DNA of 64,000 nt from Roseivivax halotolerans (GTDB taxonomy: Bacteria; Pseudomonadota; Alphaproteobacteria; Rhodobacterales; Rhodobacteraceae). A program made the translations under genes and the position numbers. This document shows positions 1 to 64,000 of this stretch, in pieces (position 1 is the stretch's first letter; each line of letters opens with the position of its first letter). The DNA lies in NCBI RefSeq assembly GCF_900115815.1, contig NZ_FOXV01000002.1:248001-312000 (forward strand), in the 5' to 3' direction. The notes below the pieces were generated by a model. The model was not told the DNA's origin, ran no database searches, and was given only the letters and a program-made list of their open reading frames with translations.

Positions 1-239
1 CCGGCTTCACCACGGTTCTGCACGCCACGACCACGCGCACGGTCGATATCGTCCTGGCACTCGCGCTCATCCTCGGCGGCGTGGTCGGAGCGCAGATCGG
101 CGCGACGCTCGGATCGCGGCTCAAGGCAGAGCAACTCAGGATCCTGCTGGCGAGCCTCGTCCTCGCGGTCTGTTTCAAGCTGGCGCTCGATTTGCTTCTG
201 ACACCGGACGAGCTGTTCGTGATCGAGCAGACCTCATGA
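1..239 (+). CDS. Sulfite exporter TauE/SafE family membrane protein (C-terminal part)
   Basis: Only the last 78 codons lie in the window; the reading frame is open from base 3 to a TGA at 237-239. The peptide has two strongly hydrophobic stretches: one around the Gly/Ala-rich LALALILGGVVGAQIGATLG, one around LASLVLAVCFKLALDLLL. This pattern, including GxxxGAxxGxxL, is typical of the C-terminal half of TauE/SafE permeases, which are thought to export sulfite or sulfoacetate-type anions across the inner membrane. The next gene starts inside the stop codon (ATGA overlap) and belongs to a family often found with TauE, so the two are probably translated together. The substrate cannot be told from this fragment. 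Confidence 0.72.
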   Translation, partial: GFTTVLHATTTRTVDIVLALALILGGVVGAQIGATLGSRLKAEQLRILLASLVLAVCFKLALDLLLTPDELFVIEQTS

Positions 240-1003
240 TCCGCCGTCTCGCAGCCCTTCTCCTCGCTTTGCTTGGCGCAACACCGCTTGCGGCCCAGGA
301 AGACGTCGTTCTCGGCCTCAGCCGCAACGTGATCTCGATCTCGGCGAATTTCGACGGATCGGATATCCTGATCTACGGCGCGGTGAAGCGCGAGACGCCG
401 ATCCCGCCAGAGACGGAGCTCGGTGTCGTCATCACCGTCGAAGGACCATACGTGCCGCTCACCGTCTGGCGAAAGGAGCGCCGCTTCGGGATCTGGGTAA
501 ATACCGAGGCCGTCGAGGTGGATCTCGCGCCATCCTTCTACGCGGTGGCGACCTCGGCTCCGTTCACCAGCGTCATGAGCCATGTCGAGGATCTGCGCCA
601 CCGGGTCTCGGTCCCGCGCGCGATCAGGTCGGTGGGCGCGCCGATCTCGGTCGAGGACACGCAGGCGTTTTCCGAGGCGGTAATCCGCATCCGGGATGCG
701 GATGGGCGCTACCAGCTTCTCGAGGATTCAGTGGCGGTTCGTGAACAGACCCTCTTTTCGACCTCTGTCCGCCTGCCCGCGAACCTGACCGAAGGCACCT
801 ATCGCACCCGCATCTTCCTCACGCGCGACGGCAGCGTCGTCAGCGAGTATGATCGCGATATCGAGGTCCAGAAGGTCGGCATCGAGCGTTGGCTCTACAA
901 CCTTTCTCAGAGCCAGCCCTTCCTCTACGGGCTGCTCGCGCTGGTCCTCGCCTTGGCCGCCGGCTGGACAGCATCTGCCGTAACACGTCTGATAAGGTCC
1001 TGA
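236..1003 (+). CDS. TIGR02186-type membrane-anchored protein
   Basis: 255 aa. It begins with a signal peptide (hydrophobic residues 5-15, likely cleavage after the Ala-Ala-Gln near residue 21). A long extracytoplasmic beta-rich region follows, and a single C-terminal transmembrane helix lies near residues 228-250 (FLYGLLALVLALAAGW). The start overlaps the TauE stop by four bases, and the stop overlaps the next start by one base, which points to a translationally coupled unit. The topology and pairing with TauE match the uncharacterised alphaproteobacterial TIGR02186 family. A role as a periplasmic partner of the exporter is inferred from context only. The sequence shows no catalytic motif. 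Confidence 0.75.
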   Translation: MIRRLAALLLALLGATPLAAQEDVVLGLSRNVISISANFDGSDILIYGAVKRETPIPPETELGVVITVEGPYVPLTVWRKERRFGIWVNTEAVEVDLAPSFYAVATSAPFTSVMSHVEDLRHRVSVPRAIRSVGAPISVEDTQAFSEAVIRIRDADGRYQLLEDSVAVREQTLFSTSVRLPANLTEGTYRTRIFLTRDGSVVSEYDRDIEVQKVGIERWLYNLSQSQPFLYGLLALVLALAAGWTASAVTRLIRS

Positions 1004-1437
1004 TGTCCCGAACACCGCCTCCCCTTCGTGCCGATTTCCCCGCCTTCCTGCCGATGCAGACCCGCTGGAACGACAATGACGAATACGGCCATCTGAACAA
1101 CGCGACGTACCTGGAGCTTTTCGACACCGCCATCACCTATTGGCAGATGGAGAACGGGATCGATGTGCGCGGCCCCGATGCCTGGCGCTTCGTCGTGGTC
1201 GAGAACGGCTGTATCTATTTCCGCGAAGTAGGTTTTCCGGACAAGCTCGAGGCGGGCCTTCGTATCACGCGCATGGGCTCGTCCTCCTACCGGATCGAGG
1301 TCGCTCTGTTCCGCGACGGAGAGGACGAGGCGGCAAGCCTCGGCTTCTTCGTGAACGTCCTCACAGGCAATGATGCCCGTCCGCGCCCCATGCCCGGTGA
1401 CCTGCGCGGGCGCCTCGCCCGGATCTCTGTGACATGA
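1003..1437 (+). CDS. Acyl-CoA thioesterase, 4HBT hotdog family
   Basis: 144 aa from the ATG at 1003, which overlaps the upstream TGA by one base. A longer in-frame reading from 889 would run back into the previous gene and was not used. The N-terminal block around residues 17-45 (QTRWNDNDEYGHLNNATY, then a helix) is the hallmark of the 4-hydroxybenzoyl-CoA thioesterase family, with the catalytic Asp and the HLNN turn. The length is usual for a single hotdog domain. It should hydrolyse an acyl-CoA thioester in the cytoplasm; the substrate cannot be read from the sequence. It is the last gene of the TauE/TIGR02186 unit. Confidence 0.85.
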   Translation: MSRTPPPLRADFPAFLPMQTRWNDNDEYGHLNNATYLELFDTAITYWQMENGIDVRGPDAWRFVVVENGCIYFREVGFPDKLEAGLRITRMGSSSYRIEVALFRDGEDEAASLGFFVNVLTGNDARPRPMPGDLRGRLARISVT

Positions 1438-1477
1438 TTCAAGTCAAATCGCCGTTGCGATTCTCTGGTATGGTCGT

Positions 1478-1495
1478 CTCCTGACCTTTCAGGAG
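1478..1495 (+). promoter_or_regulatory. Hairpin covering the Shine-Dalgarno of the next gene
   Basis: CTCCTGA (1478-1484), a four-base loop and TCAGGAG (1489-1495) form a perfect seven-base-pair stem. The 3' arm contains AGGAG, the obvious ribosome binding site for the ATG at 1503. When folded, the stem would hide that site. The structure is read directly from the sequence; any regulatory effect is inference. Confidence 0.5.
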
Positions 1496-1502
1496 AAAAC
1501 CC

Positions 1503-1898
1503 ATGCGGAAGATCGCTCTGTTGCTTGCGGTGTTGGCAAGCCCCGCCTTCGCCCAGACCACGTCGGATGTGCGCTTTGAGCCCGGAAACTTCGGCACAAT
1601 GGTGTCCGGCACTGTCGTCGGAGACGAATATATCGATTATCGCCTTGGCGCGCAGGCCGGGCAAGAGATGTTCACCGAACTCACCGTGACGGACAGCAAT
1701 GGCAGCGGCACCGTCTACTTCAACATCCTGCCTCCAGGCAGCGATAACGTCGCAATCTACAACAGCTCGACCTACGGCAACGCGACGACTGTGGAATTGC
1801 CCGAGGACGGCACCTACACGATCCGGGTCTATCAGATGGGCAACGACCGGGACTCGGAAAGGACGTCGGGGTTCAATATCGACCTGCCGATCCAGTAA
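1503..1898 (+). CDS. Small secreted beta-rich protein of unknown function
   Basis: 131 aa with a short signal peptide (MRKIALLLAVLASPAFAQ). The mature part has many Gly, Thr and Asn residues and ends in a segment like the C-terminal half of bacterial pre-peptidase or jelly-roll domains (VELPEDGTYTIRVYQMGNDR). It has no cysteines and no membrane segment, so it is probably a soluble periplasmic or secreted domain. The start has a strong AGGAG seven bases upstream, but that site is part of a perfect hairpin. It stands alone between the thioesterase gene and uvrC, which points the other way. I do not recognise a named family and assign no function. Confidence 0.75.
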   Translation: MRKIALLLAVLASPAFAQTTSDVRFEPGNFGTMVSGTVVGDEYIDYRLGAQAGQEMFTELTVTDSNGSGTVYFNILPPGSDNVAIYNSSTYGNATTVELPEDGTYTIRVYQMGNDRDSERTSGFNIDLPIQ

Positions 1899-1908
1899 AT
1901 CGGCCGCC

Positions 1909-3783
1909 CTACCCTTTCTCGTGGAAATGGCCGTAGATCTTTTCGGCCAGGGCCTCGCTCACGCCCTCGACGGCCTTCAGGTCGGCGAGGTTCGCGCGGC
2001 TGACTGCCTTGGCCGAGCCGAAATGTGACAGCAGCGCCCGCTTGCGGGAGGCGCCGACACCGGCAATCTCGTCCAGTGGGTTCTTCCCCATCGACTTGGC
2101 GCGCTTGGCGCGATGCGTGCCGATGGCAAAGCGGTGCGCCTCATCGCGCATCCGCTGCACGAAATAGAGCACCGGATCGTTGTGCCTGAGCGCGAAAGGC
2201 CGCTGTCCGACGCGGTGGAACTCCTCCTTGCCGGCGTCCCGGTCGATGCCCTTGGCAACGCCGACCATCGGAATGTCCTCGACCCCGTATTCAGCCATGA
2301 TCTCGTGCACGGCCGAGACCTGGCCCGCGCCGCCGTCGATCAGTAAGAGGTCCGGCCACATGCCCTTCTCGCGGTTCGGATCTTCCTTCTGGAGCCGCTT
2401 GAACCGCCGAGTGAGCACCTCTTTCATCATGCCGAAATCGTCGCCCGGCACGAGCTCTTCGCCCTTGATGTTGAACTTGCGATACTGGCTCTTGAGGAAC
2501 CCCTCCGCCCCCGCGACGATCATCGCGCCGACGGCGTTCGTCCCCTGGATGTGAGAGTTGTCGTAGACCTCGATCCGCTCTGGCACGGTCTCGAGCCCCA
2601 GCGCTTCGGCAAGCCCGGTCAAAAGCTTCGTCTGCGTCGCGGTCTCGGACATCTTGCGCGCAAGGCTCTCGCGCGCGTTGCGGGTCGCGCCCTCGATCAG
2701 CTCCGCCTTCTCGCCACGGCGTGGCACCACGATCTCGACCTTGCGGCCAAGCTTGCCCGTCAGCAGCTCCTGCATGAGGTCCGGGCTTTCGATGTCATGC
2801 GACAGAAGGATGAGGCGTGGTGGCTCTTTCGTATCGTAGAACTGGCCGAGAAAGGCTTCGAGCACCTCTGCCTCGTCCACGTCCTCGCCCACGCGCGGAT
2901 AAAAATCCCGGTTCCCCCAGTTCTGGTTCGCGCGGATGAAAAAGACCTGCACGCAGGCCTGCCCATGCTCCATGTGCAATGCGATGATGTCGGCTTCGGT
3001 CACGCCCTTTGGATTGATGCCCTGCACCGACTGAACCTGTGTCAGCGCCCGGATCCGGTCGCGGAGCGCGGCGGCGCGCTCGAATTCCATCGCCTCGGAG
3101 GCTTCCTGCATCTCGGATGCCAGCGTCTCCTGGATCTGGGTCGTCCGGCCCGAGAGGAACCTCTCCGCGTCGCGCACGCTCTCGGCATAATCCGTCTCCG
3201 AGATCCGCCCGACGCACGGCGCGCTGCATCGTTTGATCTGGTACAAGAGGCACGGCCGGGTGCGCGTCTCGAACACCGAGTCCGAACAATTTCGCAGAAG
3301 AAAGACCTTCTGGAGCTGGTTCAGCGTGCGGTTCACCGCGCCTGCGCTCGCGAATGGGCCATAGTATGAGCCCTTTTCGCGCTTCGCCCCACGATGTTTC
3401 TTGATCATCGGATAGGGATGATCGCCGGTCACCAGGATGTTCGGAAACGACTTGTCATCGCGCAGGAGCACGTTGAACTTCGGCTTGAGCTGCTTGATCA
3501 GGTTCTGCTCGAGCAGCAGCGCCTCGGTCTCGGTCCGGGTCGTGAGGAACATCATCGACGCGGTCTCGGAGATCATCCGGGCAATCCGCCGCGAATGCCC
3601 CGAAGGCCGCGCGTAGTTCGACACCCGCGCCTTCAGGTTCCGCGCCTTGCCGACGTAAAGGACACGGCTCTGGTCATCGAGCATCCGGTAAACGCCGGGC
3701 GAAGAATCCAACGTCTTCAAGTAGCTCTGTATGCAATCGTGCCCGGTGAGGCCCTGGTTCGTGGTCTGCTCGTTTTCCGACAT
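1909..3783 (-). CDS. uvrC: Excinuclease ABC subunit C
   Basis: 624 aa, full length for UvrC. An N-terminal GIY-YIG nuclease domain (GVY at residues 30-32, YVG at 43-45) is followed by a Cys-rich stretch ([17 protein letters not shown]) and a UVR helix pair near residue 220 ([15 protein letters not shown]). The C-terminal RNase H-like endonuclease domain carries [10 protein letters not shown] and [14 protein letters not shown], and two helix-hairpin-helix motifs close the protein ([20 protein letters not shown]). It makes the 3' and 5' incisions in nucleotide excision repair together with UvrA and UvrB. It seems to be transcribed alone from the AT-rich gap upstream. Confidence 0.97.
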
Positions 3784-4102
3784 CGTTTACCGATTCTTAA
3801 CTCGATTCGGATCTGCGTCGAATCGCCGTTTCCGGCAGGCATTGTAACAGCATTGTTTCAAGGTTTTTTGCATCCACGGAACCTGTGGACAACACGCGGG
3901 ACAAATCTTGGGCCACCGGGAATTTTCCTTTGTTTATGAAGACTTCGTTAAAGCGCCCAATTTTTAATCACAAATTTAACCACCTGATAACAAACGAAAC
4001 TTTTCTTAACACGCGTCAAATGCCTGCAATGTGGCGTGTTTTCAGAACACTCGTCCAATTCATGACCCGCCGGTGCACAACTGGCTTTGCGACTATGCCA
4101 CC
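3784..4102. other. AT-rich intergenic region upstream of uvrC
   Basis: This 319-base gap lies between the uvrC start and the stop of the reductase gene, both on the minus strand. Bases 3920-4020 are clearly richer in A and T than anything nearby and hold several TTAA and TTAAC words. It probably carries the uvrC promoter. I see no convincing ORF, tRNA or terminator. Two TTAA words near 3960-3980 are eight bases apart, one more than a CtrA site needs. Confidence 0.4.
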
Positions 4103-4891
4103 CTACTCCGTTCCGACCACGTCCGGGGTCTTCCAGGCAAGGTGTTGTCCGCCGTCGATGCACAGAAGCTGGCCCGTCACCGCGGGCGCATTCATGAAAT
4201 ATCCCAGCGCGCCGGTGATGTCCGACGGGTTGGAACCGCGCTCCATGATCGTCGCGGCGCGCTGCTTGGCGAAATGCTCGTCGCTCTGCCGCCCGCCCTT
4301 CAGCGTCGGCCCGGGACCGATCGCGTTGACGCGCACGCGCGGGGCGAGCGCCATCGCCGCCGTCTGCGTGAAGGTCCACAGGCCCATCTTCGCCAGCGTG
4401 TAGGTCATGAATTCCGGTGTCAGCTTGCGAACGCGCTGATCGACCATGTTGATTACAAGGCCCTGCGCCTGCGGTTCACCGTTCTCGTCCTCGAGCGGGT
4501 CCGGCACTTGGGCTGCCAGCGCTTGCGTCAGCGCGAAGGGCGCGCGCAGGTTGCTCTCCATGTGGCGGTCCCAACTCTCGCGGGTCGCGCTGTCGATATC
4601 GTCATGCTCGAAGATCGAGGCGTTGTTCACCAGAATGGTGATTGGGCCGCCAAGCGCTTCGGCCGCCTTGGGAAGAAGCTCCTGCACCTCGTCTTCGTTC
4701 AGAAGGTCCGCCTGCACGGAAGCGGCGCTTCGGCCCATCTTGCGGATCTCGCCGGCGACCTCGTCGGCGGCATCGGAGGATGAATTGTAATGCACCGCCA
4801 CGTCGACGCCCTGCTCCGCAAGATAAAGCGCCATCGCGCGTCCAAGGCGATGTCCGGCTCCGGTGACAAGGGCGCGGGGCTGGTCGGTCAT
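4103..4891 (-). CDS. Short-chain reductase, pteridine reductase (PTR1/FolM)-like
   Basis: 262 aa, one classical SDR domain. The nucleotide-binding motif is TGAGHRLG, which fits the TGxxxRxG form used by pteridine reductases rather than the common TGxxxGxG. The active site reads NMVDQ followed by YTLAK, giving the Asp, Tyr and Lys of PTR1/FolM where most SDRs have Ser-Tyr-Lys. The later VNAIGPGPT segment also fits. By family knowledge such enzymes reduce dihydrobiopterin or dihydrofolate with NADPH, so a role in folate or pterin reduction is likely but not proven. A strong GAAGGAG precedes the ATG. No folate gene is adjacent. Confidence 0.82.
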   Translation of the reverse strand: MTDQPRALVTGAGHRLGRAMALYLAEQGVDVAVHYNSSSDAADEVAGEIRKMGRSAASVQADLLNEDEVQELLPKAAEALGGPITILVNNASIFEHDDIDSATRESWDRHMESNLRAPFALTQALAAQVPDPLEDENGEPQAQGLVINMVDQRVRKLTPEFMTYTLAKMGLWTFTQTAAMALAPRVRVNAIGPGPTLKGGRQSDEHFAKQRAATIMERGSNPSDITGALGYFMNAPAVTGQLLCIDGGQHLAWKTPDVVGTE

Positions 4892-4907
4892 GGGGTCTCC
4901 TTCGGTG

Positions 4908-5855
4908 TCAGATCAGCACGTAGGCCACATAGCCCACATAGAGCGCCGACAAGATCACGCCCCAGGTCCGCGTGAGATCGCGTCCGAAAAGAACGAAGGG
5001 CATGAGCAGGAGCGACGCACCCAGCATCACCCACAGATCGAAGGTCAGGAATTCGCGGTCCACCTCCATCGGCGCGATCAGGCTCGCGATGCCGATAATG
5101 GCGAGGAGGTTGAACATGTTCGAGCCGATGACGTTGCCAATCGCCACATCCGCCTGCTTGCGGATGGCGGCCGAGACGGTCGTCGCAAGCTCCGGCAGCG
5201 ACGTGCCGAGCGCGACGAGCGTCAGGCCGATCACCGTATCGGAAACGCCGAACCGCGTCGCGATCACCCTTGCGCTGTCGACCAAAAGGTCCGCGCCCAG
5301 CGGCAGACCGATGAGGCCGAGCGCCAGGTAGAGGATGATCTTCCACCAGGGCATATCGGGATCGGCGCCCTCGACATCTTCTTCCGGATCTTCGGCTTTC
5401 ATCGAATTGCGATGCTTGAGGCTGTCGCGAAGATTGTCACCGAGGATCACCGCGAGCACTGCCAGCAACACCAGGCCCGAGATCCAATCGAAGACGCCTC
5501 GGAACGCCAGCGCGATGAAGATCACTGTCGCGCCCAGCATGATCACGTAGCTTTTGCGGCTGTCGCATTGCGACGTGTGCATCACGGCGATAATCGCCGG
5601 GATGCCGAGCACAAGCAGGATATTCGCCGTGTTCGACCCCACGACGTTGCCCAGGGCGATGCCGGGCACCCCGTCGAGCGCAGCGTTGATCGAAATGAGA
5701 AGCTCGGGCGCCGAGGTTCCGAAAGCGACGATGGTCAGGCTGACGATCAGAGCCGGAATCCCGACGCGCAACGCGAGGTTCACAGCACCTTTCACCAGCG
5801 CGTCGCCCGCCAGAAGCAGGATCGCAAGACCCAAGATCGCGGTAAGATAGACCAT
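4908..5855 (-). CDS. Calcium/sodium antiporter, CaCA family
   Basis: 315 aa, about ten transmembrane helices in two related halves. Each half carries the alpha-repeat signature: GTSAPE at residues 46-51 and GTSLPE at 217-222, each followed by a GNVVGSN or GNVIGSN motif. These acidic residues bind the cation in Na+/Ca2+ exchangers. A hydrophilic acidic loop near residues 153-168 separates the halves. It resembles the YrbG type. It exchanges Na+ or H+ for Ca2+ across the inner membrane. It ends 16 bases before the SDR start and lies three bases after the small zinc-ribbon gene, so all are likely read from one transcript. Confidence 0.93.
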   Translation of the reverse strand: MVYLTAILGLAILLLAGDALVKGAVNLALRVGIPALIVSLTIVAFGTSAPELLISINAALDGVPGIALGNVVGSNTANILLVLGIPAIIAVMHTSQCDSRKSYVIMLGATVIFIALAFRGVFDWISGLVLLAVLAVILGDNLRDSLKHRNSMKAEDPEEDVEGADPDMPWWKIILYLALGLIGLPLGADLLVDSARVIATRFGVSDTVIGLTLVALGTSLPELATTVSAAIRKQADVAIGNVIGSNMFNLLAIIGIASLIAPMEVDREFLTFDLWVMLGASLLLMPFVLFGRDLTRTWGVILSALYVGYVAYVLI

Positions 5856-5858
5856 GCG

Positions 5859-6029
5859 TTAGCCCCGCTTTTCGCCACCGCAGGGACATGGCCCCTTGCC
5901 GATGCGATACCGCCCGCAATCTCGGCATTTGCGGTTGCTCAATGTTTTCATGCCCGGCACGCGCAGCTTGCCGAACATCGCCATCACGCCCATGGCGATC
6001 AGGAAGAGAAAGACGATCTTGACGATCAC
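5859..6029 (-). CDS. Small membrane protein with a zinc-ribbon-like tail
   Basis: 56 aa if translation starts at the GTG at 6029, two bases after the S49 peptidase stop. A longer frame from an ATG at 6059 would lie wholly inside the peptidase gene's 3' end, so the GTG is preferred. It has one N-terminal transmembrane helix (IVKIVFLFLIAMGVMAMFG) and a Cys-rich tail with CRDCGRY and CPCGG, spaced like a degenerate zinc ribbon. It sits between the protease and the antiporter with almost no gap, suggesting co-expression. Its function is unknown; a scaffold or sensor at the inner membrane is only a guess. Confidence 0.68.
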   Translation of the reverse strand: MIVKIVFLFLIAMGVMAMFGKLRVPGMKTLSNRKCRDCGRYRIGKGPCPCGGEKRG

Positions 6030-6030
6030 G

Positions 6031-6825
6031 TCACAGGCCAAAGCGCGCGTAGGCGGCACGCTCCTCGATCTGGGTGAAGGCCTGGTCGGTCATCTCGGCA
6101 CCGAAGCGGCTCAGAAGACCTTTCTTCTGACCGTAACGGCGGAAATTCACGTCATCACCGAACCGCTCTTTCATGACCTTTTCAAGATGCCCGATCCCGT
6201 CTGCAAGGCCGACATCCACCGCGCTCTGACCGAGCCAGACCTCGCCGGTGAAGAGATCGGGATCGTCGGCGAGCTTGTCGCCGCGCCGTGTCTTGACCTG
6301 GTCGATGAAATTGCCGTGCAGCTGCTCCAGCAGGCGGTTCAGCCGTTCGACATCCTCTTCCTGCTCGGGCCGGAAGGGATCGAGCATGCTCTTGGACTTG
6401 CCCGCCGTATAGACCCGGCGCTCGAAGCCTTGGCGCTGCAGGAAGACATGTGCGCCGAACCCAGCGGAGATGACGCCGATGGAGCCGAGGATCGAGCTCG
6501 GGTCGGCGAAGATCTCGTCGGCGGCGCTGGCGATCCAGTAGCCGCCAGACGCGGCCACGTCCTCGACGAATGCGATGACCGGCACGTCCTTCTCTTCGGA
6601 GAGCCGCCGGATGCGCGCGCCTATGAGCGAGGATTGCACCGGTGAGCCGCCGGGAGAGTTGATCTCGAGCGCGACGGCCTTGGGCTTGCCGCGCTTGAAC
6701 GCCTTGTTCAGCATGTCAGTGACGTTTCGATCAGAGATGCCCGACCGGCCCATACCGATCGCGCCTTGCAGACGCACAACCGATACGGTCGGCTTGCGTT
6801 TGAAAACGGTAGACAACTTGCTCAT
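6031..6825 (-). CDS. S49 family serine protease (SppA/SohB-like)
   Basis: 264 aa from the ATG at 6825; an upstream in-frame ATG at 6924 would add a basic, low-complexity leader and was rejected. The core has NSPGGSPVQSS (residues 57-67), the nucleophile in AASGGYW (Ser93) and SILGSIGVI, all standard in the S49 family. The catalytic Lys is expected in AGKSKSMLDPF near residues 143-145. There is no clear N-terminal membrane helix, so it is shorter than full SppA and may act on the cytoplasmic face, possibly held by its membrane neighbour. By family it cleaves leftover signal peptides or small membrane fragments. Confidence 0.9.
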   Translation of the reverse strand: MSKLSTVFKRKPTVSVVRLQGAIGMGRSGISDRNVTDMLNKAFKRGKPKAVALEINSPGGSPVQSSLIGARIRRLSEEKDVPVIAFVEDVAASGGYWIASAADEIFADPSSILGSIGVISAGFGAHVFLQRQGFERRVYTAGKSKSMLDPFRPEQEEDVERLNRLLEQLHGNFIDQVKTRRGDKLADDPDLFTGEVWLGQSAVDVGLADGIGHLEKVMKERFGDDVNFRRYGQKKGLLSRFGAEMTDQAFTQIEERAAYARFGL

Positions 6826-6925
6826 GCCTCTGGACTTAGAGGCGGTGTCACTTACAAACAAGAGCCGCTCCCGCAGGATCGCCCCTTTCCTTCGACCAGA
6901 GTGGTCGGCCCGCCGCGCGGGCAAG

Positions 6926-6950
6926 GAAAAACCCCGCCGAAGCGGGGTTC
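6926..6950 (-). terminator. Rho-independent terminator of the petABC operon
   Basis: On the minus strand an eight-base-pair GC-rich stem (arms at 6942-6949 and 6930-6937, CGAA-type tetraloop) is followed by a run of five Ts. It lies 26 bases after the cytochrome c1 stop codon, exactly where transcription of petABC should end and before the S49 gene begins. Confidence 0.85.
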
Positions 6951-6975
6951 CTCAACGCTTGGAAAGGCGGCTGCC

Positions 6976-7773
6976 TCACTCTTTCGCGCGGGCCTTGATC
7001 GGCTTCCAGATGCGCTTGTTGGTGAGATAGAGCAGTACCGACAGAATGGTGAGGAACACCACACCCACGAAGCCCGCCTGCTTGCGCGCCATCATCTTGG
7101 GCTCGGCCGTCCACATCAGGAAAGCCGCAACGTCTTTCGATTGCTGTTCGATCGTCGTCTCGATGTCGGGGTTGGCGTATTCGACATCATCACCGTAAAG
7201 CGGCGGCGCCATCGAGATATAGCCGCCCGGGAAGGCGGTATTCTCGTAAAGGATCGTGCCCGCCTGCTCGATCTGCTCGCCCGTGTAGCCGGTCAGGAGC
7301 GAGGCGATGTATTCCGCGCCGCCCATGCCCTTCACGAGCTGGTTGATGCCCGTGCCGTAGGGGCCGTGAAAGCCTGCACGCGCCTTGGCCATGAGAGACA
7401 GGTCGGGTGCGCCGACGGCGTTGTTCTCGGGGAAGTGGTCGGTCGGCCGTGCGGGACGGTAGTCGTCGAGTTCCTCGTCGAAGACCTCGAAGTTCTGTTC
7501 CGCATAGGCACGCACCTCGGCCTCGGAATAGCCCGGGCCGCTCTCATCCTGAAGCGAGCGGATCGGGACGTATTTCAGGCCGTGGCAGGCCGCGCAGACC
7601 TGCGTGTAGACCTGCAGGCCCCGCTGGAGCTGCGCCTGGTCATAGGTGCCGAAGGGACCCTCGAAGGAGAAGTCGTAGTCTTCGACATGTCCCTCGGAGC
7701 CGGCGGCGAATGCGCCGCCGACGGGAAGAGCCAGTGCCAGGAGGGCGGTGATGGCGAGTTTCTTGATCATCAC
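6976..7773 (-). CDS. petC: Cytochrome c1 of the bc1 complex
   Basis: 265 aa. A signal peptide covers roughly residues 1-24 and is followed by the c-type heme site CAACH (residues 60-64). A Met-containing segment [11 protein letters not shown] likely gives the axial Met ligand. A single C-terminal transmembrane helix ([16 protein letters not shown]) ends in a basic cytoplasmic tail. It accepts electrons from the Rieske protein and passes them to soluble or membrane cytochrome c. It is the last gene of petABC, 16 bases after petB, with a terminator just beyond. The start has two adjacent ATG codons; either could be used. Confidence 0.97.
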
Positions 7774-7789
7774 TTTGTCCGATCCTTTC

Positions 7790-9136
7790 TTATTCGGCCG
7801 GAGCGACGTTGGGTTCGGTCTTGGTACCGCCCGTCGCCGAGGCGTGCGCCTCGAAATCAGCTTCGATCGTGTCGGGCCGCTTGAGCGGCTTCTCGATCAC
7901 GCCGAGCAGCGGCAGGATCACCAGGAAGTAGGCGAACCAGTAGGCCGACGCGATCAGCGACAGCGAGGAATAGGGCTCCTCGGCGGGCATTGCCCCGAGC
8001 CACATCAGCGCGAAGAAGTCGACGATCAGCAGCGCGAACCACCACTTGAACTGCGGACGGTAGCGGCCCGAGCGAACGCTCGACGTGTCGAGCCAGGGCG
8101 CCAGCGCCATGACCGCGATCGCGCCGAACATCGCAAGCACACCGAAGAACTTCGCATCGATGATGCCGCCGGTCACGAAGGAGGCGATCTGAACGACCCA
8201 CACCTCGGAAGTGAACGCGCGAAGGATCGCGTAGAACGGCAGGAAGTACCATTCGGGAACGATGTGCGCGGGCGTCGCGAGCGGGTTCGCCTCGATGTAG
8301 TTGTCCGGGTGGCCGAGATAGTTCGGCATGAACCCGACAATCGCGAAGAACACCGCGAGGATGATCGCCAGCGCGAAGAGGTCCTTGATCACGTAGTAGG
8401 GCCAGAACGGAACCGTGTCCTTCTCGGCCTCGGCCTTGGAGCCGCGACGAACCTCGACACCCGTGGGGTTGTTGTTGCCCGTGGAGTGGAAGGCCCAGAT
8501 GTGCACGATCACGAGGCCCGCGATGACGAACGGGAAGAGATAGTGCAGCGAGAAGAAGCGCGTCAGCGTGTAGTTGCCAACCGCGGGTCCGCCAAGAAGC
8601 CAGGTCTGCAGCGTCTCGCCAATGAACGGGATCGCGCCGAAGAGGCCGGTGATCACGGTCGCGCCCCAGAAGGACATCTGACCCCAGGGCAGAACGTAGC
8701 CCATGAAGGCGGTGCCCATCATCAGAAGGTAGATCAGGATACCGATGATCCAGGTGACCTCGCGCGGCGCCTTGTAGGAGCCGTAATAGAGGCCGCGGAA
8801 GATATGTGCGTAGACCGCAACGAAGAACAGCGACGCGCCGTTCTGGTGCATGTAGCGCAGCGCCCAGCCACCATTCACGTCACGCATGATATGCTCGACG
8901 CTGGCGAACGCCATATCCGCGTCCGGCGTGTAGTGCATGACCAGCGTGATGCCGGTGATGATCTGCAGCGCAAGGGTGAAGGTCAGGACGATGCCCCAGA
9001 TCCACATCCAGTTGAGGTTCTTGGGGGTGGGGATCATCAGCGTGTCGTAGAGAAGCCCGACGATCGGAAGGCGCTTGTGCAGCCACTTCTCGCCCGAGGA
9101 CTTCGGTTCGTAATGGTCGTGCGGGATACCAGCCAT
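7790..9136 (-). CDS. petB: Cytochrome b of the bc1 complex
   Basis: 448 aa, the long form found in alphaproteobacteria. Eight transmembrane helices can be followed. The two His pairs for hemes bL and bH lie in the helices around [11 protein letters not shown] to [11 protein letters not shown] and in [18 protein letters not shown]. The Qo-site motif [15 protein letters not shown] is intact. It forms the quinol oxidation and quinone reduction sites of complex III. The C-terminus is extended and polar, as in Rhodobacter. It is preceded by a strong GGGAGAGA and lies 11 bases after petA. Confidence 0.98.
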
Positions 9137-9147
9137 GTCTCTCTCCC

Positions 9148-9711
9148 TTAACCCAGAAGGATCGTCGTTTCGTCGACGAACTCAGCCAGCGGAACCGGCA
9201 GGTTGGTCGGCGCGGGGCCGCGGCGGATGCGGCCGGCCGTGTCGTAGTGCGAGCCGTGGCAGGGGCAGAACCAGCCGTTGTAATCGCCCGCACCGTTGCC
9301 GAGCGGCACGCAGCCGAGATGCGTACAGACGCCCATCATCACGAGCCAGCGACCCTCCTCGTCGAGGGCGCGGTTCTCGTCCGTGGCGGGCTGCTCGCCC
9401 TGAAGATTCTCGTTGCGCGCGATCGGGTCGACCAGTTCGGACACGTCGACCGAGCGGGCCTCTTCGATCTCGGCCTGGCCGCGGTTGCGGATGAAGACCG
9501 GCTTGCCGAGCCATTGCACGGTGATCTGCGAACCCTCGTTGACGCCGCCGACATCGACCCGGATGGTCGAGAGCGCGCGCACATCCGCGGAGGGGTTCAT
9601 TTGATTGATAAGCGGCCAGACGGCTGCGCCCGCCGCGACCGCACCCGCGCCTGCCGTGGCGTAGTAGAGAAAGTCTCTCCGGGTGCCTGTGTGATCTTCT
9701 GCGTTCGACAC
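9148..9711 (-). CDS. petA: Rieske iron-sulfur subunit of the bc1 complex
   Basis: 187 aa. The N-terminus carries twin arginines (RRDFLYY, from residue 11) followed by a Gly/Ala-rich membrane helix, the usual Tat-dependent uncleaved anchor. Cluster ligands are in CTHLGC (residues 129-134) and CPCHGSHYD (149-157), with both disulfide Cys present. It moves electrons from quinol at cytochrome b to cytochrome c1. It is the first gene of the petABC operon; the promoter must lie in the 216-base gap shared with the divergent outer-membrane gene. Confidence 0.98.
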
Positions 9712-9927
9712 GAGGTTGTCTCCGTTCCCTGCACCGGCATACCGGCAAATCTCGGAATGCGCCGCGGACGGATCCGCAGCGTTCTGCGGGGCTAATTAGC
9801 GAACAGAGTTTAAGGCGTCCAGAACACAAAGACAGGAGAATCGAAAAAGCGCCGTTGTGTCGCGGTTGGAACCAAACCGCTCAGATGCCACTTAGCCCTC
9901 ATGGGTAGCTAGAAACGGCAGACAATT
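9712..9927. promoter_or_regulatory. Divergent promoter region between petA and an outer-membrane protein gene
   Basis: This gap must serve both genes. It holds a six-base-pair GC stem with a four-base loop (arms at 9774-9779 and 9784-9789) and, next to it, a perfect ten-base palindrome GCTAATTAGC at 9791-9800. Both lie in the petA leader about 65-90 bases from its start. No exact -35/-10 pair stands out. A regulatory role for the palindrome is inference. Confidence 0.4.
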
Positions 9928-10584
9928 ATGAATTTGAACCTTTGTTGTGTCCCGCTGACGGTTTTGGCCGTCTCGGTGGCCAGTGCGGCAACGGCCGAAG
10001 TCGAACTTTCCATTTATTCAGGCAAGCAAGGCGCTCCCGACAGCCAGTTCGAGGGGGATTATCCCGGCGGCGGCTCGTTCGATCGTGACGTGTCCTGGAA
10101 CGGCAAATCGTTCTCCGCGCCGCCTTATTATGGCGTGCGTGGCACTTGGTGGCAGGACAGCGGCCTCGGCTTCGGCGCAGAGTTCACGCACAGCAAGGTC
10201 TATCTCGACGGCTCCGACCAGGACGCGCTCGGCTTCGACGATTTCCAGCTGACCGACGGTCTCAACGTCATCACGGCGAACGCGATGTATCGCTGGCAGA
10301 ACGCGGCGGGGCCCGTGACACCCTATGTCGGTGCGGGTCTCGGCTTCACCTTGCCCCATGTCGATGCCGAGGTCGGCGGCGAGAAAACCTACGGATACCA
10401 GTTCGGCGGCCCGGCCATGCGCCTGATGGCAGGGGCCAGCTACGACGTGACCGAGCGGGTGGCCGTGTTCGGGGAATATCAGTTCACCGCGTCTCGGAAC
10501 GATCTCGACCTCGATGGCGGCGGCGATGTGCAGACCGACATCACCACCAACGCGGTCAATGTCGGCGTCTCCCTCAAGTTTTAG
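9928..10584 (+). CDS. Outer-membrane beta-barrel protein
   Basis: 218 aa. It has a signal peptide (hydrophobic residues 8-22, cleavage near ATA-EV), then alternating polar and aromatic strands, and it ends in VGVSLKF; a terminal Phe is the classic signal for outer-membrane assembly. Strands such as YYGVRGTWWQD, VTPYVGAGLGFTLPHV and RVAVFGEYQFTAS suggest an eight-stranded barrel like OmpW or OmpA-type porins. Some rhizobial lipid A oxidases (LpxQ) share this general look, but I cannot confirm that. The stop overlaps the convergent pssA gene by 11 bases. The function remains open. Confidence 0.82.
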   Translation: MNLNLCCVPLTVLAVSVASAATAEVELSIYSGKQGAPDSQFEGDYPGGGSFDRDVSWNGKSFSAPPYYGVRGTWWQDSGLGFGAEFTHSKVYLDGSDQDALGFDDFQLTDGLNVITANAMYRWQNAAGPVTPYVGAGLGFTLPHVDAEVGGEKTYGYQFGGPAMRLMAGASYDVTERVAVFGEYQFTASRNDLDLDGGGDVQTDITTNAVNVGVSLKF

Positions 10585-11329
10585 GGAGCCGCCGCCTCAG
10601 CGTCATCAGCTTGAACGCGACGATCACGACATAGGCGATGCACAGCACGACAAGACTGATCCAGGCGTAGATGAACAGCAGCGCCCCAACGGTCACGAAA
10701 GCCACCAGGAAAACCTTGGCGTTCCGGCGCGGCACCTTCGTCGTCTTGAAGGACCAGGTCGGAACGCGGCTGACCATCATCAGCCCCACCCCCATCACGT
10801 AAAGCGCCAGCAAAAGATCCGGCAGCACCGGCTGCAGGCCGAAGGCGAAGGACACGAACATCGGCAGCATCGCAAGCATGGCCCCCGCCGGTGACGGAAC
10901 GCCCGTGAAGTAGGCCTCCTCTCCGCCTTTGCCGCCTGCCTCTTCCTTCCGCGCCACGTTGAACCGCGCAAGGCGCATCACGCAGCAGATCGCGTAGACG
11001 ACCACCGCCAGCCAGCCGAAACCGCGCAAATCCTCGAGCGCCCAGAGATAGAGCAGGAAGCCCGGCGCGACCCCGAAATTGAGAAAATCGGCGAGACTGT
11101 CGAGTTCCGCCCCCATCTTGCTATCCGAGCCCAGCGCCCGCGCCAGCCGTCCGTCGAGCCCGTCGAGCACGGCCGCGAGCAAGATCATCTGCACCGCGAG
11201 TTCCCAGCGCGCATCGAGCCCGTAGCGCAGCGATGTCAGCCCGAGCCCGATCGCCGTCAGCGTCAGCATGTTCGGAATGAGCTGAACGAGCGTCAGCTTG
11301 TCGCTGCGGGGAGGCTCGGCATCTTTCAT
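10574..11329 (-). CDS. pssA: CDP-diacylglycerol-serine O-phosphatidyltransferase
   Basis: 251 aa, a polytopic membrane enzyme. The CDP-alcohol phosphotransferase signature is complete: DGLDGRLAR followed by [16 protein letters not shown], giving the D-G-x2-A-R-x8-G-x3-D-x3-D pattern. It joins serine to CDP-diacylglycerol to make phosphatidylserine. Its start overlaps the psd stop by four bases (ATGA), so precursor and product enzymes are translated together. At the 3' end it overlaps the convergent outer-membrane protein gene by 11 bases. Confidence 0.95.
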
Positions 11330-11997
11330 GACGCGGGACCGTCCAGCCGGGCGATCACGCTCTCGCCCGCGATCATCGTCTGACCGAGGGCGACCTCTGG
11401 CTCCACGCCTTCGGGCAGGTAGACATCGAGCCGCGAGCCAAAGCGAATGAGACCGAACCGCTCGCCCCGGCGCAGCGGCGCGCCTTCCTCGGTGAAGCAG
11501 AGAATGCGCCGCGCCACGAGGCCCGCAATCTGCGTGACGCCAAGCGTGCGCCCGTCCCCCATCTCGAGGATCAGCGAATTGCGCTCATTGTCGTCTGAGG
11601 CCTTGTCGAGCGAGGCGTTCAGGAACTTGCCCGGCTTGTAGGCGACGCGAGTCACGCGGCCTGCGACCGGCGCGCGGTTGATGTGGCAGTTGAACACCGA
11701 CATGAAGACCGACACACGCATGAGCGGCGTGTCGGACAGGCCAAGCTCGGGCGGCGGCACGGCGCGCTCGATCAGCGAGACCACGCCATCGGCGGGAGAT
11801 ACGACAAGGCCCGGCGCATCCGGCACGACCCGTTCGGGGTCGCGGAAGAAATAGTAGCACCAGATCGTAAGACCGACGCCGATCCAGCCCAGCGGCTCCC
11901 AGATGACGAAGAGGATGAGCGCGACCACCGCGAAGACCGCGACGAAGCGCTTCCCTTCGGGGTGCATGGGCTTGATGAAGGTATCGCGCATCCGCAT
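11326..11997 (-). CDS. psd: Phosphatidylserine decarboxylase proenzyme
   Basis: 223 aa, the short bacterial form. Two N-terminal membrane segments ([16 protein letters not shown] and following) are present. The self-cleavage site is the Gly-Ser in [11 protein letters not shown] near residue 195, where the Ser becomes the pyruvoyl group. SPADGVVS and HINRAPVAG are also family features. It decarboxylates phosphatidylserine to phosphatidylethanolamine, directly after PssA in the pathway. It is the first gene of the psd-pssA pair. Confidence 0.96.
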
Positions 11998-12078
11998 GAG
12001 TGCAGGCCTTTGGCAAGTGAAACTCTGCGCGGGTCGGTACTCTTGACCGCTTGAACGCGCAAGGGCGCGGCGTCTGCC

Positions 12079-12684
12079 TCAGCCTTGCGGCGCGGTCTCC
12101 TGCATCGACGCGCGATCGGCGAACCGCGCATACCAGGCGGACAGTTCGGGATGGCCGTTCCGCCAGCCACGCGCCTCGTGCCTGAGGTCGAGATAGCCAA
12201 GCGCGCAGCCAAGCGCGATCTGCCCGGCATCGACCGGCCCGGCGAGATGGCTCATCCAGCGCGCCTCGAGCGCATCGAGCGCGCGGGCCACTTTCAGCCA
12301 TTGCGCCTCGACCCAGTCCTCCGATTGTTTCTCGGGCTCGCGGAAGCGTCCTTCATAGACCATGGTAAGTGCTGCATCGAGCATCCCGTCCGCCGTCGCC
12401 TCCAGCGTCAGAACCTCCCAGATCCGGCTTTCAGGGTAGAAGCCGGCGCCGGCCTTGGCGTCGAGATAGCGGCAGATGACCCGGCTGTCATAGAGCGTCC
12501 CGCCATCGTCCCGCACGAGCGCAGGTATCTTGCCGAGCGGATTGAGCGCGGTCAGCTCGGGATCGGGGTCCATCGGCGAATTCGCACCGGAGATCAGCTC
12601 GACCCCGTCGATCAGACCGGTCTCGATCAGCATGACGTGGACCTTGCGGACGTAGGGCGACGGGCTGAGCTTGTAGAGTTTCAT
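12079..12684 (-). CDS. Glutathione S-transferase family protein
   Basis: 201 aa from the ATG at 12684; the longer frame from 12741 adds a basic leader and was not used. The N-terminal thioredoxin-like half starts MKLYKLSPSPYVRKV, with Ser/Pro at the usual glutathione-binding position, and holds the cis-Pro segment GKIPALV and the GTLYDSRVICRYLD loop. The C-terminal half is all helical. The fold is clear, but substrate and pathway are not; many such proteins detoxify electrophiles or act on aromatic intermediates. It stands alone between xerC and psd. Confidence 0.88.
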   Translation of the reverse strand: MKLYKLSPSPYVRKVHVMLIETGLIDGVELISGANSPMDPDPELTALNPLGKIPALVRDDGGTLYDSRVICRYLDAKAGAGFYPESRIWEVLTLEATADGMLDAALTMVYEGRFREPEKQSEDWVEAQWLKVARALDALEARWMSHLAGPVDAGQIALGCALGYLDLRHEARGWRNGHPELSAWYARFADRASMQETAPQG

Positions 12685-12743
12685 CGGGCGGCCTCCTCTG
12701 GCTGACGCCCGGACTATCGAAGCTTGCCGCGGCAAGCACAAGC

Positions 12744-13670
12744 CTAGCGCGCCTTCGGGTGCGCCGCCTCGTAAACCTTCATCAAGTGCACCTCGTCGAC
12801 CGAGGTATAGGCCTGTGTCGTCGAAAGCGAAGCGTGGCCCAGAAGCTCCTGGATCGCCCGCAGATCGCCGCCTGCAGCCAGAAGATGCGTCGCGAAGGAA
12901 TGCCGCATCGCGTGCGGTGTCGCGGTCGCGGGCAGCCCGAGCTGCATGCGCGCGGCCTCCGTCACCTTCTGCACCGCGCGCGGCGACAGCGCTCCGCCCC
13001 GGAGGCCGCGAAAGACCGGCGCATCCGCCGTCATCTCGTGCGGGCAGAGCCGGATATACCGCTCCACCGCATCCCGCGCGACTGGCAACACCGGCACCAC
13101 GCGCTCTTTCCCGCCCTTGCCGAGGATACGCAGGCTGGCCCCGAGCGGCAGATCTGTGCCGGTCAGCCCAAGCGCCTCGGAGATCCGCAGTCCCGAGCCG
13201 TAAAGCAGCGTCACCACCGCCGCGTCCCGCGCGCCGATCCAGCCCGCGCGGCCCTGATCTCCGACGCTATCGATCATCGCGCGCGCGGCGTCCTCGTTGA
13301 GGGGACGGGGCAGCTTCTTCTCGAATTTCGGGGCACGGGCCGACAGGACGGCTGTCGGCTCAAACCCTTCACGCTCGGAAAGCCAGCGATAGAATGACTT
13401 CACCGACGAGAGTTTGCGCGCCATGCTCCGGGGGCTGGCCCCGCCCTGGCGCAAGGACGCCATCCAGGCGCGCATATCCGTCACGCTGATCCGGGACAGC
13501 GCGCCAAGGCCCTTGGGCTCGCCGTGATATGTCACCATGAAGGCGATGAACTCGATGACGTCGGCGCGATAGGCTTTCTCGGTATTCTCGGACTGCCCTT
13601 TCAACGCGCGGGCAGTCTCGAGCCAGGCCCCGAGCGCGTCGCGCGCTTGCGGCGAGAGCGCGAGGCTCAC
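12744..13670 (-). CDS. xerC: Tyrosine recombinase XerC
   Basis: 308 aa. The N-terminal SAM-like core-binding domain (residues 1-105) includes SENTEKAYRADVIEF. The catalytic domain has the Arg in YGSGLRISEAL, the HxxR in HAMRHSFATHL, the His in LLGHASLSTTQ and the nucleophile in AYTSVD. With XerD it resolves chromosome dimers at dif. It overlaps the DUF484 gene by four bases, an arrangement common in alpha- and gammaproteobacteria, which supports XerC rather than an integron- or phage-type integrase. Confidence 0.93.
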   Translation of the reverse strand: MSLALSPQARDALGAWLETARALKGQSENTEKAYRADVIEFIAFMVTYHGEPKGLGALSRISVTDMRAWMASLRQGGASPRSMARKLSSVKSFYRWLSEREGFEPTAVLSARAPKFEKKLPRPLNEDAARAMIDSVGDQGRAGWIGARDAAVVTLLYGSGLRISEALGLTGTDLPLGASLRILGKGGKERVVPVLPVARDAVERYIRLCPHEMTADAPVFRGLRGGALSPRAVQKVTEAARMQLGLPATATPHAMRHSFATHLLAAGGDLRAIQELLGHASLSTTQAYTSVDEVHLMKVYEAAHPKAR

Positions 13671-14377
13671 TGCAACCAGCGCCGCATCGACCGTTCAAAC
13701 ACTCCGGCGAAGAAGGCCAGAAGGTCGGTGCCGTGCTGCGGCGTGAACTGGTGGGGGTCTTCGGCGCCCATGACGAGCATGCCCGGCAGGCGCCCCTCGC
13801 CGAAATCGAGCTTGAGGCACGCTTCCGAACGCACCCAATCGGCGATCTCACCATAGAATTCGGGATCTCCGCCTTCCATCTGGCGCAGTGTGACCTGACG
13901 GATCGGGGCGGAACGGCCGTTCGCGATATAGCTGTCGATGAAGCCGGGGCGCACGACGCTCAGCACGCCGCCAAGCCGCGCGACCGCCGGATCGTCCTGA
14001 GCGGAATCGGTGCTCTCCAGCACGAGTTTCACGCAATCGACGCGCAGGATATCCGCAACTTCACCACCGAGATCGCGCAGGAACGGCTCGAATTCGGTCG
14101 GGTCGAGAAGCCGCAGGATCGCGCGGTGAATCTGGTTGGTGCCGGCGAGGTTTTCATAGGCGGCCGCGATGACCGAACGGTGCGTTTCCTCGAGCCGGTC
14201 GAGCCGCGCCTCGAGACGCTCCATCGCGATGCCGCGCAGATCGACGATGTTCGAGCCCATCGATCGCTCGTTCGCCGCCACGAGCGCGCGCATCAGATCC
14301 TGATCTTCGAGAAGAAGGTCCGGCCGTTCCATCAACGCGCTACGCAGGGACGGATCGATCTTGGGCTGGCTGGTCAT
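13667..14377 (-). CDS. DUF484 family protein
   Basis: 236 aa. A predicted helical N-terminus (MERPDLLLEDQDLMRAL, then a long coiled coil around MERLEARLDRLEETHR) leads into a GAF-like domain (CVKLVLEST, then LKLDFGEGRLPGMLVMGAED). This layout matches DUF484, a family usually coded next to xerC, and here the stop overlaps the xerC start by four bases. No experimental function is known to me for the family. The GAF-like fold suggests ligand binding or a scaffold role. Confidence 0.85.
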   Translation of the reverse strand: MTSQPKIDPSLRSALMERPDLLLEDQDLMRALVAANERSMGSNIVDLRGIAMERLEARLDRLEETHRSVIAAAYENLAGTNQIHRAILRLLDPTEFEPFLRDLGGEVADILRVDCVKLVLESTDSAQDDPAVARLGGVLSVVRPGFIDSYIANGRSAPIRQVTLRQMEGGDPEFYGEIADWVRSEACLKLDFGEGRLPGMLVMGAEDPHQFTPQHGTDLLAFFAGVFERSMRRWLQ

Positions 14378-14503
14378 CGTGCCTCATCCATGTTGGAGCT
14401 CCTTGTGCCCGGAGCTTGGACCGATCTTTTCCCGTCTGGGCCACGTTCTGTCAACGCGCACGCAATGCAAGAGCGGGCTTCGACAATCGGGGTGCCTTTG
14501 AGG

Positions 14504-15205
14504 TCACGCCTGGCCGAGATAGGCACGCAGGCTGTCGGGCGGGTCGGAAAAGAGCGCCTCCGTCTCCCGCGGCGGCTCCGCGACGCCGTCCGCCACGAGC
14601 ACCGTCTGGCTGGCAAAGCGGCGCGCATCGGCGGGATCGTGGCTGACCATCAGCGCCAGCGCGCCGAGCTTGTCCGCAAGCTCGGCCACGCGGCTCAGCA
14701 TCTCGGCCTTGAGCGCCGGACCAAGCGCCGCGAAGGGCTCGTCGAGCAGGATCACCGGCCGATTCTGCAGCAGCACCCGCGCCAGCGCCGCCCGGCTCGC
14801 CTGCCCGCCCGACAACTCCGCCGGTTTGCGTGCGCCGAACCCGGCGAGCCCGACCTCGGCCAGCGCCTCTTCGATCTGCTGGTTCTCGTGGGCACTCACC
14901 CGCCCGCCACCCAGCCGCAACGCAAGTCCGAGATTCCGCGCAAGGCTCAGGTGCGGAAAGAGGTTTTGGTCCTGGAACAGCGAGGCGACCGGCCTCGTGC
15001 CAGGGGCATCGGCGGTAATGTCCCGTCCTTGCCAGAGAATCCGCCCCGCCTCGGGCCGCCGAAATCCAGCAATCGCATCGAGGAGCGTCGACTTGCCTGC
15101 CCCCGATGGTCCGACCACCGCAACGCGGCTCCGAGGCTCCAGCGTCATCTCGGCGCGCAGCGTGAAATCGCCCGCGCGCATCACGAGCCCATCAAGTTCA
15201 AGCAC
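14504..15205 (-). CDS. thiQ: Thiamine ABC transporter, ATP-binding protein
   Basis: 233 aa. Walker A is GPSGAGKSTL, the Q-loop FQDQNLFPHLS, the ABC signature LSGGQ, Walker B ILLDEPFAALGP, and the switch His lies in MVSHDPADARR. The length and the LVMRAGDFTLRAEMTLEPRSRV beginning fit ThiQ, one of the smallest importer ATPases. It overlaps thiP by eight bases and is last in a riboswitch-controlled unit, which supports thiamine or its phosphates as the cargo. Confidence 0.93.
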   Translation of the reverse strand: MLELDGLVMRAGDFTLRAEMTLEPRSRVAVVGPSGAGKSTLLDAIAGFRRPEAGRILWQGRDITADAPGTRPVASLFQDQNLFPHLSLARNLGLALRLGGGRVSAHENQQIEEALAEVGLAGFGARKPAELSGGQASRAALARVLLQNRPVILLDEPFAALGPALKAEMLSRVAELADKLGALALMVSHDPADARRFASQTVLVADGVAEPPRETEALFSDPPDSLRAYLGQA

Positions 15206-16709
15206 CGACGCGCCCTCCCCTGTCGAAGAGCCAGAACAGCGCCAAGCTCGCCATCAGGAGAAGCAGCGCCGCGCCCTGCGCCGCCTCCATCTGGTAGCTT
15301 CCCATCAAGCGATAAACCTGCAGCGGCAAGGTCGCGCGGTCGGGATCGGCGAAGAGTGCGATGACGCCCAGATCGCCCATCGACAGCGCCGCCGTCAGCC
15401 CCGCCGCGAAGCCCAAGGGCCGCTTCAGGCGCGGCAGCAGCACCCAGCGCGTCCAGGCCCACCCGCTAAGGCCGAGCGATCCGGCGAGCCGGCCGAAATC
15501 TTCCCGGATCGCCTCGGCCTCGGGCCGGAGGATACGCAGCGCGAAGGGCAGGCTCACCAGCGCGTTCACGAGCGCCGTGACCGGCAGCGCCAGCGCGAAC
15601 GGGTTCATGACGGGCCGGACCAGCAGGAACAGCCCGGTGCCAAGGACGAGCGGCGAGATGGCGATGCCGAGAAGGCCCAGAAGCTCTCCGCGCCGGGTCG
15701 CGAGCGGCAGCGCCCAGAGAAGGCATAGCGCGGTCGAGGCGAGCGCGACGCTCAGCGAGTGCCAGGCGGCCTCCAGCGTTCCGGCACCGAGCTGCAAGAG
15801 CCCCGGCGCGCCGCGCAAGGCCACGAGCGTCAGCGGCGTCAGCAGGAAGAGCGCAACGATCAGGATCGCGCCTCCATCGAGAAGGCGTGCCCCGAAGCCC
15901 CGCCCGTCCCAGCGCGCCACGCGCCGATCGAGCCCCGCGCCGAAGCTCGCCCCGCCCGAGAGCCGCAGCGCCACGAGCCCCGCCACGACGGCAAGCGCCA
16001 GTTGCAGAAGCGAGAGCGAGGCCGCGCGCCCGAGGTCGAAGTCGAACCGCATCGCCTGGTAGATGGCGAGCTCCACCGTCGTGGCGCGCGGGCCGCCCCC
16101 GAGCGTCAGCGCGACGGCAAAGGACGACAGGCATATCACGAAGATCACTGCGAAAGCCCCCGGCAGGATGCGCGCCAGCATCGGCGCTTCGAGCGTGCGG
16201 AACATCGCCCAGGGGCTGAGCCCGAGCGACGCCGCAAGCCGCAACCGCTCCCCCGGCATGGCAAGCCAGCCTTGCAGGACGAGCCGCGTGGCCAGCGGCA
16301 GGTTGAAGAAGACATGCGCGATGACCACCCCGTGCAATCCGTAGATCGTCATTTCCGGCAGGCCCAGCGCAGCGAGGCCCCGGTTGACGATGCCATTCGA
16401 TCCGAACGTCGCGATCAGCCCCAGAACGGCCACGATCACGGGGAGAATGAACGGCGCGCCCAGAAGCGCAACGAGGAGCCCGCGCCCCGGAAAGTTGCGC
16501 CGGGCGAGCGCCCGCGCGACGGGCACGGCGAAAAGCACGCTGAACCCCGCCGATAGCGTCGCCTGAACAAGCGTGAAGCGCAGCGCCTGCCCGTCACCGG
16601 GCGCGAAGGCCGACAGCCCTCCCGCCCGGATCAGCACCGCGGCGACCGGCACCAGCGTCAGCGCCAGCACCGCCGCGGCCGCGATCAGCGCGAGAGACCG
16701 GCGCGCCAT
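15198..16709 (-). CDS. thiP: Thiamine ABC transporter, permease
   Basis: 503 aa, about twelve transmembrane helices in two tandem permease domains, as expected for ThiP. Each half has an EAA-type loop; the first reads AASLGLSPWAMFRTLEAP, the second AGSLGLSGWAWTRWVLLP. It overlaps thiB by 25 bases at its start and thiQ by eight at its end. It forms the inner-membrane channel for thiamine uptake with ThiB and ThiQ. Confidence 0.93.
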   Translation of the reverse strand: MARRSLALIAAAAVLALTLVPVAAVLIRAGGLSAFAPGDGQALRFTLVQATLSAGFSVLFAVPVARALARRNFPGRGLLVALLGAPFILPVIVAVLGLIATFGSNGIVNRGLAALGLPEMTIYGLHGVVIAHVFFNLPLATRLVLQGWLAMPGERLRLAASLGLSPWAMFRTLEAPMLARILPGAFAVIFVICLSSFAVALTLGGGPRATTVELAIYQAMRFDFDLGRAASLSLLQLALAVVAGLVALRLSGGASFGAGLDRRVARWDGRGFGARLLDGGAILIVALFLLTPLTLVALRGAPGLLQLGAGTLEAAWHSLSVALASTALCLLWALPLATRRGELLGLLGIAISPLVLGTGLFLLVRPVMNPFALALPVTALVNALVSLPFALRILRPEAEAIREDFGRLAGSLGLSGWAWTRWVLLPRLKRPLGFAAGLTAALSMGDLGVIALFADPDRATLPLQVYRLMGSYQMEAAQGAALLLLMASLALFWLFDRGGRVGA

Positions 16710-17668
16710 GCCTCGATCGCCTGATCCTTGAGTTCAGCTGCCTCGTCCTCGGAGTAGAACAGCACTTCATCCGGCAAGTCGAGTTGCCGGAACCCGTCCG
16801 GCCAGCGCTCCTGCGGCAATGCCGCCGGGAACGACCAGTTGCCCGTCGCGATCATCTCCTGGAACTCCTCCGACAGGATGAAGGCCATGAAGTCCTGCGC
16901 AAGCTCCGGCACATCTGTCGTCGATGTCACCGCGGCCAGCTCGACCATGAAGTAATGCCCCTCGGGGAAGATCGCCGCCTTCACCGTGTCGTCGTCCTCG
17001 GCGATGATGTGGTAGGCGGGCGAGGTTGTGTAGGACAGAACCATGTCCGCCTCGCCATCGGTGAAGAGCCCGTAGCTCTCGGACCAGCCCTTGGTCACGG
17101 TCAGCACGTTGTCCGAGAGGTCCGCCCAGGCGGCCTCTGCCTCCTCGCCATAGACCGACTGCACCCAGAGCGCGAGCGCGAGGCCCGAGATCGATGTGCG
17201 CGGATCCTGGATGACGAGTCTCAGATCATCGCCCGCCTCACGAAGCGCGTCGAAGCTCTGCGGCGGCTCTGCCAAACGCTCGGTGTCGTAGACGAAGGCG
17301 GTATGCCCGTAATTGAAGGGCAGGAAGATATCGTCGGTCCAGTCGATCGGCAGCGTCAGCGCATCCGTGTCCTGCCCGTGGGGCGCGAAGAGACCGCTTT
17401 CGCGGGCGCGCTTGGTCACGTCGGTGTTGAGCCCGAACACCACGTCCGCCTCGGTCGCCTGCCCTTCGAGCAGAAGCCGCGGCAAGAGATCGCCCGGCTT
17501 GAACTGAAGATCGCAGTCGCAGCGCGCCTCGAACAGCTCTTCGATCTTGGGGCCCGGCCCCCATTCGGAGACGATGTAATCGCCAGCATAGACAGTGAGC
17601 ACGTTCTCCTGGGCGAGCGCGGTGCCCGCGGTGAGCGTGGCCGCTGCAAAAGTCGTGAGGGCTTTCAT
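16685..17668 (-). CDS. thiB: Thiamine-binding periplasmic protein
   Basis: 327 aa from the ATG at 17668, with a clean signal peptide (MKALTTFAAATLTAGTALAQ). A longer in-frame start at 17761 lies inside the TPP riboswitch and was rejected. The mature protein is a type II periplasmic binding protein: NVLTVYAGDYIVSEWGPG at the start, a CDCD pair, and WSFPAALPQERWPDGF near the end, close to known ThiB sequences. It delivers thiamine, TMP or TPP to ThiPQ. It is the first gene under the riboswitch. Confidence 0.94.
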   Translation of the reverse strand: MKALTTFAAATLTAGTALAQENVLTVYAGDYIVSEWGPGPKIEELFEARCDCDLQFKPGDLLPRLLLEGQATEADVVFGLNTDVTKRARESGLFAPHGQDTDALTLPIDWTDDIFLPFNYGHTAFVYDTERLAEPPQSFDALREAGDDLRLVIQDPRTSISGLALALWVQSVYGEEAEAAWADLSDNVLTVTKGWSESYGLFTDGEADMVLSYTTSPAYHIIAEDDDTVKAAIFPEGHYFMVELAAVTSTTDVPELAQDFMAFILSEEFQEMIATGNWSFPAALPQERWPDGFRQLDLPDEVLFYSEDEAAELKDQAIEAWRAGLSR

Positions 17669-17724
17669 GGTGCCATCCTTCCATTTGCGGCGGATGGGCA
17701 AGATACTGCGGGCGCTGCCGGCAA

Positions 17725-17807
17725 ACCTTCCCTCCGCCGGTGTTAACCGGTTCAGGTTCAACGGGTTCGCGGCATCACCGCATCTCAGCCTTCCGGCACC
17801 CCGAGGT
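17725..17807 (-). promoter_or_regulatory. TPP riboswitch (THI element)
   Basis: Read on the minus strand, the region contains CGGGGTGCC, then GGCTGAGATG, then CCCGTTGAACCTGAACCGG and TTAACACCGGCGGAGGGAAGG. These are the conserved core blocks of the thiamine pyrophosphate aptamer, in order. Short ACCT/AGGT arms at 17804-17807 and 17725-17728 can close the outer stem. It ends about 57 bases before the thiB start, so TPP probably blocks translation or elongation of thiBPQ. Confidence 0.95.
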
Positions 17808-17913
17808 ACACAGAGACGTAATCCTGCCCGCTGCCGCTGACAAGGCGAAACGGCTTGAGGGGGGCGCGGGCCTTCTTTAGGACAAGCGCGACCAGCTATT
17901 TCGGAGCGGCGAG

Positions 17914-19017
17914 ATGAGTTTCAACACGTTCGGCCACCTGTTTCGCGTGACGACCTGGGGCGAAAGCCACGGTCCCGCGCTCGGCTGCACGGTGGATGGC
18001 TGCCCGCCCGGGATCGCCATCGACGAGGCCGCGATCCAGCACTGGCTCGATCGCCGCAAGCCGGGGCAGAACAAGTTCACGACCCAGCGGCGCGAGGCCG
18101 ACGCGGTTCGCATCCTCTCGGGCGTCTACGAAGGCCGCACCACAGGGACGCCGGTGCAGCTGATGATCGAGAACACCGATCAGCGCTCCAAGGATTACGG
18201 CGATATCGCGGAGACCTTCCGCCCTGGCCATGCGGACATCACCTATTGGCAGAAATACGGTCATCGCGATCCGCGGGGCGGCGGGCGTTCCTCGGCGCGT
18301 GAGACCGCGGCGCGGGTGGCTGCCGGAGGATTGGCGCGTGCGGTTCTCGCCGAGCTGGCCCCCGGCCTCGCGATCACCGGCTACATGGTGCAGATGGGTC
18401 CGCATTCCATCGGCGAGACCCGCGAGATGGACGAGATCGAGAAGAACCCGTTCTGGGTGCCCTCGGCAAAAGCCGCCGAGGACTGGGCCGCCTATCTCGA
18501 CGGCCTGCGCAAATCCGGCACTTCCTGCGGCGCGATGATCGAGGTTGCCGCCTCGGGCGTGCCCGCCGGTCTCGGCGCCCCGGTTTACGCCAAGCTCGAC
18601 ACGGAGATCGCCGCCGCGATGATGTCGATCAACGCGGTGAAAGGCGTGGAGATCGGCGAGGGCATGGCAGCGGCCGCGCTCACCGGCGAGGCCAATGCCG
18701 ACGAGATCTTCCTCGGCAACGACGGCGCGCCGAGCTATTCCTCGAACCACGCAGGCGGCATCCTCGGAGGCATCTCCACCGGCCAGGACATCGTCGCGCG
18801 ATTCGCGGTCAAGCCGACCTCCTCGATCCTCAAGTCCCGCGCCTCGATCACCAAGTCGGGCCAACCGACCGAGGTCGTCACGAAAGGCCGCCACGATCCT
18901 TGCGTCGGCATCCGCGCGGTGCCGGTGGGCGAAGCCATGATGGCTTGCGTGCTGCTCGACCACCTGCTTCTCGATCGCGCCCAGACCGGCGGCGCGCGCG
19001 GCCGGATCGGGGCGTAA
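17914..19017 (+). CDS. aroC: Chorismate synthase
   Basis: 367 aa, usual length. The three signature regions are present: [18 protein letters not shown] near residue 15, [21 protein letters not shown] near residue 105, and [15 protein letters not shown] just after. [11 protein letters not shown] closes the protein. It converts 5-enolpyruvylshikimate-3-phosphate to chorismate with reduced FMN, the last common step to aromatic amino acids and folate. It faces away from the thi operon and ends right at a repeat element; there is no other shikimate gene here. Confidence 0.97.
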
Positions 19018-19133
19018 GGGGGCTTGCTGCCCCCTCTTCGGGGCGTGCCGCCCCGAATTCACCCCCGCCGGTATTTGGGCCAACCCAAAGACAAGGGCGC
19101 GCGCTTTTGGTTTTGGGTTGGTGAAAATACCGA
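19018..19133. repeat. Dispersed intergenic repeat, copy 1 (inverted composite)
   Basis: Directly after the aroC stop: hairpin with arms GGGGGC/GCCCCC (19018-19034), hairpin with arms CGGGGCG/CGCCCCG (19039-19055), then AATTCACCCCC and the core CGGTATTTGGGCCAACCCAAA (19069-19089). After a spacer the same core returns inverted (19111-19132). The two cores could pair into one long stem. It lies in a convergent gap between aroC and ureG. Confidence 0.85.
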
Positions 19134-19173
19134 AACGCGCCCTCTCCGCATGCGCGGCGGCCGGGCGGAGACG

Positions 19174-19809
19174 CTACTCCGCCGCCTGCGCGGCAAGGTC
19201 CAGACCACCTATCTCGGACAAGGCGGCAATGACCGCCTCCGCCCCTTCGCCCTTGCGGAGTGCGGTAAAGAAGAAGGGTCGCCCGGCGCGCATGCGGGCC
19301 GCGTCCCGCTCCATCACCTCGAGCGACGCACCTACATGCGGGGCGAGATCGGTCTTGTTGATGACAAGGATGTCCGAACGGCAGATCGCGGGGCCACCTT
19401 TCCGCGGTATTTCTTCTCCCGCCGCGACATCGATCACATAGATCGTCACGTCGGCAAGCTCGGGCGAGAAGGTCGCCGAGAGGTTGTCGCCACCGGACTC
19501 GATCAGGATGAGATCGAGATCCGGGATCGCCACGTTGAGCTCGGCGATGGCGGCGAGGTTGATCGAGGCGTCCTCGCGAATCGCGGTATGCGGGCAGCCG
19601 CCCGTCTCGACGCCGCGAATGCGTTCGAGGGGCAAGACCTGCCGGCGCATCAGCTCCTCGGCATCCTCCTGCGTATAGATGTCATTCGTGATCACGGCCA
19701 TCGAGAGGCGCGGGCCGAGCGCGGCGCAGAGCGCGGCAGTCAGCGTCGTCTTGCCGGCGCCGACCGGGCCACCGATGCCGACGCGCAAGGGACCGTTGGG
19801 AGAGGACAT
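19174..19809 (-). CDS. ureG: Urease accessory GTPase UreG
   Basis: 211 aa. The P-loop [11 protein letters not shown] is near the N-terminus, followed by [29 protein letters not shown] (the CPH metal site), ESGGDNLS and the NKTDLA guanine-specificity motif. These define UreG of the HypB/UreG family. It uses GTP to drive nickel insertion into urease together with UreD, UreF and UreE. It is the last gene of ureCEFG and ends 41 bases from a repeat element. Confidence 0.97.
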
Positions 19810-19823
19810 TGGGCGGGCTCCTT

Positions 19824-20468
19824 TCAGGATCGGAAGAGTTTCGTCTGCAGCGTCTCGTGGCGCATCGCCGCGATGTCCATCAGTGGCGAGAAGGTGCCGA
19901 GATCATCGAGTTCGGCGCGCATCGCGTCATCCGACACCTCGGCCACGACCGGCACCAGTGACGCGATCGCGCGCTGCCCGTCGCTCTGGCCGAGCGGCAC
20001 GAGGCGCATCGCCGCGCCCGCATAGGTCGACACCGCGTTCAGCAGGAATGTCTCGAGCGCCGCACGAGGCTCGAGCGACAACAGATGCACCCCGCGGCCT
20101 GCGGCGACCGGATAGGCCATGTCTGGCAGATCGAGCCCCCAGACGGCGCGGACCGTGGCCGCGAAGGCCGCGCCCGTAAGCGCCGTCTCGCGCCGCCGAT
20201 GCGCGGCGCCAGAAAGCGCGGAGGCCAATTCGTCGAGCGCCGCGACGTCGTCACCGCGCGCGGCATGGGCGAAAAGAACCGCGTCCTGCCAGCCCGCGCC
20301 GTGTCGTGCCCAGGTCTCGAGCCATGCCTCCAGATCCTCGCCGGTCGCAAGGCCACCCTCGGCGACCAGCGTCTCGATCCCGTGCGAATAAGCGAAGCCG
20401 CCTGTCGGAAAGGCGGGTGAGAAGAGCTGATGAAGGGTCAGCCCGGCCTCAGCCATGGCTATGCTCAT
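19824..20468 (-). CDS. ureF: Urease accessory protein UreF
   Basis: 214 aa, all helical. The N-terminal block [21 protein letters not shown] is the conserved UreF signature, and the C-terminus contains [22 protein letters not shown], also typical. The start is uncertain: ATG at 20468 overlaps ureE by 20 bases and ATG at 20456 by eight. It bridges the urease-UreD complex and UreG in nickel delivery. It is followed 14 bases later by ureG. Confidence 0.95.
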
Positions 20469-20928
20469 GCGGGCCGTGGCCGTGCGAATGGTCGTGACCG
20501 TGAGTGCGGCCGTGGCCGTAGGCCCCTCCCTCTGGAGTGAAGGGCTCCACCACCTCGCGCGTCTCGGCGCCGAGCCTGCCCAGAAGATCGGCCATGACGT
20601 GATCGCGCTGGATCAGAAGGCGAGATGCCTCGATTTGGCAGGGGGTGTGGCGGTTGCCGATATGCCAGGCGAGACGCACGAGATCGCCGCCCCTTATCTC
20701 AAGCAGCTCCTCGGGCGCGGCGGCGATGGCGATCTCGCCCGCCTCGGTGACCAGCACCCCGCCAGGATCGAGCGAGGTGGTCTGCGGCAGATCCACGAGG
20801 CAGCGCCGTCCGTCCTCGAGCGCGATCACCCGGCGGCGCAGGAAGCGGCCTTCGTAATCCAGCACCGCGCATCCGATCGGCGCGGCATGGGCGTGTCCGT
20901 GATAGGTGCGTGCGATAAAATCGGTCAT
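20449..20928 (-). CDS. ureE: Urease accessory metallochaperone UreE
   Basis: 159 aa. The N-terminal domain and the GDLVRLAWHIGNRHTPCQIE segment, with its metal-binding His, match UreE. The C-terminal tail is very His-rich: ten His in the last 22 residues, in [17 protein letters not shown], as in Klebsiella-type UreE that store nickel. It supplies Ni2+ to UreG. It starts three bases after the ureC stop and overlaps ureF. Confidence 0.96.
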   Translation of the reverse strand: MTDFIARTYHGHAHAAPIGCAVLDYEGRFLRRRVIALEDGRRCLVDLPQTTSLDPGGVLVTEAGEIAIAAAPEELLEIRGGDLVRLAWHIGNRHTPCQIEASRLLIQRDHVMADLLGRLGAETREVVEPFTPEGGAYGHGRTHGHDHSHGHGPHEHSHG

Positions 20929-20931
20929 GTC

Positions 20932-22671
<1,740 letters not shown>

Positions 22672-22823
22672 GGGTCGCGGGCTCCTTGGATGCGTCGGAT
22701 CAGAGCCTTGCCGGGGCGCGTGATCTTGTCAAATCCACTCGGAGCAGCGGCACAGAAGCCCGCCTCGCGCGATAGATCACGCAAGACGCTGACAAAATTA
22801 TATAATTTTGTCAGCGCGCTCGA
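22672..22823. promoter_or_regulatory. Gap upstream of ureC with a possible promoter
   Basis: The 152 bases between the AhpD-like stop and ureC hold a 30-base palindrome (listed separately) and, on the minus strand, a TTGACA at 22732-22727 about 55 bases before the ureC ATG. No good -10 box follows at 16-18 bases, so the promoter call is weak. No ORF is seen. Confidence 0.3.
22787..22816. promoter_or_regulatory. Perfect 30-bp AT-rich palindrome
   Basis: The two 15-base halves CGCTGACAAAATTAT and ATAATTTTGTCAGCG are exact reverse complements with no spacer. It begins eight bases after the stop of the AhpD-like gene and about 115 bases before ureC. It could be a terminator-like hairpin for the gene pair or a dimer binding site controlling ureCEFG. 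Confidence 0.7.
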
Positions 22824-23222
22824 TCACTCCACGCGAAACTCCTCATCCACCGGCACCTGCATCGCCGTGACGAGGCCGTTCGTCTGCATCGCCATCCCGA
22901 TGACGCGCAAAAGTTCAGCATATTGCGCCTCGCTCATGCCCTTCGCCCGCGCCGCGGCGGTGTGGGAATGGATGCAATAGGTGCAGGAATTGGCCGTGGA
23001 AACGGCAAGATAGATCATCTCCTTCGTCAGAGGATCGAGCGCGCCTGGCGCCATCACCGTCTTCAACCGCGCCCAGGTTGCGGCCAGAAGCTGGGGATCA
23101 TGCGCCAGCGCACGCCAGAAATTGTTGATGAAATCGGTGCCGCGGGTGGCACGGATATCCTCGAAGACGGCCAGCGCTTCGGCGCTGGCCTCCTCGTCGC
23201 TCAAGAGCCTGACGGTCGCCAT
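22824..23222 (-). CDS. AhpD-like carboxymuconolactone decarboxylase family protein
   Basis: 132 aa from the ATG at 23222, which shares one base with the cyclase stop. The helical core contains EMIYLAVSTANSCTYCIHSHTAAARAKG; the CxxC plus His is the redox or proton-relay site of the AhpD/CMD fold. Family members act as peroxidase partners, decarboxylases or are uncharacterised. The overlap with the cyclase shows the two are a unit. Nothing links it to urease directly. Confidence 0.85.
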   Translation of the reverse strand: MATVRLLSDEEASAEALAVFEDIRATRGTDFINNFWRALAHDPQLLAATWARLKTVMAPGALDPLTKEMIYLAVSTANSCTYCIHSHTAAARAKGMSEAQYAELLRVIGMAMQTNGLVTAMQVPVDEEFRVE

Positions 23223-24043
23223 CAGACCAGCGCGAAAATGCGTGCGGGCCCGCCCGTGCCGCCGACGTGGTTGGGCGCACCGACGACAAGCGTCGCCCCG
23301 GCAGCCGGCACATTCTCGAGCCCGGCAAGATTCTCGATCCCGTAGCGCCCCTCGGGCAGCCAGGCGTAATGCGTCGCGAAATCCGCCGAGGGCCCGTGAT
23401 CGAGCGAGAGCGTATCGACGGCGATCGCCCCTGCACCGGTTTCGAGCAGCATCTGCGTGGCCTCGACGTGAAAGCCCGGCCAATGACCGACACCGTCATC
23501 GTCCCGCCCCACGAATTGCTCCGCATTGCCGGACTTCGCGGCCCAGCCTGAATGCATTGCAACGCAAGCGCGATCGGGAATGTCGCCATTGGCGTCGATC
23601 CAGGCTTGCAGGTCGTCGGGCGTCACCTGCGCGTCAGGATTTTCGGCGGCCTTGGCGGCGATGTCGATCACGCACAGGGGCACAACGAGGTCCGTCACCG
23701 GGATCTCGTCCACCGACGCCCCGTCCGCCGAGAAGTGCAAAGGCGCGTCGATATGGGTCGCGGTATGCTCGTTGATCGAGAGGTTGAAGAGGTTGAACCC
23801 ATCACTCTCGAAGGCGAATTCCTGCTCCATCGAGATACCGGGCGGGCCGAAAAAGGTCGGGAAGTCAGGGCTGAGCTTGTGGCTCATGTCTACGACGCTG
23901 CCATGCCCCTGGGCCATCGCGGGCGGCGCGGCCACGACCCCGCCCAGGGCCGCACCGGCGGCAAGCCCCGCACTGGCGGAAAAGAATTGCCGGCGTGACA
24001 GCATCCGCTCCTTCACGCGGTTCATCACACAGATATCACACAT
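23222..24043 (-). CDS. Cyclase family metal-dependent hydrolase, Tat-exported
   Basis: 273 aa. The N-terminus has a twin-arginine signal (SRRQFF at residues 16-21, then a Gly/Ala-rich helix ending PAMAQ), so a folded, metal-loaded protein is probably exported. The cyclase-family metal motif reads HTATHIDAPLHF, a variant of HxGTHxDxPxH, and a second conserved stretch is AVDTLSLDHGPS. The family includes kynurenine formamidase and isatin hydrolase. The substrate is unknown. It lies between the two halves of the urease locus and overlaps the AhpD-like gene by one base. An alternative start at residue 14 would shorten the basic leader. Confidence 0.85.
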   Translation of the reverse strand: MCDICVMNRVKERMLSRRQFFSASAGLAAGAALGGVVAAPPAMAQGHGSVVDMSHKLSPDFPTFFGPPGISMEQEFAFESDGFNLFNLSINEHTATHIDAPLHFSADGASVDEIPVTDLVVPLCVIDIAAKAAENPDAQVTPDDLQAWIDANGDIPDRACVAMHSGWAAKSGNAEQFVGRDDDGVGHWPGFHVEATQMLLETGAGAIAVDTLSLDHGPSADFATHYAWLPEGRYGIENLAGLENVPAAGATLVVGAPNHVGGTGGPARIFALV

Positions 24044-24130
24044 CTTGACGCTCCCTGTCTGGTGGATGCTCGACAGGAGCCTGCGCTGCCTCTGAGGGTC
24101 AGCCTAGCACGGATCGCCTCCGCTGGAAGA

Positions 24131-24436
24131 TCAGACCGGCGTTGCGTGCCCCTTGCGCGGCGGCAGGCCCGGCGGCACGGAAGGCTGTCGGCGCGCGCTG
24201 CGCCGCGGCTCTGCGGGCACCGCTTCGAGCTTGCGGCGCCCGGGTGCAGCAGCTTTGCGCGGTGCTGCGCCAGGCGTCACGCCGCAGGCGTTCATCGGCA
24301 TCTTCACGCCCCAGAACGCCTCGGCGGAGCTTTGCGCCATCGCGCCCAGCAGGATCTGCGACATCTTGATCTGCTGCGCCCAGATCGCGCCTGTCCAGGC
24401 GCACCAGAGCTGCGTTGCGTGGATCGGTGTCAGCAT
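24131..24436 (-). CDS. Small hypothetical protein with basic Pro/Ala/Arg-rich tail
   Basis: 101 aa from the ATG at 24436, which has a good GGGAG nine bases upstream; an ATG at 24469 is possible but lacks such a site. The first 50 residues form an amphipathic helix-rich part with many Trp, Gln and Met (ATQLWCAWTGAIWAQQIKMS). The last 50 are basic, rich in Pro, Ala and Arg, like a disordered nucleic-acid-binding or granule-associated tail. The helical part vaguely recalls small phasins, but I cannot confirm this. It follows the LprI-like gene by 88 bases. Confidence 0.55.
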   Translation of the reverse strand: MLTPIHATQLWCAWTGAIWAQQIKMSQILLGAMAQSSAEAFWGVKMPMNACGVTPGAAPRKAAAPGRRKLEAVPAEPRRSARRQPSVPPGLPPRKGHATPV

Positions 24437-24524
24437 ATTTCTCACTCCCTTGTCGATCTGCGGCCGCAAACTGCGCCCGCACCGGTCGGAGGCGCGAACC
24501 CGCGAGGTCCAAGCCGTCCTCGCG

Positions 24525-24920
24525 TCACTCCAATCCGAGGTTTCGCAGATCCTCGGTCCGTACCTCCGTCAGCCGCGTGAGGCACATGTAGAACAGCATG
24601 TTCTGCATCGTGCCGCCCCGTGCGGCCAAGCTTTCCGCTTCGCAGGCCTGGTCGCGAAACGGGATCCAGGCGCGCTGTGCGTCGCGCAGAATATCGGCGG
24701 CGGGCACCTGATCCGCGGGCAGGCCCTCGTCCATCCGCCGGGCCCAGGCCATCGCTTCGCCCCAGGCGGCGTTCAGCTCCGCATCCGCGGCCTCGTAGTC
24801 GCGGGCCGCACAGCCTGTCATCCCCACCTGGGTTTGCGGATCGCGGCAATCAAGCTCCTGTGCGTGCCCCAGCGTCGCATAGGCGGCGGTCAGCGCAATG
24901 ATCCCGAGACCCGTTCGCAT
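24525..24920 (-). CDS. LprI-family (DUF1311) secreted protein
   Basis: 131 aa with a signal peptide (residues 1-20, ending GHA). The mature part carries paired Cys and the pattern LDCRDPQTQVGMTGCAARDYEAADAELNAAW, then CEAESLAARGGTM and a later MCL, typical of the LprI/DUF1311 domain, some of which inhibit lysozyme. Its ATG shares a base with the ureB stop, so it is co-translated with urease subunits. Why such a protein sits in a urease operon is not explained by its family. Confidence 0.82.
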   Translation of the reverse strand: MRTGLGIIALTAAYATLGHAQELDCRDPQTQVGMTGCAARDYEAADAELNAAWGEAMAWARRMDEGLPADQVPAADILRDAQRAWIPFRDQACEAESLAARGGTMQNMLFYMCLTRLTEVRTEDLRNLGLE

Positions 24921-25225
24921 CAGAGCGCCCCCATGACCTTCTGGTTGAAGCCGAAAACCCGGCGGTCCCCCTGATACGGGATGAGCGAGACCTCTCGGCG
25001 CTGGCCTGGCTCGAACCTGACCGCGGTGCCCGCGGCGATGTCGAGACGCAGGCCCCGTGCCGCGTCCCGGTCGAAATCGAGCGCCGGGTTGGCTTCGGCG
25101 AAATGGTAATGCGAGCCCACCTGCACCGGCCGATCGCCGGTATTGGCGACCATCAGCGTGATCGCCTCCCGGCCTTCGTTCAGCGTGAGGCCGCCCGGCG
25201 CGGGGAAAAGCTCGCCCGGGATCAT
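24920..25225 (-). CDS. ureB: Urease beta subunit
   Basis: 101 aa. [19 protein letters not shown] at the start and [28 protein letters not shown] in the middle are diagnostic of urease beta, and the usual RFEPGQ segment follows. It packs against UreA and UreC in the heterotrimer. Its start overlaps the 61-residue gene by four bases and its stop touches the LprI-like gene. Confidence 0.97.
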
Positions 25226-25407
25226 CGCCGCCGGTCCTTGCGCGTCTCGGCCCGCCTGCGCGCGACCATCAGCTTGCCCGCGAGCGCAATCACGGCAAGG
25301 GCGCCCGCGACGGCCAGCCAGCTTGCCCCGTCATGGGGGTGCAGGTGCGGGCCTGGATGCGCGGCAGCCGGACCGGCAAGGATCATCAGGGGAAGGGCAT
25401 AGCGCAT
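25222..25407 (-). CDS. Small membrane protein with His-rich segment in the urease operon
   Basis: 61 aa. A signal-like N-terminus ([13 protein letters not shown]) is followed by a short segment with four His in nine residues (HPGPHLHPH), one transmembrane helix ([15 protein letters not shown]) and a strongly basic tail. It lies between ureA and ureB, nine bases after ureA and overlapping ureB by four, with a clear AGGAGA upstream. The exposed His cluster would suit binding of nickel at the membrane, but that is inference. I know no named family for it. Confidence 0.7.
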
Positions 25408-25416
25408 GAAGGTCTC

Positions 25417-25719
25417 CTATCGGATCGGGTTGTGAACGGTGACGAGCTTGGTGCCGTCGGGAAAGGTTGCCTCGACCTGGACCTCGTGGATCATCTCGGG
25501 CACGCCTTCCATGCATTGCTCGGCCGAGATCACCTCGGCTCCCGCCTGCATCATCTCGGCGACGCTGCGCCCGTCGCGCGCGCCTTCCACGACCGCGTCG
25601 GTGATGAGCGCGATCGCCTCGGGATGGTTGAGCTTCACGCCGCGCTCGAGACGGCGGCGGGCCACTTCGGCGGCCATGGCGACAAGCAGCTTGTCCTTTT
25701 CGCGCGGGGTCAGATTCAT
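25417..25719 (-). CDS. ureA: Urease gamma subunit
   Basis: 100 aa, starting [23 protein letters not shown], the standard UreA opening. [13 protein letters not shown] and [12 protein letters not shown] near the end complete the match. An extra ATG one codon upstream (25722) would overlap ureD by four bases; both starts are plausible. It forms the urease trimer with UreB and UreC. It follows ureD directly. Confidence 0.97.
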
Positions 25720-26576
25720 CAAATCATCCAGGGTCGGGGCAGTTCGCTGCCGGAAAGATATCGTAACAGAGGCACAAGTCTTTGACGGATGTCAAAACCG
25801 TCATCGGCGAGGATCCGCGCCACGACAAGTCCCGGAAGGGGCGCGGAGGCACCGCCGCGCGCGGGCAGGAAATCCCGGATCGCGGGCAGCCGCGCGTCGA
25901 TCCCCGGCGCCGCGATCACCAGCGACGCCATCGCCCGCGCACCGCCCGCCACGTGAGCGCCCCCCAGCCGGGCCCGCGCATCTCCGCGAAGTGCAAGACG
26001 ATCGGAATGGATAAGCCGGCCCGCGCGCCGCAATTCGATCCGGTCGCGCAAGTTCAGCTGCGTAACATCTTCCCCCATCGCGGCACGTCCGAAGATCAGC
26101 GTCTCGATCCCGAGAAAGGTCGCATCCTGAGCCATCTCCACCTGCAGATTCCGGTCGAGCGCCGCTCCCTGGAAGAAGATCGTCTCCTGCGGCAACCAGT
26201 GCAGGCGCGCGCCCGCGCCAAGGCTGAGCCGCGTCGTCATTCGCCCCGTCTCGGCGCCGCGCGCGCGGTAGATCCGCTCCGCCGCCTGGCTCGTCAGCGA
26301 GAGCGCGGCCCCGTCTTCCGCGCACGCATCCAGAGCGAACCGGTCACCCCCGGTAATCCCACCCGCGGTGTTGAGCCATGTCGTCTGCAACATCTCTCCG
26401 GCACCATGCGGAAAGAGCAGCTTCGCCGATCCCGATTGGCCCAAAGCGCGGAGTCGACTCGCGCCCCGCGCATGCCTGACCGAGAGGCTGGCCCGCCCCC
26501 TCGCGCGGGTCAGCGCCGCGCCGTCATGTGATCTGTCGTAAGGGATCGCCACGCTCCCGGCCCTGTCCTCAGCCAT
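25719..26576 (-). CDS. ureD: Urease accessory protein UreD
   Basis: 285 aa from the ATG at 26576, chosen because GAGGAGG precedes it; an ATG at 26618 is in frame but less likely. Characteristic blocks are [28 protein letters not shown] and [16 protein letters not shown], then [12 protein letters not shown]. It binds apo-urease first and recruits UreF and UreG for nickel loading. It opens the first part of the urease locus. A 132-base gap with no recognisable gene separates it from the TrmO-like gene. Confidence 0.95.
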
Positions 26577-26708
26577 ACCGCCTCCTCGCGGCCGCCGCGT
26601 GCAATCCACCCGGCGCAAGGCCCCGCGCGAGCCGGTTCCCTTCCGCCGCAGCGCTCAAAGAATGAGCAGTGCAAGAGCCGGATTGCCCGCTTTCCGTGCA
26701 GGCTGAGA

Positions 26709-27185
26709 TCACGCCCGGTCTGCCGCCTTCTCGGGCGCGAGCGGCGTGTAGGCGCAACGCTCGGGCTTGATGTCGAGAAGCGGCGTGCCGTCGATGCAGT
26801 CAAGGCCGCGCACATGCAGAACCGCGTTTTCGCGCCCGATCAGCGCGACCCGCGCGAGACCGATCGGGTTTGGCCGCACCGGGGAGCGCAGCGAGAATGT
26901 GCCGCGCACCGCCCCATCCGATTTCGGGCTCTGCGTAACGAGATCCCTCCGCGACCGGTCGAGCCAGTATAGGACATCGAGTTCCGCGAATGCCTCGATC
27001 CCGTCGAGCGCCCCAGCCCAGCGCGGCAAAATCTCGAGCCTGCACACCGGCCCGTCACGCCGCCCCTGCCTCGGGCAATCGGCACGCGTGGCGAAGGGCG
27101 TCCGGCAGATCCCGATGAAATAGAGCCCCGCATCCGGCGCGTCGGGCAGATCCGTGCGCGTCTCGTTCTCTCGGATCCCGGTCAT
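26709..27185 (-). CDS. trmO: tRNA (adenine37-N6)-methyltransferase TrmO-like (TsaA/YaeB fold)
   Basis: 158 aa. The TsaA-fold signature is plain: IGICRTPFATRADCPRQGR near residue 24, LDVLYWLDRSRRD, GTFSLRSPVRPNPIGLARV, and LDIKPERCAYTPL at the end. In E. coli TrmO methylates N6-threonylcarbamoyladenosine in tRNA-Thr(GGU) with S-adenosylmethionine. This protein is shorter than E. coli TrmO because it lacks the C-terminal domain, so the same specificity is probable but unproven. It is divergent from the HTH regulator. Confidence 0.82.
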   Translation of the reverse strand: MTGIRENETRTDLPDAPDAGLYFIGICRTPFATRADCPRQGRRDGPVCRLEILPRWAGALDGIEAFAELDVLYWLDRSRRDLVTQSPKSDGAVRGTFSLRSPVRPNPIGLARVALIGRENAVLHVRGLDCIDGTPLLDIKPERCAYTPLAPEKAADRA

Positions 27186-27319
27186 CCCGTCGCTCTCCCG
27201 CCGTGGTATTCATCCGGCACTCTAGACCGGCCCGCATCGCTTGCGCCACATCCGCTTGCCGCGCGCCGCACCTGCCGCCATAGTCCGCCCGGCCCGCCAC
27301 CCAATGCAAAGCTTGCCGC

Positions 27320-28186
27320 ATGCCCGAATTCCTGACCGTGAAAGAGCTCGCCGAGCTTCTGCGTATCAAGGAGCGCAAGGTCTACGACCTCGCCGCTTCG
27401 GGGTCCGTTCCGGTCTCGCGCGTCACCGGCAAGCTGCTGTTTCCCGAAAACGAGATCCGCGCCTGGATCGCGGGCGAAAGCACCCGGCCCGAACCCGACC
27501 GCACGCCGCGTCCGCCCGTCTTCCTCGGAAGCCACGATCCGCTGCTCGAATGGGCCCTTCGGCAAGCGCGGCCCGGTCTTGCGACGCTGTTCGACGGCTC
27601 GGGCACGGGATTGGCCCGGTTCGCGCGCGGTGACGGGTCGGCGACGGGTCTGCATATCCCCGGCGCGGACGGCGATTGGAATATCGCCGCGGTCGAAGAC
27701 GCGGCCGCCGGGTGCGATGCGGTGCTGATATCCTTCGCGCGCCGCCGCCGCGGCCTGATCCTGCGCCCTGACATGGCCGGCCGCGTGACATCGCTCGCGC
27801 ATCTCAAGGATCTCTGGATCGCGCCGCGTCCCTCGGGCACCGGGACCGACACGCTCTTTCGCCAGACGGTCGAGGAGGCAGGCCTCGCCCATGACGCCCT
27901 CCTCTTCACCGGCGTCGCCCAAAGCGAGGAAGACGCGGTCTTCGCGGTCAAGCACGAGGAAGCCGATACCGCATTCGGCCTCGAGGCGCTCGCCGCGACG
28001 CACGGGCTTACCTTCCTGCCCATCGCCGAGGAACGCTTCGACATCCTCGTCGACCGGCGCGCGGCCTTCGAGCCACCGCTTCAGGCCCTCTTCGCGGTGA
28101 TGCGGTCGGAGCCGTTCCGCGCCCATGCAGCGCAATTGGCCGGCTACGATGTCACCGGCGCCGGCGAGGTGCGCTGGAACGCCTGA
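27320..28186 (+). CDS. Excisionase-type HTH regulator with periplasmic-binding-like sensor domain
   Basis: 288 aa. Residues 3-52 form an excisionase/MerR-like helix-turn-helix (FLTVKELAELLRIKERKVYDLA, then a wing with LLFPENEIRAWI). The rest resembles a type II substrate-binding domain without a signal peptide (LGSHDPLLEWALRQ, then FARGDGSATGLH), ending in EPFRAHAAQLAGYDV. This architecture is known in one-component regulators thought to sense oxyanions or molybdate-like ligands. It faces away from trmO and ends at repeat copy 2. Given the nearby formate-dehydrogenase-type gene, a molybdate or formate link is tempting but only inferred. Confidence 0.82.
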   Translation: MPEFLTVKELAELLRIKERKVYDLAASGSVPVSRVTGKLLFPENEIRAWIAGESTRPEPDRTPRPPVFLGSHDPLLEWALRQARPGLATLFDGSGTGLARFARGDGSATGLHIPGADGDWNIAAVEDAAAGCDAVLISFARRRRGLILRPDMAGRVTSLAHLKDLWIAPRPSGTGTDTLFRQTVEEAGLAHDALLFTGVAQSEEDAVFAVKHEEADTAFGLEALAATHGLTFLPIAEERFDILVDRRAAFEPPLQALFAVMRSEPFRAHAAQLAGYDVTGAGEVRWNA

Positions 28187-28222
28187 CCGGCGCGCCCGGG
28201 TCAGCAGACCCGCGATCCGCTC

Positions 28223-28288
28223 CTTGGGTTGGCGCAAATACCGCGGGGTGAATTGGCGGCTCTGCCGCCAAGAGGGGCAGCGCCCCTC
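28223..28288 (+). repeat. Dispersed intergenic repeat, copy 2
   Basis: Core CTTGGGTTGGCGCAAATACC (from 28223) runs into GCGGGGTGAATT, then a hairpin with arms GGCGG/CCGCC and a second with arms AGGGGC/GCCCCT. It fills the convergent gap after the HTH regulator and overlaps the stop codon of the 133-residue gene by two bases. Confidence 0.85.
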
Positions 28289-28688
28289 AGACGCCGACAT
28301 CGGGGCCGAGGCACACCATTTCCTGCGCCTCGTCCGCCTCGTAGAGTTCCGTTCCGAACTCACCACCCTCGAAGACAGCGCGCAGGCCAGATCCTTCCTC
28401 GAAGAAGCTCCAGCATTGCGGCGCGGGATCGTCCTCGTAGACAAAGCAGATCTGGTCACCCTCGGGATACCAGATACCGTCCTTGCAGCGCCCATCGAGG
28501 AAGGACCAGCGCACGCGGCGGCCGGGCATATAACGCTCGATCCCGTAGGGAACGCCCGCTTCCGAGAAGGTCAGCGTCTTGCCGGCGACGTAGTCCTGGA
28601 ACTCTTGGGCGCTCATCGGGCTCTGGGCCGAGACCGGGCCAGAGAGGAGCAGGGCACAGAGGGCGGCGGCATATCTCATGGCCCTCAT
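28287..28688 (-). CDS. Secreted hypothetical protein coupled to alkB
   Basis: 133 aa. A signal peptide (YAAALCALLLSGPVSAQ) is followed by a small acidic domain with three or four Cys (GRCKDGIWYPEGDQICFVYED, then PQCWSFFEEG) and paired aromatics. The ATG at 28688 forms an ATGA overlap with the alkB stop, so coupling favours this start over the ATG at 28679. I do not know the family by name. The layout suggests a periplasmic disulfide-bonded domain; any link with hydrocarbon oxidation is from position only. Confidence 0.72.
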   Translation of the reverse strand: MRAMRYAAALCALLLSGPVSAQSPMSAQEFQDYVAGKTLTFSEAGVPYGIERYMPGRRVRWSFLDGRCKDGIWYPEGDQICFVYEDDPAPQCWSFFEEGSGLRAVFEGGEFGTELYEADEAQEMVCLGPDVGV

Positions 28689-29728
28689 TCTGCCAGCACC
28701 GGCTCCGGCGCGAAAGACGCGGCGCGCGTCCAGGCCCTTGCCCGCCGGTCCATCACCCGCCGCCAGAGCGGCGGAACGAGCGCGAGGACCGCCATGACCG
28801 GCAGGGAATGCGGCAGGATGGGCATCGCCTCCCGGTCAAGGCGCAAACCGGGATAGGCCCGGCCCGGATTGGCGTGGTGATCCGAATGGCGCGGTGCGTT
28901 CAGCATGAGGCCCGAGGAAAAGCCCTGCCGCGCGTTCCACGAATGCCGAGCCCCCATCGGCTCGAGCCGCCCGCCCTCGCGCGGCGCACGCATCAGCCCG
29001 TAATGCTGCACGTAATCGGACAAGAGGAGTTGCAGCTGCGCGTAGATGCAAAGACCGACATAGGCGAGAAGGGCCGAAGGGCCGCCGAGCAGGCCCACCC
29101 CGACGAGCGCCGCCAAAGCCCCGCCTCCATAGATCGCGTAAGGATGCAGGCGGCGCTTGCGGGCCGACAATGCCTGCTCCGCCCGAAAGCCCTGCCGGAA
29201 CGAGCCGGCCCAGGCCCGCGCCGCGTAGCGCCAGAACCCCTCCCCGAGCCGCGCCGTGTTCGGATCGCGATCCGTGGCCGCGTGCACGTGATGCACGAGC
29301 CGGTGCGCCGAGGCGTGATGCCCGAATAGAAGGCTGGTATAGACCGCAACCCCAAGCGCGCGCGGCGCGCGGGCGCCGCGATGAATGAGCTCATGAGCGT
29401 TCGAATTCGACACCTGCCCCAGAAAGAGCGCGAGCCCGAAAAAGAGCGCGATCCCCTCCCAAGCCTCGAGCCTGCCACTGCCAATCGTCAGCGCCCCGCC
29501 GAAAAGAAGGGGGAAATGCACAAGGCCCAAGACAACCGACAAGCCGAGGCCCGCGGGAAACTCCGCGCCCTTCGGCGCATCCGGCGCGGCAAGGCCCGCG
29601 ATCTTGTCCATGAAGAACGTGAAGACGGTGATGTAGAAAAGGGCCGCCCCGGCATATCCCCCGCCCAGCACGAGACCGGCCGCGAGAAGCGCGACCAGCG
29701 TCAGCGTGATGATGGTGAACCGTGTCAT
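28685..29728 (-). CDS. AlkB-like membrane non-heme di-iron hydroxylase
   Basis: 347 aa from the ATG at 29728, with about six transmembrane helices. The His clusters of membrane fatty-acid desaturases and hydroxylases are in place: NAHELIHRG, FGHHASAHRLVHHVHAATDRDP and APRHSDHHANPGRAYP, plus DYVQHYGLMR, which resembles the NYxEHYGL AlkB signature. It is somewhat shorter than classical alkane 1-monooxygenase. It should insert oxygen into an aliphatic chain at the inner membrane using rubredoxin or another electron donor; none is coded nearby. The substrate is uncertain. Confidence 0.85.
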   Translation of the reverse strand: MTRFTIITLTLVALLAAGLVLGGGYAGAALFYITVFTFFMDKIAGLAAPDAPKGAEFPAGLGLSVVLGLVHFPLLFGGALTIGSGRLEAWEGIALFFGLALFLGQVSNSNAHELIHRGARAPRALGVAVYTSLLFGHHASAHRLVHHVHAATDRDPNTARLGEGFWRYAARAWAGSFRQGFRAEQALSARKRRLHPYAIYGGGALAALVGVGLLGGPSALLAYVGLCIYAQLQLLLSDYVQHYGLMRAPREGGRLEPMGARHSWNARQGFSSGLMLNAPRHSDHHANPGRAYPGLRLDREAMPILPHSLPVMAVLALVPPLWRRVMDRRARAWTRAASFAPEPVLAE

Positions 29729-29912
29729 GCCTCTGCCCTGCTGCCCCGGTATTCGCCTCGAACGTCCTCTATAGGAAAAATCCGCCGCCACTAAGACCGG
29801 ATCAAGGCACCATGACGTCGCAACGGGACGGAAATTCGCCGCATCGCGCCTGACAGCCCCCACCTCGACCCTGTATTCGGGGCCGCGAGAGGCTCGTTCG
29901 AAGGACAGGTTC

Positions 29913-31598
29913 ATGGCGCTCGATGACAGCAAGACACCGTGGAAATCCGGCCGCGGCAAGGGGCGCCCGATCCCCAAGGGCCGCGCGCTCGACGATACCG
30001 CCCACGACGAGGTCCGTGCGCTTCTCGGCGACCGGCCGCGGCGCCGCGACCTGCTGATCGAATTCCTGCATCTCGTCCAGGACACTTACGGTCATATCTC
30101 GGCGGCCCATGTCCGGGCTCTCGCCGAGGAGTTGAAGCTCGCGCAGGTCGAGGTCTACGAGGTCGCGACCTTCTACGCGCATTTCGACATCGTGAAAGAA
30201 GGCGAGACGCCGCCGCCCGCCCTGACCGTGCGTGTCTGCGATTCGCTCTCCTGCGAGCTGGCCGGGGCCGAGGCGCTGCGCGCGGCGCTCGAGGAAGGAC
30301 TCGATCCGTCGGAGGTCCGGGTTGTCCGCGCACCCTGCATGGGCCGCTGCGACACCGCGCCCGTCTGCGAGCTCGGGCACAACCATATCGATCATGCCAC
30401 GCCCGAGCGGGTAGAAGCCGCCATCGCGGCGGGCGAGACCCATGTCCATCTTCCCGATTACGAGGCGCTCGACGCCTACCGCGCGGAGGGCGGCTATGCC
30501 GCGCTCGGCATGTTGCGGAAAAGCGGCGACTGGGAACAGGTTCAGGACATGATGCTCTCCGCCGGTCTGCGCGGCCTTGGCGGGGCAGGCTTTCCCTCGG
30601 GCAAGAAATGGGGCTTCGTGCGCGCCGAAGCGGGCCCGCGCTACCTTGCGGTCAATGGCGACGAGGGCGAACCCGGCACGTTCAAGGACCGCTACTATCT
30701 CGAGCGCGTCCCGCACCTCTTCCTCGAAGGCATGCTGATCGCCGCCTGGGCGGTCGAGGCCGATCGCGTCTATCTGTATATGCGCGACGAATATCCGGCC
30801 GTCCTCGAAATCCTGCGCCGCGAGATCGCCGCGCTGGAAGAGGCAAAGATCGTCGTGCCGGGATATATCGAGCTGCGCCGCGGCGCGGGTGCCTATATCT
30901 GCGGCGAGGAAAGCGCGATGATCGAATCGATCGAAGGCAAGCGCGGCCTGCCCCGGCACCGCCCGCCCTATGTCGCGCAGGTCGGCATCTTCAATCGCCC
31001 TACCCTCGTCCACAACGTGGAGACGCTCTACTGGGTGGCACGCGTCTGCCGAGACGGCCCCGAGGTTCTCTCCGGCACCGAGAAGAACGGCCGCAAAGGG
31101 CTGCGGAGCTACTCGGTCTCGGGCCGCGTCGCCAAGCCCGGCGTCTACCTTCTGCCGGCGGGCTCCACGATCCGCGACATCGTCGAGGCCGCGGGCGGCA
31201 TGGCCGAGGGTCACGTCCTTAAGGCCTACCAGCCGGGGGGGCCGTCCTCGGGCCTTCTGCCCGCGACGCTCGATGACATCCCGCTCGATTTCGACGTCCT
31301 GCAGGAGCACGGCTCCTTCATCGGGTCGGCGGCGGTCGTGATCCTGTCAGACAAGGACAGCGCGCGCGGGGCCGCGCTGAACATGCTGCGCTTCTTCGAG
31401 GATGAAAGCTGCGGGCAATGCACGCCCTGCCGGGTCGGCTGCGAGAAGGCCGTGAAGCTGATGCAGGCCGAACGCTGGGACCAGGACCTCCTCGAAGAGC
31501 TGAGCCAGGCAATGGTCGACGCCTCGATCTGCGGTCTCGGCCAGGCCGCGCCGAACCCGATCCGGCTGGTGATGAAGCACTTCCCGGGCGAGGTTTGA
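29913..31598 (+). CDS. Fused NuoE-NuoF diaphorase, formate dehydrogenase beta-type (FdsGB fusion)
   Basis: 561 aa. Residues 30-180 are a NuoE-like thioredoxin fold with [2Fe-2S] Cys at 109, 114, 142 and 146. Residues 200-490 are the NuoF-like FMN/NADH domain, with GLGGAGFPSGKKW at 221-233 and GRGAYxCGEE-like GAGAYICGEESAMIESIEG. The C-terminus holds [4Fe-4S] ligands C500xxC503xxC506 and C540. Such fusions are the NAD-reducing subunit of soluble molybdenum formate dehydrogenases. No alpha subunit follows: a repeat and the convergent maeB come next. Confidence 0.88.
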   Translation: MALDDSKTPWKSGRGKGRPIPKGRALDDTAHDEVRALLGDRPRRRDLLIEFLHLVQDTYGHISAAHVRALAEELKLAQVEVYEVATFYAHFDIVKEGETPPPALTVRVCDSLSCELAGAEALRAALEEGLDPSEVRVVRAPCMGRCDTAPVCELGHNHIDHATPERVEAAIAAGETHVHLPDYEALDAYRAEGGYAALGMLRKSGDWEQVQDMMLSAGLRGLGGAGFPSGKKWGFVRAEAGPRYLAVNGDEGEPGTFKDRYYLERVPHLFLEGMLIAAWAVEADRVYLYMRDEYPAVLEILRREIAALEEAKIVVPGYIELRRGAGAYICGEESAMIESIEGKRGLPRHRPPYVAQVGIFNRPTLVHNVETLYWVARVCRDGPEVLSGTEKNGRKGLRSYSVSGRVAKPGVYLLPAGSTIRDIVEAAGGMAEGHVLKAYQPGGPSSGLLPATLDDIPLDFDVLQEHGSFIGSAAVVILSDKDSARGAALNMLRFFEDESCGQCTPCRVGCEKAVKLMQAERWDQDLLEELSQAMVDASICGLGQAAPNPIRLVMKHFPGEV

Positions 31599-31607
31599 TC
31601 CGGCAGT

Positions 31608-31711
31608 CGCCCGCCTTGCGGGCGGCATGTCTGGCGCGATGAGCCCTTGGCTCATCGCGCGGTGCGAGGGCCCTGCCCTCGCGCTCCCGCGGTATTTAGG
31701 CCAACCCAAAT
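31608..31711 (-). repeat. Dispersed intergenic repeat, copy 3
   Basis: Three hairpins follow each other (7-bp arms from 31608, an 11-bp perfect stem at 31634-31660, and GCGAGGG/CCCTCGC at 31664-31682). The inverted core CCGCGGTATTTAGGCCAACC then runs to about 31711. It fills the convergent gap between the NuoEF fusion and maeB. Confidence 0.8.
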
Positions 31712-31718
31712 TATCAGA

Positions 31719-33998
31719 TCAGCCGTATTTCGAGACCGGGGTCCCCGCCAGCGCGGCCATGTTGAGCAGCCCTCGCGTTGTGATCGAGGGAGTCACGATG
31801 TGCGCGCGGTTGCCCATCCCCATGAGGATCGGACCGACCTCGAGCCCTTGCGCGGTCATCTTGAGGATGTTGCGCACGCCCGAGGCCGCATCGGCATTGG
31901 CGAAGATCAAAACGTTCGCCTTTCCGCTCATGCGGTTGTCGGGCAGAAGGCGCTGGCGCAGCTCGGGATCGAGCGCCGCCTCGACGCTCATCTCGCCTTC
32001 GTACTCGAATTCGCGCGGCGCGGCATCGAGCACGGCCAACCCCGCGCGAATTCGCTCCGCCGCCTCGCTGTTCTGGTTGCCGAATTGCGATTGCGAACAC
32101 AGCGCGATCTTCGGCTCGAGGCCGAAGCGCCGCACGTGCCGCGCCGCACCGAGGGCCGCTTGCGCGATCTGATCGGCCGTCGGGATGAAATGCACATGGG
32201 TGTCGGCGATAAAGAGCGGCCCGTCCTCCAGAATCATCATCGAGAGCGCGCCGTGCGGGTATTGCGTCTCGCTGCCGAGAACCTGCGTGACGTAGTTGAG
32301 GTGCCAGCGATATTCCCCGAACGTGCCGCAGATCAGGCTGTCGGCCTCGCCGCGATGCACCATCACCGCGCCGATCGCCGTCGAGTTCGTACGCATGATC
32401 GCGCGGGCAAGGTCGGGCGTGACGCCGCGCCGGGCCATGATCTCGTGATAGGTCTTCCAATAGTCACGGTAGCGCGGATCGTTCTCGGGGTTCACGATGT
32501 TGAAGTCGCGCTCGGGCCGGATCTCGAGGCCGAGCCGCTCGCAGCGCATGTTGATGACCTCGGGCCGGCCGATCAGGATCGGCTGCTCCGGCGTCTCTTC
32601 CAGCACGGCCTGGGCGGCGCGAAGGACGCGCTCGTCCTCGCCTTCGGCAAAGACGATGCGGCGGGAGGCTTCGGCGGCGGCATCGAAGACCGGCCGCATC
32701 AGGAGCGCGGAGCGATAGACGCTCGCGCGCAGCTTGGCCTTGTAGGCATCCATGTCCTCGATCGGGCGCTCGGCGACGCCCGAGGCCATCGCGGCTTCAG
32801 CCACCGCGACCGAGACCGTGGCCGAGAGGCGCGGATCGAAGGGTTTGGGGATGAGATAGTCGCGCCCGAAGGTCAGGCTTTCGCCGCGATAGGCCGCCGC
32901 GGCCTCGGCGCTCGTGGTCGCACGGGCCAGCGCGGCGATGCCCTCGACGCAGGCGATCTTCATCTCGTCGTTGATCGTCGTCGCGCCCACGTCGAGCGCG
33001 CCGCGGAAGATGAAGGGAAAGCAAAGCACGTTGTTGACCTGGTTCGGAAAGTCCGACCGGCCTGTCGCGATGATCGCGTCGGGCGCCACCTGGCGCGCGA
33101 GATCGGGCAGGATCTCGGGATTGGGATTGGCGAGCGCGAAGATGATCGGTGTCTGCGCCATCTTCTCGACCATCTCGGGCTTGAGGACATTCGGCCCCGA
33201 CAGCCCGAGGAAGAGATCCGCGCCCTCGATCACGTCACCGAGGGTCTTGGCGGTGCTGCCCTGAGCATAGGCCGCCTTTTGCGGCGTCATCTCGGTCTCG
33301 CGGCCCTCGTAGACGAGCCCGTCGATATCGCAGAGCCAGATGTTCTCGCGCTTGACGCCGAGCTTGACGAGCATGTTGAGGCACGCGATCCCGGCCGCGC
33401 CCCCGCCCGTCGAGACGACCTTCACGTCCTCCAACGTCTTTCCCGCGAGCTTCACCGCGTTCAAGGCCGCCGCCGAGACGACGATGGCGGTGCCGTGCTG
33501 GTCGTCGTGGAAGACGGGGATGTTCATCCGCTCGCGGCAGATCTCTTCGACCACGAAGCAATCGGGCGCCTTGATGTCCTCGAGGTTGATCGCGCCAAAA
33601 GACGGCTCAAGCGCGCAAACGATGTCGGCAAGCTTCTCGGGGTCGCTTTCGTTCACTTCGATGTCGAAGCAATCGATGCCGGCGAATTTCTTGAAGAGAA
33701 CCGCCTTGCCTTCCATCACGGGCTTCGAGGCGAGCGCGCCGATATTGCCGAGGCCGAGGACCGCTGTTCCGTTGGACACGACAGCGACGAGATTGCCGCG
33801 CGAGGTGTAATCACGCGCGGCTTTCGGGTCGCTTTTGATTTCGAGACAGGCCTCTGCAACGCCGGGCGAATAGGCCCGCGCAAGGTCGCGGCCATTGGCG
33901 AGCGGCTTGGTCGCGCGGATTTCGAGCTTTCCGGGTTTCGGAAACCGATGATAATCGAGCGCCTGCTGGCGCAGCGTGTCGCTGGTCTGGTCCGACAT
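31719..33998 (-). CDS. maeB: NADP-dependent malic enzyme (malic enzyme plus phosphotransacetylase-like domain)
   Basis: 759 aa, the long MaeB type. The first 430 residues are malic enzyme, with YSPGVAEACLEI, SNGTAVLGLGNIGALASKPV, VFHDDQHGTA and a Rossmann GGGAAGIACL. The rest is a phosphotransacetylase-like domain (RIVFAEGEDERVLRAAQ, then GNRAHIVTPSIT), usually regulatory rather than catalytic and sensitive to acetyl-CoA. It turns malate into pyruvate with NADPH. It is a single gene, convergent with the NuoEF fusion. Confidence 0.96.
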   Translation of the reverse strand: MSDQTSDTLRQQALDYHRFPKPGKLEIRATKPLANGRDLARAYSPGVAEACLEIKSDPKAARDYTSRGNLVAVVSNGTAVLGLGNIGALASKPVMEGKAVLFKKFAGIDCFDIEVNESDPEKLADIVCALEPSFGAINLEDIKAPDCFVVEEICRERMNIPVFHDDQHGTAIVVSAAALNAVKLAGKTLEDVKVVSTGGGAAGIACLNMLVKLGVKRENIWLCDIDGLVYEGRETEMTPQKAAYAQGSTAKTLGDVIEGADLFLGLSGPNVLKPEMVEKMAQTPIIFALANPNPEILPDLARQVAPDAIIATGRSDFPNQVNNVLCFPFIFRGALDVGATTINDEMKIACVEGIAALARATTSAEAAAAYRGESLTFGRDYLIPKPFDPRLSATVSVAVAEAAMASGVAERPIEDMDAYKAKLRASVYRSALLMRPVFDAAAEASRRIVFAEGEDERVLRAAQAVLEETPEQPILIGRPEVINMRCERLGLEIRPERDFNIVNPENDPRYRDYWKTYHEIMARRGVTPDLARAIMRTNSTAIGAVMVHRGEADSLICGTFGEYRWHLNYVTQVLGSETQYPHGALSMMILEDGPLFIADTHVHFIPTADQIAQAALGAARHVRRFGLEPKIALCSQSQFGNQNSEAAERIRAGLAVLDAAPREFEYEGEMSVEAALDPELRQRLLPDNRMSGKANVLIFANADAASGVRNILKMTAQGLEVGPILMGMGNRAHIVTPSITTRGLLNMAALAGTPVSKYG

Positions 33999-34065
33999 GA
34001 AAGCCCTCGTCCTCGTGTATCGAAACGAGGGCTAGCTCAATTCCCGCGCGACGGGAAGGTCGGGC

Positions 34066-34254
34066 TTACTTCGCCAGTTCCTCGAGATACGCAATGCGCC
34101 GTGCGGCTTCACGCTTGGTCAGCGCCATGTCGAATTCCTCACCGGTTTCGTCGGTGAGCTGGCGCAGGGTCGCGGCCTGCTTGTCGGTCATGGGCTCGCG
34201 GGGATCGGCGGGAAGGTCCGCGCCGGGGTCGAGAACGAGATGGCTCTGGGTCAT
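34066..34254 (-). CDS. DUF3072 small protein
   Basis: 62 aa, all predicted helical and polar. MTDKQAATLRQLTDETGEEF and LTKREAARRIAYLEELAK match the DUF3072 pattern of short proteins. No Cys, no membrane part, no signal peptide. It lies 67 bases upstream of maeB on the same strand and divergent from the nucleoside operon. Its function is unknown; the SAP-like helix pair at the end hints at nucleic-acid or protein contact but that is weak. Confidence 0.8.
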   Translation of the reverse strand: MTQSHLVLDPGADLPADPREPMTDKQAATLRQLTDETGEEFDMALTKREAARRIAYLEELAK

Positions 34255-34366
34255 GCAAGCCTCCTTTCGATTGAAATGGAAACGCGCTTACCGCGCGCCG
34301 GTTCCCCTTGCTCTTGCTTCGCGCCGCAGCCACGATGACCGTTACCAATAGCCCCCGGAGGACCCG

Positions 34367-34759
34367 ATGACCTTACGCGATGATGCGCTTGCCGTCCGCG
34401 AAAACGCCTATGCCCCCTATTCGGACTTCAAGGTCGGCGCGGCGCTTCGGTCAGCATCGGGCGCGGTCTTCAGCGGCTGCAACGTCGAGAACGTGGCCTA
34501 TCCCGAGGGCACCTGCGCCGAGGCCGGGGCCATCGCCGCGATGGTCGCAGCGGGCGAGACCGAGATCGCAGAGCTTTACGTCGTCGCGGGCAGCGCGGCC
34601 CCGGTGCCGCCCTGCGGCGGCTGCCGCCAGAAGATCGCTGAATTCGCGGCGCCCGCCACGATGGTGACGCTCGCCACGCTCGACGGAACCGAAACCCGCC
34701 TCTCCGTGGGCGAGCTTTTGCCGGGCGCCTTCACGCAGAGCCACATGGACGGCAGCTGA
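34367..34759 (+). CDS. cdd: Cytidine deaminase
   Basis: 130 aa, the small tetrameric type. The zinc site is C50-A-E52, with C83 and C86 in PPCGGCRQ, so three Cys bind zinc and Glu52 is the proton shuttle. YAPYSDFKVGAAL near the start binds the nucleoside. It deaminates cytidine and deoxycytidine to uridine forms. It is the first gene of a five-gene salvage operon and shares a base with deoA. The GGAGG just upstream of the ATG is a strong ribosome site. Confidence 0.96.
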   Translation: MTLRDDALAVRENAYAPYSDFKVGAALRSASGAVFSGCNVENVAYPEGTCAEAGAIAAMVAAGETEIAELYVVAGSAAPVPPCGGCRQKIAEFAAPATMVTLATLDGTETRLSVGELLPGAFTQSHMDGS

Positions 34760-36069
34760 TGGAGCCCGCGCGGCTCATCGCGGGTCTTCGGCGCGGGCAA
34801 GAACCGGACGGTGCCGCGCTCGCCACGTTCGCGGCAGGTCTTGCGGACGGATCCGTCTCTGACGCGCAAGCCGGGGCCTTCGCGATGGCCGTCTGCCTGC
34901 GGGGCCTGAGCGAGGCAGGGCGCACCGCGCTCACCGAAGGCATGCGGGATTCGGGGCGGACGCTGAGATGGGATCTGCCGGGGCCCGTCCTCGACAAGCA
35001 TTCCACGGGCGGTGTCGGCGATTGCGTGAGCCTCGTCCTCGCCCCGGCGCTCGCGGCGCTCGGCGTCTACGTTCCGATGATTTCGGGGCGCGGGCTCGGT
35101 CATACCGGCGGCACGCTCGACAAGCTCGAGGCGATCCCCGGCTTTCGCACCGCGCTCAGCGAAGCCGAGTTCGACCGCGCCGTGCGCGAGGCGGGCGCGG
35201 CCATTGTCGGCGCATCGGCCGATATAGCGCCGGCCGATCGGCGGCTCTACGCGGTGCGCGACGTGACCGGCACGGTGGAAAGCATCGACCTCATCACCGC
35301 GTCGATCCTGTCGAAGAAGCTGGCGGCAGGACTCGAAGGGCTCGTGCTCGACGTGAAGGTCGGCAGCGGCGCCTTCATGAAGACCGAGGAGGCCGCGACG
35401 GAGCTCGCCGAGGCGCTGGCAGAGACGGCCAATGCCGCCGGCTGCCCGACCGTTGCATGTCTGACCGACATGAACGAGCCCGCCGCCCCGGCACTCGGCA
35501 ATGCGCTCGAGGTGCTGGAGGCGGTGCATGTCCTGAAAGGCGGCGCGCCCGAGGGGCGTCTGGCTGGGCTTACCGCGCTACTCGGCGGCGCGCTCCTGGC
35601 GCGCACGGGCCAGGCCGAAGACGCCGGGCAAGGTGCGGACAGGCTGCGCGCAACGCTTGCGGATGGGCGCGCGGCCGACGCCTTCCAGAAAATGGTCTAT
35701 GCGCAGGGCGGACCGATCGGATTTGTCGAGACGCCTGCCCGCTTCTTGCCGGAAGCGCCGGTCATTCGCGAGCTTGCCGCGCCTGCCACGGGCCATATCG
35801 CGGCGATCGATGGCGAAGCGCTCGGCCACGTTGTCGTGCGTCTCGGCGGCGGGCGGCGGGTGGAGACCGACAGCGTCGACCCGGCTGTGGGCCTGTCGGA
35901 TGTTCTCGGCCTTGGCGCGGAGGTGGCGCGGGGCCAGCCGCTTCTTCGCCTGCACGCGGCCCGGATCGAGGATGCCGACGCGGTCGAGGCAGCGCTCACC
36001 CAGGCGTTCTCCATCGCCGATCACGCACCGACGCCGCGCCCTTTGGGCCGGATCGCGACCGGCCTCTGA
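34759..36069 (+). CDS. deoA: Thymidine phosphorylase
   Basis: 436 aa, full length. The family signature SGRGLGHTGGTLDKLEAIPG lies near residues 113-132, and KHSTGGVGD binds phosphate. LVLDVKVGSGAFMKT is also standard. It cleaves thymidine and deoxyuridine with phosphate to deoxyribose-1-phosphate, which DeoB then uses. The start overlaps the cdd stop by one base. A gap of 72 bases, the only real gap in the operon, follows. Confidence 0.96.
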   Translation: MEPARLIAGLRRGQEPDGAALATFAAGLADGSVSDAQAGAFAMAVCLRGLSEAGRTALTEGMRDSGRTLRWDLPGPVLDKHSTGGVGDCVSLVLAPALAALGVYVPMISGRGLGHTGGTLDKLEAIPGFRTALSEAEFDRAVREAGAAIVGASADIAPADRRLYAVRDVTGTVESIDLITASILSKKLAAGLEGLVLDVKVGSGAFMKTEEAATELAEALAETANAAGCPTVACLTDMNEPAAPALGNALEVLEAVHVLKGGAPEGRLAGLTALLGGALLARTGQAEDAGQGADRLRATLADGRAADAFQKMVYAQGGPIGFVETPARFLPEAPVIRELAAPATGHIAAIDGEALGHVVVRLGGGRRVETDSVDPAVGLSDVLGLGAEVARGQPLLRLHAARIEDADAVEAALTQAFSIADHAPTPRPLGRIATGL

Positions 36070-36141
36070 CGCCGGACCTGCCCTTGCCGTGACCCGCACA
36101 CCGGGCTAGGCCCTCAGATCATTCGGTCCAGAGGAGCTGCC

Positions 36142-37353
36142 ATGCCCCGCGCCTTTCTCGTCGTCATGGATTCCGTCGGCATCGGCGGCGCGCCCGATGC
36201 GGATCGGTTCTTCAACGACGGGCTTCCGGATACCGGCTCGAACACGCTCGGCCATATCGCGGAGGCCTGCGCGGCGGGCCAGGCCGAAGAGGGGCGGAGC
36301 GGCCCCCTGCATCTGCCCCATCTCGACACGCTGGGCCTGTCGCAGGCGGTGGCGCTCGCATCCGGGCTGACGCTGCCCGATCTCGGGGGCGGTGAGACCT
36401 CGGGCTACTGGGGCGCGGCTACCGAAACCTCTCCCGGGAAGGACACGCCGTCCGGCCATTGGGAACTCGCGGGCCTGCCCGTACCGTGGGACTGGCACTA
36501 CTTCCCCGATACACACCCCGCTTTCCCGGAGGATCTCGTTGCCGAGGTCTGCAAGATCGTCGGCACGGACGGCATCCTCGGGAATTGTCACGGCTCCGGC
36601 ACCGTGATGCTGGACCGCTTCGGCGAAGAGCATATCCGCACGGGGCGGCCCATCTGCTACACCTCTGCTGACAGCGTCTTCCAGATTGCCGCCCATGAGG
36701 AACACTTCGGGCTCGAGCGGCTGCTCGATCTGTGTCAGCGCATCGCGCCGCGCCTCCATGATATGCGCGTCGGCCGCGTCATCGCCCGGCCCTTCATCGG
36801 CGCTCCGGGCACTTTCCAGCGGACAGCCAACCGTCGCGACTACGCGATCCGCCCGCCGCAGCCGGTCCTGACCAACTGGGCGCAAGATGCCGGACGCACC
36901 GTCCGCGCCATCGGCAAGATCGGTGACATCTTCTCGATGGAAGGGATCGACGAGCTGAGAAAGGGCGCGGATGCGGATCTCATGCGCCATCTCGGCGAGG
37001 CCATCGACGAGATGCCCGAAGACAGCCTGACCTTCGCCAATTTCGTCGAGTTCGACAGCCATTACGGCCATCGGCGCGATGTGCCCGGTTATGCGCGTGC
37101 GCTCGAGTGGTTCGATCGCGAACTCGGCGCGCTGCTGCCACGCCTCCGCCCCGGCGACATGCTCGTTCTCACCGCCGATCATGGCAACGATCCGACCTGG
37201 ACCGGGACCGACCACACCCGCGAACGCGTTCCCGTGCTGATCGCGGGGCTCGGGACCGGCAGCCTCGGCCAGATCGCCTTCGCCGATGTCGCGGCCAGCA
37301 TCGCCGCGCATCTCGACATCCCCTCTCAAGGCCCCGGAGCCTCCGCCCTATGA
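36142..37353 (+). CDS. deoB: Phosphopentomutase
   Basis: 403 aa. It starts [19 protein letters not shown], the metal-binding Asp motif of the alkaline-phosphatase superfamily. [12 protein letters not shown] holds the Thr that becomes phosphorylated, and [11 protein letters not shown] plus GTDHTRE give the second metal site. It interconverts ribose- or deoxyribose-1-phosphate and 5-phosphate. It overlaps add by four bases (ATGA). Confidence 0.97.
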
Positions 37354-38375
37354 TGAAATACGACACACCCCATACCGAGGAAAGCCTCGCCGCCATCGCT
37401 GAGATGCCGAAGCTGGAACTGCACCTGCACCATGAGGGCGCAGCGCCGCCGAGTTTCATTCGCGGGCTCGCGAAGGAAAAGGGCCTGAATCTCGACGGTG
37501 TCTTCCGCTCCGATGGAAGCTACGCTTTCTCGGGATTCGAGCACTTCCTGAGCGTCTACGAGGCAGCCACCACCGTCCTCAAGACACCCGAGGATTACCA
37601 TCGCCTGACCGTCGCCCTTCTGGAGGAGAGCGCCTCCAACGGCGTGATCTATACCGAGAGCTTCCTCTCTCCCGATTTCTGCGGCGGCGGCGATCTTGGC
37701 GCGTGGCGCGAATACCTCGCCGCGATCCGCGAGGCGGCGGAGCTGTGCGAGCGCGACATTGGCATCACGCTCAGGGGCATCGTCACCTGCGTACGCCATT
37801 TCGGGCCCGACAAGGCCAAGAAGGCCGCCCGCTGCGCCGCCGAGACGGCGGGCGACTTCATCACCGGCTATGGCATGGGCGGGGACGAGAACCGCGGCAG
37901 CCTGAAGGATTTTGCCTATTCCTTCGACATGGCGCGTGAGGCCGGACTGCAGCTCACCGTCCATGCGGGCGAATGGCGCGGGCCGCGCGAGGTGGCCGAG
38001 GCGGTCGACGATCTGCGCGTCTCGCGCATCGGACACGGCGTGCGCGCGGCAGAAGATCCCGCGCTGATGGACCGGCTCGCCGAGAACGGCATCTGCCTCG
38101 AGGTCTGCCCCGGCTCCAACGTGGCGCTCGGTGTCTATCACCGGCTCGAGGCGCACCCGATCGAGACGCTGCGCGACCGCGGCGTGCCCATCACCGTCTC
38201 CACGGACGATCCGCCCTTCTTCCACACCACGATGCGCGACGAATACGTCTCTCTTGCCCGCACTTTCGGCTGGCAGGCCGAGGATTTCGCGCGACTCAAC
38301 GCAACCGCCCTCGCCCATGCCTTCTGCGACGAGGTCACCCGCGATGCCATCGCCAAACGCCTGGAGGCCCAATGA
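37350..38375 (+). CDS. add: Adenosine deaminase
   Basis: 341 aa from the ATG at 37350 (a second ATG follows at once). The zinc and substrate residues are visible in [31 protein letters not shown] and [11 protein letters not shown]. The His pair HLHHEG replaces the usual HLHLDG, a change also seen in adenine-deaminase-like branches, so adenosine is likely but not certain. It overlaps deoB and upp by four bases each and acts in purine salvage. Confidence 0.9.
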
Positions 38376-39007
38376 CACCCGATACGCTCAAGATCGTCGA
38401 TCACCCGCTCGTCCAGCACAAGCTGACCATCATGCGCGAAAAAGAGACCTCGACCGCCGTGTTCCGGCAGCTCCTGCGCGAGATCTCCCAGCTCCTGGCC
38501 TACGAGATCACCACCGATCTGCCGATGACCACCAAGACCATCGACACGCCGCTGCAGCCGATGGAAGCGCCGACGCTCGACGGCAAGAAGCTCGCGCTCA
38601 TCTCGATCCTGCGCGCGGGCAACGGCCTTCTGGACGGCGTGCTGGAGCTGATCCCCTCGGCGCGGGTCGGCTTCGTCGGCCTCTACCGCGACGAGGAGAC
38701 GCTGGAGCCCGTGCAATACTACTTCAAGGTGCCCGAGGGCCTGTCCGACCGTGTGACCATCGCTGTCGATCCGATGCTCGCCACCGGCAACAGCTCGGTC
38801 GCGGCGATCGACCTTCTGAAACAGGCGGGCGCGACGAATATCCGCTTCCTCTGTCTTCTCGCCGCACCCGAAGGGGTGCGCCGCATGGCCGAAGCCCATC
38901 CCGATGTGCCCGTGGTGACCGCCGCGCTCGACGAGCGGCTCAACGAGAAGGGCTATATCGTGCCCGGCCTCGGCGATGCCGGAGACCGCATGTTCGGAAC
39001 TAAATAA
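38372..39007 (+). CDS. upp: Uracil phosphoribosyltransferase
   Basis: 211 aa, starting [18 protein letters not shown], the classic Upp opening. [20 protein letters not shown] and the PRPP-binding loop [10 protein letters not shown] follow, and [14 protein letters not shown] closes it. It makes UMP from uracil and PRPP, using the base freed by the upstream enzymes. It is the last gene of the cdd-deoA-deoB-add-upp operon; I see no clear terminator after it. Confidence 0.97.
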
Positions 39008-39079
39008 GCGCATGCAGAGCTTTACAGGCGCAACTTGTTGCTGCATCGTCGGCCTAATACGCCTGTGGGGGGCTTTGAG

Positions 39080-40060
39080 ATGAAGAAACTGACTTTCACC
39101 GCGGTGGCCGCGATGGCCGCATCCGTCGTCTTCGGAGATGCCGCTATCGCGCAGCAGCGCTCGACCGATGTGCCGCAGGAATTTCCGCCGGCCTCCTACC
39201 AGGGCCGTCAATACGTCGACAGCCGCGGATGCGTCTATATCCGGGCCGGTGTCGACGGCGCCGTGAGCTGGGTGCCGCGCGTGAACCGCGCGCGCCAGAC
39301 GCTCTGCGGCCAGACGCCGACCTTAGGGGCACAGGCGACGCGGACCGCCGCACCCGAGGCGCGCGGTGCCGAACAGATCACCATCGACAACGCGCCCACC
39401 CCTGCCCCGCAGCCCGCGCGCACCGCAGCGCCAGCCCCGCAGCCACAGCCACAACCACAGCGCGTGGTCCGGCAAGCGCCGCCGCCCGAGCCGCAGGCGA
39501 CCAAGCCCGCGCCCAGGATCGTGCGGACCGCACCGGCCCCCGCCCCGACGCCTGCTCCGCAGCGCGTCGTCCGCCAGGCCGCGCCCGCGGCGACCGCCGC
39601 GGCACCGACAACGGACGGATCACGCTGCCAGGGCGCATCGGCCATCTCGCAGCAATATATCGGCAACAACCGGGGCCTTGCGGTTCGATGCGGCCCGCAA
39701 GCGGCAAGCCCGGTGACGGTGATCCGCCGCGGCGAGGCTCCGACCGGCAAGAACGTCTACATTCGTGAGGGCTACGACGAAGGGAACCTTCGGATGGCCC
39801 CGGAGACGCCGCGCGGCCCGGGCCCGACGATCGTGCCCGACCAGGTCTTCGCGACGCTCTCGGCCGAGCAGGAGACGATCGTGCCCGCCGGCTACGAACG
39901 CGCCTGGGACGACGACCGCCTGAACCCGCGCCGCGCCTTCCAGACGCCCGACGGCTATTACGCCACCCAGCAGGTCTGGACCAACACGGTCCCGCGCCGG
40001 CTTGTCGCGACGGCGGACCGGCACCGGGTCAAAGACCCGATCATCGTTATCCCGCAATGA
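39080..40060 (+). CDS. Secreted Pro/Ala/Gln-rich protein
   Basis: 326 aa from the ATG at 39080 with a signal peptide (FTAVAAMAASVVFGDAAIAQ). A short conserved head (QEFPPASYQGRQYVDSRGC, then YIRAGVDGAVSWVPRV) is followed by a low-complexity linker of about 120 residues rich in Pro, Ala and Gln, with near-repeats QRVVRQAPPP and QRVVRQAAPA. The tail is folded again, with two Cys. Rhodobacteraceae proteins with this head are often labelled SPOR-domain or cell-envelope proteins; I cannot confirm a SPOR domain. It is probably a periplasmic or cell-wall protein. Confidence 0.75.
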   Translation: MKKLTFTAVAAMAASVVFGDAAIAQQRSTDVPQEFPPASYQGRQYVDSRGCVYIRAGVDGAVSWVPRVNRARQTLCGQTPTLGAQATRTAAPEARGAEQITIDNAPTPAPQPARTAAPAPQPQPQPQRVVRQAPPPEPQATKPAPRIVRTAPAPAPTPAPQRVVRQAAPAATAAAPTTDGSRCQGASAISQQYIGNNRGLAVRCGPQAASPVTVIRRGEAPTGKNVYIREGYDEGNLRMAPETPRGPGPTIVPDQVFATLSAEQETIVPAGYERAWDDDRLNPRRAFQTPDGYYATQQVWTNTVPRRLVATADRHRVKDPIIVIPQ

Positions 40061-40073
40061 TACAGCGGCAGCT

Positions 40074-41102
40074 CTAGCTGCCGCAAATCCCCTGAAGGCG
40101 GACCCATTCGGCATCCGTCAGCACCGGCGTGCTGCCTTCGTCGCGGCGCGGATCGGCCTCGATCAGGGGCAGAGTCGTCTCGCCCGTCATGTCGAGCGCA
40201 TAGGCATAGGGGCTCGATCGCAGTTCAGCCGCCGCGAAGGCCGCGAGCAGCGCATCATTCGCAACAGGCGGCGGCGGCATGCTCATCAACGCCTCGGCAT
40301 GATCGTCGAGCGCCCCCTCGGGAAGCTCCCCCGTGGTCAGCAGCTTCATCGTCGCGAAAAGCCCCGCCCGTTCGAGAAGATCGACCAGCGGATCACTGGC
40401 GCGGGCCCGGAGCGCCTCGGCCAGCACGTAGCCTGCGGTCACGTCCGGATCTTCCGGATCTTCGACGATCTGCGAGTTGATGAGGATGAACCCGCCCGGC
40501 AGGTGGGCGGTGTCGGGCACGCCCCCGCGCAGAACGGTCAAATCACCGCCGCGGCCCTCGCCCAGAACCCGGCGGCCGAGCGCGCGCAGCGGCTCTTCGG
40601 CCTCGGCGGAGCGGCAGGGCTGACCCGCGACCCGCTCGATCCGTTCAAGAAGGGCCGCACCGATCTCGTCGCGCTTTACATCGGGAACGACCTCGACCGA
40701 ATAGGCCAGCAGCGCGCCCGGAAGCCAGAGCGCGGCCGCGAGGACCGCCGTCGCGGCGATACCGCCGCCGATCCAGAAGCGCAGCTTGCCAGGATGCGGC
40801 CGCCCGCGCTCGATCGCGCGCAACACGCGGTCGATGGCCTCGGCCATGTCGCGCGCATCCTCGCCCAACTCGAGCGTCTCGCGCGGATCGCCGTCGGGAT
40901 GATAGATCGCTGGGATCTCGCCGCGCGGCGTCGCGCGTTCGATGGCGGCAAGCGACCAATGCGCCAAGGCGCGCTCGGTGAAATCGGAGATCGTGACGCT
41001 CGCCTCGCCCATGGAGACCACGACCTCGCGCCGCTGCGCCTCATCGCTCTCGCGCCAGAGGCCCGTCGCCTCGAGACGCTGGTATTGGGTTAGGGCTGTC
41101 AT
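40074..41102 (-). CDS. Membrane protein with degenerate M48-peptidase-like domain
   Basis: 342 aa from the ATG at 41102. A cytoplasmic N-terminal domain of about 105 residues is followed by one transmembrane helix (residues 109-134) and an extracytoplasmic domain. Residues 202-260 look like an M48 peptidase: PGGFILINSQIVEDPEDPD corresponds to the strand before the zinc helix, but the helix reads YVLAEALRA where HExxH would be. It therefore probably cannot bind zinc. No other domain is recognised. It is convergent with the Pro-rich secreted protein gene. Confidence 0.65.
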   Translation of the reverse strand: MTALTQYQRLEATGLWRESDEAQRREVVVSMGEASVTISDFTERALAHWSLAAIERATPRGEIPAIYHPDGDPRETLELGEDARDMAEAIDRVLRAIERGRPHPGKLRFWIGGGIAATAVLAAALWLPGALLAYSVEVVPDVKRDEIGAALLERIERVAGQPCRSAEAEEPLRALGRRVLGEGRGGDLTVLRGGVPDTAHLPGGFILINSQIVEDPEDPDVTAGYVLAEALRARASDPLVDLLERAGLFATMKLLTTGELPEGALDDHAEALMSMPPPPVANDALLAAFAAAELRSSPYAYALDMTGETTLPLIEADPRRDEGSTPVLTDAEWVRLQGICGS

Positions 41103-41187
41103 GCGCTCCGGTGCTGCTCTGCCTGCTTGGCGCGACGCTACACTCAGGCAACGGGATCGGCAATCGACTGCGTGTCGCGGCGTCCGG

Positions 41188-42813
41188 CTACAGCTCTTTC
41201 GCCTGCGCCCGCAGCTGGAACTTCTGGATCTTGCCGGTCGAGGTCTTGGGCAATTCCTCGAACACCACCTTCTTCGGTGTCTTGAAGCCCGCAAGCCGCT
41301 CGCGCGCGAAGGCGATCAGCGTGGCCTCGTCCACATCGGCCCCGGCTTTCAGTTCCACGAAGGCGCAGGGCACCTCGCCCCATTTCTCATCCGGCTTGGC
41401 GACCACCGCGCAGAGCGAGACCGCCTCGTGCTCCATCAGCACGCCCTCCACCTCCACCGAGGAGATGTTCTCGCCGCCCGAGATGATGATGTCCTTGGCG
41501 CGGTCCGCGATGCGGATATAGCCATCCTCCTCGAGGATCGCGATATCGCCGGAATGGAAATAGCCGCCCGTGAAACTCTCGCGCGTCGCTTCGGAGTTCT
41601 TGTAATACCCCTTCATGACGCCGTTGCCCCGGAACATGATCTCGCCCTTGGTCTCGCCGTCACGCGGCACCTCGGCCATCGCCTCGTCCGTCACGGTGAC
41701 ATGGTCGAGGAACGGCATCGCCACACCCTGCCGGGCCTTGAGATCGGCCCGCGCCGCGCCTTCGGTGCCATCCCATTTCCGCTGCCAGGTGCATTCGGTG
41801 CCGGGACCGTAGGTTTCCGTCAGCCCGTAGACATGGGTGACGTTGAAGCCCATCGGCTCGATCTTGGCGAGCGTCGAGGGCGCGGGCGGCGCACCGGCCG
41901 TGAAGACCTCCACAATCTGCGGGAAGTCGCGCCGCTCGTCCTCAGGCGCGTTGATGAGCGTGTTGAGCACGATGGGCGCGCCGCCGAAATGGGTGACGCC
42001 CTCCTCGGCGATGGCCTCGAAGATCGGCTTCGCGGCGATCTCGCGGCAACAGGCGAGCGTGCCGCCCACGGCAGGCATCATCCAGGTGTGGCACCAGCCG
42101 TTGCAGTGAAAGAGCGGGACGATCGTGAGGTAGACGGGGTTCAGCACCATCCGCCAGGACAGAACCTGCCCCATCGCGTTCAGATAGGCCCCGCGGTGAT
42201 GATAGACGACACCTTTGGGCCGACCGGTCGTGCCGGAGGTGTAATTGAGCGCGAGGCTCTCCCACTCATCCTCCGGCATGATCCAGCGTGCCTGCGGGTC
42301 GCCCGTCTCGAGCAGATCCTCGTAGGTCATGTGCCTGCCCGTGGCGCTGCGGCCCGCGACCTCGTCGACGATCTCGACGATCTCGGGGCCCCCGCCCTCC
42401 ATCTCCTCCCGCGCGGCCTCGGCTAGCGGAACGAGGTCGCTGTCGACGAGCGCGATCTTCGCGCCGCCATGCTCGAAGATATAGGCGACCGTGCCGGTAT
42501 CGAGCCGCGTGTTGATCGCGTTCAGAACCGCACCCGCCGCGGGCACGCCGAAATGCGCCTCCGCATGCTGCGGGATGTTCGGCAGAAGCGTAGCCACCAC
42601 GTCGCCGGAACCGATCCCCTTGCCGGCGAGCGCCGAGGACAGCCGGGAGACGCGCGCGTGATACTCGGCGTAGCTCTTGCGCCAGGATTTGTAGACCACC
42701 GCCAGATGATCGGGGAAGACATCCGCCGCGCGCCTCAGGAAAGACAACGGCGTCAGTGGCGTGTAATTCGCCTCGCAGCGTTCAAGCCCCGTCTCGTCCG
42801 GCAACCAGCCCAT
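41188..42813 (-). CDS. Acyl-CoA synthetase, AMP-forming
   Basis: 541 aa from the ATG at 42813; the frame continues upstream but the extra part crosses the repeat. The adenylate-forming signature YTSGTTGRPKGVVYHHRG, the hinge ADRAKDIIISGGENISSVEV and the catalytic Lys in KTSTGKIQKF are complete. The overall type resembles medium-chain acyl-CoA ligases, including methylmercaptopropionyl-CoA ligase DmdB of roseobacters, but the acyl substrate cannot be set by eye. It activates a carboxylic acid with ATP and CoA. It is alone on its strand here. Confidence 0.88.
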   Translation of the reverse strand: MGWLPDETGLERCEANYTPLTPLSFLRRAADVFPDHLAVVYKSWRKSYAEYHARVSRLSSALAGKGIGSGDVVATLLPNIPQHAEAHFGVPAAGAVLNAINTRLDTGTVAYIFEHGGAKIALVDSDLVPLAEAAREEMEGGGPEIVEIVDEVAGRSATGRHMTYEDLLETGDPQARWIMPEDEWESLALNYTSGTTGRPKGVVYHHRGAYLNAMGQVLSWRMVLNPVYLTIVPLFHCNGWCHTWMMPAVGGTLACCREIAAKPIFEAIAEEGVTHFGGAPIVLNTLINAPEDERRDFPQIVEVFTAGAPPAPSTLAKIEPMGFNVTHVYGLTETYGPGTECTWQRKWDGTEGAARADLKARQGVAMPFLDHVTVTDEAMAEVPRDGETKGEIMFRGNGVMKGYYKNSEATRESFTGGYFHSGDIAILEEDGYIRIADRAKDIIISGGENISSVEVEGVLMEHEAVSLCAVVAKPDEKWGEVPCAFVELKAGADVDEATLIAFARERLAGFKTPKKVVFEELPKTSTGKIQKFQLRAQAKEL

Positions 42814-42884
42814 ATCTCTCTCCTCCCCTATCCAGTGCCGTGCAAGGTGACCAATCCCCGCGCGGCTGGCAAGGTCGCACAGAC

Positions 42885-43020
42885 AGGGGCGCTGCCCCTC
42901 TTCGGGCCCTTGGCCCGAATTCACCCCGCGGTATTTGCGCCAACCCAAAGACCAAAGGCGCGCGTCCCCTCTTTGGATTGGTAAAAATACCGCGGGGAGC
43001 GCGAGGGGCTGGCCCCTCGC
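42885..43020. repeat. Dispersed intergenic repeat, copy 4 (inverted composite)
   Basis: Hairpins AGGGGC/GCCCCT (42885-42899) and TTCGGGCC/GGCCCGAA (42901-42919) precede the core CCGCGGTATTTGCGCCAACC (from about 42926). After 20 bases the core returns inverted (42971-42997) and is closed by a GCGAGGGG/CCCCTCGC hairpin (43001-43020). Unlike most copies it lies between two divergent genes, so it sits near promoters. Confidence 0.85.
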
Positions 43021-43098
43021 CGGCGCAACCTCGCCCAAAGGCGTCGGCCCCGGATCAGCGTCGTTGCGCGGCACCAAGCTTTGGCTATCAATGGTTCC

Positions 43099-43755
43099 AT
43101 GATCATTTCGCCCGGGCGCGGCTACATCTTCGTGCATATCCCAAAGACCGGCGGCACGTCGTTGGCGCTGGCGCTCGAAGCGCGCGCCCATCGCGACGAC
43201 ATCCTGATCGGCGACACGCCAAAGGCGCAGGCCCGGCGCAACCGGGTCAAGACATTGAATGGCGCGCAGGGGCGCATCTGGAAGCACAGCCGCCTTGCCG
43301 ATATCGAAGGCGGGGTGCCGCAGGACACGCTCTCGCGGCTTCAGGTGGTCACGCTCGTGCGCAACCCCTGGGACCGGATGGTGAGCTATTATCACTGGCT
43401 GCGGGCGCAGGATTTCGATCATCCGGCCGTCCATCTCGCCAAACGAACCCATTTCGAGGGGTTTCTCTCAGATGAGGCAAACGCGGCGGCGATCGCGGCG
43501 CAGCCCTATCCGTCCTATGTCACCTGGTCTAACGGCGCGGTCGCACCGGCGCTCTATCTGCGCCTCGAAGCGCTGGACGAGGATCTGCCCGCCTTCGAAA
43601 AGGTGCTCGGCTTCAAGCTCGACATGCCGCATGTGAACCGCTCGACGCGAGAGGCGGAATGGCAAGGGTATTACACACCGGAGCTGCGCGACCGGGTTGC
43701 AGAGCTCTGCGCGCCCGACATCACGCGATTTGGCTATAGGTTCGAGTCGACCTGA
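43099..43755 (+). CDS. PAPS-dependent sulfotransferase family protein
   Basis: 218 aa from the ATG at 43099. The PAPS 5'-phosphosulfate loop is HIPKTGGTS (residues 13-21) and the 3'-phosphate site is LVRNPWDRMVSYYHWL (87-102), followed by a short helical domain. This is the small bacterial type 2 sulfotransferase that moves sulfate from PAPS to a sugar or other hydroxyl. The acceptor is unknown and no polysaccharide genes surround it. It lies directly after repeat copy 4 and has no close partner. Confidence 0.87.
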   Translation: MIISPGRGYIFVHIPKTGGTSLALALEARAHRDDILIGDTPKAQARRNRVKTLNGAQGRIWKHSRLADIEGGVPQDTLSRLQVVTLVRNPWDRMVSYYHWLRAQDFDHPAVHLAKRTHFEGFLSDEANAAAIAAQPYPSYVTWSNGAVAPALYLRLEALDEDLPAFEKVLGFKLDMPHVNRSTREAEWQGYYTPELRDRVAELCAPDITRFGYRFEST

Positions 43756-43762
43756 CCGAGAC

Positions 43763-43868
43763 GTTGCAAAGCGCGAATTTGCAAACTTCTCTGGATCAAG
43801 CACAAAACTTCGCAATGCAAGCGGCTTTGCAAAAATTTGCAAGCGCTAACAGGCGATTTCTGCAAACT
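43763..43868 (+). promoter_or_regulatory. TTTGCAAA-type operator cluster upstream of prpE
   Basis: The gap before prpE holds GTTGCAAA (43763), a perfect TTTGCAAA (43778-43785), a second perfect TTTGCAAA (43826-43833) followed two bases later by TTTGCAAG (43836-43843), and CTGCAAAC near 43860. Repeated TTTGCAAA elements are, as I recall, the reported target of ScfR-family regulators such as PccR of Rhodobacter sphaeroides, which respond to short-chain acyl-CoA. The link to prpE fits well. Confidence 0.65.
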
Positions 43869-43971
43869 TTTTGTCGCAGAGCGCCGCGAATGTTGCCGCG
43901 ACGCTTGCCAGACCCGCCTGACGCTCCGTAACACGTGACCGCAGGGACCAAGGAGCGAGGGAGGCCATCAC

Positions 43972-45864
43972 ATGAGCTACGCCGAGATATATGAAAGCTG
44001 GAAGCGTGACCCGGAGGCCTTCTGGCTCGAACAGGCCGGCGCCATCGACTGGGACGAAGCGCCGACCCGCGCGCTCTATGACCGGGGCGATCATCTCTAC
44101 GAATGGTTCGCCGAGGCGAAGGTGAACACCTGCTACAACGCGGTCGACCGTCACGTGGAGAACGGGCGCGGCGACCAGGCGGCGATCATCTATGACAGCC
44201 CGGTCACCGATACCAAATACGCAATCACCTTCGCCGAATTGCAGGAGCAGGTCGCGCGGCTTGCGGGCGCGCTTCGCGCCAAGGGCATCGAGAAGGGTGA
44301 CCGCGTCATCATCTACATGCCGATGATTCCCGAGACCGCCGTTGCGATACTGGCCTGCGCGCGGCTCGGCGCGATCCATTCGGTAGTCTTCGGCGGCTTT
44401 GCCAGCCATGAGCTGGCCGTGAGGATCGACGATGCCGAGCCGAAGGCGATCATCGCGGCCTCCTGCGGGATCGAGCCGGGGCGGACCGTCTCCTACAAGC
44501 CGCTTCTCGACGGGGCCATCGAGGAGGCAAAGCACAAACCCGACTTCACCGTGATCTTCCAGCGCGAGCGCGAGGAGGCCGCATTGATCGACGGCCGCGA
44601 TCACGAATGGCACGCTTTCCAGGACGGGGTCGAGCCTGCGCCCTGCGTGCCCGTCGAGGGCAATCATCCCGCATACGTCCTCTACACCTCGGGCACGACC
44701 GGCGCGCCCAAAGGGGTCGTTCGTCCGACCGCAGGCCATCTCGTGGCGCTGCACTGGTCGATGAAGAACATCTACAACGTCGATCCGGGCGAGGTATTCT
44801 GGGCGGCGTCCGATGTCGGCTGGGTGGTCGGACACAGCTATATCGTTTACGCGCCGCTCATCGCCGGGAACACCACCGTCCTTTTCGAGGGCAAGCCGGT
44901 GGGCACGCCCGACGCCTCGACCTTCTGGCGCGTGATCTCAGAGCACAAAGTGCGTTCTTTCTTCACCGCGCCGACGGCGTTCCGGGCAGTGAAACGCGAG
45001 GATCCGGAGGCCAAGATGCTGGCCGATTGGGATATCGGCCATCTCCGTGCGATCTACCTCGCGGGCGAGCGCGCCGATCCCGACACCATCGAGTGGGCGC
45101 AGCGCGTCACCGGAAAACCGATCTATGACCATTGGTGGCAGACCGAGACCGGCTGGACCATCGCGGGCATGCCCGCGGGCATCGAGACGATGCCGGTCAA
45201 GATCGGCTCGCCCTCGGTCGCGATGCCCGGCTACGATGTGCAGATCCTCGACGAGGGCGGCACCCCGGTCGCGCCCGGCAATCTCGGCGCGATCGCGATC
45301 AAGCTGCCGCTGCCGCCGGGCACTCTGCCGACCCTCTGGAACGCGCCCGAGCGGTTCCGCAAGAGCTACCTCGCGCATTTCCCCGGCTATTACGAGACGG
45401 GCGACGCGGGCATGATCGACGAGGACGGATATCTCTACATCATGGCGCGCACCGACGACGTCATCAACGTCGCGGGGCATCGCCTCTCGACCGGCGCGAT
45501 GGAAGAGGTTCTGGCCGGCCACCCGGACGTTGCCGAATGCGCGGTGATCGGGGTCGCGGACGACTTCAAAGGGCAACTTCCCATGGGCTTCGTCTGCCTC
45601 ACGAAGGGCGTGAACCGCCCGCATGACGAGATCGAGAAGGAATGCGTCAAACGCGTGCGGGACCAGATCGGTCCCGTCGCGGCCTTCAAGCTCTGCAAGG
45701 TGGTGGACCGCCTGCCGAAGACGCGCTCCGGCAAGATCCTGCGGCGCACGATGGCGTCCATCGCCGATGGCGAGGACTTCAAGATGCCTGCCACCATCGA
45801 CGATCCGGCCATCGTCGACGAGATCCGCGAGGCCGTCGGCACGATGGGCTATCCCAAGGGCTGA
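43972..45864 (+). CDS. prpE: Propionyl-CoA synthetase
   Basis: 630 aa. The N-terminal extension SYAEIYESWKRDPEAFWLEQ and LNACYNAVDRHV-like VNTCYNAVDRHVENG are typical of PrpE/AcsA enzymes. The AMP signature is YTSGTTGAPKGVVRP, then WWQTETGW and ARTDDVINVAGHRLSTGAMEE; the Lys lies in PKTRSGKILRR. It activates propionate (and weakly acetate) to the CoA ester. A GGGAGG precedes the ATG, and TTTGCAAA repeats upstream suggest control by a short-chain acyl-CoA regulator. Confidence 0.95.
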   Translation: MSYAEIYESWKRDPEAFWLEQAGAIDWDEAPTRALYDRGDHLYEWFAEAKVNTCYNAVDRHVENGRGDQAAIIYDSPVTDTKYAITFAELQEQVARLAGALRAKGIEKGDRVIIYMPMIPETAVAILACARLGAIHSVVFGGFASHELAVRIDDAEPKAIIAASCGIEPGRTVSYKPLLDGAIEEAKHKPDFTVIFQREREEAALIDGRDHEWHAFQDGVEPAPCVPVEGNHPAYVLYTSGTTGAPKGVVRPTAGHLVALHWSMKNIYNVDPGEVFWAASDVGWVVGHSYIVYAPLIAGNTTVLFEGKPVGTPDASTFWRVISEHKVRSFFTAPTAFRAVKREDPEAKMLADWDIGHLRAIYLAGERADPDTIEWAQRVTGKPIYDHWWQTETGWTIAGMPAGIETMPVKIGSPSVAMPGYDVQILDEGGTPVAPGNLGAIAIKLPLPPGTLPTLWNAPERFRKSYLAHFPGYYETGDAGMIDEDGYLYIMARTDDVINVAGHRLSTGAMEEVLAGHPDVAECAVIGVADDFKGQLPMGFVCLTKGVNRPHDEIEKECVKRVRDQIGPVAAFKLCKVVDRLPKTRSGKILRRTMASIADGEDFKMPATIDDPAIVDEIREAVGTMGYPKG

Positions 45865-45885
45865 ACGCGCACGAGATGCCGGGGC

Positions 45886-46413
45886 TCAATGCGTCCCGGC
45901 CAGGCGGCCGCGTTTCCCTTCTGTGCGGATATCCTGAAGGAGATAGTCGTCGATCTCAGCGTGGTCCGGGCCGGACATGACGCTGACGACACCCGTGCTT
46001 TCCACGATCACGGCGCGCACCTCCGCCATGTGATGCACGTTCGCCTGGCGCAGCTTTGCGAGCAAATCGTCATGGGTCATGTGCGCGGCCTTCATGTTGT
46101 CCCACAGCACCTCGCCGTCGCGCATCACGAGAAGCGGTGTCGTATCGACGAGACGACGCACCCAGTCGAAGCGCGTTCGCAGGGGCGCCATCGCCATCTT
46201 CCACGCATAAAGCGCCGCAATGGCTCCGATCCCGATCCAGAAATTCTGATCGGGTGTGGTCAGCACGCTCGCCAGCACCGAGCCGATGGCAACCGTGACG
46301 GCGAAGTCGAAGGCCGACATCTTCGAAAATGAGCGCAGCCCCAGAATGCGCGTGAGAAGGATGATCGTCGCCATGATCGCGACGACCTTGATCAGCATGT
46401 CCAGAAATTCCAT
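45886..46413 (-). CDS. DUF421 (YetF-like) membrane protein
   Basis: 175 aa from the ATG at 46413. Three N-terminal transmembrane helices include LTRILGLRSFSKMSAFDFAVTVAIGS, the DUF421 signature, and are followed by a soluble alpha/beta domain (LLVMRDGEVLWDNMKAAHMTHDDLLAKLRQ). Family members such as YetF affect spore or envelope traits, but their biochemistry is unclear. It ends 22 bases after the convergent prpE stop and is 78 bases downstream of the DUF4396 gene on the same strand. Confidence 0.88.
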   Translation of the reverse strand: MEFLDMLIKVVAIMATIILLTRILGLRSFSKMSAFDFAVTVAIGSVLASVLTTPDQNFWIGIGAIAALYAWKMAMAPLRTRFDWVRRLVDTTPLLVMRDGEVLWDNMKAAHMTHDDLLAKLRQANVHHMAEVRAVIVESTGVVSVMSGPDHAEIDDYLLQDIRTEGKRGRLAGTH

Positions 46414-46491
46414 GACCGCGCACCTTTCGCCAATACGGTACAACGACGCTCGGACGCAGGTGTTCCTGCAGGCTTCGACGTCCGTCTCCGC

Positions 46492-47148
46492 TTATCCGTG
46501 ATCGTGGCCGGTATTGCGCGGATCCATCATGCCTTCCTTCACGCCGAAACGGATGAGCGCCACGTTCACGGGGTAGGCCGCCAAAAGACCGCAGGACAGG
46601 GACAGGATCAGGGCAGTCCAGAAGCGCACATCGCCCAGGCCCGCATCGCCCCCGGCCCAGATGCTGACGCCGATGGCAGTGACCTCCATCACGGTGATCG
46701 AAGGCGTCTCGGCCAGCGCGGCATCCTTGAACGCCTGGCTCGCGGCCATGCCGCCCTGCATCAATGGGCCGACGGTCAGCGCAAACCCCGCCACATAGGC
46801 GAGGCAGAAGGTGGTGACAGCCACCCAATGCGTCGCCAGGGACAACACGCCGGCGGCGAGGACGACGCCCGCGATCTCGCCCATCCCGCAGCCCGAATAA
46901 CAATGCGCCACCGAGCGCGCCGCGCGGCGCCAGAGACCGTCGGAGGCGATCTTCTTCCTGCCCGACCAGCGATAGATCATCAGGCCGAACGGCCCCGAAT
47001 AGAGGACGGTCAGTGCCCAGACCACCTTCATCAGCGGCATCAGATGCGCGTTTCGAACGCGCAGGTCCCATACCGTCCATGCGAGGCAAGGCACCATCAC
47101 CAGAAGCCAAAGGGTCAGAAGCCGTTGGGACTCAAGAAGCTCGGTCAT
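46492..47148 (-). CDS. DUF4396 integral membrane protein
   Basis: 218 aa with five or six hydrophobic segments. The family hallmark HCYSGCGMGEIAG, with a His and two Cys, lies near residues 82-94 and could bind metal. WALTVLYSGPFGLMIYRW and the late SCGLLAAYPVNVALIRFGVKEGM also match DUF4396. No function is known to me. It lies upstream of the DUF421 gene on the same strand and next to the atypical 47-48 kb patch. Confidence 0.82.
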   Translation of the reverse strand: MTELLESQRLLTLWLLVMVPCLAWTVWDLRVRNAHLMPLMKVVWALTVLYSGPFGLMIYRWSGRKKIASDGLWRRAARSVAHCYSGCGMGEIAGVVLAAGVLSLATHWVAVTTFCLAYVAGFALTVGPLMQGGMAASQAFKDAALAETPSITVMEVTAIGVSIWAGGDAGLGDVRFWTALILSLSCGLLAAYPVNVALIRFGVKEGMMDPRNTGHDHG

Positions 47149-47575
47149 GAACGCGAAACGAACGCCGCCTTTGCGTGTTCCTCATCGCTTGATGCGGTGA
47201 TCTCTTCCAACGGATAGCGTCCTGGCCGGACCCGCGCCCGGCCAGCGCAATACCCACAGCTCGTCACCCTGCAGCTCGCTCGAAAATGCCTGCATCGTCA
47301 TCGCAGTCATTCAATGACGGCGTTATCTTTTCGAGGACTGACTCCAAATACCGGGAATCCGGCGAGCCCTTTGCAAACAATGTTCACTTAACGGATGCAG
47401 CGGCTCAGACTTATAACGAGTGTGACATGTATTCAGATTGGTCAGCCTAGCACGGTCTATATCCGGGTTTCTCCAGACCCGATCCCCGTCTTTAAATGCA
47501 AAGCGTGATATTAGTTCCCACGACCTCCCCTGCTATCATCGCAGTTGACATCGCGAGAGAACGGCCATCTTTTGG
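47149..47575. other. Intergenic region of unusual composition
   Basis: 427 bases between the divergent DUF4396 and acetyltransferase genes. It is visibly richer in A and T than its surroundings, especially 47290-47540, and contains one lone TTTGCAAA (47370-47377) and a TTGACA at 47545. I find no ORF, tRNA or terminator. It probably carries the promoters of both flanking genes. Confidence 0.4.
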
Positions 47576-48124
47576 ATGCCGGTGCAGCGGAAACCTGCGC
47601 GCCTCAGGGGGCAGGATATCGTGAAGAAAGAAGACTTTACTGGCGCCGTATCAGCGACAGAACCCGACTGGAGCCGAGAGCGCGCCGAAAGGCTCTGGTC
47701 ACCGTCGCACCGTCTCTTGAAGTCCATCCGCCGTTACCAGGCAGCATCCGGCCCGTTCAAAAAGATCATCCAAGCCTATTGGGTGTTTCAGCATCGTTTC
47801 TGGTCCATCGTCACTGCAGCGGATATCCCGATCAACTCGCGCATTGGCGGAGGTCTTTTGCTGCCGCACCCTACAGGGGTCGTCGTGCATCCCGAGTCGA
47901 TCATTGGGCCGAATTGCCTGCTGTTTCAGCAAGTCACCGTTTCAGGCGGGGTCGAAATTGGCGGTCATGTCGATATCGGGGCTGGCGCCAAGCTGATTGG
48001 GCCTCTCAAGATCGGGGACCATGTTCGGATAGGAGCCAACGCGGTCGTCACCTCTGACGTGGCATCCGGCACCACCGTCGCTGGCGTTCCTGCACGCGTT
48101 CTCAACACAGGCGCAATCGACTGA
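47576..48124 (+). CDS. Hexapeptide-repeat acetyltransferase, serine O-acetyltransferase-like
   Basis: 182 aa from the ATG at 47576. A GTG at 47621 has a better-placed AGGA and would give 167 aa. After a basic helical N-terminus comes a left-handed beta-helix with hexapeptide repeats (IGGGLLLPHPTGVVVHPESI, then GGHVDIGAGAKLIGPLKIGD). HPTGVVVH and ending VAGVPARVL match CysE-type and exopolysaccharide serine acetyltransferases that lack the long helical CysE domain. Its codons and flanks are less GC-rich than neighbours, hinting at transfer. It may modify a surface sugar. Confidence 0.78.
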   Translation: MPVQRKPARLRGQDIVKKEDFTGAVSATEPDWSRERAERLWSPSHRLLKSIRRYQAASGPFKKIIQAYWVFQHRFWSIVTAADIPINSRIGGGLLLPHPTGVVVHPESIIGPNCLLFQQVTVSGGVEIGGHVDIGAGAKLIGPLKIGDHVRIGANAVVTSDVASGTTVAGVPARVLNTGAID

Positions 48125-48213
48125 CGATCGCGGCCGATTGGGCAATCATTCTCCGATCTGCACGAGGCACAGACGCAATTCACCCGCGCGCATCGCCCGT
48201 CCCCGGCCTCGCC

Positions 48214-48714
48214 TCAGGCGCTGCCTTCGGAGCGATAGACCGTCACCTCCGGCAGATCGGTGAGCGGGATGTTCAGAAGCCGCATCGCCGGCAAGGACAG
48301 CCGGCTGCCGCTGCCTGCGGGCGCGGGGCGCAGCTCGACCTGCGCCGATTCGCCGTTCGCCAGTTCAACCCGTCCCGGCGTCACCGCATCGACGAGCGGA
48401 GTCTCGAGCCAGAAACCGGGCTCCGCCGCCGCGCCCAAGGACACGACCACCTGCCCGAGCTCGGCATCACCGCCCTGCGCGGGCGCTGCCGCGGCCTGCC
48501 GCTCGGCATCCGTCGAGGTATCGAAATCGTCCGCTGTCACCGCGTTTGCCGGAGGCCGCACCGGCCCGCCCGTCGCCGCCGGAGCGGCGCTCTCGGCAGG
48601 TGCAGCGGCGCTTGGCCCCGGATCCGACTGTCCGGCCCCGAAAAACCCTTCGACCTGGCTGCATCCGGCCATCAGGGCCGGAACGGCGAGGAGTGCGATG
48701 CGCGATAGCTGCAT
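48214..48714 (-). CDS. Putative lipoprotein
   Basis: 166 aa. The signal peptide ends in the lipobox LMAGC with Cys18, so the mature protein should be lipid-anchored. A Pro/Ala/Ser-rich linker of about 50 residues is followed by a small beta-rich domain (GFWLETPLVDAVTPGRVEL, then RLSLPAMRLLNIPLTDLPEV). After Cys18 comes Ser, which usually favours the outer membrane. I do not recognise the domain. It is divergent from moaA. Confidence 0.75.
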   Translation of the reverse strand: MQLSRIALLAVPALMAGCSQVEGFFGAGQSDPGPSAAAPAESAAPAATGGPVRPPANAVTADDFDTSTDAERQAAAAPAQGGDAELGQVVVSLGAAAEPGFWLETPLVDAVTPGRVELANGESAQVELRPAPAGSGSRLSLPAMRLLNIPLTDLPEVTVYRSEGSA

Positions 48715-48791
48715 GTGTCGAGACCTTTGTCCTGTCTGTCTTTCGGCGCCGATACTTGCTGGCGACGCCGCGAATTACTAGACTCTGACAC

Positions 48792-49799
48792 ATGAATACG
48801 CCGCTTATCGACCCGTTCCAGCGCCCGATCTCGTATTTGCGCGTCTCCGTGACCGACCGATGCGATTTCCGCTGCGTTTATTGCATGTCCGAGAACATGC
48901 AGTTCCTTCCCAAGAAGGAGCTGCTGACACTCGAAGAGCTTGACCGCATGTGCTCCACCTTCGTGCGACTCGGTGTCGAGAAGCTCCGCATCACCGGTGG
49001 AGAGCCGCTGGTCCGGCGGGACATCATGACCTTTTTCCGGTCCATGACGCGCCATCTCGAGGCGGGCGATCTGAAAGAGCTCACGCTGACGACCAATGGC
49101 TCGCAGCTGGAGCGCTTCGCGGACGATCTCTACGCTGCGGGTGTGCGCCGCGTGAACATCTCGATGGACACGCTCGACGAGCAGAAATTCGCGGATGTCA
49201 CCCGCTGGGGCCGCCTGCCCCAAGTCATCCGCGGCATCGATGCGGCCCAGCGAGCGGGCTTGCGGGTGAAGATCAACGCGGTTGCGCTCAAGGGCTTCAA
49301 CGAGGACGAGCTTTTCACCATGACCGAATGGTGTGCGGCACGCGACATGGATCTGACCTGGATCGAAGTCATGCCGATGGGCGATATCGGCAACGAGGAC
49401 CGGATCGGCCAGTACTGGAAGCTCACCGATCTGCGCGCGCGTCTCGCCGAGGAATACACCCTGACGGACCTGCCCGAGCGGACTGGCGGCCCGGCCCGCT
49501 ACGTGCGGATCGAGGAAACCGGCCAGAAGATCGGCTTCATCACGCCGCTCACGCATAATTTCTGCGAAAGCTGCAACCGCGTGCGCCTGACCTGCACCGG
49601 CGAGCTGTTCATGTGCCTTGGGCAAGAGGACAACGCGGATCTGCGCTCTGCCTTGCGCAACCATCCCTCCACCGACGCGCCGCTCGAAGAGGCCATCCGC
49701 GCGGCCATCGCGCTCAAGCCCAAGGGCCACGATTTCGACTATTCCCGTCAAAGCGTGGATGGTCGGGTCTCGCGCCACATGAGCCATACCGGCGGGTAG
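48792..49799 (+). CDS. moaA: GTP 3',8-cyclase
   Basis: 335 aa. The radical SAM cluster is C24xxxC28xxC31 ([11 protein letters not shown]) and the second [4Fe-4S] cluster is C258xxC261x13C275 ([12 protein letters not shown], then MCLG). The protein ends in Gly-Gly, which is needed for catalysis in MoaA. It converts GTP to 3',8-cyclo-7,8-dihydro-GTP in the first step of molybdopterin synthesis. The bacterium therefore makes molybdenum cofactor, in line with the formate-dehydrogenase-type subunit at 30 kb. It stands alone with a terminator after it. Confidence 0.97.
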
Positions 49800-49864
49800 A
49801 GCGCGATCGGCGCCTTGGTCCAAAGTCATCCTCAGGCATGTCCCGAGGGTCGACCACCCCACGC

Positions 49865-49895
49865 AAAAGGCCGGCCCCTCGGGACCGGCCTTTTT
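49865..49895. terminator. Bidirectional terminator between moaA and the carboxynorspermidine dehydrogenase gene
   Basis: AAAAGGCCGG, a ten-base interior and CCGGCCTTTTT form a strong GC stem with an A-run before and a T-run after. It sits 66 bases after the moaA stop and 20 bases after the stop of the convergent gene, so it can end transcripts from both sides. Confidence 0.85.
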
Positions 49896-49914
49896 ACGTC
49901 GCGCGCCGAAAAGC

Positions 49915-51162
49915 TCAGCCGTTCCAGGCCTTGTCGGTTCCTCCAAGCCCACCTTCCAGGACCCGCGTCGGCAGTCCGATCCGGTCGAGCACGGTAAAGA
50001 AGGGTTTGGGGTCCATCTCCTCGACGTTCTTCATCGTCTTGGCATCCCAATCGCCTTGCGAGATCAGGATCGCCGCGGCGACCGGCGGCACGCCCGCGGT
50101 ATAAGAGATCCCCTGGCTGCCGACCTCCTCGTAGGCCTCCTTGTGATCGGCCACGTTGTAGACGAACACCTCGGCGGGCTTGCCGTCCTTGGTCCCCTTC
50201 ACCAGATCGCCAATGCAGGTCTTGCCGGTATAGTTCGGCGCAAGGCTCGACGGGTCCGGGAGGCAGGCCTTCACGACCTTGAGCGGAACGACCTCCTGCC
50301 CTTCGGCCGTGGTGACCGGATGCTCCGACAAAAGCCCGAGGTTCTTCAGCACCGTGAATACCGTGATGTAGCGCTCGCCGAAGCCCATCCAGAAGCGCAC
50401 ATCGGCCTCGGGGTAGTTCACCGCCAGCGAATGCACCTCGTCATGGCCCGACTGGTAGGCGCGCTGCGTGCCCACGATCGGAAGATCCCAGTCACGGCCC
50501 GAGGCGAACATCTCGGTCTCCTTCCACTGGCCGTCTTCCCAGTAATAGACCACCCCGGTGAATTCCCGGAAGTTGATCTCGGGGTCAAAATTCGTGGCGA
50601 AATACTTGCCGTGCGAGCCTGCGTTGATGTCCACGATGTCGATGGATGCGACCTCATCCATGTATTCGTCGATCGCGTGACGCGCGAAGGCGTTCACCAC
50701 GCCCGGATCGAAGCCCGCGCCAAGGATCGCGGTCACGCCTTTCTCGGCGCAGAGATCGCGCTTCTTCCACTCGTAATTGGCGTACCAGGGCGGCGTTTCG
50801 CAGATCTTGTCCGGCTCTTCGTGGATCGCCGTGTCGATATAGGCGGCACCCGTCTCGATGCAGGCGTCAAGCACGTACATGTTGACGAAGGCGGAGCCCA
50901 CATTGATGACGATGTCCGCCTTCGTCGCGCGGATGAGGTCCGCGACCGCCGCGCTGTCGCGCGCATCGACCTGGTGCGGCTGGATCCGGCGATCCTCTTT
51001 CATCGCGCCCTTCTCGCGGACGTTTTCGATGATCGCCTCGCATTTGGAGATCGTCCGCGAGGCGATATGAATATCCCCCAGGATGTCGTTGTTCTGCGCG
51101 CATTTATGCGCCACGACCTGCGCGACACCGCCTGCGCCGATAATCAATGTGGATTGGGTCAT
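49915..51162 (-). CDS. Carboxynorspermidine dehydrogenase (saccharopine dehydrogenase family)
   Basis: 415 aa. The N-terminal Rossmann motif GAGGVAQVVAHKCAQN, then HQVDARDSAAVADLI, and the active-site region GAGFDPGVVNAFARHAIDEY and DINAGSHGKYFATNFDPEINF fit the Lys9-type enzyme that condenses aspartate semialdehyde with putrescine or diaminopropane. The next gene downstream in the pathway, nspC, lies just upstream here, which decides between this and lysine catabolism. It is transcribed with nspC (38-base gap) and ends at a terminator. Confidence 0.9.
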   Translation of the reverse strand: MTQSTLIIGAGGVAQVVAHKCAQNNDILGDIHIASRTISKCEAIIENVREKGAMKEDRRIQPHQVDARDSAAVADLIRATKADIVINVGSAFVNMYVLDACIETGAAYIDTAIHEEPDKICETPPWYANYEWKKRDLCAEKGVTAILGAGFDPGVVNAFARHAIDEYMDEVASIDIVDINAGSHGKYFATNFDPEINFREFTGVVYYWEDGQWKETEMFASGRDWDLPIVGTQRAYQSGHDEVHSLAVNYPEADVRFWMGFGERYITVFTVLKNLGLLSEHPVTTAEGQEVVPLKVVKACLPDPSSLAPNYTGKTCIGDLVKGTKDGKPAEVFVYNVADHKEAYEEVGSQGISYTAGVPPVAAAILISQGDWDAKTMKNVEEMDPKPFFTVLDRIGLPTRVLEGGLGGTDKAWNG

Positions 51163-51200
51163 CTCGAAACCCCCTTGGTCTTCCGGGTGGGTTTGGCCGC

Positions 51201-52295
51201 TCAGGAGAGCGCGGCGCGAAAATCGTCGTAGGTGAAATCACGGACCAGCCGCTCCGTGCCGTCCAGCTCACGGATCGCGATGGCGGGCATCTTCACCCCG
51301 TTGAACCAGTTCTTCTTGACCATCGTGTAACCGGCCGCGTCCTCCACGGACAGCCGGTCCCCCGCCTTCAGCGGTTTCGGAAACCGGAATTCGCCGAAGA
51401 TATCGCCCGCGAGGCAGGACTTGCCGCAAATCATCCATTCCTCGGGGCCCTCGTCGGGGCTCATCTTCGCGCTCTCGCGATAGATCAGCAGATCGAGCAT
51501 ATGCGCCTCGATGGAGCTGTCGACGATGGCGAGGTTCTTGCCGTTATGGAGGGTGTCAAGCACCGTCACCTCGAGCGTCGTCGATTCGGTGATCGCCGCC
51601 TCTCCCGGCTCGAGATAGACCTGCACCTCGTTTTGCCCGGCGAAGCGCTTCAGCCGCTCTGCGAACTTCTCGAGCGGGTAACCCTCGCCGGTAAAATGGA
51701 TGCCGCCGCCGAGGCTGATCCAGTCCATCCGGCGAATGAGATGGCCGAAGCGTTGCTCGATCATGCCGAGCATGGCGTCGAAGCGCTCGAAATCGGCATT
51801 CTCGCAATTGTTGTGGAACATGAAGCCCGACACCATGTCCGCCACGGGCTCGATATCCTCGGGCGCGTGTTCTCCGAGCCGCGAGAAAGGCCGCGCGGGA
51901 TCGGCGAGATCGAAATCGGAGGTAGACACGCCTGGATTGACGCGAAGGCCCCGCACATGGCCCGCGCTCTGGCTCTCGAAGCGCTTCAGCTGCGCGGCGG
52001 TGTTGAAGATCACCTTGTCGGAGACCTGCATCACCTCGTCGATCTCGTGATCGGCCCAGGCCACGGAATAGGCATGCGTTTCCTTGCCGAAGGTCTCGGC
52101 GCCGAGCTTGACCTCGAAGAGCGATGACGAGGTCGTTCCGTCCATGTACTCGCGCATGAAGTCGAAGACGCCCCAACTTGCGAAACATTTCAGGGCCAGA
52201 AGCGATTTCGCGCCCGAAGTCTCGCGCAGCCAGGCGATTTTCTCCATGTTCGGCAAAAGCCGGGACTTGTCGATCAGATAATAGGGCGTCTGCAT
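51201..52295 (-). CDS. nspC: Carboxynorspermidine decarboxylase
   Basis: 364 aa from the ATG at 52295; the upstream in-frame ATG lies next to a repeat and was not used. It is a fold III PLP enzyme: TPYYLIDKSRLLPN at the start, the PLP Lys in SLLALKCFASW, and SLGGGIHFTGEGYP for phosphate binding. It decarboxylates carboxynorspermidine or carboxyspermidine to make (nor)spermidine without S-adenosylmethionine. It is first in the two-gene unit. Confidence 0.93.
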   Translation of the reverse strand: MQTPYYLIDKSRLLPNMEKIAWLRETSGAKSLLALKCFASWGVFDFMREYMDGTTSSSLFEVKLGAETFGKETHAYSVAWADHEIDEVMQVSDKVIFNTAAQLKRFESQSAGHVRGLRVNPGVSTSDFDLADPARPFSRLGEHAPEDIEPVADMVSGFMFHNNCENADFERFDAMLGMIEQRFGHLIRRMDWISLGGGIHFTGEGYPLEKFAERLKRFAGQNEVQVYLEPGEAAITESTTLEVTVLDTLHNGKNLAIVDSSIEAHMLDLLIYRESAKMSPDEGPEEWMICGKSCLAGDIFGEFRFPKPLKAGDRLSVEDAAGYTMVKKNWFNGVKMPAIAIRELDGTERLVRDFTYDDFRAALS

Positions 52296-52390
52296 GGCGG
52301 GCGCTCCTCGAGGCCGGTCGGTCGCGTTCGGGGGCGATATAAAACCGCGCCCCCCCCGGGGCAAGCCGACGGACCAAGGCCCGCCCCATC

Positions 52391-52468
52391 TCCTTGGGTT
52401 GGCGAAAATACCGCGAGGGGTGAATTCGCGCCTCCCCGAGGCGCGAAGAGGGGGCTCGCAGCCCCCTC
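52391..52468 (+). repeat. Dispersed intergenic repeat, copy 5
   Basis: The core TCCTTGGGTTGGCGAAAATA begins at 52391, followed by CCGCGAGGGGTGAATT. A hairpin with arms CGCGCCTC/GAGGCGCG and a second with arms GGGGGC/GCCCCC close it near 52468. It lies between the M20 gene and nspC, both on the minus strand. Confidence 0.85.
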
Positions 52469-52534
52469 ACCGCCCGATGATCGGCACGATCAGCGGGCCA
52501 GAGACGCGCGCGGCCCCGCCGCGCACCGAGGGGA

Positions 52535-53698
52535 TCACGCCGCCGGCAGACGCCGTTCCACGATCTCGGCCCAGAACGAACAGCCCGCCGGGATCGCATC
52601 ATCGTTGAAATTGTATTCGGGGTGATGCACCGCCGCGCTGTCGCCGTTGCCCACAAGGATATAGGCGCCCGGCCGCTCCTCCAGCATGAAGGCGAAATCC
52701 TCGCCGCCCATGACCAGCTCCGCATCCGCGCACTCGCCGGACACGGCCCGGCCCGCCTCGGCGGCATACCCCGTCTCACGCTCGGAATTGACCATCACGG
52801 GGTAATTGCGGTGATACTCCACCGCCGCCGTCGCGCCGAATGCCCGCGCGGTATGGTCAGCGATCTCCGTCAGGCGCGTCTCGGCCAGATCGCGCATCTC
52901 GGGGGCGAGCGTGCGAACGGTGCCTTTCATCGTCACCCGCTGCGGGATCACGTTGAACGCTTTCGACGAGGTCTCGAAGGAGGTGATGGATACGACGATC
53001 TGGCCCACCGGATCGGCGTTCCGCGCGGCGATGCTTTGCGTTGCCGTCACGATCTGCGCCGCCGTCACCGTGGGATCGATCGTCTCGTGCGGTTTGGCGG
53101 CATGACCGCCCCGCCCTTCGACAACGATCTCGAACACATCCGTTGCCGCGAAGAAGGCCCCGGGCCGGATCGCGAAGCTGCCGACGGGCATCCCCGGCCA
53201 ATTGTGCATGCCGTAGACCTCCTCGATCCCCCAGCGCGCCATCAGCCCGTCCTCGCACATCTCACGGCCGCCGCCGCCACCTTCTTCGGCCGGCTGGAAG
53301 ATCACCACGCAGGTGCCGTCGAAATTCCGCGTCTCTGCCAGATACTGTGCGGCCCCGAGCAGCATCGCCGTATGTCCGTCATGCCCGCAGGCATGCATCG
53401 CACCATCGGTTTTCGAGGCATAATCGAGCCCCGTCGCCTCGTGGATGGGCAGGGCGTCCATGTCCGCGCGCAAGCCCACCGTGCGGCCCGACGCGGTGCT
53501 CCGGCCCTGGATCACGCCGACGACGCCGGTGCGACCGATACCTTCGACCACCTCGTCGCAGCCGAACTCGCGCAGCTTTTCGGCGACGAAGGCCGAGGTG
53601 CGATGCGTGTCGAACAGGATCTCTGGGTGCTGATGCAGATCGCGCCGCCAGGCGGTGATCTCGTCATGCATCTCGGCAAAGCGGTTCTTGACCGGCAT
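52535..53698 (-). CDS. M20 family amidohydrolase (aminoacylase/hippurate hydrolase type)
   Basis: 387 aa from the ATG at 53698. The M20D signature is clear: WRRDLHQHPEILFDTHRTS at the start, the metal motif MHACGHDGHTAMLLGAA, the Glu pair in QPAEEGGGGGREM, and VMGGEDFAFMLE near the end. It removes acyl groups from N-acyl amino acids or related amides. It follows the DadA-like gene by 84 bases, with argE further upstream, and may belong to an amino-acid scavenging set. Confidence 0.92.
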   Translation of the reverse strand: MPVKNRFAEMHDEITAWRRDLHQHPEILFDTHRTSAFVAEKLREFGCDEVVEGIGRTGVVGVIQGRSTASGRTVGLRADMDALPIHEATGLDYASKTDGAMHACGHDGHTAMLLGAAQYLAETRNFDGTCVVIFQPAEEGGGGGREMCEDGLMARWGIEEVYGMHNWPGMPVGSFAIRPGAFFAATDVFEIVVEGRGGHAAKPHETIDPTVTAAQIVTATQSIAARNADPVGQIVVSITSFETSSKAFNVIPQRVTMKGTVRTLAPEMRDLAETRLTEIADHTARAFGATAAVEYHRNYPVMVNSERETGYAAEAGRAVSGECADAELVMGGEDFAFMLEERPGAYILVGNGDSAAVHHPEYNFNDDAIPAGCSFWAEIVERRLPAA

Positions 53699-53782
53699 GG
53701 GGGCTCTCCTTGGGGTGAGGAAGTCGCCCGGAGAGTGCCGCAGCCTCACGGAAGCTGCAAGCACCTGCCGCGTCGCACCCGG

Positions 53783-55126
53783 TCAGAGGTTCGGGCCAGG
53801 CACCATCTTTGATCCGTCCGAGAAACGCGCGAGCCGGAAGCGGGACATCTCGTGTCCGGTCTCGCCCCCCGTCGCCAACGCGCCGGCGATGCGCCCGAAG
53901 GCAGGGCCGATGCCGAATCCGTGCCCGCACATGCCCGTGGCGACGGTGAGACCCGGCAGAGCGGCGACATTGTCCACGACCGGAACGACATCCGGCAGAA
54001 CGTCGATCATGCCCGCCCAGGCGGTGCGAACGGTGACCTCGCCCGCCTCCGGAAAGGTCTTCGCAAAGGCGCGGGCGGCGTCTTCGGCCTTGGCGCGGTT
54101 CGGCTCGGGATTGAGGATCCGCATCGCCTCGAAAGGCGAGGCCGAATCTTCCGCCCAGTTTCGTGGCGTGAACCAGGCGTCGGGGAAGCCTTCGGGCGCG
54201 CGGACGCGCAGCTTCACCTCGAAGCCGCCCTGGCGCAGCACGGGAATATATTTCAGCGCTGCGCGGATCGCGTCCGGCCCGACATGAAGCTCCGACAGGG
54301 TGGAGGGCGCCAGCGTGTAGCCGCCATCCTCCCGCGGGCGAAAGGCAAGCCGGTCGTCGACCCCCGCGGTGCCCGTAACCTGAGGCAGCGGCCCGGTCTC
54401 GAGCGCGGTGGAACGCACGGAGAGTTGCGGAATCGAAATGCCGTGCCGCCGCAGCAAGAGCGAGGACCACGCACCTCCCGCGAGAATGACCGCATCCGCT
54501 TTCACGCGGCCACGTTCGGTCACGACGCCGGTGACGCGCCCGCCCTCGATCTCGAGCGCACGGGTCGCGCAACGCTCCACGATCCGTGCGCCGGCATCCC
54601 GCGCAAGCCGCGCCAATTCGGGCACCGCGACCCAAGGTTCGGCCTTCATGTCCGATGGCGTATAGAGCCCGCCGACCCAATCGCCTTGCGCGCCCGGCAC
54701 CGTCTCGGAGATCTCCGCCCGGCTCAGCATCCGCGTGGAGACGCCATGCGCCTGCGCCTCGGCGAGCCAGCCTTCGTAATTCTTCAGGCTCTTCTCGCTG
54801 CGGGTGAGGTAATGCACCCCGATCTCCGCAAGGCCGAGCCGACCCTTGCAATCTTGGTCAAGCTCCTGCCAGATCCGCTGGGCTTCCTGCGCGATGGGGA
54901 TCTCGGCCATGTCCCGGCCCTGCACGCGGATCCAGCCCCAATTGCGCGAGCTTTGCTCGGCCGCGATCCGCCCCTTTTCGAGAAGCGCCACGTCGTGACC
55001 CGCACGCGCCAGCGACAGCGCCGCCGAGACACCGATCACGCCGCCGCCGATCACCACGATCCCGACGCGGCCCGGCGGCACGCCGCCATGTTCGGCAGGG
55101 GTCTGAAGCGTGAAGGGAAAGCTCAT
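53783..55126 (-). CDS. FAD-dependent D-amino-acid-dehydrogenase-like oxidoreductase
   Basis: 447 aa. The FAD-binding GGGVIGVSAALSLARAGHDV comes after about 25 residues, and a C-terminal GMCGHGFGIGPAFGRI closes the DAO fold. SRNWGWIRVQGRD and the long substrate domain fit DadA-like or putrescine-oxidase-like proteins. It should oxidise an amine or amino acid and pass electrons on. The start overlaps the argE stop by four bases, so the two are coupled. The substrate is unknown. Confidence 0.85.
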   Translation of the reverse strand: MSFPFTLQTPAEHGGVPPGRVGIVVIGGGVIGVSAALSLARAGHDVALLEKGRIAAEQSSRNWGWIRVQGRDMAEIPIAQEAQRIWQELDQDCKGRLGLAEIGVHYLTRSEKSLKNYEGWLAEAQAHGVSTRMLSRAEISETVPGAQGDWVGGLYTPSDMKAEPWVAVPELARLARDAGARIVERCATRALEIEGGRVTGVVTERGRVKADAVILAGGAWSSLLLRRHGISIPQLSVRSTALETGPLPQVTGTAGVDDRLAFRPREDGGYTLAPSTLSELHVGPDAIRAALKYIPVLRQGGFEVKLRVRAPEGFPDAWFTPRNWAEDSASPFEAMRILNPEPNRAKAEDAARAFAKTFPEAGEVTVRTAWAGMIDVLPDVVPVVDNVAALPGLTVATGMCGHGFGIGPAFGRIAGALATGGETGHEMSRFRLARFSDGSKMVPGPNL

Positions 55127-56286
55127 GCCGACAGGTGCTCCACGAGGCGGCGCATGAAGTGCCGCCCCTTCTCGAATTCCGCAACGGTGATGTATTCGTC
55201 GGGCTGGTGCGCCACGGCGATGTCGCCCGGGCCGCAGACAACCGCCTTGTAACCGGCCGCCTGGAAATGGCTCGCCTCGGTGCCGTAGCTGACATGATGC
55301 GATGCGTTGTCGCCGGTCAACTGGCGGACCAGAGCCTCGGCACTGTTGTCCTCTTCGGGCACGAAGGTCGGCAGCGAGAACGTATCGACCACTTCGATCG
55401 AGGCTTCGGGCCGTATGGCTTTCATCCCCGCCTCGATCTCGGCGACCTTGTCGAGGAGCCGCTCCCGCCAGGACAGCGGATCCTCCCCCGGAACCACGCG
55501 GAAGCCGAGGCCGAACTCGCAGTCCTTCGCCGTGATGTTGTGCGCCGTTCCGCCGGAGATCTGACCGATATGCACGTTCGTGTAGGGCGGATCGAAGAGC
55601 GCGGCCAAATCGGACGGCTTCGCCGCCGCCTGTTCGGCATTGACCTCGTTCGCCCAGGTGATGAGCTTGGCGCCCTCCATGATGGCCGAAACGCCTTTAT
55701 AGAGGATCGAGGAATGCACTTCGAACCCGTGGACATGCACCCAGAAGCTGATACCGCCTTTATGGCCGGTCACCGCCTGCATCGTCGTCGGCTCACCGAC
55801 GATGACATCTCGCGCACGCGGAACCACACCCTGCATCGCCGCGATCAGCGGCGGCGCGCCGGTGCAGCCGACCTCCTCGTCATAGCTGAGCGCGATCTGC
55901 ATCGGTCGGCGCACACCGGCATGATGCGCCTCCACCAGGGCCCAGATCGCCAGCGCGTCGAACCCTTTCATATCGGTCGTACCGCGCCCGAAAAGCTTGG
56001 CGTCCGCTTCCGTGAGTTCGAAAGCGGGCCGCGTCCAGTCCTGCCCGTCCGTCGGCACGACGTCGGTGTGGCCCGAGAGAATGACGCCGCCCTCCTCGTC
56101 CGGCCCCACATGTGCGAAGAGCGCGGCCTTGCTGCGGTCCTCGTTCCAGTGCCGATGCGCCGCGATGCCGTGCGTGCCCAGATACTCCTCCACCCAGTCG
56201 ATCAGCGGCAGGTTGCTGTCGCGCGAGACGGTCGGAAACTGGATAAGCGCCGCGAGGATCTCGCGGGCCGAAAGGCGGTCGGTCAT
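55123..56286 (-). CDS. argE: Acetylornithine deacetylase (ArgE-type)
   Basis: 387 aa, M20A family. SGHTDVVPTDGQDW gives the first metal ligand, GRGTTDMKGFDALAIWALVEA the bridging Asp region, and SYDEEVGCTGA the catalytic Glu pair. HKGGISFWVHVHGFEVHSS is the dimerisation part. It deacetylates N-acetylornithine or a related N-acyl amino acid. Because it is coupled to a DadA-like oxidase and not to other arg genes, a catabolic role is as likely as arginine synthesis. Confidence 0.87.
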   Translation of the reverse strand: MTDRLSAREILAALIQFPTVSRDSNLPLIDWVEEYLGTHGIAAHRHWNEDRSKAALFAHVGPDEEGGVILSGHTDVVPTDGQDWTRPAFELTEADAKLFGRGTTDMKGFDALAIWALVEAHHAGVRRPMQIALSYDEEVGCTGAPPLIAAMQGVVPRARDVIVGEPTTMQAVTGHKGGISFWVHVHGFEVHSSILYKGVSAIMEGAKLITWANEVNAEQAAAKPSDLAALFDPPYTNVHIGQISGGTAHNITAKDCEFGLGFRVVPGEDPLSWRERLLDKVAEIEAGMKAIRPEASIEVVDTFSLPTFVPEEDNSAEALVRQLTGDNASHHVSYGTEASHFQAAGYKAVVCGPGDIAVAHQPDEYITVAEFEKGRHFMRRLVEHLSA

Positions 56287-56371
56287 GGGAGGGCAGCTCC
56301 TTTGCAGGCGAGCCTAGCGCAGGTCAGGGCTCCGGGCGAGCCCCGGACGCGGGGTCACGGCGCAGACAAGC

Positions 56372-57484
56372 TCAGCCCTGTGGCCGCGACACCTCACCAC
56401 CGCCGACCGCCGCGCGCACGCCCGTCGTCGACGGCCCGCTCGTCGGCAAACCGCGCATGACGCGCACGGCGAGATAGGCGAAGGCTTGCGCCTCGAGCAT
56501 GTCGCCATCGAGCCCGACGGCCTCCACGGGTTCCACCGGGCAATCGAGGCCGGCCCGCAGCATGCCCATCATCACGGGGTTCTTGCGCCCGCCGCCGGTC
56601 ACGAGCAACCGCTCGGGCGAGGACGGACAATGCTCCATCCCCTGCATGACCGCGGCAGCCGCCATCGCGGTCATCGTCGCGGCGGCATCCGCGTCATCGA
56701 GCTCGCGCACGAGGTCCAGCATCAGAGAGAAATCGTCCCTGTCGAGCGATTTGGGCGGCATCTTGAGGAAATAGCCCTCTTCGAGAAAGAGCTCGAGCGC
56801 TCCATCGACGACCCGCCCGCCCGATGCAAGTGTGCCGTCCTCGTCGAAGGGCAGCCCGCGCCGCTCCATCATCAGATCGTTGAGCGGCGCATTCGCCGGC
56901 CCAGTGTCGAAGGCGAGACAGGCGCGGGGATCCTCGGGCGCGGCGCAGCGCGGATCGAGCCAGGTCAGGTTTCCGACGCCACCAAGATTGAGGAAGGCCA
57001 TCGGTCGCTCCGCCTCGATCCACTTGGCGCAGGCGAAATGGAAGAACGGCGCCAGTGGCGCGCCCTCCCCGCCGAGCCGCACATCGGCGGAGCGAAAATC
57101 CCAGACCACGGGCAGGCCCAGCGCCTCGGCGAGCGCCGCTCCGTCACCGACCTGGTGCGTTCCGCGTCCGCGCGGCTCATGGGCGAGCGTCTGACCGTGA
57201 AAGCCGACGATCTCGGCCCCTTCGAACCGGGACAGGAGCGCCTCGTGCGCCGCCTCGATGACGGCTTGCGCTTCGGCGACGCCCGCCTCGCCCGGCCAGC
57301 GCCCCAGAGCCGCGCGCAAGACGCGCGCCTCCTCCGCCGAATACACGCGATAATCACTGTCTCCGAACGCTTCGATGCCGATCCCGTCGGTCAGCAGCAT
57401 CGCCGCATCCACCCCGTCGAGCGAGGTGCCCGACATCGCGCCCAATGCCCAGATCGGCTTGCCTGTGCCCCGTCTCACGCCCAC
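56372..57484 (-). CDS. anmK: Anhydro-N-acetylmuramic acid kinase
   Basis: 370 aa. The ATP loop [15 protein letters not shown] lies near residue 15; [15 protein letters not shown] and [14 protein letters not shown] follow, then [14 protein letters not shown] and [16 protein letters not shown]. It opens and phosphorylates 1,6-anhydro-MurNAc to MurNAc-6-phosphate, recycling cell-wall fragments. It is divergent from tyrS with only 70 bases between, an arrangement I recall from other alphaproteobacteria. Confidence 0.95.
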
Positions 57485-57554
57485 CTCGAAAACCGGTTTT
57501 CAAACCCTGGTTGCGAGCCTTATATCGCACCGTCCCGTGCGGAAAGGAAAGACC

Positions 57555-58808
57555 ATGGCATACCACCCGAAATCGGACTTCATGCGCGTCATGATGGAGC
57601 GCGGCTTTCTCGCCGATTGCACCGATTACCAGGGCCTCGACGAGGCGTTCATCGCAGGCGTGGTGCCAACCTATATCGGCTACGATGCCACGGCCAAGTC
57701 GCTGCATGTGGGGCATCTTCTGAACATCATGATGCTGCGCTGGCTGCAGCAGACCGGTCACAAACCGATCACGCTGATGGGCGGCGGCACGACGAAAGTG
57801 GGCGATCCCAGTTTCCGCGCCGATGAGCGCCCCCTGCTCACACCCGAAGCGATCGACGCGAATATCGATGGCATGAAGCAGGTCTTCGCCAAGTACCTCA
57901 CCTATGGCGACGGGCCGACCGATGCCTTGATGCTCAACAACGCCGAATGGCTCGACGGGCTCAATTACCTCGAGTTCCTGCGCGATATCGGCCGGCATTT
58001 CTCGGTGAACCGCATGCTGAGCTTCGAAAGCGTGAAGTCGCGCCTCGACCGCGAGCAATCGCTGTCCTTCCTCGAGTTCAACTACATGATCCTCCAGGCC
58101 TACGACTTCCTGGAGCTCAACCGTCGCTACGGCTGTCTTCTGCAGATGGGCGGCTCAGATCAATGGGGCAACATCGTCAACGGTATCGACCTGACGCGCC
58201 GCGTTCTCGACCATGAGATCTTCGGCCTGACCTCGCCGCTCCTGACCACCTCGGACGGGCGCAAGATGGGCAAGAGCCAGGGCGGCGCGATCTGGCTCAA
58301 CTCGGATATGCTCAGCCCCTATGAATTCTGGCAATTCTGGCGCAACACCACCGATGCCGATGTCGGCCGGTTCCTCAAGCTCTATACCGAGATCCCCGTC
58401 GAGGAATGCGAACGCCTCGGCGCGCTCGGCGGGGCCGAGGTCAACGAGGCCAAGATCGTGCTGGCCGACGCGGTCACGACGCTCTGTCACGGAGCGGAGG
58501 CTGCCGAGACCGCAAAGGCGACCGCGCGCGAGGTCTTCGAGAAGGGCGGCGCGGGTGACGATCTGCCGACGCTCGAACTCAGCCGCGCCGAGATGGCGGA
58601 GGGTATTTCCGTCGTGCAGCTCATCGTGCGCGCGGGCCTTGCCAAGTCGGGCAAGGACGCCAAGCGGCTGATTTCCGACAATGGCGCGCGGCTCGACGAT
58701 GCGCCGCTGACCGATCCCGGCCTCGTCCTCGACGCGGGCGCGCTGGCATCGCCGGTCAAGCTGTCGGCGGGCAAAAAGCGGCATGCGCTGGTGAAACTCG
58801 GGGATTAA
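57555..58808 (+). CDS. tyrS: Tyrosine-tRNA ligase
   Basis: 417 aa from the ATG at 57555 with GGAAAGGA upstream; longer frames run through anmK and were rejected. The class I motifs are HVGHLLNI for HIGH and KMGKSQGG for KMSKS, and [18 protein letters not shown] holds the tyrosine site. An S4 RNA-binding domain is at the C-terminus ([19 protein letters not shown]). It charges tRNA-Tyr in the cytoplasm. Confidence 0.97.
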
Positions 58809-58834
58809 CCGGCTCTTCATGGGCCGCGCGCAAG

Positions 58835-59692
58835 ATGCGGCCCATGACGCAGCTGCCTCTTCAGCAATCGCCGGAATTTCACAATGCCGCCCGCGCCCTC
58901 GGCTGGCCCGTCATGCGCCGGGTTCTGGGCGCCCGCGAGGTGAATCTGATCGGTCGTACCACCCCGTTCGGCCGGGTGACGCTTCTGTCTCGCGCCGATC
59001 CTCCCCTACCGGAGGAGCTGCGCACGATCGGCGGACTGATCCTCGTGAATGCCGAAACCGGTCCGTGCCACCCCGGTCTGATGGCCTTGCGCGCCCCGCG
59101 CCAGCACGCCCTTGTGGAACTTGCGCCCAAGGGCGCGATGCGCGCGGGCCTCAGGCAGAAATGGCGCAATCGCCTGAGCGCGGCCGAACGCAGCCGTCTT
59201 TCCACGACGCATGGCGCGCTTCCCCCGAACCCCGACCATTGGCTTTTGAAGGCGGAGGCCGCGCAGGCGCGGCGGCTGCGCTATGCAGGCTGGCCCCCGG
59301 CACTCTCCTCGGCCTGGGCAAAGGTCAACCGCGGGGAGGCCCGCCTGTTCGAGGCGCAGCTCGGCGGACGCCCGATCGCGGGGCTGGTCCTTCTCCGGCA
59401 CGGCCCTTCGGCCACCTACCAGATGTCCGTCACGACGCCCGAGGGGCAGCGCATGAACGCGATGACACTGCTTCTGTGGCGGGCGATGTGCTGGGCGTCG
59501 AAGGTTGGCTGCCACGATCTCGACCTCGGCCATATCGACCCCGCCAATGCCGGGCTGACGCGGTTCAAGACCGGAACGGGCGCGAGGATCCGCACGCTCG
59601 GCCCAACCTTGCTTTGGCATCGCAGCCTGAGCGCCCTGCCCCTGGGCCGCTCACACGACACGCGGGGTCAGGCGGCATCGCCTCATGTATGA
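58835..59692 (+). CDS. GNAT/FemAB-like acyltransferase
   Basis: 285 aa; the ATG at 58844 is an alternative start. The C-terminal half looks like the acceptor half of a FemAB/GNAT fold: KWRNRLSAAERSRL, then LFEAQLGGRPIAGLVLLRHG, YQMSVTTPEG and GCHDLDLGHIDPANAGLTRF. Proteins of this type transfer amino-acyl or acyl groups, sometimes to peptidoglycan or lipids; the donor and acceptor are unknown here. It follows tyrS by 26 bases and ends at repeat copy 6. Confidence 0.72.
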   Translation: MRPMTQLPLQQSPEFHNAARALGWPVMRRVLGAREVNLIGRTTPFGRVTLLSRADPPLPEELRTIGGLILVNAETGPCHPGLMALRAPRQHALVELAPKGAMRAGLRQKWRNRLSAAERSRLSTTHGALPPNPDHWLLKAEAAQARRLRYAGWPPALSSAWAKVNRGEARLFEAQLGGRPIAGLVLLRHGPSATYQMSVTTPEGQRMNAMTLLLWRAMCWASKVGCHDLDLGHIDPANAGLTRFKTGTGARIRTLGPTLLWHRSLSALPLGRSHDTRGQAASPHV

Positions 59693-59694
59693 GC

Positions 59695-59762
59695 CGGCCG
59701 GAAATACTCGCGGGGGTGAATGCCGTGCCCCGCACGGCAGAGGGGGCCGCCAGCCCCCTCTC
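59695..59762 (+). repeat. Dispersed intergenic repeat, copy 6 (head partly lost)
   Basis: The element begins GGCCGGAAATACTCGCGGGG, without the TTGGGTTGG head, and continues TGAATGCCG. Hairpins with arms TGCCGTG/CACGGCA and GGGGGC/GCCCCC follow. It starts two bases after the stop of the acyltransferase gene and ends in the convergent gap before the cyclophilin gene. Confidence 0.78.
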
Positions 59763-59810
59763 ACTCAAGAACATGCGTGCAGGCGGCCTTGCTGCCTGCA
59801 CTCCGCTGGA

Positions 59811-60362
59811 TCACTCGATGACGCGCGCCTCGGTGATGCGGTCGGGCTGGCCGATGACCGCACCGTTCGCGCCCTCGCCGCGCTTGATCGCGTCGACCAC
59901 GTCCATGCCGTCGGTCACTTCGCCCACGACAGTGTATTGTCCGTTCAGAAACGGACCCGGCTCGAACATGATGAAGAACTGCGAATTGGCGCTGTCGGGC
60001 GATTGCGACCGGGCCATCCCCACGACCCCGCGCTCGAAGGCGATGTCGGAGAATTCCGCCTCGAGGTCGGGCATGTCCGACCCGCCGCGACCAGCCATAC
60101 GCATATCGCCGCCCATCTTGCCGAATTCCACGTCGCCAGTCTGCGCCATGAACCCCTCGATCACGCGGTGAAAGACCACGTCATCATAGGCACCCTCTTC
60201 GGCGAGCGTGGCGATCCGCTCGGCGTGCTGGGGCGCCACATCCTCGAACAGGTCGATGGTGACGGTGCCATTGGCTCCTTCGCCCTCGATATCGAGAGCC
60301 AGGCTGGTGGCGAAAGCGGGCGTCGCGGCGACGAGCGCCAGGATCGAGACGAGTTTACGCAT
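59811..60362 (-). CDS. Periplasmic peptidyl-prolyl cis-trans isomerase (cyclophilin)
   Basis: 183 aa with a signal peptide (VSILALVAATPAFATSLA). The cyclophilin core has [37 protein letters not shown] and LNGQYTVVGEVTDGMDVV. It speeds proline isomerisation during folding of exported proteins. It overlaps the upstream cyclophilin gene by eight bases, so one transcript makes a cytoplasmic and a periplasmic version. Confidence 0.95.
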   Translation of the reverse strand: MRKLVSILALVAATPAFATSLALDIEGEGANGTVTIDLFEDVAPQHAERIATLAEEGAYDDVVFHRVIEGFMAQTGDVEFGKMGGDMRMAGRGGSDMPDLEAEFSDIAFERGVVGMARSQSPDSANSQFFIMFEPGPFLNGQYTVVGEVTDGMDVVDAIKRGEGANGAVIGQPDRITEARVIE

Positions 60363-60861
60363 CTGCGGCCACCTTCACGCTGATCATCCGGTCGGGATTG
60401 GCAGGCGGCTCGCCGCGCGTGATCGCATCGACATGTTCCATGCCTTCGATCACCCGGCCATAGACCGTGTATTGCCGGTTGAGGAAGTGGTTGTCGTTGA
60501 AATTGATGAAGAACTGCGAGTTGGCGGAGTTCGGGTTCTGGCTGCGCGCCGCACCGATCGTGCCCCGGTCATGCGGGATGCCGCTGAACTCCGCGGGCAG
60601 ATCCGGCAGCTCCGAGCCGCCCGTTCCGGCCATGCGGAGATTGAAATCCTTCTCCGCGTTGCCGTTCGACACATCGCCCGTCTGCGCCATGAAACCGTCG
60701 ATCACGCGATGGAAGACCACGTTGTCATAGGCCCCGGCGCGCGCCAGCTCCTTGATGCGCGCGACGTGCTGCGGCGCGATATCGGGCAGAAGCTCGACCG
60801 TGACGGTCCCGTCCTTGAGCTCGATGAGAATGGTGTTTTCCGGATCCTTGATCTCGGCCAT
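60355..60861 (-). CDS. ppiB: Cytoplasmic peptidyl-prolyl cis-trans isomerase (cyclophilin)
   Basis: 168 aa from the ATG at 60861; no signal peptide. [37 protein letters not shown] and [20 protein letters not shown] are the standard cyclophilin blocks and are very close to those in the periplasmic paralogue downstream, which suggests tandem duplication. It acts on proline bonds of cytoplasmic proteins. It is divergent from pgk. Confidence 0.95.
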
Positions 60862-60989
60862 GCGCCGTCTCCCTTTGGCATTGTCACGCACTAGGTAGCC
60901 TTGCAGGCGAGGCCTCGCAAGCGAGAGCCGTTGACGAACGGGCTCGTGCTTGCCATGCCTCGCGCAAGCGTCAGAACGAAAGGATCCGC

Positions 60990-62177
60990 ATGGCCTGGAA
61001 AACGCTCGATCAGATGGACCTCGCCGGCAAGCGAGTCTTGACCCGCGTCGATATCAACGTGCCGCTCGAGGATGGCCGCGTCACCGACGCCACCCGGATC
61101 GAGCGTATCGTGCCCACCATCCGCGATATTCTGGACAAGGGCGGCAAGCCGATCCTTCTGGCGCATTTCGGCCGCCCAAAGGGCCAGCGCGTGGACGACA
61201 TGAGCCTCGCCCCGCTCGTTCCCGCACTTGAAGAGGCGTTCGGTACCAAGGTCGTCTTCGTCGCCGACTGCCGTGGCCCCGCCGCCAAGGCCGCCAGCGA
61301 TGCACTCGCGGACGGCCAGGTCCTTTTGTGCGAGAACACCCGCTTCCATGCGGGCGAAGAGAAGAACGATCCAGCGCTCGCCGCCGAGATGGCCGAACTC
61401 GGCGATGTCTACGTGAACGACGCCTTTTCCGCCGCGCATCGCGCCCATGCCTCGACCGAGGGCGTCGCCCATCACCTGCCCTCTTGCGCGGGCCGATTGA
61501 TGGAAGCCGAGCTCTCCGCGCTCGAAGCTGCCTTGGGCGATCCGAAGCGTCCGGTGGCGGCGGTAGTCGGCGGGGCGAAGGTCTCTACCAAGCTGGAACT
61601 TCTGTCGAACCTCATCTCGCGCGTAGATATCCTCATCATCGGCGGCGGCATGGCCAACACGTTCCTCGCGGCCCAAGGTATCGATGTCGGCAAGTCGCTT
61701 TGCGAGCACGACATGGCAGACACGGCCCGCGAGATCGCCGAGAAGGCGGCGTCGGGCGGCTGCGAGATCCTCCTGCCGCGGGACGTCGTCGTCGCGCGCG
61801 AATTCAAGGCGGGCGCACCGAGCGAGACCGTCAAGGCCGAGGACTGCCCGCCCGACGCGATGATCCTCGATGCAGGCCCCGACAGCGTCGCGCATGTCAA
61901 GGAGGTGCTCGACCGTGCGAAGACGCTGATCTGGAACGGCCCGCTCGGCGCGTTCGAGATCGCGCCCTTCGATGCTGCCACGAATGCCGCCGCGGATTAC
62001 GCCGCCGAGTTGACCGCGGCCGGCGATCTCGTCTCCGTCGCGGGCGGCGGCGATACCGTCGCGGCGCTCAACAAGGCCGGCGCGGCGGAGCGGTTTTCCT
62101 ACATCTCAACCGCCGGCGGCGCGTTCCTCGAATGGATGGAAGGCAAGACCCTGCCCGGCGTTGCGGCATTGGAGTAA
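60990..62177 (+). CDS. pgk: Phosphoglycerate kinase
   Basis: 395 aa. [20 protein letters not shown] at the start holds the substrate-binding Arg and Asp. [24 protein letters not shown] and [14 protein letters not shown] follow, and the C-terminal nucleotide loop is [12 protein letters not shown]. It makes ATP from 1,3-bisphosphoglycerate in glycolysis, or runs backwards for gluconeogenesis. It is divergent from the cyclophilins. Confidence 0.97.
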
Positions 62178-62267
62178 CAGTCGGGAATATCGGGATTCCC
62201 TCAGCCCGGACGGCGTGTCATAGTCGTCCGGCAACGCGCCCGCCAGAGGCGCATTCGAGGCAGAGCG

Positions 62268-62567
62268 ATGACCCAACGCACCCGTCCGGCCCTTGGCGGC
62301 CTTCTCATCTTCGCCTTCCTGATCTCCGTGGGCGCCTATTTCGCCTTCGCGGCGATCCAGGGCGATTACGGCATCTTCCGCCGCGCCGAGATCGAAGTGG
62401 AGGCGCAGGAACTCCGCACCGAACTGGCCGCACTCGAGACCGAGGTCGCGCGGATGGAGAACCTCACCCGCCGCCTCTCTGACGATTATCTCGATCTCGA
62501 CCTTCTCGATGAACGCGCCCGCGATGTGCTCGGCCTGCTGCGCTACGACGAGGTGGTGGTGCGCTAG
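62268..62567 (+). CDS. FtsB/DivIC-like septum formation initiator
   Basis: 99 aa. One N-terminal transmembrane helix (residues 9-29), a coiled coil at about 40-68 (EAQELRTELAALETEVARME) and the conserved end LDERARDVLGLLRYDEVVV fit the FtsB family. It would link FtsL and FtsQ at the division site. It follows pgk by 90 bases, a common place for this gene in Rhodobacteraceae. Confidence 0.9.
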   Translation: MTQRTRPALGGLLIFAFLISVGAYFAFAAIQGDYGIFRRAEIEVEAQELRTELAALETEVARMENLTRRLSDDYLDLDLLDERARDVLGLLRYDEVVVR

Positions 62568-62662
62568 GGTCGCGCCTCTGGCGTTTTTCACGCCGGATCC
62601 GGTTTTCCTCCGCGCAGGCAGGCATATACTCGGTCAGCGAAGCGAAAGGCAGACGTTGAGCC

Positions 62663-63544
62663 ATGCAGGTCATCCTCCATAGCGGTGTTCATTTTACCGA
62701 CGAGGGCCGGTTCCTGAAGGCCATGCAGCGCAACGCGCCGCTCCTGCGGGAGGTTGGCGTCGCGATACCGGGGCCGAGCCGCTATCGCACACTCCTCTCC
62801 GAAGCCGCCCATCGTCTTGCTGGCGGCACGCCCGCCCCCGAAGCGCGCGAAGTCTTGCTCGACGGGCTTCTCGACGAGGATTGGGGCGGGATCGACCGGA
62901 TCATCCTCAGCCATCCCAATTTCTTTTCCGTGCCGCGCCTCGCCATGCAGGGCGGCGTTGTCTACCGCAAGGCAGAGGAGCGCATCGACGTGATCAAGAC
63001 GCTCTTTGCGGGCGACAGCGTCGAGGTGTTTCTCGGCCTCCGCGATCCCTCGGGCTTCCTGCATTCGGCCTATCGCGAGGGCGACTTTCCCGATTTCGCC
63101 ACCTTCCTTGACGGCGCGGACCCCGATGCCTTTCGCTGGTCCGGCCTGATCCGCCGCCTGCGGACGGCGCATCCCGATGTCCCGTTGACGTGCTGGTGCA
63201 ACGAAGACACGCCGATCATCTGGGGCCAGATCATCCGTGAGGCCGGCGGTTTTGAGTCCAACCGCAAGGTCAAGGGCGCCTTCGATCTTCTGCACGAGAT
63301 CATGGATCCCGAGGGCATGAAGCGCTTCCGGGCCTATCTCCACCAGCACCCCACGATGACCGAGCGCCAGAAGCGCCGGGTAATGGTGGCCTTCCTCGAC
63401 AAATACGCGATGGACGAGGAGATCGAGGAAGAACTCGATCTGCCCGGATGGGACGAGGCCCGCGTCGACCGGCTGAGCCAGGTCTACGAGGACGATGTCC
63501 AGGAGATCGAGCGGATGCCCGGCGTGACCTTTATCGCCCCATGA
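62663..63544 (+). CDS. Sulfotransferase-like protein with altered PAPS-binding site
   Basis: 293 aa. The opening MQVILHSGVHFTDEGRFLKA aligns by eye with sulfotransferase starts of the form ILHIGMHKTGTTSLQ, but the phosphosulfate-binding Lys-Thr-Gly is missing. Residues 127-138 (RDPSGFLHSAYR) match the 3'-phosphate motif with its Arg and Ser. The C-terminal part is helical and acidic. It may keep the fold while having lost or changed its donor. Its stop overlaps the next start by four bases (ATGA). Confidence 0.65.
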   Translation: MQVILHSGVHFTDEGRFLKAMQRNAPLLREVGVAIPGPSRYRTLLSEAAHRLAGGTPAPEAREVLLDGLLDEDWGGIDRIILSHPNFFSVPRLAMQGGVVYRKAEERIDVIKTLFAGDSVEVFLGLRDPSGFLHSAYREGDFPDFATFLDGADPDAFRWSGLIRRLRTAHPDVPLTCWCNEDTPIIWGQIIREAGGFESNRKVKGAFDLLHEIMDPEGMKRFRAYLHQHPTMTERQKRRVMVAFLDKYAMDEEIEEELDLPGWDEARVDRLSQVYEDDVQEIERMPGVTFIAP

Positions 63545-64000
63545 GCGCCAAGGCCCGCCATCCCCGCGACGTGCCCGCCTTGCGCGCAGCCCTCGCGCGC
63601 CTGCGTCTGCCTGGCGGGCAAGGCGGCGCGGTCGCTCGCGCCCGCGCTTTGCTCGACGTCTATCTCGAGACCGCCGAGGCTCACGGCGAGAGTTTCGAGG
63701 CCACGGCGCGGGCCCTCCGCGCCGGTGTTCCAGCCATCCGCCTTGGCGGCGCGGAATTGTCTGCCCAGACCTCCCAACCCGGAAACCCTGCGGAGAGTGC
63801 CGCCTGCGCGCCCGGCTGCGCCTGGTGCTGCGTCCTCTCCGGCCCCGACGGCGGCGTCATCCTCGAGGCCGAGGCACGTCGTGTTCATGCCGCGCTCGCA
63901 CCGCTCACAGGGCAGCCTGACGGGCGCGAATGGATGGACGATGCCTGCCCGGCGCTCGACCCCGACACCCGCATGTGCCGAATCTACGAGGCACGCCCGA
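63541..64000 (+). CDS. YkgJ-type cysteine-cluster protein (N-terminal part, runs off the window)
   Basis: 153 codons lie in the window with no stop. After a helical lead of about 90 residues comes CAPGCAWCCVLSGPDGGVI, then CPALDPDTRMCRIYEARP, the Cys pattern of the YkgJ/UPF0153 family that binds zinc or iron. The helical lead is longer than in most family members. The ATG is nested in the stop of the sulfotransferase-like gene, so the two are co-translated. The biochemical role is not known. Confidence 0.8.
   Translation, partial: MSAKARHPRDVPALRAALARLRLPGGQGGAVARARALLDVYLETAEAHGESFEATARALRAGVPAIRLGGAELSAQTSQPGNPAESAACAPGCAWCCVLSGPDGGVILEAEARRVHAALAPLTGQPDGREWMDDACPALDPDTRMCRIYEARP

What the first reader, a model, noticed from the sequence alone, without database searches (positions are those of the whole stretch)
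19018..59762. A dispersed intergenic repeat with six copies, two of them inverted composites
Six gaps share the same element: a core close to CTTTGGGTTGGCGAAAATAC, then CGCGGGGTGAATT, a variable GC hairpin, and a GGGGGC/GCCCCC-type hairpin. Copies lie at 19018-19133, 28223-28288, 31608-31711, 42885-43020, 52391-52468 and 59695-59762. The core and the last hairpin are conserved while the middle hairpin keeps its pairing but changes its bases, a sign of selection on structure. Copies 1 and 4 carry a second core in inverted order. Four of six lie between convergent genes, where a bidirectional terminator or a REP-like mobile element would fit. No coding gene explains it.
Basis: partly seen in the sequence, partly recalled or inferred. 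Interest (0 to 1): 0.75.

Follow-up and report, generated by a model that had tools for sequence, protein, structure and literature searches.

The report
Dispersed DNA repeats with triple-helix signature
Bacteria of one family carry small DNA repeats at the ends of genes, and most end in three short tracts that change together in the mirror-image way needed for a three-stranded DNA fold, which hints that evolution maintains triple-stranded DNA in living cells.

Summary
The repeat is real and far larger than six copies: the genome holds 68 copies of its core (at most 1 mismatch) and eight congeners hold none. X2 pairs with X2'; X1 is the mirror image (reversed, not complemented) of X2, in 61 of 68 copies (shuffled tails: mean 0.9). 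In the GTGAATT linker class 152 of 179 copies match exactly in length and bases (free shuffle maximum 98, within-genome maximum 125). Of 8 copies with A in X2, 6 mirror it exactly, 2 match neither way, none is a direct repeat. This is the signature of a class I intrastrand triplex, known as a kind from enterobacterial BoxC/PIT/TM_ECO motifs, here in another order, with shorter tracts and sometimes a hairpin in the third-strand loop. Box A of the core is genome-specific, AAATAYYC shared. The GTGAATT class occurs in 58 of 149 genera of the family and in 0 of 140 genomes outside it. Copies favour 3' ends of genes. Triplex formation, mover and function are unproven.

The parts
19018..19096 (-). 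Copy 1, main half: core + X1 GGGGG, linker TGAA-hairpin-GA, X2 GGGGG, X2' CCCCC; X2' side abuts the stop of gene 17914-19017(+); convergent with 19174-19809(-)
19112..19131 (+). Copy 1, second core in inverted order, without triplex module
28216..28286 (+). Copy 2: core + X1 GGGG, TGAA-hairpin-GA linker, X2 GGGG, X2' CCCC; between convergent genes 27320-28186(+) and 28287-28616(-)
31666..31717 (-). Copy 3: core + X1 GGGAG, 3-nt linker CGC, X2 GAGGG, X2' CCCTC (no middle hairpin); between convergent genes 29913-31598(+) and 31719-33998(-)
42886..42956 (-). Copy 4, left half: core + X1 GGGG, TGAA-hairpin-GA linker, X2 GGGG, X2' CCCC
42965..43018 (+). Copy 4, right half: core + X1 GGGGAG, linker CGC, X2 GAGGGG, X2' CCCCTC; the two cores are 22 bp apart
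52386..52465 (+). Copy 5: core + X1 GGGG (with an A as fifth base outwards where X2 has G: an imperfect mirror), TGAA-hairpin-GA linker, X2 GGGGG, X2' CCCCC; tandem genes 51201-52295(-) and 52535-53698(-)
59682..59758 (+). Copy 6: box AAATAC only (no TTTGGGTTGG), X1 GGGGG, TGAA-hairpin-GA linker, X2 GGGGG, X2' CCCCC; between convergent genes 58844-59692(+) and 59811-60362(-)

Best explanation
A non-autonomous, REP/BIME-like DNA element family of one alphaproteobacterial family (Rhodobacteraceae-type; no call names the window's organism, named matches are Rhodobacterales), built of two modules. Module 1 is a core: a genome-specific box A (here TTTGGRTTGG), a variable spacer, and a shared box B (AAATAYYC). 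Module 2 is a short class I intrastrand triplex: on the core strand the order is third strand (X1), linker, purine strand (X2), loop, pyrimidine strand (X2'). When this strand is single (lagging-strand template, transfer, or negative supercoiling), X2/X2' form a hairpin and X1 folds back antiparallel along X2 as G.G-C and A.A-T triples. Shown: the anatomy, the three-way covariation, its mirror sense, the copy numbers and the 3'-end positions. Inferred: that the triple helix actually forms and is what selection sees; that the folded end plus core is the recognition site of an unidentified factor that spreads or holds the element (box A is shared by many copies of a genome but differs between genomes); that copies survive mainly at gene 3' ends because they do least harm there or help to insulate convergent transcription.
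For: Mirror module in 61 of 68 own copies, 60 with n>=4 against a mean of 0.9 (maximum 2) for shuffled tails. GTGAATT class: 152 of 179 copies equal in length and bases; free shuffle mean 79.5, maximum 98; shuffle within genome mean 108.2, maximum 125; one copy per genome 38 of 46, mean 14.0, maximum 23; without the 11 loci whose search pattern touched X1, 147 of 173, maximum 99. Direction: of 8 copies with an A in X2, 6 are exact mirrors (GGGAG/GAGGG x3 in G123 and G126, GGGGAG/GAGGGG x2 in G039, GGGAGG/GGAGGG x1 in G088), none is direct. With 3-nt linkers and non-palindromic purine tracts, raw counts mirror/direct are 21/0 (n=6), 23/3 (n=5), 33/9 (n=4). X1 has no Watson-Crick partner of its own: exact rc(X1) in the core plus 40 nt before it in 2, and in the 30 nt after X2' in 1, of 36 A-bearing own copies. 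Linkers are 3 nt in 50, 7 nt in 1, hairpin-bearing in 10 of 61; TM_ECO also has a 3-nt loop there. Species-specific core: 68 here, 0 in 8 congeners, yet congeners carry the same module classes behind other cores, also at the same loci: 4 of 8 at copy 5, 2 of 7 at copy 3. Box A differs by genome. Spread: 25 of 34 core copies in 44 sampled G088 loci are inverted composites, closely similar by eye. Position: convergent 28, tandem 23+10, divergent 3, unclear 4 of 68; 51, 28+26, 7, incomplete 3 of 115 in eight other genera.
Against: No direct evidence of a triplex; tracts of 3-7 are short compared with the 9-nt stems studied in vitro. A-bearing changes are few and partly shared by descent (about five or six by eye), and three of the six mirror cases in the GTGAATT class come from loci found with a pattern that touched X1. 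Exceptions: 13 G-only copies of unequal length, 7 with A in X1 against G in X2 (copy 5 of the window is one), L384 with A in X2 only, L274 no element. Six more of 185 were dropped for lack of an X2 hairpin; of these L275 looks like a decayed copy whose A in X2 is not mirrored. 7 of 68 cores have no module. No mover found (only PF01797 searched, own genome only). The purine motif also allows T opposite an A-T pair; none of the 7 interpretable copies shows T, which could favour the pyrimidine motif on the other strand.
Confidence: 0.55

Rival explanations
1. Bidirectional transcription terminator or mRNA 3'-end stabiliser acting as ordinary RNA hairpins; X1 is an incidental G tract.
For: Preference for convergent and 3' positions; stable hairpins; at the locus of copy 5 the congener G127 has a canonical hairpin plus T-run instead; 31 of 178 GTGAATT-class copies have at least 5 T in the 8 nt after the last hairpin; element kept at one convergent Thioclava locus across species and at the same loci in several congeners.
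Against: 0 of 60 modules of this genome have TTTT there; no orientation preference in eight other genera (28 to 26), only 23 to 10 here; does not predict that X1 mirrors X2 nor a genome-specific core.
Confidence: 0.2
2. The triplex is real but forms on the opposite strand as a pyrimidine motif (class III, R-Y-H order), possibly in the mRNA of the gene whose 3' end faces the hairpin side.
For: Predicts exactly the same mirror covariation; no T seen in X1 opposite A-T (7 interpretable copies); pyrimidine-motif intrastrand triplexes are possible in RNA (PMC4666352 introduction); hairpin-first tandem orientation is commoner in this genome, 23 to 10.
Against: Needs runs of 3-6 protonated C+.G-C triples at neutral pH (general knowledge); no orientation preference in the other genera.
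Confidence: 0.12
3. X1 and X2 are alternative partners of X2' (a bistable switch).
For: The 146 of 179 equal all-G copies are equally compatible with it.
Against: It predicts direct repeats; 0 of 8 copies with A in X2 are direct, and n=6 gives 21 mirror to 0 direct.
Confidence: 0.04
4. A classical REP/BIME spread by a RAYT (Y1 transposase).
For: Intergenic palindromes, many copies, inverted pairs.
Against: No PF01797 match in this genome while 5 of 14 control genomes rang; no GTAG-type box next to the hairpin (motif recalled). Other carriers were not searched for RAYTs.
Confidence: 0.09

Closest known systems
Intrastrand triplex motifs BoxC / PIT / TM_ECO of enterobacteria (PMC4666352, parts read)
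   Same: Short intergenic multi-copy DNA with three tracts that can fold into a purine-motif intrastrand triplex; 3-nt loop beside the third strand; no strand bias; sometimes in inverted pairs
   Different: TM_ECO is class II (Y-R-RH) with 9-nt stems and near-constant sequence, more often upstream of genes; this one is class I (RH-R-Y), 3-7-nt tracts that covary, preceded by a core, optionally with a hairpin in the RH-R loop, and sits at 3' ends
REP sequences and BIMEs (with RAYT transposases)
   Same: Dispersed short palindromic intergenic elements, genome-specific sequence, single or as inverted pairs
   Different: No RAYT in this genome; no GTAG/GGAG box (recalled); three-strand rather than two-strand covariation
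Intrinsic (rho-independent) terminators
   Same: GC hairpins at gene 3' ends
   Different: No T-run in this genome's copies (0 of 60); core and mirror tract are not parts of a terminator
H-DNA mirror repeats
   Same: Purine mirror repeat
   Different: The complementary pyrimidine tract is on the same strand, so one strand alone carries all three tracts

Membership tests
Class I intrastrand triplex motif (RH-R-Y) | Three tracts on one strand: third strand mirrors the purine strand, pyrimidine strand complementary to it | tested here: met
   61 of 68 own copies; 152 of 179 GTGAATT-class copies
Class I intrastrand triplex motif (RH-R-Y) | Forms a triplex in solution | not testable with these tools
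   No biophysics available
BoxC/PIT/TM_ECO | Class II order Y-R-RH with 9-nt stems (pattern in PMC4666352) | tested here: not met
   Order is RH-R-Y, tracts 3-7 nt
BoxC/PIT/TM_ECO | Intergenic, no strand bias, sometimes inverted pairs | tested here: met
   within this genome a mild orientation bias (23 to 10) in tandem gaps
REP/RAYT | Cognate Y1_Tnp (PF01797) gene in the genome | tested here: not met
   own genome only
REP/RAYT | Conserved GTAG/GGAG tetranucleotide 5' of the palindrome (recalled) | tested here: not met
   Conserved neighbour is AAATAYYC
REP/BIME | Many dispersed intergenic copies, some as inverted pairs | tested here: met
   68 copies; 2 pairs with a 22-bp gap here; 25 of 34 core copies in the sampled G088 loci
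Intrinsic terminator | GC hairpin followed by a U tract | tested here: not met
   0 of 60 own modules with TTTT in 10 nt; in the GTGAATT class 31 of 178 have at least 5 T in 8 and 13 have TTTT
Rfam RNA family | Match at gathering score | tested here: not met
   The 2 matches in the window lie elsewhere; best sub-threshold hit at copy 5 is 17.7 bits against a 241-bit gathering score

The most novel reading that the evidence does not exclude
A whole bacterial family maintains, by compensatory mirror-image base changes, short DNA triple helices in single-stranded form at the ends of a dispersed element. The folded triplex plus a genome-specific core is the substrate of an undescribed mover or structural factor. 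This would be comparative-sequence evidence, of the kind that once proved tRNA and rRNA helices, for a DNA triple helix selected in living cells.
Probability: 0.4. Interest if true: 0.86.

Novelty: new variant of a known kind. Interest (0 to 1): 0.74.

Why it matters
Whether intramolecular DNA triplexes form and matter in cells is an old open question. The best bacterial case read here (TM_ECO, PMC4666352) has near-constant sequence, so selection on the fold is hard to read from it. Here nature supplies compensatory changes at several triple positions and several linker types, with distinct mirror and direct predictions, so the question becomes directly testable with short oligonucleotides and with genomes already sequenced.

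Tried and rejected
Chance or base composition: rejected. Alternative pairing of X1 with X2': rejected by A-bearing copies. X1 as an arm of its own stem: no exact partner in 33 of 36. Pre-core C tract as partner of X1: stays C-rich whatever X1 is, by eye. Core folding on its own (TTTGGG-TTGG-CCCAAA): only 15 of 68 spacers are CCC. RAYT: none in this genome. Phage origin: no match among phage records (one typed query). Literature: searches for the sequences (16 of 16, 10 of 96 and 12 of 16 papers listed) showed no listed paper on bacterial repeats; topic searches (2 of 2, 15 of 62, 15 of 40, 7 of 7, 10 of 10 and 0 listed) brought up PMC4666352 and no listed title on such an element in this family. 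PMC12306157 and PMC4666352 were term-searched in their main text: no Rhodobacter, Paracoccus or Roseobacter. The ITxF database of PMC4666352 and its supplements were not seen and may list some of these sites. So 'not described' rests on these searches of an open-access library only. The single genome-contig scan used too loose a pattern: 91 stretches, those listed being scattered over unrelated phyla, not used. Searches showed the wrong (5') side of the gene for congeners matched on the minus strand; one search repeats the comparison on the right side and replaces what I first read there. Insertion polymorphism between strains was looked for only in one Paracoccus pair and in Thioclava, where all have the copy.
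Full report
WHAT WAS CHECKED. The six places were read. The window is C31:248001-312000 of an unnamed 3.77-Mb genome in 45 contigs. The core TTTGGNTTGGNNNAAATACC with at most one mismatch occurs 68 times there, 0 times for the pattern read backwards, and 0 times in eight other species of the genus. In 119 other genera of the family 8 genomes have one match each, which is the level of the backward control there (8 genomes with one). So the repeat is real, and this version of the core is confined to one species among those searched.

ANATOMY. Aligning the copies shows: a C-rich lead-in; box A TTTGGRTTGG; a variable triplet; box B AAATACC; 1-5 bases; a purine tract X1; a linker; a purine tract X2; a short loop; X2', complementary to X2. 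In these 61 of 68 copies X1 is the mirror image of X2: GGGG/GGGG, GGGGG/GGGGG, GGGAG/GAGGG, GGGGAG/GAGGGG, GGAGAG/GAGAGG and so on (60 with tracts of at least 4; the same parser on shuffled tails gives a mean of 0.9, maximum 2). The parser asks for a mirror, so it cannot by itself tell mirror from direct. The other 7 are bare cores, one of them the inverted partner in copy 1. In the window there are seven modules; a shuffled window gives a mean of 0.1.

THE THREE-WAY COVARIATION. The GTGAATT class was collected mostly with patterns that say nothing about X1 (further DNA fetched). The exception is the 11 congener loci, whose pattern reached the first four positions of X1 with 3 mismatches allowed. 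Not all listed places were fetched, and G088 supplies 45 of the 179. Of 185 distinct copies, 177 have complementary inner hairpin ends (shuffled mean 101, maximum 112). Six were dropped for lack of an X2 hairpin: four chance pattern matches, one unclear (L393), and L275, which looks like a decayed copy with a broken stem and an unmirrored A. In the 179 left, the purine tract of X1, read outwards from the linker, equals that of X2 exactly in 152. Shuffling X1 among all copies gives a mean of 79.5 (maximum 98), shuffling only within each genome a mean of 108.2 (maximum 125); taking one copy per genome, 38 of 46 are equal (mean 14.0, maximum 23); without the loci 147 of 173 (maximum 99). The 27 unequal ones: 13 all-G copies of unequal length; 5 in which X1 runs on by one A beyond X2; 7 with an A in X1 against G in X2 (copy 5 of the window is one); one with an A only in X2 (L384); one pattern match without the element (L274).

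MIRROR, NOT DIRECT. All-G tracts cannot tell mirror from direct repeats; an internal A can. Eight of the 179 have an A in X2's purine tract: six are exact mirrors, at two different positions, in three lineages (G123 and G126; G039; G088), two (L274, L384) are neither, none is direct. The G039 and G088 cases came from X1-blind patterns; the three G123/G126 cases. For 3-nt linkers in all fetched family DNA (820 kb with overlaps, this genome over-represented, identical sequences counted once) non-palindromic purine tracts gave 21 mirror and 0 direct at n=6, 23 and 3 at n=5, 33 and 9 at n=4; these raw sets overlap and hold a few matches outside the element (L030, for example, and opposite-strand readings). 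The mirrors include loci in G127, G122, G121, G124, G005, G097 and, with the A at the outer end, G079 (L252). X1 has no exact Watson-Crick partner of its own near by in 33 of 36 A-bearing own copies. Copying DNA makes direct or inverted repeats, not mirror images (general knowledge), so selection on a fold is the natural source. Antiparallel purine-purine matching on top of a purine-pyrimidine hairpin is the definition of a class I intrastrand purine triplex (PMC4666352). The opposite strand would be class III (pyrimidine motif) and predicts the same covariation; the data do not choose between strands.

DISTRIBUTION AND EVOLUTION. The GTGAATT class is found in 58 of 149 genera of the family, the own one included (control 0 in all), and in 0 of the 140 genomes from other families among 142 searched in the class. 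Plasmid records with a similar stretch belong to Paracoccus, Salipiger, Tritonibacter, Marinibacterium, Pelagovum and Thioclava; only Paracoccus aminovorans and Thioclava were read. Box A is shared by many copies of a genome, sometimes in subfamilies, but differs between genomes, while AAATAYYC is shared. At the 3' side of the gene next to copy 5, four of eight congeners (G123, G126, G121, G124) carry the element with other cores and linkers (TCC, TTT, CGC, CGC against TGAA-hairpin here), G127 has a canonical terminator-like hairpin with a T-run, and no module was seen in G120, G122 and G125; beside the gene next to copy 3, two of seven congeners with that gene (G127 with CGC, G122 with TGT, in the other orientation) carry it (read by eye). 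Other copies in G123 and G126 show TCC, TGAATT and AGCGC-type modules behind one common core. So positions are partly kept while cores differ between species and module types mix behind one core. In G088, 25 of 34 core copies in 44 sampled loci are composites of two inverted cores, closely similar by eye, which speaks for recent spread. In Thioclava, a convergent SseB-MYG1 locus keeps the module across species, but for one base in the inner hairpin loop, while box A and flank diverge, which speaks for local constraint.

POSITION. By a simple codon-usage gene finder trained on the window. In this genome: convergent 28, tandem hairpin-first 23, tandem core-first 10, divergent 3, and 4 where the finder drew a gene through the copy (copy 4 is such a case, the start at 42813 being judged by eye). 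In eight other genera, GTGAATT class only: convergent 51, tandem 28 and 26, divergent 7, incomplete 3 of 115. So copies favour 3' ends, without a general orientation.

HOW IT MOST LIKELY WORKS. Shown: a two-part element with a three-tract module under covariation. Inferred: on the core strand, when single-stranded, X1-X2-X2' folds into a short triplex next to the core; an unknown factor that reads the core recognises it, and copies persist at 3' ends. The mover is not a RAYT of this genome; other enzymes and other genomes were not searched. Terminator action is possible for some copies (31 of 178 in the GTGAATT class with a T-rich tract) but not by the usual signal in this genome (0 of 60).

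RELATION TO KNOWN THINGS. BoxC/PIT/TM_ECO motifs are the nearest kind: DNA triplexes shown in vitro, 9-nt stems, class II, near-constant sequence, no assigned function, linked by their authors to genome instability (PMC4666352: abstract, introduction part 1, ITxF methods, results parts 1-2 and section 18 read, passages of the discussion). Their finder asked for stems of 6-15 and loops of 1-6, so modules with 3-5-nt tracts or a hairpin in the loop would be missed, while the 6-nt, 3-nt-linker ones could be in their database, which I did not see. I therefore file it as a new variant of a known kind (class I triplex repeat), REP-like in behaviour but not shown to be a RAYT-REP.

LIMITS. 

Noticed in passing
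window 52493 (-) and L015, L022, L021, L061, L038 downstream of the module: A second repeat around CTGATCGTGCCGATCAT followed by a GC hairpin sits next to several copies and is also present at the loci of copy 5 (G123, G126) and copy 3 (G127) in congeners.
   Followed up: partly
window about 31633-31661; L009: A hairpin GCGCGATGAGCC..GGCTCATCGCGC lies beside copy 3 and, nearly identical, beside another copy elsewhere in the genome.
   Followed up: no
G088 loci L306-L345: Composite repeats in G088 have a left end CCTCCGGCGGGAGTATTT and often a right flank with a GGCGCACCTCCGGTGC-like hairpin, so the mobile unit may be longer than the element described.
   Followed up: partly
G088 C1 end, C7, C11, C13, C15; G005 C1, C4, C12, C21; G039 C13; G098 C28: Several copies lie within about 10-140 bp of contig ends, suggesting that assemblies break at them (repeat or hard-to-sequence structure); two of the G005 ends share the same sequence, so a longer duplication explains at least those.
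   Followed up: partly
window 17712-17813 (-): TPP riboswitch (RF00059, 72 bits).
   Followed up: no
window 22201-22488 (+): Match to Rfam 5_ureB_sRNA (115.7 bits) antisense inside a 580-codon coding gene; probably conserved coding sequence rather than a proven RNA.
   Followed up: no
window 43021-43971: About 950 bp right of copy 4 without a clear gene by codon usage; possibly a decayed gene.
   Followed up: no
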